Shown in pieces: positions 1-64,000 of a DNA stretch of 64,000 nucleotides. The stretch is from Antedon mediterranea (lineage: Eukaryota; Echinodermata; Crinoidea; Comatulida; Antedonidae): NCBI RefSeq assembly GCF_964355755.1, contig NC_092676.1, positions 22,922,288 to 22,986,287 of the forward strand. Direction: 5' to 3'. The position numbers were made by a program, and so were the translations under genes. Below the pieces are notes generated by a model. That model ran no database searches. It was not told where the DNA came from and saw only the letters and a list, made by a program, of their open reading frames with translations. Numbering within the stretch: position 1 is the first letter of the stretch; the number at the start of each line of letters is the position of its first letter.

Positions 1-2001
1 TCTACTACTTTCCCGTCTGGCTAGATTTACTAAACATAAATAATAATTAACTCGGCTATAAGTAAAACTGAATGATAAACGGACTAAAATTATAATTGTA
101 CAGTAAAAATTATCAACAATAATATTCAAAATTAAATTAATATACATATTTTAAATTTAATTACAAAACAGTAACACTTTTTTTCTTTCATATAATCGGT
201 TTCATCTAAGATGATGGTGCTCTCTTTCATCTGTTAATCAAACTATTACACCTTGAAGATATGCAAGACTAACATGCAAGATAAAAGTTGTTATTCAGCT
301 AATTATCAGCTTATTGTTATTGTTTATAACAAATAAAATAAGCATAATTTGGAAATACATTACAGATATCTTTATGCTAGTTTATTATGATAATAATTAG
401 AATTAAAAGTGGTTATAAATGAAGAACATTTCAAAATAGATAAATTCTATACCATAGGCTTATTTAAATCTGTAAAAAATCTAAGCGCTTTGAATGATTG
501 TAATTTGTAATTACATGATTTGAACTATTTTCTATACTCATTTTTTATTATTTATACTTCATGATAATTGTATTATAACTTTAGTTTGTAGCTACATTAA
601 TTATTTATAAATAAAACTATAATATAGTAAGTTTAAAAAAAACGTTGAAAGTTTTAAGCAGTTAACGCTCCTGTAAAAAAAAGACCGAGTACCATACTTT
701 TGATGTGCAGATTGAGGGCGTACCATTTCTTTAATACTTACTATTTATTGAGGGCGTATTGTAAGTTGCTTACCTTAATTTTCACAAGTGGCTGTTACGA
801 ATTGGCAGATTTCTTGAAACGAGCAATGTAAATACGAAAACGGTATAGGCATTGATACTTTCTCCTTTAAAACTCCGTAATTGGATTTTATGGAAATTTA
901 CCAACAGAAAGCCTTCTGTAGGCCTAACCATTGTTGGTTACGGATCGCTGATTTGGGTTGCTTTTGATCATTTCAAGATGTCTACTGACTTGAGTATTAC
1001 GATGATAAATACAATATTAGATTGTTCTTACAAGAAATGTGTCTATTACTCTTAACAGAACATCAAGTATGTATTTTTAGGTAAATATAATAAGATTTTA
1101 ATGATCTTTTTGATACTAAACATGTTAAAGTAAGACAGCCAATATAGGCCTACACAGATGAAAACATAGAGCCCACATAGGCCTAAAACTATGTTCTTCC
1201 AAATAAAGATGTTTTAGATAGTGTAATTAATAATGTATATAGCATGTAATTTTAAATACGTTTTTATGACCGCCACTACTATGTTCAAAGCATATTTTAA
1301 CGATATGCTGCCGGGTTTTTCCAACCATAATAAAGGTATATATTATTTTGAATTATCCAAAACTTTCAACACGCTACACTTTATTGTATATACAATTTAA
1401 AATATGCATAAATCAGTATTAATATATATTCAAACAGTAGTAGTAATAATAGTAAAATAATTGTTTTTTATTGTTTAGGTAAAAACAAACTGAAATGTGT
1501 ATGCTCATGTTTCTGTATCATTATTGACTTTACTGATTCATTACCAATTTTATTTGTAATCATCATTATTTATAACCCTTTTTTACTAATTCCAATAAAT
1601 GAATTGATCTAGTAATTGTCTGTAAAGCTGTTTTTTATTTAATTCTTTACTATATAAGACTGATTGGGACCTACTATTAGGCCTATACATTTAATTAAAT
1701 TAAACTAGTGTTTGTTTCACTTAATTATTCATCAGCTATACTTTCTCAAAACAACACTAAAAAGAGCTACAGTATATCCGGTTTTTGAGTACTGATAATT
1801 CAGGGGTTGAATTAGGTGGCTAGATGACAGAGGGCGTGCTTTTTGATATTTCGGTCCAGATTTTATTAAGCTTTTGTGACGTCATCAATATATTGTGTTT
1901 AAAATACATTATTGTGCAAACACCAAGCACACAAAGCAAGTCACGGAAACTTTTGAAAAGGTACTCTTCCACCAAATGTTGTAGTTTATAGTAGAATCAA
2001 T
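1..2001. other. Upstream flank of gene A, no gene recognised
   Basis: AT-rich sequence with no convincing exon. The longest open frame (852-1055, + strand) has no recognisable motif and no splice context. The TAGGCCTA palindrome occurs at about 1145, 1176 and 1679. The 5' untranslated region and promoter of gene A must lie near the right end but cannot be delimited by eye. Confidence 0.5.
1877..1884. promoter_or_regulatory. CRE-like palindrome TGACGTCA upstream of gene A
   Basis: A perfect TGACGTCA lies 118 bp before the gene A start codon. This is the consensus CREB/ATF site. The same octamer also occurs at about 2743 (inside a MITE), 6139 (coding), 11939, 39821 and 48784 (coding), so its position near the promoter may be chance. 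Confidence 0.3.
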
Positions 2002-5000
2002 ATGAAGATTACAGTCAATTTGGTTTTCATCACTATTGTAACTTTAGCCCTTACATGGCCAGGTAAGTGCGTCACGTCTTTATTACGTTTGTAGACTTAG
2101 TAGGCCTATATAAAGTAATAATGTAAAAATGTTAATCCGGAAGTTATGGAAGGATTTTCTGACGTACAGTATTCCTATATAATAGTCCAATATTTCTATG
2201 CACTTTATTTATGGGTTTGGAGTGAAATTACACTTTAAAGACAAAATACACATTTTTAGCTTGTTTGTAATATAAACTGTATTAAAATAGCGCAAATTTT
2301 TAACAATTCAATTCTGTTATTATACAGTTTTACGCAACAACATAGCCTTGATATTTACGTACATTCATTGTAGTGCTATTATAATTAATATTATTAATAT
2401 TAATTATATATCTGTACATAATCTCATTTCGCAACTGTTTCTTTTCTGAATCATAAACTTTAAAGAAGTGATTGTTTCTGATCTTTGGTGTTTTAGAATA
2501 AAAATAATTTTTTTATAGGGTAAATAAGTCCATAGATTATCAGTAATAATGAATATATCGGTGTATCATCTAAATTATGTTAGGTGATATACAGTGTGAA
2601 CATGTATACATAAATCTTGTGTATTCATAGAAAGACTAAGAAATAAAAATAAGGTTTCAATGTATACCAGTGAAATAATGGTGTATTTAGTAAAACTTGG
2701 TTACTAAGCCCTGTCTACACTAACTGTATGGGATATATAGACATGATGACGTCATATAAATACCATTTGGCATATCACTACCATTATTTGGGCACAGCAC
2801 ACTTTTTGTAAAACTAGTTTGATAGTGTAGACGGGCTTTTAGGAAGTTTACATTCAAGCGAATTCAACAAGCATGTATGTTTGTTAAAATATATTGAAAA
2901 TACGGTCATTTTGTTACAATAATGTCTCTCAATTTAGCCTATTTTGCTTTAAACATTTTTGTCTGCTCATTCAATAGGTAATTCTAATACTTAAAATCTT
3001 GTAGCAAAAGGCCAGCCATTATCTGGCTATGAATGACAGATGTTAAACTAACAACAAACAAGTGCAGCAGTTTGTATGGTATAATCAACCAAAAATATTT
3101 GTATTATTTGGCATCAATAAAATTATCGTAATCCTAAGTTATGCTATAAATAATTTTATTATTTCTAAAAGTAGTTTCGCAATCGAGGCTTTTAAAAAAA
3201 CGATAGTAGATAATACAGTCGATTACTGACATGAATAAAGAATGGAAAGTTGAATGCATACAATATTAATGAAAGGAATATCTGTGGCAGAGGAAAATAG
3301 TTCAAGGATCAAGGATTAGTTTAATTTTAAAATATGAAACTGCTTTAAAAACACGTTCACTGCCACGGCGTATTTATACGTCAAAAATTGCGTGTCGCTA
3401 CTTGCCAAGACGTAATACTACGTCAAAATCGTAGCACTTTTGTATTGTATGTAGAATCGCTGGCAGTGGTGATTGGAACAGGAATTATCGCATGGCAGTT
3501 TATGAATGATGTACGTAAACGATAATCTAAAAAAAAATGTCATATGTTTGTTTGTGTTTATTCCCTCATGCATTGAATATGGTTTATACGATGGCGCCCT
3601 CACACTCAATATAATCATCTCAAACATGTCATAAATTGCGCTAATAGTAAATAAAAATAATAAAGGATGAAATGATTCAGTGTGGTTTACTGTTTTTATC
3701 TCTCGATGATAGGTTTGACCGATTTTAGCGCGGAAAATCTCCGACGTATATTTACGTTCCTGGCAAAGTCAATAAAATTGTTGGACCATTGCCAGTGACG
3801 TATTTATACGTCTCAACGGTTTTTCCCGCCATCGTATTTTGAATGACATCATGATAGTCTGTGACCAGATGTTACACTTTCAAACTGTAATTTAATATGT
3901 AAACGGGACTTGGCACTGGGACAGAAATTACGGAAAATGCCTTGGCAGTCAATGTGTTAAAACTCCAATTTATGGTTCAACGCCCTTTAATTCACCAATG
4001 AAAAGAGTAGTAAAAATTTAAAAAAAATGATAGAACATAGGTAGGAAAATTGTGGATGAAAATTATCTATATCTACATTATTCGGACTTCAACGACTGTA
4101 CTAAGCCAACTTAAAGCTCATACAATAAGGACACTACCAATTCAAATAAAATTAACAGTAACAAAAACGTATAACTATGGTTAATGTGGTATATGTTGAT
4201 TGATTGATTGAATTTATTTGATGCTCAACATTAAAATAACAAACAGACAAAAGACAAAATAACGAGCATCAGGAACACCCATTAGGCCGGAAAAACCAGC
4301 CCATTTCCAATGGGGTCCAAATTGCACATAACAAACAAGAGAAAATACAACATTTAAAAAACATATATATATATATATATACATTAAAATAAAGCCCAGT
4401 AAAACAGAAAAATTAAAAGAGAAAGCAAACAAGTAATGAGAAAAATTGCACGTTATCAAGACCATTATAGTTATCAAAATTATTCTAAATATAAAATATT
4501 GCGTTCAAAATATTTTTTAATATGAGATTTGAAAGTAGTTAAGTTGGGAATTAATTTTAAGTTTGATGGAAGAGCGTTTTTGTTGTCTATCAATAGCAAA
4601 TCGGTTTCTTTTAATCAGTTATGCTAAGTTCGACAGCAGCTCTGACATGCCTAGTTAACGTTAATTACGTTACGGACATGGCTTTAGAAAATGAGCAGGT
4701 GACATCCGTTCTCTTGGACCATATCTTGTTCACAATGCCAACTTGTTTTGATAAAATACATAGTACATGATTATTAAAATAATTTAGTAAAGTGTGATGT
4801 CTAATCTGGACAATATAAGATACAAATTAACACTCAGCACAAACATAGTTTGGTTTGCTTTGTTTTCTTGTGACGCCCTTTTTAATCATACTAAAAACAA
4901 AATAGTTGCTTTATTTTGGTATGCCAGAAGTGGAAACATTACAATAAACAAACAAGGCACGATTATTTACTTTAAATTATTAAGCATTGATTAATTCACG

Positions 5001-8000
5001 TAAATTGACGGGTTTCATTGATGGTAATTTATGTTTACCTTTTTTATTTAGTTTTCTGCCAAGAATCAGCGTCGTATTATGGAAAGGCAATTGGCGACTT
5101 CATGACATACGCACACAGGGCAGGAGGTAGTGTCTACGCTATCAATGATCAAACGATGTGGATCCGTAATTTTAACTATGATGGTACAGCTCCAGGTAAT
5201 TATATTTCTATCGACTATAACAAGTCTATAACGACAATAACATCTTACAAAGCGATAACATGTTTGCTGAAAGAATAAATAATTACATTTATTTACATCG
5301 GATTTGTGTTGTTTTTGTGTAGATGCATTTCTATGGGCTGGTATGAACTCGAATCAACCTAGCTCTGATGGAGAGATTATTCCTAAGGAAGATGGAAGGT
5401 AAGAGAATGCAATATATCTTCTTCAGTAGTAATTTGCATACGATCTTCATTGAAGAATTGTAATATATGAGGTACGGCACAAACAGAGATCACCATATTT
5501 TAAATGTGTTACTTTTGGCGACACAAGACATTTAAACGGTTATCGGAGGACCAGCGAATATCTTAATCTATGAAATTACCACTCCACGTTCAACGTCTTT
5601 ATCATTTTCCCCGTATATACCTTGGTTTAGGTAGACATAATAGGCTTAATAAATGATGCTGTGACACGTTGTTTCTTTATATTACAGTACCGATAAGTTG
5701 GGTGCTTATACAAACCAGAATATAGTAGTAACACTCATGTCCGGAAGAGTTATTTCAGATTTCAAATGGATCTCAGTGTGGTGTAAATCGTTTGCGGTAA
5801 CGTACTGAATTCAGTATTCCATTACAACTTTTGAGAAATAATAAAATCAATAATAATGGACGTCGAATTGCAAAGATTAATTTAGTTAGTATGCTCACTG
5901 CAGATTCACAACACAAGTCTTTATTCACAATGGCAATAGCTTTTATTTAGTGAGTTACTATTCATTATGGTTATGTTTGTTACACGTGAGTTTTTAGTGA
6001 CGACTGTCGTCACACTAATATCAATGCATTCTTTAGGTCAACTTTGCCGATGTGTACATTACTGATGGGTTTCAAGCGCCTTCTCCTCATTCTTTCGGTG
6101 TACTTGGATTTAATCCAAGAGTTCATAATGTTAGAGCTGATGACGTCATATTCGTTGATAGCAAGACAATTCGATTCGAGAATTTAGAATACGATGGATT
6201 TGGACCAGGTACCTTAACTAATTTATAGATATATAAAATACCAAATATGAATAAAGGTAAATGTAAATCCGTATCATAACAAAATACGTAAACATCTAAT
6301 CGAGAACAATTATATCGTCTCGTGTTTAGATGCGTACTTCTGGGGTGGAACCGGAAGCCCGAGCACAAGTGGATTTGCAGTTCCAGATGAAAACGGAAGG
6401 TAAGTATTTATTACTATTGTAATTATTTGCACTATTTTTATTTCTTTCAAAATGATAATTTTATTAAATCTAGTTATTTTCAAATAAGTTGTTATATTTA
6501 AATAAGAAAATAATGAACTCGTCTATTAAAGTATTTATATCTTTAGCATTGCCAACTACAATAATAAGTGTTTGTTTAATTCTCAATGCAATGCCATTTG
6601 GTTTATTTTCAACACTGACAACTATTTATTTATTTATTTATCGACTCTTTTCAGGGTATGAAAGAACATTCTTTCAACCTTATACAAAGAAAATAACTAA
6701 ACACTTCCAGACATAAAGATTTGGTCTTATACATAATTTCTATATAGAAAAGACACATCTAACTAAATATATACAGAATTTCGTGAATAAATTGAGCTAA
6801 GTTTGAGAGTTTTCTTTTTGGATTTGGTATTAAATAATTGGTGCATTCTTGTTCTATTTGGGCTAATGATATAATACTTTTGAATATATATTTGTCGCAC
6901 GGGAACAAGTACACTGGATGATGCATATTATATCAGATTTAAGATATGCACTATACACAGGTTATTATCGTTGAATGGAAAATAAAAGAAATTACATTAA
7001 TTTGGATGTTTTTTAAATGGAGTCAGAAATAAAATGAGTAGGCCTACAACAAAATAGAACAGCCAGATAGAAATGGCAAGGTCTTTGAAAACATACTTCG
7101 CCAGTGCTAACATCTGAACATAAAGCTATCCAAACATAAGTATTAAGGTCTACAACATTTAACTTATGATACCTAAAGTGTTGCAATTAAAATATATAAT
7201 CATTAATTTTCTTGCAGCAAAGACCAACGGTTACGTAGATATACAGGCGAAACTATTACCATTAAACTTGATGGTGATTTAACAGTTTTTGACATTGATT
7301 ACATTGGATTATGGTGTGTAGCAGCTAGGCAAAACTTCGGTCATGTCGATATTCCAGACAGGTCGCAATTAAACATACCGCCATCGTATACTGTTGATGT
7401 AGTGGTAAGTAGACATTTTAAACTTCATATACTACAACCAAAATGTGTCGGAAGCCATTGGTTTGTGTAATACGTGCATTACCAAATTTAGACGATAAAA
7501 ATCACATGTGGACATGTATTGCGGAGTTTTCAATATCTACCTAGTTTATACTAATTAATACCATAACTTGTTGATATAGTATTGAGAATAGGTTTAATAA
7601 AAGAATGAATGAGGTATTTACTAATTATTCACCCTATACTGAAGCTGTAACTAGATAGTGTCTAACTGACTATTGCAAGTCATCTAGAAACTATTCTAGC
7701 TGTATTTTTAAAACTAATTCTAAAAATATTGATTTTGCAATACATTATTATGTTAAACTTTCAAAACAGGAAGAAAATGTTGTAAATTGTGAGCAACTGA
7801 ATGAGAACCTGCAAGTGCTCTGGACCATTAACAGCACCATGGTTAACTTCCAGCTGAGAGGAGACGTAGACGTTGATGAATACATGGCGTTTGGTATCAG
7901 TGGTTCAACCACAAGTACATCAATGGTTGGGTCAGATGTTGCTGTCACCTGGTTTGATGGACAGACTGCACAAGCAGTAGATTACAATATAAATGCTTAT

Positions 8001-11000
8001 TCTCAGGTACTTGTGTTATCTTGGTGCAAAATGTTGAATGGCGTCCCAGTATGTGAAAGAGTTGGATATTCACTTTGTAGATAAACTTGTGTTTTCGGAT
8101 ATGAATGTTATAGAATTATCGTTGTTGAGTATTTTTGTTTTTGTTGTAACGTAAGGAAAAATATGAATCTAACAAACACATTTTCCTAATTGTTATTCAT
8201 TGCTTACTTACAATTAACAATGAAAAAAGACTATAACATGATCGTTTTATCTGTAGTGTTCAAGTGGAATTGGTGCATGCCCTGACCAGTCCTCTAGTAA
8301 CGTCGGTATAAACGATTTAACTGGGATATCTGGCTATGTTGAGGATGGTGTGACCAGTATTTCGTATTCCAGGTTACTGGATACAGGTATTTATAAAGTG
8401 CATATTATAGCTAAATTTAATAACTAGAGATCAAGATGACACACTTGTATAGAATTTGAACTTAAGTAACACGTTAGCTGTGTCTTTTTTGTTTTAGTCC
8501 TTTTGCATGATGTTTTATGCCCTTCCTTTTAGATAGGCTGTTAAACCCATTAAAGTCATACGGTATACAGACACAAATAAATGCTTGTAATAAACAATAA
8601 CAAATAACAAAGCATCGTATTACATCTGATAGTAAAGCAGTTAATGATATCGGAAGATGTAAATTAAGTGTAGTATGCTTTTGCCGTAAATTATTCATGG
8701 GTTTTACTTTTTGATAAAAATAATGCGGGCCATGAACATTGTACACAATGATTGCATCATTCTATTTATAAATTAATTGAATATTTTTCAAAAACACTAA
8801 TAATAAATTAATCATTGGCAGGAGATGCAACTGATAAAGTAGTTCCAGCAACAGGGGAAACGTATGTGTCTTGGGCTATTGGACCAATAAACAGCGATGG
8901 TTTAGCTACAAGGCATTCGGTTCAAACAGAAGGTATGTAAAGTCATTTGAACCGTAAAATCTCCTTCAGAAAAAGATATAAACAACACACAGACAGCACA
9001 ATTTAAGATACATGATATCACTATTAAACCGGACAGTAAATATTTATTATCATCAGTTGATTGTTTCATTTACTTGTAATATATACGGTAATATTAATGT
9101 AATATTATTTCATATTTATAGTACAGCTAATATCTAAATACAGAAATACAGTTGTTTACATTGATAATTAACAGTGAATTCTCCAGAAAATGGAAAGAAG
9201 ATCAATTTCGGTCGACTACCATTTGATAATTGCACTTCTCTTATCGAGACCGGGCCAATTGAAGGTTGGGACGAGTTGACCATCCATCCGAATGTAACTC
9301 ATTTTAACGCTACAATTGGTCCAAGTGGTGGTGAAAAAGGTTATACCTCTATAACAGGTACTGCATTTATACAAATTCAACCAGTTGATATAATCTGTTG
9401 ATATAATATATTGATAAATTATTTATGCTAAATCTGATAAAAATTATTATTTCAATAAATGCCCAATAATTTAATCTTAAGAATTGTTACATAGTATAGA
9501 CGAACATAATAATAGGCCTAATATAAGTAATAACATAGTGAGTAAATAATTCATATAAACAACTTTCTTACTTTTTTTGTGCAGGAAATGTTGGATGGGG
9601 AATCGCTTGGTACATAAACGGTTTGCTTATTCCACGGCTAACACTAACTCGTGGAACAACATACACATTTTCAGTAAACGGAGGAAATGATCCAAGTCGA
9701 AGTGCAGACTACCATCCACTGTATCTTACCAATGATACAGGAGGTGGGTACGCTGCCATTGTACCGTCTGACCAGGTAAAACATTAAAAAGAAATATAAG
9801 TGACAGTTTTTAATATGATCTCGGTAAGTAAGTAAACAAAACAACATACTGCTTTCATCACTGATAGAGGGTCTTCCTATATAGATGCAAAATAAATCGA
9901 ATATAACAAATTGAAAAGAAAGTTATTAGTGATATTTACTTTGTTCTGGTTTCCAGAATTATGATAAAGCTCATGTTTAACTTGCTTTATTTCCAGATAA
10001 CACAAGACATATATGCTGGTCCAGTATGTAAGTTCTGTAAAAATAGATAAAAGAAATCTAAACATTTAAAAAATATCGTCACATAATTCTCTTTTTTTAT
10101 CTTTATGAATTATTAATATTAGTAATGGCTCTATTTGATTATGGTCAGGGGAATCACACACTTGCAGTAATAACTCCGGACATCTCGGAATAAAAACAGA
10201 CCTATAATTGCTAGAGTGTGTTTTCCACAAAATTGCCTTCACACTATGAAAGCATATGATTTGCGTTGTGAAAAGAGTAAAATAATTTCAAAAACATTTT
10301 TTTTTAAATTCAAGCGGGTCCGTTGTGTCAATACATAAGCACAGCAGAAGATGATCAGAGTGCAGAATCCGACACCTTTCAAGATTATGCCAACACGTTG
10401 GAACTAGTCTGTAATTCACCAGGCTCAGGTACACTGGTGTTTACACCAGACGACAGTACACCTGACAAAATATACTATCAGGTAAGCGTATTCCATCAGG
10501 TAGAGTTAACAATTTAGCATATGAATGTTGTTGGAGAAATTAGTTTCTTTTAAAGTGTTGTCATACTAATATAAATTGTTTCTTAAACAGTGCTATACGC
10601 ATCGTTTCTTAGGATGGGAGATAGACGTTATTGATCCAGTCGTTATAGGTAAATATGATTTTTTTTTAGAATAGTTTTTTTTTATATAATGCTTAAAGAA
10701 CCTATCTTGTATTGTATATCCAAAAGCTTATACAAAACTTTATCCTACATACATCGTTTTATTTATTTATTGTTTATAGTTAAGTTTATTATTATTATCT
10801 ATTTGGGACAAAACTGGGACGTTATCCTGCAAGCATACCCCACATAAAAGCGAACTTACTTGACGTTAATGCTTTAAAAATGCGTAATGACCAAAATTTA
10901 AGTAATCTGAGGCTTCATTGTATTTCTACCGTTGTTTGCCTGTATGTAAAGAGAAACTTACATTTCCATTCGGTATACATGTTGTAAATGTATATGTGTA

Positions 11001-11558
11001 ATATGTTTAAGCACAGGTGAATGCGGTGCTGGATGCTTAAACGGTGGTACATGTGTTACTATAGATGAAACTAGTTTCTGCAATTGCACTGAAGGCTTTA
11101 CTGGTCCGACGTGTAAAACAAGTGAGTTTGTTTTGTTTGTTTGTTGAATAATATTTTCCACAATGTTTGGATTTTCAAGAAAGGCTAGACAGTTTAAAAA
11201 AATGTAGATTGTCGTCAAAATAAAGTATTATAATAAATAACTTTTACTCTAGTCTTGGTTATAAAAAAAACAACCTTAAACCTGATAATACAAATGATGC
11301 ATGCATTAATGTCAGAGAAAAGTATTACAATAAAGATGGAGGAGGAGATATTAGTTAGTCCTGCTGATTATTCAAAGACATTTATTGGCCTAATAAAATC
11401 ATATTTTTTTTAACCAATAGCACATTTTAAAATGGCAACTTAATTTCATTCTAAAATGAATACCGGTAATTGTAATGATTTATAGTTTTTTAAATATTAA
11501 TTTATTATTTGTGTGTTTTTTTTCAGTTCTTGTATATTGCCCATGCGCAGTACCATAA
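2002..11558 (+). CDS. Skeletor-like: Gene A: secreted Skeletor-like protein (DM13-DM13-DOMON-EGF), 687 aa, 17 exons
   Basis: Exons: 2002-2062, 5052-5195, 5323-5398, 5688-5796, 6037-6208, 6330-6399, 7218-7404, 7770-8006, 8257-8386, 8822-8932, 9175-9357, 9585-9775, 9997-10027, 10315-10481, 10591-10648, 11017-11121, 11527-11558. All junctions are GT/AG and the sum is 2064 nt, ending in TAA. Residues 1-20 form a hydrophobic signal peptide. DM13 domains span about 25-137 and 138-255, each with its conserved WC cysteine (Cys126, Cys244). DOMON spans about 277-435, and the Skeletor C-terminal module about 436-640, including the [14 protein letters not shown] motif. One EGF (643-677) is followed by a ten-residue tail. 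Order and motifs match Drosophila Skeletor and Knickkopf. The signal peptide makes an extracellular location likely, unlike the nuclear spindle-matrix role reported for fly Skeletor. An extracellular redox role is the family hypothesis, not shown here. Confidence 0.9.
2704..2841. mobile_element. 138-bp MITE in gene A intron 1
   Basis: Imperfect terminal inverted repeats sit at 2704-2722 and 2823-2841 (core GTCTACACTA and TAGTGTAGAC). The interior has no coding capacity. Family not identified. Confidence 0.65.
3345..3960. mobile_element. 616-bp non-autonomous piggyBac-like element in gene A intron 1
   Basis: TTAA at 3345-3348 and at 3957-3960 bounds the element. The right end read on the minus strand begins TTAACACATTGACTGCC; the left end carries the related CACGTTCACTGCC three bases inside its TTAA. 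A TTAA target site with a GACTGCC-type terminus fits piggyBac. The interior repeats a motif around CGTATTTATACGTC and encodes no transposase. Confidence 0.55.
4196..4606 (-). mobile_element. Truncated LINE 3' end in gene A intron 1
   Basis: Read on the minus strand, about 4606 to 4485 encodes a peptide containing NALPSNLKLIPNLTTFKSHI and then stops. This resembles the last residues of non-LTR reverse transcriptases (W-N-x-LP ... FK pattern). A 3' untranslated region follows, ending in a (TCAA)n tail at 4196-4210. No upstream reverse-transcriptase domain remains and no target-site duplication was found. Confidence 0.55.
4363..4380. repeat. (AT)9 microsatellite
   Basis: Uninterrupted alternating AT inside the LINE 3' region. 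Confidence 0.85.
5052..7404 (+). other. Gene A exons 2-7: the two DM13 domains
   Basis: DM13-1 starts with YYGKAIGDFMTYAHRAGGSV and carries YDGTAPGDAFLWAG. DM13-2 starts at GVLGFNPRVHNV and carries YDGFGPGDAYFWGG. The paired motif, and the paired introns cut after G of PG-D and after the DG dipeptide, show that the two domains arose by duplication with their introns. Each ends with an aromatic-W-C motif followed by V/QNF, typical of the DM13 end. The cysteine is the proposed redox residue of this family. Confidence 0.88.
7770..8932 (+). other. Gene A exons 8-10: DOMON domain
   Basis: The domain begins at [15 protein letters not shown] and includes [22 protein letters not shown], two cysteines flanking GIGA, and [22 protein letters not shown] is a beta-sandwich that binds haem or sugars. 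Met325 in the SMVG motif lies where haem-binding DOMONs supply a methionine ligand, so haem binding is possible but not demonstrable here. Confidence 0.85.
9175..10648 (+). other. Gene A exons 11-15: conserved Skeletor C-terminal module
   Basis: Contains [51 protein letters not shown] and, near the end, a GPLCQY segment and [17 protein letters not shown]. The same order is found in animal Skeletor proteins and nothing in it suggests a membrane segment. Exon 13 is only 31 bp. Confidence 0.85.
11017..11558 (+). other. Gene A exons 16-17: single EGF repeat and short tail
   Basis: Exon 16 encodes one six-cysteine EGF (GECGAGCLNGGTC ... CTEGFTGPTC) on a phase 1-1 exon. Exon 17 follows a strong pyrimidine tract and adds ILVYCPCAVP before TAA. 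This short tail replaces the 27-EGF array of the paralogue next door. Confidence 0.8.
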
Positions 11559-11726
11559 ACCATCCATTAGGATATAATTATGTAGGCCTACAATAACGGT
11601 ACAATTTTAACTATGATTAGTAAAGTTATAAATCACATATTCGGAATAATCAAAGGATGCAGTGGACATCAATTCATATTCCATTTCTATCTATTATCAA
11701 AGGAAACGAATTCAAGTAAAACCATG

Positions 11727-11732
11727 AATAAA
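11727..11732 (+). terminator. Candidate polyadenylation signal AATAAA of gene A
   Basis: AATAAA lies 168 bases after the gene A stop codon and directly before the perfect hairpin at 11733-11760. Further AATAAA motifs near 12267 are alternatives. Confidence 0.4.
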
Positions 11733-11760
11733 ATAAAGCAATGCGACCGCATTGCTTTAT
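11733..11760 (+). other. Perfect 12-bp hairpin in gene A 3' region
   Basis: ATAAAGCAATGC (11733-11744) and GCATTGCTTTAT (11749-11760) are exact reverse complements with a GACC loop. It would be transcribed if cleavage lies downstream. Function unknown; it is too short for a typical microRNA precursor. Confidence 0.6.
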
Positions 11761-12527
11761 ATCGTTTTTCTTCTTATTGGTGTCGATTTCTGGCCCCTTT
11801 TAAATACTGAGAAACAAATTGAGGATGGGGTTAAATGAAATGTTTTAAAGAACAAGATGTGTTGTGTGGCAATATAATTTAGTGTTTTTCTTTGGAATCA
11901 ACAGTAAAGTCGATTTTTTTCCAAATCAGTCAATATAATGACGTCATAATAACAAAGCAACCATGCATAAGTACAATTGTACGTTAATCGTCTTGTTTAA
12001 TAAGTTGATATAATCAAAATGCATGAGCTCTGTAATGTTAGTATCATGGATATTTTTTTAAAGATAGAATTTGTACTGAAATAATGATAAAGAAAATGTA
12101 GTTTACTCTACGCATGGATAAATTAATTAGTACTTATTTATCAATGCTCTACCTGATATACTTTATTATTTTACATAGTATTATAAACCTATACATAGAT
12201 ATAAATTAAGATATGTAACCTTTAATATAATTATATATTTCTAGCCTTCCATTTTGTACATAGTAAATAAACAATAAATCGATCGAACAGTTATTTATTT
12301 GTCGAAGAAACCCTTCATAAAATATGACTCACCAAACGAAAGCATTCAAGCATAATTCGATATACCTGTGAAATGCGACTAAACAGGAGCTCACACGAAC
12401 AATAGAAATTGGGATAATGCTGTTACAATAGGCTAATAAAGATCGAGCACTGGAGTGTGTCACACGCAGGCATTTGGATCTATAAGATTGTAATCATTCG
12501 TGCAGTGAACATACTGGAGACTATTTG

Positions 12528-15500
12528 ATGAAAATGGTAAAGTTGGTCGCAATATCTGTTACGATATTGGTTCTCACCTCACAAGGTAAATATTTTCAGT
12601 CTTCTTGTACCTAGTTAATCTTGATTCGAAAACCGAAGATACATTGTCATTTAATAAAAAATATGTTTTTATTTGTAATACTGAAAATCGATAATTTATT
12701 CTAGGAGCACTACAAAACATTATTGTTTATATTGTAATTCTAAGAGTAACGAGATCGATATGAATAAATCGATATGATGATAATAGCCTATTTCCTTTAG
12801 TAATATCAGAGCCATATCATAATTGTCCACTGCCATCCTATACTGCACCAACGTTGCGTTATATCATCAGTATTTATTATAAATAAACTAAAATACATAG
12901 TATATATATATACAATCTGCAGACAGTACTGTTTCGATCTTATTAGATCTCGTCAGTGCAGCTCAGGTGGCTCAGCCTATATATTGTGCCAGTTCTGCGG
13001 TACATTTCATTTCGAAACCTGAGCTGCACTGACGAGATCTATTACATTTCAGAATATCCCCGGGCGGTTTGGAATTAATGTTCTTTGCCTCTTGTGTTTA
13101 TATATTTATATAGATGCACTGATGAAGGGCTAGTGTTACCCAAAAGCTCTGCTAACTTTTCTGGCTGTTTTACTTCTTGTTTTTGATTTAGCTTTTCGCT
13201 TCTATTTTGTATCTCCATTGAGATCCAGCCACTGATACCCACAGCATCGTCATTTTTTAAGTAATTTGCCTTTGGATTACTTGTTCGGCTTTTTACTGTT
13301 ACTTAATGTATAGTAAACGTCGAAAACTAACCCGACTGGTATTTTTATTCTAATTAACTTCCTCAACCTAACCACACAAAGTTTAAACGTGTCGACGTGA
13401 CAATCAACTAAATCTCATAATCTCCTTGTGTCATTTCACAGTTATGTACCTATTCTTTAGTTGTTTTGTATTCTAATGTTGGGTATAATAGTCATTCTTA
13501 ATACAGTGAAAGTCTCTGTTGTTATTCACATTGTGTACCTGTTTGATAGTGGTACAAGATTCAGTTGATTGGGTATACATAACAGAGTTACGCTTGTGTC
13601 ATTCATTAGATAATAGGGTTGAGCTTTGCGGCCATTCACTCGTAGTAATTTGTCAATAATAAAGTAAGAAACCCAATGTCATAGTTCCTGTAGAGGAAAT
13701 ATGAATACTTATATATAACAAAGATCAACAGTAAACTTAAGGAAATAAAAAAAACTCGGAATTGCTGTACTCATTAGTGACATTTTGTCGTTTTGGTATT
13801 TCTCGCCCTTTTTGTCTTAAAGTGTTGTTTGTGTTTGTCAAATAGTTAAATGAAATAGATGCTTATTGCAATTTTGAAGATTAAAAATATAAGTCCGAAA
13901 CATTAATTTGTTCTAATATAATTACGGTGATGGTTGGGTTTGTAGCGCCTGCCACTGACGTGTGAATTCGCAATGCCAAGTCATTCTATAAAAAAAACAA
14001 CATCCAAATACTGTATACAATAATACAAAAAATAATCACTTTCGAAAATATTTTGAATTTCTTAACTAATATTTATATCATAACATGCATATTCATTGTA
14101 TTGTTTTATACACACGTCACTCTTCACTTAATAGTATATTCATCGTTGGTATATTACAACTAAACAAGAAATTTTGGGTTTTTTTTCAGTTTTATGTCAA
14201 GAATCCGTGTCATATTTTGGAAAGTTCATCGGTAACTTTGTCCAACTAGCCCACAACGTACAAGGCAGTGTATATGCCATTGACGACCGGACACTTTGGA
14301 TTCGCGGGTTTAGCTACGATGGTACAGCTCCAGGTAAAGAAATACTATTATACTATAAACATGATAGTCATACCAATAATTGATTATTAGTTATTATACT
14401 TTAGTCATTCTACGCCGACAATCGAACACTGTATACGTGGGAACAGTTACAGTAGTAGGCCTACTAGTATTATCATAGGATGAAACATAGTAACCAATAA
14501 ATAATACACAAATATCTTAGGATACGGTACTGTCGATTTGATTTTAGATAAAAATTTGATAAGATTCGTAAAGCATTATTGTACCGACCCTTATGTCGAT
14601 AAACGTATGTGTCCCTAAACATTTACTTACAGGTACTGTACTAGCTTATAACTTTTTATTCTAATGATTATAAAATTATGTAAAATCCCAATTTAAACAT
14701 ACGTTCATTTGTCTATAATAGATGCATTTCTCTGGGCTGGTACGACAGACCAACCCAGTGCTCAAGGGGAAATTATCCCGAAGGAAGATGGAAGGTTAAT
14801 ACAGGTTTAATTTTATCCAATTTCACATAGATCTGTATTTTTTAGTATTATTCATAATCCACATTATCGTAGATCAGAACCAACAATGAACAATATTGAG
14901 CTTTCGATTTACGACAACCGATGACCGACAACTAACCTGTCAGGTCAATCAATGTGTTGTCGGCCGTTCGCCTGAACCGAGAAACCATCAAACCTGTATT
15001 GAGTTGGGAAGGGAGGACATACATTAATCGATGCGTTTAGACATAGGCCTAAAGATCAACAGTCCAAAAGAAATATTGCACACTTTCATAACGATTTGAA
15101 CATTCGCAGAATGGTTAATGTGTAAGTGTTCATACATCCGTAAACAAAATTGATTGTGCTACTTTTAAGTTATAAATAACGTTTTCTTTAAAATGTATCA
15201 GTGAATGAGTTATGCATAGAAATAAATTTCAACTGAAGATGTATGATTATAATTAGCAAAAACTGACGATAAGTACTTTGAATTACAGTACGACGGTGAG
15301 GTTAGGCGCATATACGAACCAGGATATTGTCATATCATTGGAATCAGGAAAGGTTATTTCTGGTTACAGATGGATTTCTGTTTGGTGTCGAAGTTTTACG
15401 GTAAGCCTACCATTTTGTGTTACGTATTGTACCTTACAAAATCGCATATTCGCTTCTCGACTATAATTTATATTTGATTTGATGCCGTGTTATTAAAAGC

Positions 15501-18500
15501 ATCTTTTGAAACATAACTATAATTTGTAATCATTCCACCATTCACAGACTACTACTAGTCAAAGCGTTTATGCACACCGTGACCGCGACCTATCAGCGTT
15601 TAAAATGCGCGCCTTCGAGTTTTGCTACTGTGATGGTTCTAGTTACGATGATGCGTTACCTGATTCTATTAAGTAATCTCTAACTAGCGCCACCACAGCT
15701 TGTGATGGCGCTAGTTACAATCCATGTGTGATAATTGGAATGATGTAATGCATAAACGGAGTGTAACGTGCGCCATTACATTATTCTTCATAGTGTCTTT
15801 CAGCTCACAAACTGAAATAAACTTTCTTGTTAATAAGTGTAATTAAAAATCAAATTTTCTTATAGGTAAACTTTGGCCATGTGTACATTCCAGTCGGATT
15901 TCAAGCCCCCTCTCAACGTTCACTTGGAGTACTTGGATTTACTCCAAGAGTTTATAATGTTAGAGCCGATGATGTCATAATAGTAGACAGCAAAACCATT
16001 CGGTTTGAAAATTTAGACTACGATGGACGGGCTCCAGGTAATTTATACAAAACAGATATTTTATATAATTATATATATACTCTGAAATATGAGTCAATAT
16101 AGGCTTGAAATACAAAAAGTCTATTAATGAATTTCAAGTAAAAAACAACAATGACATGCGGACATCCTGTCATACAGGTTTCCTGACCTTCGCAGTTAGA
16201 GTTTCTCAATTCATGCGAACTATATTTTTAAAATATGTTATGATTTCTTTTCTTTACGAACACATTTTGAGATTAGGTTTTTAAACAATACATACATTTT
16301 TTTGAATATTTGTTTGTGTTAGCTGCATACTTCTGGGCTGGAAACGGACTCCCTAGCACAAGTGGATTTAGAGTTCCAGACGAAGATGGAGAGTAAGCTT
16401 CTATTTTTTATGAAAAGTATTATATAGAGAAGAGTGAATGATATGGTTTAGATTAACAGGAATTCATTATACACCCAACCATACATACGGAAATCGTCAG
16501 TGTCACCACAAAATTATAACTAAAAACCAAAAAAATCAAATACCCTGCGAAATTAATCTGTATTTTCATGAACTGACACTCATTCTTGGCTTCTATATAC
16601 TAGTTTTTAATTAACAACAAGAAAGTTTAGATAGCTGAATGTTTGAAATAATTACTGACTGATTACTGAATCTAAAAGTAATAAAAGTGTTGTGCTGTGA
16701 AGCTCTCTACGTTAATTTCTGAACGCTAATATCAAATTCTACGCGATTAGTTAAGTTTTCATCAACTTTATATTTTTATTTATTTCTTTTACAGTGTGTC
16801 TCAAACTATACGTGCATATTCAGGCGAAACTATTACTATCACCTTAACTGGTGGAAACACTGTTTTTGACATTGATTATATTGGTCTTTGGTGCGAAGCA
16901 GCACGTGTAAACTTTGGTCATGTACTTATTCCAGACATGGCTCAATTAAACGTACCACCATCGTATGTTGTGGTAAGTACAGTTTTTTTTACAGAATTTA
17001 TAAAAGACAATATAATATACAATTTACAATTTTACAATGTATTTAATGATTCAACATCTCCTGTCGTTCGTTTGCTGAAGCGAACTACGTTTGTCCCACC
17101 AAACCTGACCTGACGAATAGAAACCATGACAGTTGCAACATTGGCTTGGTTGATAGCCTGTATACCCTCAGAACTACTGCTTTAGAAAAAGAACACCCTG
17201 TCGATAATATGTATTAAATATGACGATAATTGTGATTTGTGTACTGGGTCCTCTGGGAGTTTTTTTACTGAAGAGGTTACCCAGTATAAAGAATAAATAA
17301 ATAAATTAAGCAATTATATACATTATATATGTAATTAAGGTCAGTTTTAATTCAATGTATTCAACAGGAACAGAACTGTGAGCAGTTGAATGATAACCTG
17401 CAAGTGCTATGGACCATCGACAATAATATAGTGAACTTCCAGTTGAAAGGAATTGTAGAAGTTGATGAATACATGTCGTTTGGTATCAGTGGTTCGACTA
17501 CAAGTACTTCAATGATTGGATCAGATGTTGCTGTCACCTGGTTTGATGGACAGGGTGCACAAGCAGTAGATTACAATATAAATTCTTATGCACAGGTATT
17601 ATAGAACAATTCCTTATTGTTTTGGGCAATACTTAACTTAATCAGAGAACAAAAAACTGTTTGTCGTACAAAATGTCTTGACTCGTCCGTCCTGTCTGAG
17701 TTGAATCCCGACAAGACGAGTCGTCTTGAACTTTAAGAGCCATTGTCTGTAAGAATCAAAGAAATATCCAAAAGAGTGGCAGACTAAAAAAAATGGATTT
17801 CTTTCAAATTTTGCACATGGCTATATATGTGTTGAGAGAAATCAAATATGAAGTATTTTTTATTTCCCACGTATATTTCCATGGCAACGGCCAAATTTGT
17901 GTTTTTGACAAATTTTGTCCTTTTTTAAGGTTTTTTAAAATGGATATTGGTACTACTTTGATGAACGATATTTTTGTGTTGTTCATTTAATTATAAAAAA
18001 TAATTAGTGTATGCATAATAACAATGCATTGTGTACCTGTTTCAATTTTTTTTATTTTTTTTTATTTCATACCTTGGGAGATACCATTTATTTAAAAAGG
18101 GGTGTTTTTCACTTTTTTTAAATTGTTCAATGCAACTAAACTTTACTTCACCATAACGCCCAAAGTGGTGTATTTTTTTAGCTGATTTATTACAAATAGG
18201 TAGTTCTAATGTTTAATAATTGATTTCTAAAATAAAATACTGGGGTAAATTTAAAATCTACAAGCAGTGTTGCGAGAAACATAGGCATTTTTATAAAAAA
18301 AAAAACATGGTATATTAGTAAAAACATTTTATTTTCTTTGATTATTTGATTTGAAACTCATTGGTCAGAAAAATTCTTAATGTTTTATATAGTTCTAGTT
18401 GTGTTGTGAGAAAAAAAATTAATTTTTAATTATAGATTCTGTAATTCCTAGTTTTAATGTCATTTTATAGGTTATATCCTCTGGAAATTAGAATAAATTA

Positions 18501-21500
18501 TCAGATCGTTGTGAATTTTAATCTTTGCAACAGATTACTCCTCTTTTATTTTGAAGCTCCTCTTTCATTTGTTTACTTCTTTTATATGCTAACCTAAGCA
18601 GATCCCACATGCCCATCCACCACCACTTTCGACTACCACCTCCTCCCCCCCCCCCCACCCCGACTATAACCACAAAAAGATAAACTGCAACACTTTGGTC
18701 GATCATCCACTATAGAGTGTCAAATGCATGCATTCAAGCACCACCCACACTGCCGCTACTATCGCCCCAATGAATAGACGGATTCAAACTCCTCCATCCC
18801 ATCCCCTCCCCCTTTCTCCAAGCCCCCACCCACCCCAAGTTAAAAATTGCAATGCAAAAGATAGGACATAAAGTTAAGTTTTTAGACCCTCGCCTTCAAC
18901 CCCCTAACTATTTAAAAGTCCTGGATCCACCACTTTCCCCTCCCCAAAATAGAACCAATCAAAAGTCAATGATATACTCAGGTATGTTAATGCTACATAA
19001 CAAATATTGAAGCCCTGATTTGAAATTTAATTTCATTTAAGGTCAGCATGTAAAATATCACACTTTATTATTAAATATTGGTTTTAAATTCTATATTTTT
19101 TTTTACTGTGATGGTTGGATTCAGTATTAATTATTAATTAATAATTATCTGATAATTATTTAATTTCCCTTAGTTATGCATATCAACAGTTACTATGGTA
19201 ACTAAAAATGAGATATTCTTTAGATTTTGCATATTTATCTCATACAAATTTAAATTTGTAGATTATTAGCAGGCATGCCTTATTTGCATTTTCAAATTAC
19301 CGTTTCACAAGGTCATATTCGTAAGCACTTTCTTCTGTGATTATTTTTATTCATGAAAACCCCATATTTTATTTACAGCGGCCACCTCCCTTAACGGACG
19401 CACTTTGAAAAGCCTGTTTGTTCTTCCTATCTAATTAGTGCATTTGGTGCTTACCGTAAGCAGCTGCGGGCACCTTTTTATACTAAAAATGAGATTTTTT
19501 GTAAGCGGCCAATCGAAAAATGCGATACTTATTGCATGGACCTATGAATTAGAGGTGCATGTTTATTGTATTTCTTTATATATTAGCTTTATTTTGAAGA
19601 GGTTTTAAAAACATTACTGTGAAGAGATGAGAAAACTACACAGATTTTGACCGACCATTTTTCATATGATAAAAGTTTTTAAAATTTGTCTGAAAATGCT
19701 AAAAATTACTAAACCACCTGATTATAAATAATAATAGGCCTACAATTAGCTTGAAAATTGAGAGGCTCGTTTCGTTAAGAATATCGTATATAGCCGTAAT
19801 AAGTGATTTTGGCCCTTTAACGGCAGAACCTCCCGTAAGGGGTCACCGCCCGTAAGCGGCCACTTTTCCAGGTCCCGAGGGTGGCCACTTATGGGAGGTT
19901 CAACTGTATTTAAAAAAACAATTATCCTTAGTTATGCATAGAAACAGGTTCTAAGATAACATAAATAATACATTTTGACATAACTTGACCCAACAAATGA
20001 CCCTTTCACAAGGTCAGACATTTTCTGGGATTCAGTAGATAAGTAAATTTGGGAAAAGGTAGTAAAACTATGTAATCAATTGTTTGTAGTCATGAAACCC
20101 ATATTAAAAATATTGTACTTAGTTACGTATAGAAACAGTTGCTACAATACACTATAGGTAAAATGTTGATGTCATTTGATCTCAATAAGTAAACAATTTT
20201 TTTTTTCATGAAACTCCATATTTAATTTTTTTTTTTTAATATCATTTGTTACGTAAACAGGTTTAAGATAACACTAAAGGTCATTTTTTTTTACCTTTAT
20301 TCAGATTCGTCAAGACTTTCTTTCTGAGATTATTAGGATTCAGTATTTAAAGTAAATTTGGCAAAAAGTAGAAATGTAAAACTATGTAGAAAAAATGTTT
20401 TGTATTTATGAAAAACCCCTTATTTTTTTTGAAATTTTCGCATAGAAACAGTTACTATGGTAAAATGTTGACCTCAAAATGAATGAATTTACAAGGTCAA
20501 GTTTGTCATTAATTGAATGCAGTAGAAGTAAAATTGAGAAAAATTACAAATGCAATCAATTCTTTGTATTTATAAAAACGCCATTTTTTACGTTTAAAAA
20601 AAAATACTTTCCTTAGTTACACATAGAAATGGTTGCTAAGGTAACACTATAGGTAAAATATGAAAATTGTTGAGAATTGTTATGAACTATCTTGTAAATT
20701 TTGATCAAACATTAATAGTTGTAGTAAAGTGGGGACCTGTCCTGTTTTGCATTCTGACCCCTTTTGACCTCAAATGACCTATTTGCAAGGTCAGATTTTT
20801 TGGGAGGTCTTTCTGTATCTCTTTACACAAAATAGATTTAAAAATTTATAAAAACCATTGACGCAATTATTTCCAAGTTTAACATTATTTTCCATCAACT
20901 ACATATTTCAATGCAAAATACTGTTTTTCTGGCAATTAATTGAAATAAACCTGGCAACACATTCTCCTATTTTATCTAAACTATTCGTATGACTCTAGTA
21001 GCATTATGACAAGCCACATATACATTTTATTATTGGATTAGCCATATTTAAATTGTGTTTCATGTGTTTTGTTTGTTGATATTTTGTTATATTTTATGTA
21101 TTTTTCGTATTTTCCTGGCAGCACAAAACCTATGTACAAAATTTACCCTATAATTTTTTTCGTGATTATTGTTGACAAACCTATTGACTATCAAATTAAA
21201 AAACCTCATTGATTTAAAAACACCATTTTGGAAGTTATAGGTACGTTTATGAGGTATACTTTTATAAAAAAAATATTTTTTAAAAACACCCCTTTTTAAA
21301 ATAATGGTATCAACCAAACTCCATTTTGTAATTTATTTTTTTTCTACATTAAATGGAACTCAATACATGTTGTTTACACTGCTATAAACAAAAACTGTAT
21401 ACTGTAAGTATTTTTGGTTAAAATAAGTATACAAGTTTGTACTTTTTCACTATAGAAAATCTGTGAAAAATGGCAAAAACATCAACATTTGGATAATTGA

Positions 21501-24500
21501 CCGTTGTCATGGCAACGGAGGCTAAAAATTAAAATGAATGTTGTAGATATGCTTTTTATTGAAATGTCTATTCATGGTAACAATTTGAGAGAAATCCATT
21601 TTTTTACATCTGCCACCAAATCTTTGATTTTTACAGACAATGGCTCTTAAACATGTACGAAGCTGTCTGTGATTATTGTTATCAACCAGTTCAATGATAC
21701 AAAATCAACTTCTTGCAAACTTAGTCGAACATATATAAGTTTTTATTTCCATAATGTCCATTTTTGTTTTGTTTTAGTGTTCAGGTGGATTTGGTGCTTG
21801 TCCAGATCTGTCCTCCAGTAGTAGAGGTGCAAATGATTTAACAGGTATATCTGGAAATGTTGAAGATGGTGTGACCAGTATTTTATATTCCAGGTTACTG
21901 AATACAGGTAGGCATACACCCAAAAATGTCTAATTGAGTATACAAATCTATCAAAATATTTTTGCTTTGGTAAAATGTTTTAATTAGGTAATATTATAAG
22001 ACACAATTCGATTGAATTTGTTATATTATTTTGGGTCACATGTTATTCAATAGACATATACTATTGAATTCTTCAACAGAGTCCAATGTTCTTGTTGTGT
22101 TACAAAATCAACCTGTGGTGTCACACCGTCTTGGTGTGTTCAAAAACAAGTATTGAATGTTTTATATTCGTGCAAATGGTACAAATACTTTCATTCTGCG
22201 AAAGATGAAACGTTCTAGTATTTATGTAATTTTACTTAATACTGCAGTAAGTACATTTGAGAATACTTCAACGCTACTTTGAAGTAGTTATTAAATTATC
22301 ATAATACTTTTATACTGTATTGTAATGGTGTTTTTTCTATGGTTGTTGTAGGAGATGCAACTGATAAAATAATTCCAACATCAGGGGAAACCTATGTGTC
22401 TTGGGCTATTGGACCAATAAACAGCGATGGCTTAGCTGCAAGACATTCAGTTGCAACAGAAGGTAAGCAGTTAAATACAGATAACATATACAAATAATAC
22501 TTCACTTGTATTTGTATTAATGATGATAATAGTATTTCTTTGATTTAATTTACTTTATCCCTTATTGAGAGGAGGGGACACACCAAATAAAAAAAAAGAA
22601 GGATACATCGCAAATGTTACTTTACCCTATCGATATGCGGTATATGTCTATAATGTATTAACATTATTATTCAAATCGCTCAAACAGGACCTTATCTTAT
22701 TTTTTCCTTCAGTAAATCTTCCATCCAACAGTGGGAAAACGATAAACTTCGGTCGATCGCCATCCAGTACCTGTACTGCTCTCATTGGACCTGATCTGCG
22801 AGTTGATGGTTGGGACGAACAGACCATTAGCCAAAGTGTAACTAACTTCCAAGCTGTGATTGGGCCCAATGGAGGTAACAAAGGCTACAATTATATAACA
22901 GGTATGGCTTTAAGTTATTTGATTTATTATATGATATACTAATGTCTTTTCTAAATAGATTTTTTTTAAACTTTCTCATTATAAATTTCTGTTTGTTGTT
23001 TTAATCTGTATACAACTCTTTGATTCATAAAAATGTTGTTTTCATGGATCCGTTGAATATGATTTAATAAAGTGTAAAATGATTTTTGTATACGATAACG
23101 TTGATGAACAGTTATTATTGATGCAATGTAAAATTATATAAACTGCTATGATATATATATATATTTATATAGCTAACTAACTTTTGAAAGCTACAAAATG
23201 TAGCAGAACATCTAAGGTCTTCTTTAATATTAAGTATAATATTTTCATACAGGAAATGTCGGATGGGGAATCTCATGGTACATCAACGGGTTGCTTATTC
23301 CACGTCTAACATTGACACGTGGAACAACATACACATTTACAGTAAACGGAGGAAATGACCCAAGTAACAATGCAGACTACCATCCATTTTATCTTACTAA
23401 TGATCCAGCCGGTGGGTATGCTGCTATATCAGCTTCGGAACAGGTGATGATCAAATTTCAGTCATAACATTAACTCCTTTAACTACTTTAACTTTATTAT
23501 AGGCTGCCACGCACGAGGACGATGAATAGATAAAGATGTTTTTTGTTTATAAAACAAAAGAAAAGATTTTAATTATAGAACTATAGGATAACCATTATTG
23601 CTGTCTGTCTAAATCCAATCAAATGAATCAATAAGAACATTCAAATCGTTATATTGTCACGATATATTGCTTTTACTAATCATGATGTAATTATTACTCT
23701 TGTTAATCATTACGCCATTTGACTGGAGGTGAAAATATAATTCATCAAGGCAGAATGGTTGTCGTCTCATTTTGTATAGTTTTTTTCGATTAAGTTGTAC
23801 ACGTGTTGTTCTCAAAACTGTCATAATACTTAGGCAGGCCTACTGTAGATTTAAAAAATAATAATTTTAGTGATTTGTATGAAATATTTTTCTTCTTATT
23901 TATGTTCACAAAATCTATTTCCTTTTTTGTCTTAATAATGAATTTTCTACTATTTTTTATTTTAGGCAATGCAACAAATATATGCAGGTCCAACGAGTAA
24001 GTTTTTTTTAAATCGCAACAAATATATATTTAGCAATTATAATACTACTTTCCGTACTTATTAGGCACATACGATTATAAATGGTGTGCATTATTTCTTG
24101 CTTGCATTAAACATTTAAAACATACTACGAATTGTTATCTGCTGGAGTAAACAAAAAAGAACAATGTATAATTTTAATAAATTATTATTTTCCGAATTTG
24201 TTTTCTAGTTTGTAATTTAAATACCTAAATGTCTTGTTTTATAAAGCTGGTCCTATCTGTAAATACGTAAGCTCAAATGGAATGGATCAAAGTGAACAGT
24301 CGGATACCTTCCAAGACTACGCTAACACATTGTCACTAGACTGTGATCAAACAGGTACAATTATGATGTTTACACCAGATGGAAATACACCAGACAAAAT
24401 TTACTATCAGGTTAGTTGACTTTGAAGTCAATTCCAGATGCATTCTTTCCAAAATGTAATAGTTTACAGAAGATTATGAAAATGTGATGCTTGTATACTG

Positions 24501-27500
24501 TATCTAAAACTAAATGATTTTATATTAAAATGATTTTAATATTAAAAGGACGTAAATATATAAAGTTCCTATCTACTACACTTAACTGTTGTTAACATAG
24601 ATCAGCTAACTCGTTCAAGTGACGAGTTACTATCAGATTTTTGTTAGTATTTGAGTTTTCTTTAATTTTAGTTTTGCTTACTTTCCTTTTCCATTTTTTT
24701 TTAAATGTCGATACAAAATTACACTAACGTATTATAATATTAATTTATCATTGCATTTAGGTAGAACTAGTTTATAAAACATATCAGCAAAATTGTTATT
24801 GTTAATATTCTGGTGAAAAAATCATCTTTTTCAGTGTTATACTCATCGATATCTAGGATGGGAAATAGACGTTGTTGATCCAGGTAAGTATTACACACTA
24901 CCTGAATTGTTTTGAAACTCAATGTAATGACAAATTACAGTATAGCATCAAGGAAGAGTTTGTTTCGCAAAGAAAAAAATAAAAATTAGTAATAATACAA
25001 ATGATACACCAAGTAACAACACACAAAAGACGTCAACATAAACAACACAGCAAAAAGTGACATGTTTTGCTAAATATTCAGTACAATACCGAATATTGCA
25101 AGAAATATATTATTTATTATACCGTATGTATAGTGCAATTATGTCATATAGTATATCTGACATACTGAAGCATGGTTACTACTTGGATGCAACGCAACCA
25201 CAAGCGCCAGTGCTGATGATCCATCGCGTCGTGATATAAGAGTACCTTCCTGACACAATGGTAGGATAGGTATCACCATAACGATAGAAACTTCAAGAAA
25301 GATTTATGTAATTTCACTCAATATCATCAAATATTGCTTCCTTATTGTTGTTTTTGTTTAGATTTCTTTTAATATACACAAACAATCTTTTATTATGTGC
25401 ATATTTTAATTTTAAAAATCGTTGTTTTAAATGAATACAAATGATTCTAATGTTATAAATTAGACCTAAATAAAATGTATGTTTTTCATTCTCTTTTACA
25501 AAAAGGATGCGCTACATCACCTTGTATGAATGGTGGTCTATGTCTTCCGACTACAAATGGGTACTTTTGTGTCTGCCCAGCAAGCTACAGTGGTGTCAAC
25601 TGCGAGATAGCTGGTCCGTGTGCCAATAATCCTTGCTTAAATGGTGGAATGTGCACGCCAATAGGAACGTCATATCAGTGCTCCTGTATGCCTGGATTCA
25701 GTGGCAGCAACTGTGAACAAGGTAGTATATACAAATACATCAAGGCAGGATTACAATACATTTCCTTAACATTGGCAATTCTTATACAATGCGACGACCA
25801 ATGATAAAATATGCGTAGGTCCGATAGTCGCAAATCAAAGGCCCACTAATAGTAACACGGCCATGAAAAGAACAGCCATAATCTTACTTACTTACTTAGT
25901 CCGGGACATACCCAAACTTATATGACAAGATTCCTCCATAATTTCCTATCTGCCATTGTGACAGCCAGTTCTTCTCTTTGCATACCAAAATCCGTCTCTT
26001 GAGTGCTAGTCTTCCATATAAATACATCATCTTTTTAAAAGTAGTCGATATTATAGAGATGTCGGACTCAATTTAGTATAAGAAGTCTGTAATTATAACG
26101 TTTCAAAATGTTGTTAATTTTATAGTTGACATAACTCCTTGTGGTCAGATTCCTTGTATGAATGGAGGAACGTGCACAAATTTAGGTACAACTAGTTACA
26201 TTTGCAGCTGTCCCACATCCTACTACGGTCAGAATTGTGAACTTGTGAATCCATGTAGTGTAAACCCATGTCTTGGTGGAGGAACATGTGTCGCCGACGG
26301 CTCCTCATACACTTGCATTTGCCCTGTGGGGCTAAGTGGAAGTAATTGCCAAGATAGTAAGTAATGTTATAATAAAAGTAGTGATTTTATTATTTTTAGA
26401 ATTAACCAATTTTTCAAAAGCTATTATTATAATTATTGCTGTGGATATTCTGATATAATATTACCAATTAAATTAACATTATTATATTATTGAAAAAAAT
26501 ATTAATGCGTATTATATTATTATATTATTAAATAATAACAGCTACTCCTACTGCTTGCGACTCATCACCCTGCATAAACTTTGGAACATGTAATGCAATA
26601 GTTGGAGGATATTTCTGCACGTGTGTTCTTGGTTACGTTGGAGTTAACTGTGAGCAACGTGAGTAAACTAAACAAAAATATTATACTGGTGTAAATAATT
26701 CAAGTTGATACCCGTACTTAGACCGTTGATATCCATATCTACTGTTGATACCCATGCCTAGCATTGATACCCATGCCTACCACTGATACCTGATATCCAT
26801 AAATACAGTTGATCCCCGTACATAAAGTGCCATTGAAACCTGTACCTACAGTTCATACCATATACCTACAGTCCATGTATGCTCCTAAGTTCATATCCAT
26901 ACGATTGATATTTGTACCTAATTAAAAAACCAACATGATGATCAGTATTCTATTACCTGCTAATAAAAAAACTTCTCTATTTAAACGGTTGTTCCAACAA
27001 TCGTGTTTCAAAGTTGATATAGCCATGCACTTTGTAGTTTTACTACACAATTAAATTACATTGTTTTGTATTAAATTAAAACAACAATTATTATTCATGT
27101 AGCTGCTTCTTGTGAACAGGGTTACTGTTTGAATGGAGGACAATGTTCGTTTGACCTCCCAACCGCTACTGCCACTTGCTTCTGTAATAGTGGATTTACT
27201 GGTACTCGATGTGAAACAGGTAAAGACACTTTTGGTTCGTTTGGAAAATTCATACTGAATTATTATAAGACCTATTAAAGAATTTATAGCTCTAATCTAT
27301 ACCAGCATACAGTAAGTTGACAGGCTGGTGATGTCAGTCGTCTGAATTCACACCAGTTCAATTAATATTAATTGGCCTACTTCATGTAATAATTAAATGT
27401 GTAGGCTACTGTGAGCCTATGCAAATAAATATAATTGTAAAGAAAATACTGCTGACAAGATATGAACGATTGTTACTTTTAGAATTATTATCTGTAGGCC

Positions 27501-30500
27501 TATAATAATTAATTGTATAATACAGGGAAGTTACTTATAGTTTGCTTTGTTCTTTTTCCATCTTAGTTTCTTCTTGTTTTCATCTTAGTTTTTTCTTTCA
27601 TTTGTCTTCTTTTGCTTGTTTTTCCCTTTATTATTTAGTTTATTCCTCCATTTTTTTCATTTTCTTCTTTACTCACACTTCGTTTGTTTTAAAGCATTCA
27701 TAGGATGTAACACTTCACCTTGCCAAAATGGAGGAATGTGTTTAGAGCAACAATCCACTGCTTCCTATTTCTGCTTATGTCAAAATGGTTATAGTGGCAC
27801 GAATTGCGAAATAGCACCAGTTGACCTCTGTACACCTAGCCCTTGTTTAAATGGAGGTATTTGTCAGTCTTTGTCTACTACGGAGTATCTGTGCCTGTGT
27901 CAGTCAGGCTATACAGGCACTACATGTGAACAATGTAAGTTTCATGAAAAATTCACATTAAATTTGTGTAAAGTTTAGGAGAAGATGATTAGATAATTTG
28001 AAAAATATTTAGCGCTAATTGTTTGCTAACATAATATTTATAATCCAGCATTTGTCAAAGAAAAACAATGAATCATTATTTGTAAACATTTAACAAACCT
28101 ATGTTAGAACATATTTATTTATTGTTTAAATACCTCCAGATACAGAAGAAATTATTAAATTCATATTATTTGGTAAACATAATAAGTATGCTTATGAGAT
28201 GAGTGAATAGCTGACTTTGCATTTCGATAACTTATAATTTGAACACTGAATATACCATTTTTTTTTATATCATAAAACAAGTGGATAAGCTATATGGTAC
28301 ATAGACTTCGTGATTCCAAAAATTGACACTTTTTGTAATCATTTATACAATAATAACACTTTAATAAAAAAATCCATCAGTGTTTTACATAGCCCTATAA
28401 TGTTTTTTTACAGTTAACTTCTGTGCTAATTCACCGTGTCTGAATGGAGGATTGTGTACAAGTACTACCACCGGATACTTCTGCACATGCGTCAATTCAT
28501 ACTCTGGAGCAAACTGTGAAATTTCACCAACAAGTAAGTACCTGTCCTTGCACCTTGTACTTATGTATTTGAAATATTGTGAAGCATAATTACTATATAA
28601 ATGTTTACGAACGAAGACTCGTGAGTAATATTACATATTGTTTCTTTTTCACAGCTAATTTCTGTGCGAATTCGCCGTGTCTAAATGGAGGGGGTTGTAC
28701 AAGTACTTCATCCGAATACTTCTGCACATGCGTCAATTCATACTCCGGAGCAAACTGTGAAATTCCACCAACAAGTAAGTACCTATCCTTGCACCTTGTA
28801 CTTATGTATTTGTAATAATGTGAAGCATAATTACTATATAAAATGTTTACGAACGAAGACTCGTGAGTAATATTACATATTGTTTCTTTTTCACAGCTAA
28901 TTTTTGTGCGAATTCGCCGTGTCTAAATGGAGGGGGTTGTACAAGTACTTCATCCGGATACTTCTGCACATGCGTCAATTCATACTCCGGAGCAAACTGT
29001 GAAATTCCACCAACAAGTAAGTACCTCTCCTTGCACCTTGTACTTATGTATTTGTAATAATGTGAAGCATAATTACTATATAAATGTTTACGAACGAAGA
29101 CTCGTGAGTAATATTACATATTGTTTCTTTTTCACAGCTAATTTCTGTGCGAATTCGCCGTGTCTAAATGGAGGGGGTTGTACAAGTACTTCATCCGGAT
29201 ACTTCTGCACATGCGTCAATTCATACTCCGGAGCAAACTGTGAAACACCACCAACAAGTGAGTGATTGACTTGCTTTTACCTTGTATTGTACAGCTGCTC
29301 TATTCTATAAATACAAACTACCTGTATACCTGGTTGACTACACATATCTAGTTAACCCTTTTAATGAACCAAGAACATGTACAGTATGAATTAATATATA
29401 TATTTTTTTGTTTTAATCAGCTAACTTTTGTATTAATTCGCCGTGTTTGAATGGAGGATTGTGTACAAGTACTTCAAATGGATACTTCTGCACATGCGTC
29501 AATTCGTACTCTGGAGCAAACTGTGAAATACCACCCACCAGTGAGTGATTGACTTGCTTTTACCTTGTATTTATATTTTTAAATTAATGTGACGAATTAC
29601 GTACTATATAATAGCTAACTACACATGTGTGTACCTGTTTACGAGTCAAGACCATGTGCTATTACATATTTGTTTTGTTTTTTCACAGCTAATTTCTGTG
29701 CCAATTCACCGTGTCTAAATGGAGGGGGTTGTACAAGTACTTCAACTGGATACTTCTGCACATGCGTCAATTCATACTCTGGAGCAAACTGTGAAATACC
29801 ACCAACCAGTGAGTGATTAACTTCTTTCATGCACATTTTATTTATCATTTAAAGAATTATAATGGTAAACTATGCATGCCTGGTTAAGTACTCATGGTAT
29901 TGTAACTGATTACGAACCGAACTATATTATGTGCTATTATTGTTTTCTTTTGACAGCTAATTTCTGTGCGAATTCGCCGTGTCTGAACGGAGGGATTTGT
30001 ACAAGTACTTCAAATGGATACTTCTGCACATGCGTCAATGCATACTCTGGACCTAACTGTGAAACCCCACCAACCAGTGAGTGACTAACTTACCTGAACC
30101 TTGTATTTATGTATTTTTAAATCAAGTCAACTAAAGACTATATCCGGTAAACTATAAACGGTACCAATCGTAAAACAATAAAATTAATCAAACATTCCAT
30201 TAATGGATATAACATATTTATAAAAATCTTACTGTTTAGAGTTTTAGTCATGAAGTCCACTTTTTCTATATTAATCCTTTATTAATCTCGGAAGCAAACC
30301 AATACATATTTTTTAAATACTATTCATCTCTTTAGCGAGAAAACGTACATTAACAATGCTTTACATTTTTGTATTCTTTAAACAAATTTTCAGTTGACGT
30401 CTGTTCCAGTATACCATGTCTTAATGGCGGCCTCTGTACTAGTACTTCTACAGGTTATGTTTGCGAATGCGTTAATTCGTACTCTGGAATAAATTGTGAA

Positions 30501-33500
30501 ACACCACCGGCCGGTGAGTTAAATTGCCAAACTTATCTTATGAAACAGTAATGAGATTAGAAAGACTGAAAGTTTCCATTCTAAAATATAAGGGAAAAAC
30601 ATAAAATCGTTTTATTATTTTAAAACGTTTATTGTCTACCAATTGCCAATATAATCATATTGTATACAGTATATTGATGATATAAAGTTTGCGGTACAGC
30701 AGGTATATTAGTTCTGAAAATAACTGTTCGAGTTTCTCGACGTTTCGATCAATATGCTACTGTAAACGATCAAGCATATTGATCGAAACGTCGAGAGACT
30801 CAAGAGTTCTTTTCAGAATTAATTACGTGGTATACCGCAAACTTTATATCAACATTTGATTTTGCTATACAAAACTTCACACAACATATTGTTTTTTTTT
30901 CCTTATTCTTTGTCATTTTTAAATCAGGTGGTTTCTGTTCAAGTAATCCGTGTATAAATGGAGGAAATTGCATTGGCTATTCTTTTGGATATTTCTGCGA
31001 ATGCAGCAATGCTTTCACTGGAATCAATTGTGAGACAGCACCAACTCGTAAGTTCACGTAAAACAATAGCATTTTAAATAGATATAGCAAGTACGAATAA
31101 TATGAATGCGAAAGGTACAGGAAGAAAAACAAATTAAAACAGGGATACTAATTTTAATGAATAACATGTGCGACAAACCTAAACAAATATCTGAATTATC
31201 CTTTTCATATTATCGTCTGCCTGTAATATTGTTATCAATTTAAATTTAAACATAATCATAAGTGCATGCATTGTACAATTTACTGAAGATCGTAATCTTC
31301 ATTATTTCAGCCTCTGGCGAGTGCCTCAATGCCCCTTGCATAAATGGTGGAACTTGTATAACATCTGGGAATTGGTACATGTGTATCTGCCCGCCTGATT
31401 ATATGGGAGACCGGTGTGAAACAGGTAAGTTCCCATGTATATTCTTTCCACTATTAAGAGTACCCGTTTGAACATTATGTTTATGTGGAAGCAAAAAGCC
31501 TATGACAATCATCGTTCTTTTTATATAGACCTTTTGTCAATAGTTTCCTCTAGAACAGTTTGTTATTAATAAATAAATAACTAATACATTACAATGTTGC
31601 ACTCTTTTTAAAACCTGAATTATAATACAATCGTTATACTTATCTCTTAGTGAATTAACAATTAAAATATTCATATTTTGAACGAAAACAATTTCTGAAA
31701 CTGAAACTATCCTAATAAATACAAACACAATTATTTTGTTAAAATGTTACATGCAAACTAAACCATTATGTCTATTAAAATGTAAATGCAACTATAAAGT
31801 TTCTTTTTTTTTATAGGAGGTACTATGCCATGTGCCAACTTTCCATGTCTTAACGGTGGTTCATGTACCAATGTGGACACTAATACTTACATATGCGCAT
31901 GCTTGCCAGACTACTCCGGCACAAACTGTGAAATAGATAACACACCAAGTGAGTCATTCCAAATATTTTTTTCATCAAATCATTATTTCAAGTCAAATCA
32001 TTGGCGGTCACTTGTTCCATTATGCAATATTGAGGTAGAAGCATTTGCATCTTCAATGTTGACCACATTTGTTTTATTAAATCGTATTTCTCCAATACAA
32101 TTTTCTCACAATTTTAACCTTGCATTGCTTAATAAGCATAACATTTTAAGCATCGTCTACGATCTTTCTATTACGGTTGTTTATGATACATGATTTTTTG
32201 CAAATAGTAACATGCCACAGACAATCATATATCGTAAAAGCTCGAGTTCTATTTATATTCAATATAGAGAGATTGGGCGAAATTTTAAAAAGCTCGCCTC
32301 TCTCTCGCTATCTGCATTTTCATATTTTTCTCAGTTTCTGAACGTTAATTAATTACTTTTGTTAAAAATGTAGCTCTTCCATGTGACAGCAGCCCATGTA
32401 TAAATGGGGGATTGTGTTCAAGCATCGGTTCTTCCTTCTACAGTTGTACATGCCCTACTAACTATTCGGGAACGAATTGTGAAACTTATACGCCACCAAC
32501 AGGTAAACTGATTTTATGGAATTACAAATTGGACGGTATAGTTATAGGTACTGCCATCGACTGGAATCATCTACCAGATAAGGTTGTAAATTGTACTTCT
32601 ATTCTGGAATTCAAAACCCATATTGTCCAAACTTAATTAAATAGGGTACCCCTTGTCACAACTTACTCTCTGGGGGTCTCTGTCTTGGTGACAGCTCGCT
32701 GGGCAACTGGATGGCTGAGGCGGGGTAAATGGGTATCCAGCTACTTTATTCTGCCTCCTAGGTAGCGGCCCAGGAAAGTGATAGCGGTTGGCACGGACGG
32801 TAGACTTCCATAGTGTTAATGTTGGGTACAGTTTACTCTTTTTTTTACTCTTTACAAGGTGTCTGAATACAATACAATTATATAATAGATAGGATAGATC
32901 CAATAACTTTAAAAAAAGAGATAAGGGAAAGGGAAGAAAAGAGAGAAAGAAAAGTGAAAGGAGAAGTAAGGGGAAAAAAAAAAAAGAAAAAAAAAAAAAA
33001 AAAAAAAAAATTAAAAAATTAAAAAAAATAATAATAATAATAATGATAATTAATAATAATAATTATAAATAAATAAGGCAGTCAGTTTCTCTCTGTAAAA
33101 GAATAACTAAATAGAACAATAATACACAACCAAATACAGTAGAGCTAGCAAAACAGAGTTGGAGGAGCAGAGTCTTCACATATGAAGTTGGCTCCTAATA
33201 TGAAGAAGAAGAAGAAGGTATAGTTATAGGTATAGCCAAATTAAGCATTAATAAAGCAGAATTGATGTCGGACTTTCCCGAAGTCTGTTTTCACGCTAGT
33301 CCACCAGTCGTTGTTTCTATTTTTCTAACGTATGAAACGCCGTTAATGTCAACATATTTATCCTTTTTATAATATTAAGTAGAACAGTCTAGAACCTATA
33401 CATATATTATTGTGTATGTAACGCTGTTTTGCCACGTAAATACGTATTTAATGTCATCACATTTGTCATTTACCTATTCATTTAAAAAAACAAATAATTT

Positions 33501-36087
33501 TACAGGAGAGGGTGAATGCGCACGAGCTCCTTGTCAGAACGGTGGATTGTGCCAAACCTCAGGGACATGGTACATCTGTATGTGTCCTCCGGAGTATATT
33601 GGTTATGACTGTCAAACGCCAACCGGTAAATTATTTCAACTCTGTATTTGATATTCTAGGGGATACTGTACATGTTACTTAAATAACATAAACTACCAGA
33701 GGTGATTGTAGACGATTGATTTTTCAGATGAACAATTAAACTATTTACTTCTTATTCAAAAATAGAATAGGAATGTTTAAATAATGACTTTAGTAAGACA
33801 ATTATTTTGTGTTGGTAGATCGAAATATTTCTGTTTTGTTGCAGATGGGTCAGCGGCTTGCAATTCTATGCCATGTCTGAATGGTGGTACATGTACAAAT
33901 GTTGGCACATCATCATTTAGCTGTGATTGTCAAATGTATTACTCTGGTACTACCTGTGATGTATATACGCCACCAAGTAAGTGATTTCAATACAATATGA
34001 CAGTATTTTGGGCCTACAGTTGTAAAACACTCATAAATAATGTTTTGCGAAAATAACATTAACTGCTATTTAACCATTAAGCTTTGAACAATCTGTTTGC
34101 ATGTTACAATAGTAAGCGTTGTTAGTGAACACTATATGCAATAAAAGTTATGTAACTGCACAGCATTCTTAATTTAATGGAAGGGCAATAGCTATCCCTC
34201 AATATATTTTAATTCTATGGAACAATATGTTTGTTTGTTTTGAAATCTGGGGTTTGAGAATAATACACCTATAAAAATGGTGAATTGTAAACATTTTAGA
34301 AATCTTTTCACTTTTCCAGAAATATCATTAATATTAACTATGTTTTATGTTTATTTTCAGCATCAGCATGCTCCAGTAACCCTTGTCGTAACGGTGGATT
34401 GTGTACATCTATTGAACCTACCAGTTACATGTGCGATTGTGCAATCAACTACTCGGGAAGCAACTGTGAAACATACACGCCACCTACCGGTGAGTAATTT
34501 GCTTATAAACATTCTCCCTTCTCTCCCAACATTTAAGAAATATTAAGCCATCTCCATCAGAAAGTATAGTTGTAGTATATTTTTAGAGAAGAGTATAGTA
34601 AATGTAGTTCATGGTTGCTCTTTTTAGCATCTTATTGAATTTTGAGGTTAGGATGTGGTAGAAAACTGCACGGATTGTCAAGTTCATAATTATATCTATT
34701 GTTTAGTTATGTTTTGTTTATATATTTTTATTAAATCTGTTTATTTTTTATATCAAGAAGCTTTTAAACTCCCTAGACGCAAATAAACTACGCATTAATT
34801 GGACGTATACCGTATAGTAAAATGAACTTTCTTTTTCATAAACATGTTCCTATACTTTTGCAGATGGAGAGTGCTCTCGAGGTCCCTGCCAAAATGGTGG
34901 TACATGTATGACATCGGGCACGTGGTACACATGTACCTGTACCTCATCCTATGAAGGATATAATTGCGACACACCCACTGGTAAAAGACCATATTTGTAA
35001 AAATACCTTTATAACAATACAACAATAATATACCATACTAAATGATAGAGGGCGGGTAGATTAATCAAAAGACTAATATGTTAAACAAAATTAATAAACA
35101 AATAAACTAATTTATAGAGGGCGTACTATCCGGTTAAGCTGAAGCTATTTCCACTACCTTGTTTCAATGACCTGGTTGTTTCTTTGAGGGTTACGATTTG
35201 CTTTATAACCAGGAAATGAGATTGTCGATGAATTAGACTAATAATCAAATAAATTTAGCACAGTAACTTTCACTTGTTTCATTCAATAGGCGTCACGGAT
35301 CCGTGCTCCAATTCTCTATGTCAAAATGGTGCCACTTGTATAGTTAATGGAGATAGCTACAACTGCGCATGCTTGGCAGACTATGAGGGAACGTATTGTG
35401 ATGTCTATAACCCAGGTAATTAGTTTTAATTAAATATTATGACGCATGCATGTTATGTCTGACCTATATCACACACTAGTCCAATATATTATAATTTATT
35501 ATTAATGTAATTATTCATGATAAACAAATACACTTCTAAATAAATTTAAAAATGTATTTCCTCAAACAGGTACTAATGCTTGTTCAACCTCCCCATGCCG
35601 TAATGGCGCCACCTGTGCCATTGTTGGATTTAGCTATATGTGTACGTGTATGAATGGGTACGAGGGAACTAACTGTGAAACATTTAACCCAGGTACTGTA
35701 TTATAAACGTTAAGACGTGAAATATTTTCTGCGGTTAATATTCTTGCATATAGTTATATAATATGCAATAGTTATTTAGATCCTTCATTCAATCGTTAAG
35801 CTACATGGTGATATTTCTATTACGTCATTTTATAATGCTTGGTGTAGAGGACCACGTTAGGTCCGTGTTATTGAGTTTGACGTATCATCAACCAAACCAC
35901 CAGTAGTTGGTCTACATACATCGTTATTGCATAACATATAGCAAATTTATAATCTGCTTGCATTTTAGGTGAAGTGTTCTCTTGTGCGCCGAATCCTTGT
36001 GTAAACAATGGTGTTTGCACTCCTTCTGGGAATTCATATGTTTGCAACTGCTTGCCAGGATATACAGGTTATAATTGTGACCAGTAG
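12528..36087 (+). CDS. Skeletor-like: Gene B: secreted Skeletor-like protein with 27 EGF repeats, 1713 aa, 39 exons
   Basis: Exons 1-15: 12528-12585, 14190-14333, 14722-14794, 15289-15400, 15866-16037, 16323-16392, 16795-16972, 17368-17595, 21778-21907, 22352-22462, 22713-22901, 23253-23443, 23966-23996, 24247-24410, 24835-24883. Exons 16-39 are listed under the EGF array. The total is 5142 nt, in frame, ending in TAG. Domain order is signal peptide (1-19), DM13 (about 24-136), DM13 (137-252), DOMON (273-428), Skeletor C-terminal module (429-633), then EGF repeats to residue 1713. There is no transmembrane segment or GPI signal, so it should be secreted. Exon lengths and phases match gene A one for one through exon 15, proving tandem duplication. 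The first ATG was chosen; a second in-frame ATG lies at 12534. Joining the EGF array to exon 15 rests on matching phase and orientation and should be confirmed with RNA. Confidence 0.87.
12945..13040. repeat. 23-bp perfect inverted repeat, gene B intron 1
   Basis: 12945-12967 and 13018-13040 are exact reverse complements (AGATCTCGTCAGTG at the left edge) around a 50-bp spacer. They belong to a larger repeat-derived stretch of about 12900-13260. Confidence 0.7.
13119..13146 (+). other. Hammerhead-like CTGATGA motif
   Basis: CTGATGA is followed by a possible helix GGG...CCC and then AAAA where the ribozyme core needs GAAA. Type I hammerheads are known from Penelope-like retroelements. The mismatch in the core makes this at best a decayed copy. 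Confidence 0.25.
14190..16972 (+). other. Gene B exons 2-7: the two DM13 domains
   Basis: DM13-1 has [20 protein letters not shown] and YDGTAPGDAFLWAG; DM13-2 has [12 protein letters not shown] and YDGRAPGAAYFWAG. Both WC cysteines are kept (WISVWC, YIGLWC). Exon 3 is one codon shorter and exon 7 three codons shorter than in gene A; otherwise lengths agree. Confidence 0.87.
15682..15716. repeat. Hairpin around GCGCTAGTT in gene B intron 4
   Basis: AACTAGCGCCA (15682-15692) pairs with TGGCGCTAGTT (15706-15716). The right arm belongs to a GTGATGGNNCTAGTTAC motif seen also at about 15630 and 51223, so this is probably a small interspersed repeat. Confidence 0.5.
17044..17305 (+). mobile_element. 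Probable LINE 3' end in gene B intron 7
   Basis: The stretch ends with an inverted pair (ACTGGGTCCTCTG and GAGGTTACCCAGT) and then a (AATA)n tail at about 17293-17304, typical of a non-LTR element 3' end. No coding part is left and no target-site duplication was found. Confidence 0.4.
19150..20650. repeat. Degenerate internal tandem repeat of the long-TIR element
   Basis: A phrase resembling CCTTAGTTATGCATAGAAAC, then GTTGCTA-GGTAAC, a CACAAGGTCA motif and CATGAAACCCCATATTT recurs at about 19166, 19925, 20116, 20250, 20440 and 20610. Spacing is irregular (about 130-200 bp, with one larger gap). Confidence 0.5.
19378..19912. mobile_element. Possible second element nested in the long-TIR transposon
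   Basis: GC-richer than its surroundings, with repeated GTAAGCGGCCAC-type phrases and a right edge GGGAGGTTCAACTGTA. The left edge near 19378 also contains GCGGCCACCTCCC. Boundaries are approximate and the superfamily was not identified. Confidence 0.35.
22713..24883 (+). other. Gene B exons 11-15: Skeletor C-terminal module
   Basis: Carries [56 protein letters not shown] and [17 protein letters not shown]. Exon 13 is again 31 bp. Exon 15 is three codons shorter than in gene A, moving straight from DVVDP into the EGF array. Confidence 0.87.
26704..26900. repeat. Degenerate minisatellite, about 20-25 bp unit
   Basis: Units resembling GTTGATACCCATGCCTA recur about eight times in the intron between EGF exons 18 and 19 of gene B. 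Confidence 0.6.
28414..29257 (+). repeat. Four near-identical 241-bp exon-plus-intron units
   Basis: Exons starting at 28414, 28655, 28897 and 29138 are spaced 241, 242 and 241 bp. Both the 120-bp EGF exons and the intervening about 121-bp introns are nearly identical. Exons at 29421, 29689 and 29957 are close relatives with diverged introns. Confidence 0.9.
30674..30853. mobile_element. 180-bp palindromic MITE in gene B (copy 1)
   Basis: The ends (TTGATGATATAAAGTTTGCG and, inverted, CGCAAACTTTATATCAA) are inverted repeats. An inner pair around ACGTTTCGATCAATATGCT is also inverted. A second family member lies at 50096-50265. Confidence 0.7.
32535..33232 (+). mobile_element. 5'-truncated LINE with 16-bp target-site duplication
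   Basis: GGTATAGTTATAGGTA occurs at 32535-32550 and 33217-33232. The insert begins with the end of a non-LTR reverse transcriptase open frame ([18 protein letters not shown], stop at about 32634). A 3' untranslated region follows with an A-rich tract (about 32910-33060), and the insert ends in a (GAA)n tail. It lies in the intron between gene B exons 32 and 33. Confidence 0.8.
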
Positions 36088-36424
36088 TTTTTATGGTTCA
36101 ACCATGAACCTATAAATTATTTAATAAGTTATCAATAATATTGTTTTTTTTTACTACCATCCTCATCGAAGAATATCATGTATTGTGTTCACTATCATCG
36201 CTTTGGTCATCTTCGTTTTATGATGGTTACTATTATTATACCAAGAATTACTGACAAAATGTTGTATTGACTCCAAGAAGAGTGAGATTACGTTATCCTC
36301 TTTAAAAAAAAACGAAAACTTTTAACTCTGTTGATAAACATTTTACCTCAATATGTGTGACATGCGTAAAATCACTTAAGTCGTTCTGAGCATGTTATAT
36401 CAAATTGCTAATATATTGCGTTAC

Positions 36425-38550
36425 TAAAGTACAGGGATTTTTTTTCAAAAATGGCCAAAATATCAATAACATTATTATATATTATGCAATAATATTCCAT
36501 ATATGCACATATATTGCGTTATCATCATCTTAGAGAGTCATAGTAACCAGTTATGTAAAAAAAAAAAAGGGTCTAAATTTGGTCATTTTTCGAAAATTTC
36601 CCTGTACTGTAGTACAGGGATTTTTTCAAAATTGGCCTAAATATCGAATTAAATTATTATGTAATAATATTGTCATATATACAAAATATCGAATTTAATT
36701 ATTATGCAATAATATTGCCATATATGCACATATATTGCGTTATCATCATCTTAGAGAGTCATAGTAACCAGTTTGTCAAAAATAAAAGGGTCGGAACTTT
36801 CGACCCTTTAATTTTTTGACATAAATGGTTACTATTGCATAATAAACAAGCGCAGAGATGAATAATGGGTTCTGCGCAAGTCCATTGTGCTATGGTAACC
36901 ATTTATGTCATAAATGGTTACTATAGCATAATAAACTTGCGCAGAGTCGACTAATGGGTTCTGCGCATGTTAATTGTGCTAGAGTAACCAGTTTTATCGA
37001 AAAATAAAAAGGTCGAAAATTGGTCATTTTTTTTGAAAAAATCCCTGTACAGTACAGGGAAATTTTCGAAAATGGACGATTTTCGACCCTTTAATTTTTT
37101 GACATAAATGGTTACTATTGCATAATAAACAAGCGCAGAGACGAATAATGGGTTCTGCGCATGTCAATTGTGCTATGATAACCAGTTTTGACATAAATGG
37201 TTACTATAGCCTAATAAACATGCGCAGAGTCGACTAATGGGTTCTGCGCATGTTAATTGTGCTATAGTAACCAGTTTTATCGAAAAATAAAAAGGTCGAA
37301 AATTGGTCATTTTTTTTGAAAAAATCCTGTACAGTACAGGGAAATTTTCGAAAATGGACGATTTTCGACCCTTTAATTTTTTGACGTAAATGGTTACTAT
37401 TGCATAATAAACAAGCGCAGAGACGAATAATGGGTTCTGCGCATGTCAATTGTGCTATGATAACCAGTTTTGACATAAATGGTTACTATAGCCTAATAAA
37501 CATGCGCAGAGTCGACTAATGGGTTTTGCGCATGTTAATTGTGCTATAGTAACCAGTTTTATCGAAAAATAAAAAGGTCGAAAATTAGCCATTTTTTTTG
37601 AAAAAAATGCCTGTACTATAGTACAGGGAAATTTTCGAAAATGTCCGTTTTCGACCCTTTAATTTTTTGACATAAATTGTTACTATAGCATAATAAACAT
37701 GCGCAGAGTTGACTAATGGGTTCTGCGCATGTTAATTGTGCTATAGTAACCACTTTTGACATAAATGGTTACAATAGCACAATTGACATGCGCAGAACCC
37801 ATTATTCGACTCTGCGCATGTTTATTATGCTATAGTAACCATTTATGTCAAAAGTGGTTACTTTTGACATAAATGGTTACTATAGCATAATAAACATGCG
37901 CAGAGTCGAATAATGGGTTCTGCGCATGTCAATTGTGCTATAGTAACCAGTTTTATCGAAAAATAAAAAGGTCAAAAATTGGCAATTTTTTGGAAAAAAT
38001 CCCTGTACTATAGTACAGGGAAATTTTCGAAAATGGCCGATTTTCGACCTTTTAATTTTTTGACATAAATGGTTACTATAGCATAATAAACAAGCGCACA
38101 TACGAATAATGGGTTCTACGCATGTCAATTGTGCTATCATAACCACTTTTGACATAAATGGTTACTATAGCACAATTGACATGCGCAGAACCCATTATTC
38201 GACTCAATTGTGCTATAGTAACCACTTTTGACATAAATGGTTACTATAGCACAATTGACATGCGCAGAACCCATTATTCGACTCTGCGTATGTTTATTAT
38301 GCTATAGTAACCATTTATGTCAAAAGTGGTTATGATAGCACAATTGGCATGCGCAGAACCCACTATTCGTATGTGCGCTTGTTTATTATGCAATAGTAAC
38401 CAGTTATGTAAAAAAAAAAGGGGTCGAAATTTGGTCATTTTTCGAAAATGGCCAAAATATCGACTTTTTAAAATTCAATTATTATGCAATAATATTGCCA
38501 TATATGCACGCGTTATCATTGTCTTATAGAGTCATAGTAACCAGTTATAT
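36425..38550. repeat. Compound palindromic satellite, about 285-bp units
   Basis: Two palindromes alternate. One is GGTTACTATAGCATAATAAA, CATGCGCAGA, a short loop, TCTGCGCATG, TTGTGCTATAGTAACC. The other is centred on CCCTGTACTATAGTACAGGG and flanked by GGTCGAAAAT and ATTTTCGACC. The second centre occurs near 36610, 37050, 37330, 37615 and 38010. Several half-units are inverted or truncated, and short cysteine-rich reading frames inside are by-products. Confidence 0.85.
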
Positions 38551-39062
38551 CTAGAAAATCAATGTAAACTACAGTACAATTAGTTCAGTGATTTTTCATA
38601 AAAATAGCAATTTTTCAACATAACTTGCACTACTAATGGCTCTTTTGCTTGTTTTGTTTGTTACATTATTGCGATTTTATCGCAAAATAATTTACTTTTA
38701 AAAAGTCAACATATTTGCTATTATTATTAAACCAGGAATAACAAAATCCATAATCGTACTGAGTTGATTTATTTTATTACAAAAGTATCCAAATTCGGTA
38801 TATATGAAATTATTTAGTCCTAATAAAAATCAAAACAGCGAGATGCTGCAGGCTCAGGCTATAATTGTAATGTAAAATGAAATATCCAAATATTATACTT
38901 AACATGTATACAAGTAGTTAATAGTCTAATTTCTATTTCAATCAATAAACAGTCAATCTATTTTAACATTATCTTGAATTAATTATTACGGTATTGGTGA
39001 AAAATGTATGTTTTATATGCTAAAAGGGAAGAACGTACGTACCTGGACGTTTACACTCTATT

Positions 39063-39220
39063 AAGCTTGGTTTCCACTAGGACGCAACACAAGGACGTAG
39101 ACGCAATGCAAGTAAGCTGACCAATGACAAGCGACAGTTCGAATAATTCATCGCTTGTGATTGGTCAAATCCTTTACGTTGCGTTACGTCGTTGTGTTGC
39201 GTCTCTAGTGGGAACGACGC
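39063..39220. mobile_element. MITE of the TGGTTCCCACTAG family (copy 1)
   Basis: The left end CTTGGTTTCCACTAG and right end CTAGTGGGAACGA are inverted. Inside lie GACGCAAC arms and the inner pair TGACCAATGACAAGCGA and TCGCTTGTGATTGGTCA. Confidence 0.75.
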
Positions 39221-39909
39221 ATTGCATTTTTTTCTGTTTACAAATAAGACATACTAATATCATAAGCATCTAAAGCTAAAATTATACAAAATACCCTTTA
39301 CCGAACATAAACTATAACAAAAACGTGTTACTAGAATCCATCAACTAACCGTACATTCAGAATAGATGATTAAATACTCCAATAAAGTTGACTCATTCTT
39401 ATATATTTTAATATAGGTTAAGTTAATTATTTAGTTCAACATGGAACATGGATCTAAGCTACCATCTAACTGAGCCAAATTCAGTCCGATCCGCTGGCCG
39501 GAAAAAATACCGGGCAACGTTACGTTTTCCGATCACATACGTAAACATGGACTCAATGTGAACGTAGCTTCAGGCTTATCTGTAGTTAATCATAATTCTA
39601 TTACCTTAATAATAATAAAGATGCAGTAACACCAGATGGTTAAAGATGATATAAATATGATATATAGTGTGTGACTAAAGAACATTAAATCCCGCTACTG
39701 TTCAGTAATACATAAGTTAAAGATATCAGTACAAATCAGAAAAAAAATCGAAGAAGTCATAATTATGCATCTTACAACCAGGCGTTCCTGTAGACTCCTT
39801 CATCATTATAAATAAACAAGTGACGTCATAGTCGTCAGAAACTAAAGAGTGTGAATTGATGTTGCAGTATCTTTCGTGCTGATTGCTGTAGGCCTATAAT
39901 ACAACACAC

Positions 39910-42900
39910 TTATGGGGCTGTCTCTGAAATAATAGCAAACAATAGCAGATATGAAGGTGAGCGTGTCATGCCATATTTTATGTTAAGCTTTAAGGGTTGG
40001 CCTAGACGTTTGTGACAGGCGGAGTACTAGGCCTACTACTGATTAACATTTCTTGAGAATAGAATACAGGGTTTTAATCTGAATTAGTAGGTATGTACGT
40101 TCTTTGCTGTACAGTTCGTTTATTGATAATATCAAAAATATTTATATGTATGTTAGTATAATACTCTCCCTCCCGTACTAGCATCCTTCTAGGACGCGTA
40201 ATTTCTTTTCGTACATAAGTTGGAGACCCATCATGAAATAAAAATAATAATTCATTAGTCATAATTATATTCATAAGGTGTGACGTAATCGGTAATGCAA
40301 CCGCTATCCATCCGTCTGTGTAGTCGAATGGATTAGACCAAGGAAGTCAAACAACATAACACTGAGCTCGACTTGCCAAGATAGGCTATGGGGTTCAATA
40401 TCCCACGTGCAAGTTAGTTACAAAAATCGCTTCCTTTCTGGAGTTTATTTTCCGCAAAAGTATAAAAATTCCAAAAGGGTTACTTACCACAGTTGTACCC
40501 AGTGTACCCAGAAGGACAATTACATGTATAGTAAGTACCAGCCGGTACACACGATCCGCCATTTTGACAAGGTTCTAAATTGGTGTTGCAGTATTCGTTC
40601 ACTGTATTAACTGTGAAATATATCAAAGAAAAAGTTCTTCTAATGATGAGTATTATAGTATATAACGATGGTTTTACGTCACTAGAGGGTGAGATTCGTA
40701 AAACTAAACCTACTAACTAACCTGTTTCACAGTGTCTTAGATGATTAATAAGGTTTTACGTATAGTGTTTATTGTTTGGGAGGGCCCTTATAGTGTGGAT
40801 GTGGGGAGACGGAGTTAATTTGAGGGAGGTGCTTATTTGAGGGATACGTTAATTTTTTTTAGTTTTAATAATATTATTACATTTACTAATAAAATCCTCT
40901 AGTAGATATGAAAAGTGGTGAAAAAGAATAACAAATGCTTCATAAATTGTAGACAACAGACTAAAAATAGTATAATTGTGTTATAAATAATAATAATAAT
41001 AATACAATATTGTGTGTATAAATGTGGATGGGCATTTATTAGATGGTAGTTGTGGGGGGGGGGGGGGCGTAATTATTAATTGATGTTTTATTGGGGAGGT
41101 GTTCCGGGCGTTTATTAACATAAATACCATCCTAATTGGTATTATTAATACATTATTCTGCGATACAGTGAGCCCTTTTGGCCTAAGAAGGAAGACTTTT
41201 AGACGGCTTGCAACATGGGCAGAAGTATCCAAGGGTCCTAACGGGACACAGATGGCGCACAGTAATATAGATAAAGTCCTGGCAGCTTTCTAAAAAACTC
41301 GACTATCGGGGTTTCATTCGATTTCAATCAAAAGCTCGTGTCATCAGTTCTCTCGATGTAATTTTATATACTTATTCCCCACGCACAATATACTCCTATG
41401 TACTACGGTACTATATCTTCACACGCGCGGTCCGAAAATAAACAAACAAGGCCATATAGATAGCTGCAGTCGCGTGCTTAGTGTTTACCGACCGACCGAC
41501 CAACCTACCAACTGACCGAAATTACTGAACATGTTTAAAAATGTTGAAATGTTTTAAAACAGTTATATTTTTTTAATTTACACGTGCGTAGCCTGTCACT
41601 TTTGACGTGCTCGTACAACGTAATTTCGAGTTGAAAAGTAAGTCAAGAAAACAGAAATCGGGCAAAAAGAGTGCGCAATAACATTTAACGTGCAGTGCGC
41701 GCGCAAAAATCTGTGCACTCATGGCAATTTTGTAAACGCTTAAAATTGCCTGAAACGTAGCCTACTCTTATTTCATCGAAAATAAATTTTGAAAATTTTA
41801 AGCGCGCGTACACATGCGTTACATGCGCTACGCACGTAATTGTATTGCCATATGATGATTTATGCCCTGAAATTTATGAGTACCAAATGTTATTTAATTG
41901 TGATTCATGGTTGTGAAGATATGATTACAAACGTGATTTCGTTAAATCGTGCGTAGACCGCGTAATTTTTTATTGCGCACCGTGAAAACATAACCACATC
42001 GATTCCTGGCCATAAGAAATATACTGTGAACAATTGACTTAGCTAGATTAAACTGATATCAAGATAAGGTCAGAAAGCGATAAAACGCATAGTGATACCG
42101 GACCGAGAGACAGACCGACAGACCGACCGACCGACATAGTGAACTATAGAGTCGCTTCCACGCGACTAAAAATGCTATCGCCACCAACGGCCAATTTAGT
42201 TGAAACCAACCATGCAGGAAGTTGCAAGGTCATTCACACACCTTACCCGTGAACCCGGAAATTACTTGTACCGCGGGTAGAGTTAAAAATCTACCGATGA
42301 AATCATAAATTTTGTTATAAAACTCTTTATAATATCTTCCTAAGATAGAAATATGGAACAATATCGTAATAGTGGAAACTAATTTTATCAAATCTACGTT
42401 TCGCGGTACATCTGAGATAGATAAGGTAGGTATTCAAGGCGGAGATTTGTCCCGAAGTTTTTCCATTGTGCTCGCCTATGTCAGAATTAACCATAAATTT
42501 CTTCTTAATTATTTAAAGACACTATACCTACGTGTTTTGACCTAATTTTATGTAAAAATAAGTACCAATTGACCTATTGCGATAAAAACATTAAACCAGG
42601 TCATTTTTTGAAAATAATTTTTGGCATTTCTTATTTACTTTATATCTACTAACTTTAAATCTATCAATAATATAAATTTATATCCTTTTTTTCTCCTTTC
42701 AATGTACAATTTTGTTCATGTTATTCACCATTTGATATTTGTTTTATTGCATTTCATTTATACGGCCTTGTGGAAGTACACATTATTATTATTCTATTAT
42801 TATATCATCATCATCCTTAATAAAGAGTATAAAAGAGAAATAATGAAATGAAATGCTTACAAGTTTCACAATTGGTTCCGCTATAACCAGAAACACATGT

Positions 42901-45900
42901 ACATTGGTATGATGATCCGTTAATTGAGCAAGTTCCGCCGTTTTGACAAGGATTATTACTACAAGTGTTGGTTCCTACAAAAATTCAAATTCGTTCAAAT
43001 AATATACAAAAGTCACCATAAAATGAAGATAATGAAAAACAATATACGAAATACATTAACAGAAACATTCTTAGAGTGAAATATTTTGATTACTTGGCAA
43101 GTGAAGAGTTAAAAAAAGACAGCACACGTTTCAGGAACGTGTGCAGCGGTCACACGCCTCACGTTGCGTAACATTCTCAAACAAAAGCATGAACGCTTTC
43201 CAAATTATGGTATGCAATCTTCCAACCAAATTGCAAGGTTAAGTGTGTTGTTAATAATTTTAAATGGTAGGCCTAATTGTTATACTTCTGTGCTAAAACA
43301 ACAATAGAAACACTCCTTTGGGACACCCCTACTCAGAGGAAAATATTTTTCCCATTACTAAACAAAAAAAAAACCAAATAATTAGTTTATATTTTTATTA
43401 ATACAAAAATAAATATCTTATGATATTTTAAATAGGATACTTTTTCTGGCTTAAACATTTTCATTGGTAAAACGTTGGCTGCTAAAATGTCAATTCTTCT
43501 CTCAATTTCCAGAGTCAGATGATCAATTATTGTTTATTTTGGTATATTTGTGTTTTGTTTTTTTCACGCAAAAACCCTATTAAGGGACAATTTCGGTTTG
43601 TTGTTAGTGTGTCATGAATATATGGTACCCTTATTCGGGGGACACACCTACTGAGTGGGACATTTCGTTAGGGGTGAATAGGGGTACCCATATTTGTAGT
43701 ACACCACCTGCGCTATTAAGGGAGCAATTGTTTAGTTTTCTTGTTAATGGTCGAATAGAAGTACCCATATTTGGGGGACACCACTATTAATTTTGTAATT
43801 CCATAAACCACAAAATTGTTTGAATAACAATAAGTTGTTTTAACGTAATATTATTGAATCACAAAAGCACAGATCAACAACGGCATTGAGTTATCATTTT
43901 ATCGACGGAGAAAAGCTACTTTCGACTTAGCAATATTTGTTTTAGGTTCGAGACGTTGAAGCCTAAAGACATACTTATTGTAGTAGTTTCATTTCATAAA
44001 GAACAATAACATTATAGTTACCAGAGATTTCACAGTTTGTTCCGGAATATCCACTTAAACAACTACAAAAATAGAAGGAGCTTTCAGATGTATCCGTGAA
44101 GAAACATGTTGCTCCATTCTGACAAGGGCTCGAAGCACATGGGGTACCAAATGTCTGACAGTTGACACCCGTGTACCCACTAGGACAGGAACATGAATAT
44201 GTAGAGCCAGACTGTACACACGTGCCTCCGTTGTTACATGGGTTCACGAAACACAGGTCTAGAAAGACAAGACAATTAACAGTTAACATTACATTAATAG
44301 GCCTAAACGTCAAAACCACATATATGTGTCAATTTAGGTACCGGTATTCAGTAATTAATTCAGTCAGTTACTTGCCATAACGAATGTTAGCGCTAACAAT
44401 TTTACATTTATTTTTTTCTGAATTGCAACAGAAAGAAACTTACACCGTTACATTACATTGATAAAATTATAAAAAGTTTAGGAGGTTTAGTCTAAAGTCA
44501 AAACCATTCTCTGTCGTTTTTCTAAATAATTTTTCATCTACCATTTACATCTACAATGTTATTATACAACACGTCACAATTAAAACTCGATCCACATGAG
44601 TATACATGGGAAGTATTCGTGTTTACCTGTATTTTCACAATTGGTTCCAGCGTACCCAGAAGCACAGGTACATACGTATGATGAGCCAACGACCGCACAA
44701 TTTCCACCGTTTTGACAAGGATTGTTATCACATGGAGTTGCTAAATAAAAATAGATTGCAAATTCATAATTGAGATGATGAAGAATGTTTTTTATTTTAT
44801 TTGACTTTATTTAGTTATGCATATATAAACGAACGATAACAATTAAAATGTAGCACAATTAAAACTCCGATAGCAAGAATAAGCTCAAAAAGTGTCACAG
44901 AAACGTATTTCTATTGGGATCCTAACTAAACTAATTAATTGGTAGTAAATATATTGAATAATGTACAATAAAGCATGAGTAATATTCCTATTGATGCACT
45001 AGCTAACAGGCCGGTAATAGAAACAATATATGCATCATTTGACAGCCTAATAAGCAATAGAATAATAATAGCTTTATCAAAGCTGTGATGTCATTTAAAT
45101 GCATTTGATTGTCAAATACAATAACATCAAGAATTTTGTAGAACTATAATGTTTATAAACGACTTACATTGCTTTATAATGGGGTATTAATTACTAATAC
45201 AAATTCACACGTACAATATGTAACAAAATGTGAACAGAATTTAAGATTACCAACTTTCCGAGAACGATATATATATTTCATATATGTTTTTACAATTTAT
45301 TTTAAAAAGTGTGTAGGCCTATGTGTGAATCGGCTATAAGTTGTATTCTCACTTACTTCCAAACATATCACAATTGTAGCCAGAGTAACCAGATGGACAT
45401 GCGCATGTGTACCATATACCAGATATTGAGCAGCTACCTCCATTTAAACATGGTGCAACAAGCGTGCAATACTGATCAGAACCTACAAACAAGAACGTAG
45501 ATATTAAAATTCAAATTCACATTTATTTACTCATCCTTTATAAATATAGTTTCATAGAATAAATGATGGCAAGGATCCTGCATAGAGAAGTTTACACTTC
45601 TGTTTTCGCAGGACCCGCATATAGTTAACATGTGTTGTGTGAATATATACCGTAGATATACAACAGGCCTGGATATGACTACGTGGCACTGTACAATGTA
45701 ACCAACAAAATAACCATGTAAACAACAAAAACATGAGTTTGTGGAATGTATTTGACATGATTCTACTTTATCGTTCATTGAGTATTCAAACAAATTTGCT
45801 TAAGTATAAAACTAATTGACTTGTTGTTACTCCCGCTGTTACTGTATTCAAGTAAGATGGTGTTTTTTTAAGTCTATGAGTAAAGTAGAAGTTATGTGTT

Positions 45901-48900
45901 TGACTTCGCCATATATATTTTCCTCAATATATAAATAGTTTCTTACGTAAATCACAATCTGTTCCTGTGAAACCAGTCTGACATGTACAGGTATATGTTG
46001 TTCCAGCTTGTCCATTAGAAGAACAACTGCCATATTCACACGGGGAATTAAGACAAGGATCTTGCACTGAAAACAAAATTACAAAGAAACATATTCATGA
46101 GACTATATATAAGTATTACCGTTAAAGATTCGTTTGCACATATTTTTGTTGTATGATTTGGTTTTGTAGAAGTATGTTTATATCAGCTATTATCTTATCC
46201 GTTTAATATGTATAAGTTAGTTAGTTATTCGTGGTACTATACGTACCATTTATTTTATCAACAGAATATATATATACAGTATTTTTTTTACAAGTATAAA
46301 GTTTAAACCTGCAGACACTTTAAGACAGATTTATTTTTATTGGTCTGTGTTATTTACTGAAAATGTGTTTTATTTACACCTTTGTTTAAATTTGTTAATA
46401 TTTACTCCAAAATATATTACAACTGTATACTAGCCAGTACATCCAGATTGGTGAAATATAATAGACTGGGAACAGTTACCTCCAGAACACACCTTTATAA
46501 TATGTTACATGTTTAAGACTTTCTAAAATTAAATCGCAATTTTAAACCCTACCATTTTGACAATTAGTTCCAGTGTAGCCAGGTGGACAATCACATAGGT
46601 AGAAGACACCACTTTCCATGCAAGTACCAACACCACAAGTTGTAGAAGAACACACGGCTGAAATAATAAAAATGATAGAGTTATTATGTATAATGGACGT
46701 CTAAACTAAATATTTTATACATCATAAAGAATAAATAGCGCTGCATATGAAGATTTATATTGTGAAGACTTTTGCCTGTAATTCTCTCTATAGAATGAAA
46801 GATACCGTCTAGGATAACATTACAGGTATTAACAAATCATGATTGCGGTCTTCGAGAAGTATTTCTAATAGACAAAGCTAAAATACAAGTTTAGGCTTAA
46901 ACGCTGCAATTTAGAACTTAGCCATATTAAAAGCTAATTCGTCGGTTTTATTTCATTTAAGCTACTAACTTGCAAACTCTAACTTTACAGAGTTTGTCTG
47001 AGCATGGACCTAGGTCCATGGTTGGAGGTGGAAAGAGAGTTAACTGGTCGTGCGAATATTATGTTGACTGTAAATCGGATATGTCACCTAGTTTAACTCC
47101 GTTTTCTGCACGATTCAGCAGAACACAGCTACAGTAGCTTTAAGGTAACTGTTTTACCTACCTGCAAACAATTCGCAGTTGTCGCCATAGCGTCCAGATG
47201 GACACGTTGTGCACTCATATCCTCCAGTTGTGTACATTGTGCAAACTCCTCCATTACATGGATTTGGACTGCAGTCATCGACAACTAATAAAAGAAAAAC
47301 ATACACATACTGATGATAAAGTATTTATCCACATTTTCCAGATAGAGCCACAATCCCAGTACGTGCACCGTTAGAATACAGACGGGTTGTGAATGAAGGA
47401 TTGTAATGCCATATTTATTGATGGAACTGATCACCAAGAGCCCAATTGTCAAAGATTCAAGAAATTGTATTGGTCCACTTTAAAAATAAAAATTCATTTT
47501 TCTTGGCATAATTAAGAAAAATACATCAAATTTCAAAAGGCAATGTTAAAATACTATCTAAAAATGGAAGACTATGACGAGATTGGAAATTTCTCAAAGA
47601 CTCTTTGCTGTATAAATAAATAATTAATAATACCGATCACATACAGCTCTCACAAACTACTGTCTCACACTCACTATTCGAAGTTTTAAGAAGTGACTCG
47701 CATTAAGGGACTTAGGTTGACGGATGTGAAATGGAATCAAATGGTACGTTAGCAACAAATGTCAGTATCGAACATGCGAAAACTTACTAGTTTCACAATT
47801 GTCTCCTGAAACTCCAAGAGGACAGTCACATTGGTAGTATGTTCCCGATGTTCGGCAGGCTCCTCCATTTAAACAGGGATTTACATTACAGAAAGTGTTA
47901 TCTGGAAAATAAATGGAAAAAAAAACAGTTACTAAATTATAATGAACTGTTTTGGGAAAGGAACATTATTAAATGGAAGCGTCATACACGAAATTTATTA
48001 ATTTATTAAACATAATTTGCTGCATTTTGAAAACATGGGCATCATTAGCTAGTTGTATAGTATAAGACATTTTATTCCATTTACTGGTTTGACAAATCGT
48101 CTATCGCACGGAATTATGGTTGTTGAACACGATTGTATGAGTATCGTTTCAAAAATTCGCCACTAAACTGGTGTTTTTATCTGCAAATACGAAGAATATA
48201 TAACAATGCGCAGGATGACTTTTACACTCAAACGTTTTGGTCACTTAGGACGTTCTGGTTAATTTGGACGTTCTGGTCACTTTGGACGTTTTGGTCACTT
48301 ACCCGTTGGTGGAGTGTAAGTCTCACAGTTAGTTCCCGAGTAGTCAGCCTGACAAGTACACATATAACTCGATCCAGCATTCATACAAACTCCATTGTTT
48401 TGACAAGGTTGTGCGTCGCATGGAGCTGGTCCGTCAGCTGTAAAAAACATAAATATTGACATTACTAAAATATTTAGAAAGAGATATAGTATTAAAGGAA
48501 AATGAAATAATGTTAACACTGTGCATAACAATGCATACTCAAGGACGCAAAGCAACGCAAGCAATTTGACCAATAGCAAGCGATCGATTATTTGAACTTT
48601 CGTTTGTCATTGGTCAACTTGCGTGCGCTCCAATTATGTCCTTGCGTTTCGTTTACATAATAACGAACCTAATTAATTATGTACTATTTATTAGTTTAAT
48701 CTATGTAATGTGAAAACACTTACTTGTTTCACAGTTGATGCCCGTGTATCCTTCAGGACACATACACATGTAGTATGTTCCTGACGTCATACACATTCCA
48801 CCATTAAGACATGGATTTGTCTGACTGTTGCAAAATTCATTTTCTAAAAAAGAATATTATTATAATTATTTTAAAGCCAATTCAGACAATAATTGAGTCC

Positions 48901-51900
48901 GCAACATATAGAATAGAAAATGATTAGTCAAAAGTGTAAATTCTAAAAAATCTGTGATTCAGAGAAGATTCAAATGATCATCTTCACATTTTGTATAAGA
49001 AGCTTAGCGAAGTTAATCCAAACATCATTTTAATGAAAATCCATATACATCTTTTTAAAAAAGGTAATAAAATAAGACATCACTACAATTTACACTATTT
49101 CTATTATTCCAGGATTCAGACGGCAAAATGACGAAAAAACAATGTTGGTACACATGGCGTTTCATAGAGTACGTAAGATGGAATCGCTTTTATCTATGTT
49201 ACAGACAAAATCATCAAAACGCTGACTGGTGGCGCTTGTAAAGGAATACTGTACTAACTTAACATGGAGGAACAACATCAAAAAGACACGTCCAGTAAAA
49301 TAATAATATTCTAATAATATTCCCATACATACATATTTGTTATTGATTGAGACAGTTCAGCATTTAGTATTAATTTTCAATAAAATAAATAAAAATGAGG
49401 CAAAAAATATCATTTGTATCAAAATTTAAGTCAAGTAGAAACAATCCATTAAATAAAGGAAAAAAAAAGATTTACTGTAATGACGCCCAACTATTATACG
49501 CCACCAACAATTCATATAATATACTGTACTGCTATTAATAACCATTTATTCAAAAGCATATTCTTAAAGTTTCACACCAAAAAGTTTCAATGATCAAGGC
49601 GAAACTATAATTGGCTTATTTTATTCAATCAAAGCATAGCGGATTTCAATAAGAACACCAAACCCCTCTCTATTACCTTTATCGAGAATTACAAAGAAGC
49701 ATTGTTTGTGTGTAATCAGAAAGAGTACCTAACAGGTTTGATAAACGTCAAAACACACAATGAATGGGTGTGTAAGAATACACGTAACCTTACCTAGAGC
49801 TGGTCAGCCATGATGGTTAACAATACATTCAATTATATACACAAAAATACAACCTATTTTTTGGAAATTCGGGTTTAAGAAGTTGAATAGGATAATTGTA
49901 AATCGGAACTATAGCATGCACTAATACGAACTATATTTATTGTGAGTTGTAATAAATAGATATTCTTTGTTTGATGAATAGATTTGCTCTTGCTATGATT
50001 TTGCAAACAAATTTTCTATTGATTTCTGAATTTTTTACAGTAGAGTATATGCCTATATAAAAGAAAATAAAAAACGATTTTATTATTGATATAAAGTTTG
50101 CATGCGGTATACTTACTTATATTTACTTCTGAAGAACTCTCGACGTTTTTATAAGTATATTTTGAATTTGATAAAGTATATTAATCAAAACATCAAGAAA
50201 CTCAACAGCTCTTTTCAGAATTAAATAGGCCTACAGTTAGTGGTGTACCACAAACTTTATATCAACGTATTGATTCGCCATGCAAACCATCAAACAAAAT
50301 TGTATCATGTATATTCTCATATTTGAAAAACTAGTCTTAACCTAATTCCATGCATTCAACATGATCAAATTGACCATTGAGCAGAGTCTAAATGAAATAC
50401 AACAGCTATCGGAGAACAGTAGAATCAAGAAGCTAATAGCTTTATTCAGTAAAAGTAGAACAAGTTTTAACTTTCTTTTGTTATTTATGAAATTAAAAAG
50501 AAGTAAAATAAATGTTTCTAGATATATAGATTGGTACCATAAAACCATTTATAAAATCAGTAACATTCACAAAGTTAAAAATAAATAAGCTTTAACATAT
50601 TTTAAACTTGAAAGAAGCGTAGGGGCGAACTGAAATAAAAAAAGTTTCAGTTGAACTTCGGTAAAATTCAAACAAAAGGTTACTGATATTTCACATAATA
50701 TAAACAATCACTGAAGTTATTTTTTCTTTCTTATGATCGGAAATTATTTGTCAGACAACCTCAATTTTTCGAAGAAGACATGATTATGTAAATATGTACT
50801 AGTAGTTTGATCAGAAGAGAAAAAGAGTGTAAGGTCTATTGAAGATGTCATCAAAACGTTATAATAGCATAACACGAGAATGTTAACCTCAATACATAAA
50901 ATGCCGTTGTATATTAACATAAAAGGTATTAAAACTGTTTTCATTCTTTTTTACAATACACTGGTAAAGATTAGTAGAGTAATAATATTCAAACTATTTT
51001 TGGCAGATTGCCAAATCGGTAACGTTTCATTCATTCAAGCCTACAGCTCACACACTACCATTAAATTGCACACGCCTTATACACTTTGTACTGGAGAAAC
51101 TATGCACACATCTGAAACTGAAGCCACAAAAATGCGATATATATTTTGTACGTTTGAAACGAGTGTGCATTTTACACGTAACGGAACTAGAATTGCATAC
51201 ACATTAAACCAATATTTCAAATGTGATGGCACTAGTTACAATCCGTTATACGTGATTAAATACTAATAAGAATGATGTATAACGTTTCATTACATGTACG
51301 AATGTATGTAACAAGCCAGTGAATAAACAGACATTGAAGAAACAAAACCTTTACTAAAATTGTTAAGGTTTTCTAATTCTAGTAGACCTAATCTATTCTT
51401 GTTTTGTCATCTCGATCCTCAAGGTGGTATATAAGTGTGTTTTTTTAATAAAAGAAAATTGCTTTAATGTATTTTTAATAATCAAGGTTTTAAAAAAAAT
51501 CTGTTGAATTAAAGAATTTAAATAATACAAAATGCGTTGTTTTAAAAAAAATTTTATTTACGCAAACGGAAGTATAACAACAGTGGCGAGAAATGGCGAA
51601 CAGACATCTACAATTTAGATGGGTATACACTCACATTACATCGGAGGGGTCGCTAATAATTTCTCTGCATATTATACAGTTACTGCTGTGTTTATGTTGT
51701 ATATTTCATAATAAATGTTTAATCAAAAGTCTTTTCATTAACTCTACCACATACAACAATACAGGCAACTCGCCAACTTTGTGTGACGTCACTACATACT
51801 GTCATTTAAAGAACGTTGAATGATTGTAGAACATGCAACCTAAAACAAATCTAGATTGTCGAATTTTTACTAAGCTAATGAAATGGGTGTAATTAGGTTG

Positions 51901-54900
51901 ACCGCACTCTAAAAGCTTACGTTTTATTCTATTCAAATTTAATAAATTTAGGCCAATTGTTTGTTTTTCCTTCTACACATAGCATATTTTGTTCTGTGAC
52001 CTGTACTTCCCCTTCTCATTATAACAAAATCTTGAATTTAAACGTTTAAATCACGGATTACAATCAAACAATTTAAAGCCTTAAGGATAGATTAACTTTT
52101 AGTTTGCTAAACAATAACGACGGTTTTATATTGCCATCAACAAAAGATTTTGTAGGACATTGAGAATAATTTGTTTGGATGACCTGTACATGACCACTAC
52201 TGTCCAGAAGTAGTAGGATATAGGATAAATATTTGGGTTTAAAGTAACCCTTGGAAATAAAATCATAATCAGAAGATTTAATTGATTTAATATAAAATAA
52301 AAAAAGGTTACTATTGGAATGCTCAAATATGCGAATACAATTAACTTGTTTCTTCTAATACTCTAAGTACTGGTGTTCTTTATTGTTGCGATTTTCTATC
52401 CAGCAATTATTATTTTACCTATCCTTCGGCAATTTGGAATAACTTTGAACTTCATTCAGAAAATAACAAAAACGAGGACACAAAGCGCAGATCGTACGAC
52501 AATTGTTTGGAAGAACAATAAAAAGTACCAGGTACGGTTGAGAACGAGAATAGGTGCATTGTCGTTATGTGGTAGGTACGAAGAGGAACTTCAGCAACCC
52601 AAATTCCGCGCATTCATACTATTTGTACAATAACAATTGCAAAGTTTCTCTACTTATGGGGTTGGACTACGGACCACATTTATCATGTTTTGGTTGGGTT
52701 TTTTTTCTGATTGGTATTAACTATACATTCTACAAAAAAAAGGTTGTATTTTGGTTAATTCTTGTTTTGTTCATGGTGGTTCAAGATATTCCCTACATTG
52801 AAGTTCTTCATTCCACCTTATATTATTGCTCTAGTTATCAGTATCATCTTTTTACTAGAGACCAATCAGGATGTAAATTCCCTTTTGTGGGATGTGTAGA
52901 GAGCTATCACTGGTCAATAATATAAATGATTTCGTTTTTTGTTTGTTTTTATCTGTGTTGCTCATGATATTATGGTTTTGAAACAAATCAAATCAAAATC
53001 ACCATTTTCTTGATTCTGGAAACGCATTATGTTGTTATGAAAGGGACTTAATATTAATTGGTGAGATGTTGTCCCACCCGAGAACTACTTGCAAATTTTT
53101 TCGCAAGTATTCTCAGATGTACTTAGTATAAAGTAGAAATTACGTCAGAGTAGGGCAAAACATCTGAATCAAAGCCACTCTACAGTACTTTAAAAACAAT
53201 TACAAAAGAACTTAACATTAATTATGAATCGAAGTTGTATAAATAGTTGGGTAAATAACTTTAGATATTAATCTAAAAGAACCTCCTTACACAATTTTTC
53301 TTTGTCTGAATCCTACGTTGAGATCGTGTCAAACTAATTATCAAAATAAAAAGTCAAAATTGCAAGAGATTTTTAATACAAACTTTTACGATCAGATAAG
53401 AAAACGGTGTATATTGTTTCACAGCCGAAAAATTACCGATCCGCAAAAATCAGGTCAAGTGAGTGCTATGCGTTTGGTCACCGTGCATAAGCACAGAGTT
53501 TGGTAAAATAATTTATTATAATTGGGATTTGGTATGGTCAGTCGAAGCTACCACAACATCAAATGGTAAAACTTGGTTCCCACTAGAGACGCAACGTAAA
53601 CGCAACTTTGGCCAATCATAAGCTATGGATCATCCGAACTGTGGCTTGTGGTTGGTCAACTCGCTCTATGTCCTTGCGTTGCGTCACTACAGTAGTGAGA
53701 ACCAAGCTAAAGCTTGGTTCCCACTAGAACGTAACGCAAGGACGTAAACGCAACGCAAGCGTTTTAACCAATCACAAGCGAAGTTATAGACAATTAGCAA
53801 TCACAAGCCAATAAGCCATCGCTTGTGATTGGTCAATTCACTTGCGTTGCGTTACGTCCTTGCGTTGCGTCGCTAGTGGGAACCACGCTTTAAGCATGGC
53901 TTATACATCATCATTGCAACGTAGCGCAACCTACGCAACGTAAGAACATGTCCTTCCAATAATTGTGCTTGCCCCCATCTGCCTGAAATCAAACCTGCGA
54001 TGTTTGCAGCACTGTTGCGTCGTCGGTTCCCACTTGTGATTACACAATACAGCACTTTGCGTCAATACGTCGTAGCGTTGCGTTACGTTGCGTCGCTAGT
54101 GAGAACCACGCTTTAAGCTTAATTAACGACTGCGTACTATCTTTGAACGCATGGGCTGGGTCTACCTCTGCATCAGCAAAGTATATGCCAAACATATTTC
54201 CCGGCTTAATACGCATTATAGAAAAAAAGAGGATCTTTGGCTGTATGTTGAACAAAGCCCTTTTCTATATGTTATATTGTTATTATTTATTATGTTCTCT
54301 TGCTATATTTCCTAACTTTATGTTATGTTTATATTTTGCTAAAAGGTAGGCCTATAGATACGATAAAGTTTGTCTGTGTTCCATCAAAAAATAAGTGCGT
54401 AAATGTTTACTTTCTCCTAAAGACAGGAGTTTATAATGATATAAATCGCAAAAATTGTCTTGATCATGCCTAACAGAAAGGTACCCTTTTCTCATTTATA
54501 AACTAGAATATCAAGTTAAATTAATTTATGCCGAAGCTATATCGGGTGTTTACCGGTATACTAGAGATTGGGCGTTTCCTAATGTTTAAATTCCGATACG
54601 TAACACATGTTTGTACACAAATATAGACTAAATATTAGCTTGCTTGTTGTGTATTTATCAAGGATCATTGCACATTAATAAACGGCATAATATAATCTTG
54701 TTTTTCTTCGGTATTAAGGAGTGTCATCGATTACATACATATCGCACCGCGTCGTTGTTCCGCAACAAGAGCATTTTTATTTCGAGTCATCGCCTAATCA
54801 ACAATAACGTCTATATTTACACGATCGAGTTTATACCAACACTAATAAGTTACAGCCATTTAAGTAAAAAGAAAAAACAAAACGTATCAATGGAACGGTT

Positions 54901-55654
54901 TTAGCTTAAAAACCTTAAACCCAGTAGGATAGTGTGGAATGCATGGAGTGTATTTACAACTCTTAACTAATCAAGCAGGATTTAAACTGCAATTTAGCTT
55001 TAACAGACTGTTGCATCACAGCGTTATCTAAGCTGTAGCTTCTATCAATTTGTTACATCTTTGTTAAACTTTAAAAGATTTATAAACTCACAAAATAAAA
55101 AGGCCACTGCAGAATGCATAGGAAATTATCAATCTGTCATGTATATTCTAGACCAGAGATGTTTACTTCCTTATGCTATTATTATACGACTACAATTGTT
55201 GTGTATTACATTGTTAAATAATACCACTATTAGGAATAAAATCAAGTCAGACAGATTTGAAAAAAAGAACTCACTAAGCCATCGGAAGGAACTATAAATT
55301 AATCAACGCAGCGTCAGTAGACCGCGGCAATATACTTCCCCAGCTTATGTAACTAAATTGTTGGATCAGAGTATGGTGAATATATATACTATTATTAAGG
55401 ATACAATCAACGCAGACTGTGTTGAAGTGAAAGTGTTTACAAGTAAAAGTGTATAAAGGCCTAGAAAGACAAATTGTATAGTATACAAGATAGAACATTT
55501 AAAGACTTAAAAGATAATTTTACAAAGTTCAACAACAATAATTCGTAGATATGATATAGTAATAATAAAGATATTCAGTATGACGTTAAAGCCTACCTTG
55601 GGCGTAAACAGCCACAAAAAAAGCAACCAACAGAATTCCAACTTGTCGAGCCAT
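39910..55654 (-). CDS. Gene C: secreted protein of 12 EGF repeats, 500 aa, 13 exons
   Basis: Exons in transcript order: 55654-55597, 48843-48724, 48437-48303, 47901-47788, 47284-47162, 46657-46553, 46066-45947, 45482-45357, 44740-44627, 44258-44022 (2 EGF), 42974-42861, 40610-40488, 39923-39910. Total 1503 nt, in frame. Exon 1 encodes a signal peptide ([19 protein letters not shown]) and all internal exons are phase 1-1. The terminal 14-bp microexon completes the last EGF as NCETAP then TAA; CET is the usual ending of EGF exons here, which supports it. Without that splice the frame would stop within two codons as GK. No other domain or membrane segment was seen, so a secreted adhesion or matrix role is inferred. 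Joining exon 1 across a 6.75-kb intron rests on phase and on the resulting AQENEFC junction. Confidence 0.8.
41468..42167. mobile_element. 700-bp interspersed element with GACC microsatellites
   Basis: The ends AGTCGCGTG (41468-41476) and CACGCGACT (42159-42167) are inverted. Just inside each end is a (GACC)n run (about 41488-41502 and 42116-42134). No coding potential. It lies in the gene C intron between exons 11 and 12. Confidence 0.5.
43315..43790. repeat. Degenerate tandem repeat of GGGACAC-type phrases
   Basis: Phrases resembling GGGGACACCNCTATTAAGGG and GGTACCCATATTTG recur about four times in a gene C intron. Divergence is too high to define the unit exactly. Confidence 0.4.
48541..48650. 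mobile_element. Degraded MITE of the TGGTTCCCACTAG family (copy 2)
   Basis: Keeps the inner arms (AAGGACGCAAAGCAACGCAA and, inverted, TGTCCTTGCGTTTCG; TTGACCAATAGCAAGCGA and ATTGGTCAA) but lacks the terminal repeats. It lies in gene C intron 2. Confidence 0.6.
50096..50265. mobile_element. Palindromic MITE (copy 2 of the 30674 family)
   Basis: Ends TTGATATAAAGTTTGC and CAAACTTTATATCAA are inverted. The inner TCTCGACGTTT and GCTCTTTTCAGAATTAA match copy 1. Confidence 0.65.
53569..54114. mobile_element. Cluster of three MITEs of the TGGTTCCCACTAG family
   Basis: Members at about 53569-53708, 53709-53892 and 53893-54114 lie end to end. The middle one is nearly intact (GCTTGGTTCCCACTAG to CTAGTGGGAACCACGC). 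The third has a partial internal terminus near 54020, so it may itself be nested. They lie in gene C intron 1. Confidence 0.75.
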
Positions 55655-57711
55655 TATATACGACGTGGTGAGTTACAGACTTTACACTAACACTGAATGT
55701 CAATGTGCTTCTGCAAGGACTCAGTACTAACTTGTCGTTTTTAGGGTGCGTTATAGTCGACTATTGACTATTGTTCGCGGCTTTACTAATAGCGACAAAG
55801 GGACCCAGAGCTTAAAGAATAGAAGTATTAAGCATATATAATGTGTGTTACAATAAATGAACCGTAACGGTAAATGAATACTTAAATGGAAAACCTCATT
55901 ATTGAATTGGCCCTATAAATCGATCGTGTGCCAGGGAGCGATGTCTATCGGTTCTATGTTTGAAAACGAATGCCAACATAACGATCTTCAAAGATATTTA
56001 GCATTTTATTTCCTTAAGTTTACATAATACGTATAATGATGATGACTTAACCTTTCCAAAAGTTTGTAACAATATGTTTTCAATGTATAAGGATAGAGAT
56101 ATTATAGTTAACTATATAATATGGTATAAGACAAGGTGTTTGTTCACTTTTTTACACTCGGCTAAATGTGTGTAAAACAGGGAGGTATGTGTGTAAAACA
56201 GGGAGGTTTATGTCTGTTTGGAATGACATGGTGACCTATTAATCAATGTTTACACATTTTAAAGATATTTAAAAAAATCATTGTAGAACCATATAATTAT
56301 ATTATATATTTATATTGATTATTGTACGTGACAAAAAAATATAAATTGATATGGTAACAAATATTGAAATACAAACACAATTGGTATATAAATACCTTCT
56401 GTTTCTGTTTTTTTTTGGTTCAACAAAAAAGTAATAATTTTACAGTTTAAACTTGGTCTAAGGAATGTAACAGATTGAGGTGGCTGAAAACAACGTAAAG
56501 ATACATTGGTTTTAACGTTCTAGTTCTTTAGTTTAAAATGCTTTGAGTTACAATTGAAGAGTTTGTTGACTTCACAAGGTTTTTACAATGGGGTTCATTC
56601 ACAATTACCAGTATTTTCAATGACCGGTCGTGACAGAGAGTCAAGTTCCATATTGTTGTAAATTCAATAGGAATCATGAATAGTGTGCTGTTCAATAGAC
56701 TCATGGCAATACTATTTTTGGTAATACATCTATCGAAAATACAAGTCAATTTGTTTTTATATTTCATTGTCAATATTATTATTTCTTCAATGTGTGGGTG
56801 AAAGATCTACGTCTATCATAACTTCTTTGAATAGAATAATTTTAATGTAATTGGTGGTGTATATTAAACTTTCTTCGTTATCATAACTTGTTTTTTTTTA
56901 AATTAGAAATAATAAAACAGATCGAATTCAGTATCTACTTTAACCATGAAAAGCAAACCTCAAAATTCCTTACAATCTTATTCATTATTATTTAAAATCA
57001 AGACAGGGTGAGACTATACAGCATCATAACTCTCTGCCCCGATAAATATATTTCACTCTTTATTAAAATGGCTTTCCTATCCAATAGTTAGCAATACAAA
57101 GTTGTGTAATGCTTTCGGGATCATTCATAGAAAGGAAAACGGAAGAATTAAAAATCCTAAAAGTTATGTTTAAATGGTTTTAGAATTTTGTCAACAATTG
57201 TCAAAAATAAGGAGTGTTCATTCGGCAGACATATAACAAATAATGACCCTGAAACGCAGACAGTGACACACAAACATGGCAGAACAGAAATAATGAGATA
57301 TTCTGCTATAGATAGATAATATACAGTCAGTTTCTAAATATATATAGCTGTATTTTATTATCGGTAATTTTGTATTTTTACAATTATTTAGAATTTTTAT
57401 TTGAGAATTAATGTCTATTGAGATTGTTTGTTGAAGCTATATAAAATGTTATATACAGCGGCTTCCAATTTCAATTGTTTTTTTTTTATAGTGCAGACGG
57501 TATATTCGAGTAAAAGAATTTTCACTGAAGCGTGGTTCCCACTAGCGACGCAACGCAAGGACGTAACGTAACGCAAGTGAATTGACCAATCACAAGCGAT
57601 GGCTTATTCGCTTGTGATTGCTAACTGTCTATAACTTCGCTTGTCATTGGTTAAAACGCTTGCGTTGCGTTTACGTCCTTGCGTTGCGTTCTAGTGGGAA
57701 CCACGCTTTAC
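55655..57711. other. Spacer between gene C start and gene D EGF exons
   Basis: Should hold the gene C promoter (right of 55654) and the 3' end of gene D if D is a separate gene. No terminal exon for gene D could be identified. A minus-strand frame at 56528-56773 has no recognisable motif. From 56011 onward the sequence is repeated at 60274. Confidence 0.5.
57528..57709. mobile_element. MITE inserted in a gene D splice donor (copy in first duplication)
   Basis: Terminal repeats AAGCGTGGTTCCCACTAG and CTAGTGGGAACCACGCTT are intact, with both inner arm pairs. Its right end lies two bases from the EGF exon boundary at 57712. Comparison with the sister exon at 58099, where the same flank reads uninterrupted (TTTTCACTTACGTGCTG), shows that the insertion split the donor sequence. 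Confidence 0.85.
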
Positions 57712-60700
57712 GTGCTGTTTCACATCTAGTTCCCGTATAGTCAGATGGACAGACACATGTATACATGTTTGTTCCATCGATGCACGTAGCGCCACATGGG
57801 TTACTGGAACATTCATTTGTTGAAGCTGTATACAATTTTATTGATACATTTTTCATTGTTTTTAACTATAACAAATAAATCGTATAATATACGTTTATTT
57901 CACAATCAAGATATACGTTAATTGTATTTTATTTTAATCATTTGGCATGCTTGCACGGGAGAAAAAGTAGGAAAGCTACTGCTGAAGGACGCGCGGCTCT
58001 CAATTCCAATTTTTTTAAACAAAGTTGATGCAGACGGTATCTATATATAAATTTACGTAAGGGCATAGGCCTAATTTAGTAAAAGAATTTTCACTTACGT
58101 GCTGTTTCACATCTAGTTCCAGTATAGTCAGATGGACAGATACATACATACTCGTTTGTTCCATCGATGCACGTAGCGCCATTTAAACATGGGTTACTGG
58201 AACATTCATTAGTTGAAGCTATATGTGTATAACATAATAAATATGTGTTAGCTTTCTTTCATGAACTAAAATAATTCAATGTCATTAATTACTACAGTAA
58301 ATTATTTAATGTTTTCATAATATCACGAAATTTCCATCTCAAATGTCTGTCTGAACCAGATAGGCCTACTATAGATCCAATCAGCAGTGCATATTTCAAA
58401 TGACTAATGGGACCCCAGCTCCATATACAGCACCCGATATTCCTACATGTTCTCCCATAAGCTCTAACAAGTCAAACGTTGCTTAACATTGACGGTGATT
58501 TGACGAGAACCGATGTTTTCAATGGAATTGACTGATTATGGTTTAAAAAAATGGAAGAAGTTTACAATATGCATTCATTTATCTAATATTATGATACGCA
58601 TGATATGTTGTATTATAGAATGTGTCTATAGCATAGTCATTTGTAGAGATACAGTACTTAGAGTCGGGTGATGTTCAAATACAGTACCATTTTGTCAAGT
58701 AATAAAATAGAAAGTTGTTTAAATATATTTCCCCTTACGTGCTGTTTCACATCTAGTGCCCGTATAGCCAGATGGACATGAGCAGTCATACCGGTTAGTC
58801 CCATCAGAGCATGTACCCCCATTCAAACATGGGTTACTCGCACATTCATTTATTGAAGCTATTTGTATAAAATTATAATGTGTTAGCTTTTTTAATTGAA
58901 CTGAAATAATTCATTTTTATTTTATTTTTTATTTTTAAGTACATGAGGCCTAAATCAATCTTAAAATAATAAACAAGAATAAAAATATGATTACGGTTAA
59001 GTTAAAAATCAAATATATATTATTTTCTATTGGTTCAAAACATTTGTACAGACTATGATCTTGTTTAGTATAAGAAATTATACTTACGTGTTTCACATCT
59101 AGTTCCCGTATAGCCAGATGGACAGATACATACATACTCGTTTGTTCCATCGATGCACGTAGCGTCATTTAAACATGGGTTACTGGAACATTCATTTGTT
59201 GAAGCTATATTATTTGTAAAATGTTATAAATATGTTTTAGCTTTTTTTATTAAATTTTTTATTATTAAAATAATTTTAATAATAATTAAAGTAATTGGTT
59301 GAAAACTTATGTAAGTTTACATTATGCCTTTATTTATCTAACCTTCTATGATACGCATGAGATATTGTATTATTGAATCAACGAAAAAAGACTTTAAAGT
59401 GTTACGAGACAAAATTGTTGATTTAATCCAGTTTAATATATTATTATGATCTTATTATGAGCTGCTGGGACGTCCCGTCGAAAGCGACTGAGTTCGCTGT
59501 AGGAGTCTCCCCCCCCCCCCGGGTCTAGCATGTGTGATGTATGTCTTATTGTTTGTTTTGTAAAATCCGGAATACATTGAATTGATACTGAAAAATATAT
59601 TGTAATTTGTAGAGATACAGCACTTAGATTAGAATCGGGTGATGTTCAAATACAGTACCGTAGGTATGGAAAAATATGAATTGTGTTGGCTAAAATGTTT
59701 ATGTTAAGAAATGTATGCTAAAATATGATTATTTTAAGAAATGAATGCTAAAATATGATTATGTTAAGAAATGAATGCTAAAATATGATTATGTTAAGAA
59801 AAGAATGCTAAAATAGGATTATGTTAAGAAATGAATGCTAAAATATGATTATGTTAAGAAAAGAATGATAAAATATGATTATGTTAAGAAATGAATGATA
59901 AAATAGGATTATGTTAAGAAATGAATGCTAAAATATGATTATGTTAAGAAATGAATGATAAAATAGGATTATGTTAAGAAATGAATGCTAAAATATGATT
60001 GTGTTAAGAAATGAATGCTAAAATATGATTATGTTAAGAAATGAATGATAAAATAGGATTATGTTAAGAAATGAATGATAAAATAGGATTATGTTAAGAA
60101 ATGAATGCTAAAATATGATTATGTTAAGAAATGAATGCTAAAATATGATTATGTTAAGAAATGAATGCTAAAATATGATTATGTTAAGAAATGAATGATA
60201 AAATATGATTATGTTAAGAAATGAATGATAAAATAGGATTATGTTAAGAAATGAATGCTAAAATATGCATGCATCCTTAAGTTTACATAATACGTATAAT
60301 GATGATGACTTAACCTTTCCAAAAGTTTGTAACAATATGTTTTCAATGTATAAGGATAGAGATATTATAGTTAACTATATAATATGGTATAAGACAAGGT
60401 GTTTGTTCACTTTTTTACACTCGGCTAAATGTGTGTAAAACAGGGAGGTATGTGTGTAAAACAGGGAGGTTTATGTCTGTTTGGAATGACATGGTGACCT
60501 ATTAATCAATGTTTACACATTTTAAAGATATTTAAAAAAATCATTGTAGAACCATATAATTATATTATATATTTATATTGATTATTGTACGTGACAAAAA
60601 AATATAAATTGATATGGTAACAAATATTGAAATACAAACACAATTGGTATATAAATACCTTCTGTTTCTGTTTTTTTTTGGTTCAACAAAAAAGTAATAA

Positions 60701-63467
60701 TTTTACAGTTTAAACTTGGTCTAAGGAATGTAACAGATTGAGGTGGCTGAAAACAACGTAAAGATACATTGGTTTTAACGTTCTAGTTCTTTAGTTTAAA
60801 ATGCTTTGAGTTACAATTGAAGAGTTTGTTGACTTCACAAGGTTTTTACAATGGGGTTCATTCACAATTACCAGTATTTTCAATGACCGGTCGTGACAGA
60901 GAGTCAAGTTCCATATTGTTGTAAATTCAATAGGAATCATGAATAGTGTGCTGTTCAATAGACTCATGGCAATACTATTTTTGGTAATACATCTATCGAA
61001 AATACAAGTCAATTTGTTTTTATATTTCATTGTCAATATTATTATTTCTTCAATGTGTGGGTGAAAGATCTACGTCTATCATAACTTCTTTGAATAGAAT
61101 AATTTTAATGTAATTGGTGGTGTATATTAAACTTTCTTCGTTATCATAACTTGTTTTTTTTTAAATTAGAAATAATAAAACAGATCGAATTCAGTATCTA
61201 CTTTAACCATGAAAAGCAAACCTCAAAATTCCTTACAATCTTATTCATTATTATTTAAAATCAAGACAGGGTGAGACTATACAGCATCATAACTCTCTGC
61301 CCCGATAAATATATTTCACTCTTTATTAAAATGGCTTTCCTATCCAATAGTTAGCAATACAAAGTTGTGTAATGCTTTCGGGATCATTCATAGAAAGGAA
61401 AACGGAAGAATTAAAAATCCTAAAAGTTATGTTTAAATGGTTTTAGAATTTTGTCAACAATTGTCAAAAATAAGGAGTGTTCATTCGGCAGACATATAAC
61501 AAATAATGACCCTGAAACGCAGACAGTGACACACAAACATGGCAGAACAGAAATAATGAGATATTCTGCTATAGATAGATAATATACAGTCAGTTTCTAA
61601 ATATATATAGCTGTATTTTATTATCGGTAATTTTGTATTTTTACAATTATTTAGAATTTTTATTTGAGAATTAATGTCTATTGAGATTGTTTGTTGAAGC
61701 TATATAAAATGTTATATACAGCGGCTTCCAATTTCAATTGTTTTTTTTTTATAGTGCAGACGGTATATTCGAGTAAAAGAATTTTCACTGAAGCGTGGTT
61801 CCCACTAGCGACGCAACGCAAGGACGTAACGTAACGCAAGTGAATTGACCAATCACAAGCGATGGCTTATTCGCTTGTGATTGCTAACTGTCTATAACTT
61901 CGCTTGTCATTGGTTAAAACGCTTGCGTTGCGTTTACGTCCTTGCGTTGCGTTCTAGTGGGAACCACGCTTTACGTGCTGTTTCACATCTAGTTCCCGTA
62001 TAGTCAGATGGACAGACACATGTATACATGTTTGTTCCATCGATGCACGTAGCGCCACATGGGTTACTGGAACATTCATTTGTTGAAGCTGTATACAATT
62101 TTATTGATACATTTTTCATTGTTTTTAACTATAACAAATAAATCGTATAATATACGTTTATTTCACAATCAAGATATACGTTAATTGTATTTTATTTTAA
62201 TCATTTGGCATGCTTGCACGGGAGAAAAAGTAGGAAAGCTACTGCTGAAGGACGCGCGGCTCTCAATTCCAATTTTTTTAAACAAAGTTGATGCAGACGG
62301 TATCTATATATAAATTTACGTAAGGGCATAGGCCTAATTTAGTAAAAGAATTTTCACTTACGTGCTGTTTCACATCTAGTTCCAGTATAGTCAGATGGAC
62401 AGATACATACATACTCGTTTGTTCCATCGATGCACGTAGCGCCATTTAAACATGGGTTACTGGAACATTCATTAGTTGAAGCTATATGTGTATAACATAA
62501 TAAATATGTGTTAGCTTTCTTTCATGAACTAAAATAATTCAATGTCATTAATTACTACAGTAAATTATTTAATGTTTTCATAATATCACGAAATTTCCAT
62601 CTCAAATGTCTGTCTGAACCAGATAGGCCTACTATAGATCCAATCAGCAGTGCATATTTCAAATGACTAATGGGACCCCAGCTCCATATACAGCACCCGA
62701 TATTCCTACATGTTCTCCCATAAGCTCTAACAAGTCAAACGTTGCTTAACATTGACGGTGATTTGACGAGAACCGATGTTTTCAATGGAATTGACTGATT
62801 ATGGTTTAAAAAAATGGAAGAAGTTTACAATATGCATTCATTTATCTAATATTATGATACGCATGATATGTTGTATTATAGAATGTGTCTATAGCATAGT
62901 CATTTGTAGAGATACAGTACTTAGAGTCGGGTGATGTTCAAATACAGTACCATTTTGTCAAGTAATAAAATAGAAAGTTGTTTAAATATATTTCCCCTTA
63001 CGTGCTGTTTCACATCTAGTGCCCGTATAGCCAGATGGACATGAGCAGTCATACCGGTTAGTCCCATCAGAGCATGTACCCCCATTCAAACATGGGTTAC
63101 TCGCACATTCATTTATTGAAGCTATTTGTATAAAATTATAATGTGTTAGCTTTTTTAATTGAACTGAAATAATTCATTTTTATTTTATTTTTTATTTTTA
63201 AGTACATGAGGCCTAAATCAATCTTAAAATAATAAACAAGAATAAAAATATGATTACGGTTAAGTTAAAAATCAAATATATATTATTTTCTATTGGTTCA
63301 AAACATTTGTACAGACTATGATCTTGTTTAGTATAAGAAATTATACTTACGTGTTTCACATCTAGTTCCCGTATAGCCAGATGGACAGATACATACATAC
63401 TCGTTTGTTCCATCGATGCACGTAGCGTCATTTAAACATGGGTTACTGGAACATTCATTTGTTGAAG
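57712..63467 (-). CDS. Gene D: EGF-repeat protein, eight EGF exons, partial
   Basis: Exons in transcript order: 63467-63351, 63121-63002, 62481-62362, 62088-61975, 59204-59088, 58858-58739, 58218-58099, 57825-57712. All are phase 1-1 and together make 942 nt (314 codons). Each encodes one EGF of the form [20 protein letters not shown], then [12 protein letters not shown]. The first four and last four are the two copies of the 4,263-bp duplication. No signal peptide and no stop exon are visible, so the gene starts beyond 64000 and its 3' end is undefined. Its final donor phase would also fit gene C exon 2, so genes C and D might be one transcription unit with an internal promoter. In exons 57712-57825 and 61975-62088 two residues (LN) are missing between cysteines 2 and 3. 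Confidence 0.72.
59690..60267. repeat. 30-bp minisatellite, about 19 units
   Basis: Unit: ATGATTATGTTAAGAAATGA followed by ATGCTAAAAT. Two variants alternate irregularly (GCTAAAATATG and GATAAAATAGG). The array ends at the duplication breakpoint. There are no unique spacers. Confidence 0.95.
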
Positions 63468-64000
63468 CTATATTATTTGTAAAATGTTATAAATATGTTT
63501 TAGCTTTTTTTATTAAATTTTTTATTATTAAAATAATTTTAATAATAATTAAAGTAATTGGTTGAAAACTTATGTAAGTTTACATTATGCCTTTATTTAT
63601 CTAACCTTCTATGATACGCATGAGATATTGTATTATTGAATCAACGAAAAAAGACTTTAAAGTGTTACGAGACAAAATTGTTGATTTAATCCAGTTTAAT
63701 ATATTATTATGATCTTATTATGAGCTGCTGGGACGTCCCGTCGAAAGCGACTGAGTTCGCTGTAGGAGTCTCCCCCCCCCCCCGGGTCTAGCATGTGTGA
63801 TGTATGTCTTATTGTTTGTTTTGTAAAATCCGGAATACATTGAATTGATACTGAAAAATATATTGTAATTTGTAGAGATACAGCACTTAGATTAGAATCG
63901 GGTGATGTTCAAATACAGTACCGTAGGTATGGAAAAATATGAATTGTGTTGGCTAAAATGTTTATGTTAAGAAATGTATGCTAAAATATGATTATTTTAA
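60274..64000. repeat. 4,263-bp tandem duplication, second copy (cut by window end)
   Basis: Matches 56011-59737. It contains the EGF exons 61975-62088, 62362-62481, 63002-63121 and 63351-63467, and the first units of a second minisatellite from about 63953. Confidence 0.95.
61791..61972. mobile_element. MITE in splice donor, duplicate copy
   Basis: Same insertion as at 57528-57709, shifted by 4,263 bp, so it predates the duplication. Confidence 0.85.

Follow-up and report, generated by a model that had tools for sequence, protein, structure and literature searches.

Tandem DM13-DM13-DOMON genes of a crinoid end in one and in 27 EGF repeats at the exon boundary where two paralogues have hydrophobic tails

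Two complete, intact genes lie in tandem on the + strand of the stretch of Antedon mediterranea DNA that we analyzed (C7:22922288-22986287; 64,000 nucleotides, hereafter the window), as seen by translated self-comparison and exon-by-exon splicing. Each has, in the same order, a signal peptide, two DM13 domains, a DOMON domain and a conserved C-terminal domain, followed by EGF repeats, of which gene A has one and gene B has 27. We place A and B, as a tandem pair, in the DM13-DM13-DOMON (Knickkopf/Skeletor) family. In both, exon 15 is predicted to splice into EGF exons, with phase 1, at the position of the GPI-type tail in two of three paralogues. The explanation that we favor for the whole, and consider fairly probable, is that exon shuffling replaced the anchor, so that the product would be a redox protein that is secreted and tethered to the matrix.

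The window has a G+C content of ~32% and contains no N bases, and the genome searched comprises 354 Mb in 18 contigs. The splicing of A and B described here consists of models from genomic DNA alone; neither spliced model contains a frameshift or an internal stop. Gene A (2002-11558) has 17 exons and encodes 687 aa:

2002..2062, + strand: exon 1, ATG and signal peptide MKITVNLVFITIVTLALTWP, phase 1 at its end
5052..7404, + strand: exons 2-7 (5052-5195, 5323-5398, 5688-5796, 6037-6208, 6330-6399, 7218-7404), two DM13 domains, from splicing and Pfam
7770..8932, + strand: exons 8-10 (7770-8006, 8257-8386, 8822-8932), DOMON, from splicing and Pfam
9175..10648, + strand: exons 11-15 (9175-9357, 9585-9775, 9997-10027, 10315-10481, 10591-10648), conserved C-terminal domain, which includes YHP and CYTH motifs
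11017..11121, + strand: exon 16, the lone EGF, from splicing and Pfam
11527..11558, + strand: exon 17, C-terminal end ILVYCPCAVP (10 residues) and stop codon

The donor that closes exon 15 of gene A is in phase 1, the lone EGF has a Pfam score of 20.5 bits, slightly below the cut-off of 21.5, and AATAAA/ATTAAA motifs follow the stop codon at 11727 and 11732. Gene B (12528-36087) has 39 exons and a coding sequence of 5142 nt, equal to 1713 aa and a stop codon:

12528..12585, + strand: exon 1, ATG and signal peptide
14190..16972, + strand: exons 2-7, two DM13 domains, from splicing and Pfam
17368..22462, + strand: exons 8-10, DOMON, from splicing and Pfam
22713..24883, + strand: exons 11-15, conserved C-terminal domain, closed by the donor CAG/GTAAGT at the end of exon 15 (24835-24883)
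25506..28533, + strand: exons 16-21, EGFs 1-9, two each in exons 16 (25506-25721), 17 and 20
28655..30076, + strand: exons 22-27, EGFs 10-15, alike among themselves
30394..36087, + strand: exons 28-39, EGFs 16-27 and stop codon

These coordinates and the EGF counts of 1 and 27 had been given correctly in the initial annotation, as judged from splicing and the six-cysteine pattern. In both genes exon 1 is a hydrophobic ATG exon, signal-peptide-like in a hydropathy scan. The tail of B holds its 27 six-cysteine EGFs over 24 exons (16-39). Exons 17-38 were chosen under an imposed phase of 1/1, and for each of them an acceptor and a donor fitting that phase, with an open frame, were found. As EGF (PF00008), the tail scores E 5.7e-129, with 19 separate stretches at E up to 0.001. 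In exons 22-24 the identity to the neighboring exon is 97.5-98.3%, and between units 22 and 23 it is 98.8% with the intron included, so part of the tail is young.

Several repeats accompany gene B and its surroundings. Intron 8 (17596-21777, 4.2 kb) contains ~3.9 kb, at 17732-21651, flanked by a 31-nt inverted repeat (97%) with more inverted arms within, which looks like an inserted DNA element. On the 3' side of the gene, window positions 36798-38415 form a tandem array of ~89-bp and 282-bp units with GCGCAG motifs. A dense tandem repeat array of ~1.9 kb, with copies ~83-94% identical, lies at 86.6-88.5 kb in window coordinates, and in 94 kb (window plus downstream) there are 34 copies of the palindrome TAGGCCTA, where base composition predicts ~0.8.

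The 15 shared head exons had been described as equal in both size and phase. Their phases are identical in 15/15, but their sizes only in part: seven of the 15 are identical and the other eight differ by 3-9 nt. At the protein level A and B are 74% identical to each other and 45-57% identical to the other paralogues. Over the 628 head codons compared, dN was 0.18 and dS 0.79; the first, second and third codon positions had identities of 0.818, 0.844 and 0.634. Thus, purifying selection acts on the heads of A and B, both of which have been under selection at the protein level since an old duplication.

A genome-wide search for DM13 gave nine exon matches on contigs C7, C11 and C4, all 14 of 14 candidates being scored. 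With part of the B head as query, they resolve to A, B, a pair of genes on contig C4 (D1 and D2) and one gene on contig C11. PF10517 (DM13) matched two stretches each in A (E 4.6e-47), in the first 705 residues of B, which served as the B head in the Pfam scan (E 1.7e-50), and in D1 (E 1.1e-46). One DOMON (PF03351) follows the DM13 pair in A (E 2e-19) and B (E 9.9e-20), and part of an At5g54830-like domain was matched in A, in the same 705 residues of B and in D1. The C-terminal domain of A and B, a partial match to PF25489, is kept in 5/5 paralogues, all from the same genome. No NCBIfam match was found for the B head, and none of the 11 Reeler matches in the genome falls inside A or B.

Within the heads, Met283 and His398 of the DOMON and His510, Cys596 and His599 of the C-terminal domain (B numbering, counted from the QESVSY start) are invariant in 5/5 paralogues. 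We take Met283/His398 to suit the ligands of heme b and His510...Cys596-x-x-His599 to suit the ligands of type-1 copper of the plastocyanin-type cupredoxin kind; a Trp five residues past the last His presumably stands at the place of the axial Met of plastocyanin. No solved structure matched the head by phmmer (E up to 0.1) or by profile (E up to 5), and the metal-site reading is therefore an argument from motifs. As judged from these motifs, the heads of A and B keep residues that could bind heme and copper, and electron transfer by the heads may follow.

That tandem DM13-DM13-DOMON-Skeletor-type heads are joined to EGFs, as first proposed, fits both the splicing and the domains. The alternative is that 25506-36087 belongs to another gene, coding for a secreted EGF protein, and that B ends soon past exon 15. 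EGF matches are indeed plentiful genome-wide (at least 137 and at least 143), and intron 15 of B contains AATAAA/ATTAAA motifs (24978 and 25469), yet such motifs are expected in AT-rich DNA. We scanned the + strand of the window for ATG exons that begin hydrophobic and close with a phase-1 donor in which 7 or more of the 9 bases fit the consensus. The scan returned three rows, one for exon 1 of A and two, from two ATGs, for exon 1 of B. No signal-peptide exon with a phase-1 donor was found on the + strand in 21909-36087, ahead of or within the array, in a scan that is blind to a first coding exon ending in another phase or having a poor donor, so that a start of that kind could be missed. The donor closing exon 15 of B, CAG/GTAAGT, is a perfect consensus, the intron to exon 16 is just 622 nt, and B has no hydrophobic tail of its own at this point. 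The sequence thus gives no sign of an independent EGF gene, and we judged one improbable; a single gene in which the B head is predicted to splice into the EGF exons is the reading that we keep.

The length of the B tail could also be a product of misassembly, that is, of a collapsed or expanded repeat, which we regard as very improbable. The identity of 97.5-98.3% among exons 22-24 would allow it, as would the state of a neighboring gene (gene C, below), in which a 4263-bp unit stands three times at 99.9%, so that local copy number could be wrong. Against this, the window is free of N, six cysteines and an open frame are present in 27/27 B EGFs, and most of the EGF exons are strongly different, so only ~3 copies are in doubt.

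We compared the ends of A and B with those of the other three genes of the family. Like A and B, the paralogues D1, D2 and the C11 gene have the same domain exons, and with phases imposed these exons can be fitted to a common 15-exon plan, in which exon 12 of the C11 gene and exon 15 of D1 and D2 were not placed. In an unrooted tree A and B stand together (99.7/98). Unlike A and B, D1 and D2 end in hydrophobic tails: exon 15 runs straight into the tail, right after CYTH...D. In D1, exon 15 is present in two copies 1.5 kb apart, each with its own hydrophobic tail, so D1 probably has alternative last exons that give two anchors. These last-exon copies lie at C4:4778760 and C4:4777299, and one of them contains CYTHRFLGWKINVVD. 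The C11 gene differs again, with a stop three residues past the shared end and neither a hydrophobic tail nor an EGF. The best 14-residue Kyte-Doolittle means were 3.03, 3.24 and 2.46 for the two D1 copies and D2, compared to 1.16 for A and 0.51 for B.

No phase-1 donor was found within 60 nt of the exon-15 ends of D1 and D2, and no EGF pattern was found around the paralogues in 50 kb on contig C4, a stretch that reaches ~20 kb past the 3' end of D2 and 0.4 kb past the 5' side of D1, or in 30 kb on contig C11. Neither A nor B has a hydrophobic tail, and no hydrophobic alternative last exon was found for A (10649-12500) or for B (24884-26126); farther into the tail of B there are four weak candidates for such exons.

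A hydrophobic anchor is a known ending in this family, given that in Tribolium a GPI anchor is predicted for TcKnk and for one form of TcKnk3, and a transmembrane one for TcKnk2 (PMC4140639, available portion), and that a DM13 protein appears in a table of a Brugia GPI-proteome study (PMC6742230, available portion). Members of the Knickkopf family differ in having a GPI or transmembrane anchor, which is thus not strictly defining (available portion of PMC4140639). The initial annotation saw in the EGFs an addition that would tether the head. The EGFs are there, but since the position at which A and B are predicted to splice into EGFs is occupied by a hydrophobic tail in two of three paralogues, a GPI-type anchor was more likely replaced than simply supplemented. 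The direction from anchor to EGF in A and B is tentatively suggested by a comparison within one genome, in which the C11 gene, with neither ending, counts against replacement. Lacking an anchor, both proteins would be secreted and not lipid-anchored.

Both flanks of the A/B pair carry further EGF arrays. Gene Z, on the + strand, has at least 30 EGFs in the 20 kb upstream of the window (-19999 to 0), and its stop lies at about window position -330, 2.3 kb ahead of the ATG of gene A. Gene C, on the minus strand, has 23 EGFs recognized by their pattern, between 67716 and 40489. Like those of the B tail, the EGFs of Z and C are mostly single with intron-like gaps between them. Unlike A and B, these genes have no DM13 match and have a Reeler match just upstream of each array (C7:22901488, +; C7:22992337, -; a third lies at C7:22861755), and we infer that Reeler and EGFs form one gene each in Z and C.

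Further features of Z and C were seen along the way. The likely head of gene C, at L013:7622-7891 (-), comprises a probable signal peptide and the start of the Reeler at 16 bits (cut-off 21), and the next part of this Reeler lies at C7:22992337-22992579 (-) with 56.5 bits. An exon with CWNMD-GC...DDLFK-GR is common to C and Z (in Z, L018:9239-9517) and matched no Pfam family. Gene Z also has a Kazal domain (4.3e-8). From window position 56011 to about 68000, the 4263-bp unit of gene C, with four EGF exons, is present in three copies at ~99.9%, which reflects either amplification in the very recent past or duplication in the assembly.

For the origin of the B tail, we searched the genome with four of its 24 exons, hand-picked rather than random, and scored the best ~150 of 1900-2500 candidates for each. 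Among the candidates scored, the best match outside B was in gene C for exon 32 (69%, 2.1e-12; next 3.7e-10), exon 38 (67%, 6.7e-11; next 2.3e-9) and exon 33 (61%, 1.1e-8; next 2.3e-8). For exon 39 it was the last EGF of gene Z (68%, 9.9e-9), with a negligible lead over the next (1.0e-8). Two further results point away from the flanking genes. Longer queries with several B EGFs had their top scores against long EGF arrays on contigs C4, C1 and C6. In a domain-only comparison with 304 other EGFs, 53 of them from Z and C, the best match lay in Z or C for 11 of the 27 B EGFs; of the remaining 16, 11, exon 32 among them, went to one array at C1:22947500-22949100. This sample leans against the local genes because it was drawn from the top hits of B elsewhere.

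The order of the EGFs was compared as well. No significant collinearity was found between the last 11 EGFs of B and 11 of gene C (equaled in 155 of 2000 shuffles), between all 27 of B and gene C (93 of 1000), between the last 11 of B and the last seven of Z (206 of 1000) or between C and Z (407 of 1000). We therefore make no claim of collinear descent of the B tail from gene C and keep only that of nearest relatives.

The EGF of gene A gave a different result. Genome-wide, the ten matches listed for it at E up to 1e-4, with 150 of 823 candidates scored, are itself and EGFs on contigs C8, C11, C2, C3 and C6, with identities up to 72%, and no B EGF is among them. One of these genomic matches adjoins an LDL-receptor class B repeat. 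Spacing between cysteines 1 and 2 is three residues in the EGF of A versus four in all 27 EGFs of B. Within the window alone, the EGF of A does align with EGFs of B, best with exon 30 (38% over 53 residues, E 7.35e-8 in a small set), and with EGFs of gene C too. The picture of short and long versions of one tail, implied in the initial annotation, was not borne out, since the genome matches listed for the EGF of A lie, apart from itself, on other contigs and none of them is in B.

A homologous origin of the two tails, in which an ancestor of A and B was already EGF-tailed, A kept one repeat and B expanded, is nevertheless a serious if unlikely alternative. It would account for the phase-1 boundary that both genes have at exon 15, for the grouping of A with B in the unrooted tree and for the alignment of the A EGF with B EGFs inside the window. 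It sits poorly with the different cysteine spacing, with the ten genome matches of A and with the matches of the searched B exons to the flanking genes Z and C, though EGFs, being short and quick to diverge, leave room for such homology. We retain the reading in which the tails have separate sources. The B tail would then most likely derive, at least partly, from the neighboring Reeler-EGF genes by exon shuffling and would have grown by tandem exon duplication, and the lone EGF of A, being of a different type, probably came from another source.

We tentatively propose, as a possibility short of a probability, that this family swaps its ends at the C-terminal exon boundary. One phase-1 junction would have received two EGF tails that differ in origin, that of B coming from the flanking Reeler-EGF genes, and a lipid-anchored protein would thereby have become a matrix-tethered one. 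The same joint proposal takes in the ends of the five paralogues: two alternative GPI-like tails, one such tail, none, one EGF and 27 EGFs.

The head would be a secreted redox unit, the tail would set its location, and the EGF string of B may act as a flexible matrix-binding stalk that holds the head in the extracellular matrix. The string could instead be a signaling ligand or a receptor-binding module in the manner of Notch, with no tethering to the matrix, which we think rather improbable. EGF repeats are able to bind receptors, and the B tail scores as ordinary EGF (PF00008). However, its last EGF exon lacks a hydrophobic segment, and neither calcium-binding EGF (PF07645) nor DSL is among the five Pfam families of the tail at E up to 0.001; the exon-16 segment by itself gave a PF07645 match below the cut-off (18.9 bits, E 0.0018). 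A matrix-binding stalk is the role that we prefer. Paralogues with the same head and different ends in one genome would allow the function of the head to be told apart from its location, and, if the tail exons were captured from neighbors, the locus would be a clear example of exons shuffled from one gene to the next.

The DM13-DM13-DOMON family is already known, and the EGF-ended variant is new as far as the literature was searched: we found no report of a DM13+DOMON+EGF architecture in the freely readable literature. Among the records retrieved and rejected, judging by their available portions, "EGF" in PMC11354708, the one paper in which the words DM13, DOMON and EGF all occur, is part of EGFP, and "domon" in PMC10893224 and PMC11373435 is the author name Domont. 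In a brittle star, another echinoderm, Protein Skeletor is among the tabulated genes that Notch inhibition affects (PMC7217437, available portion), and DM13-DOMON proteins are needed for the insect cuticle (PMC4140639, available portion).

Set beside known metalloproteins, A and B hold His...Cys-x-x-His and Met/His in places that would fit plastocyanin-type cupredoxins and heme-binding DOMON domains, respectively. Unlike plastocyanin, they have a Trp at the presumed place of the axial Met, and no structure matched them by sequence. Unlike the GPI-anchored or transmembrane members of the insect Knickkopf family, as these are described in the available portion of PMC4140639, A and B end in EGFs and without a hydrophobic tail. 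Like that family (Knk, Knk2 and Knk3/Skeletor; same source), set beside them by description, they have a signal peptide, two N-terminal DM13 domains and a DOMON in the center, and their conserved C-terminal domain may correspond to the C-terminal part of ~200 residues described for the insect proteins.
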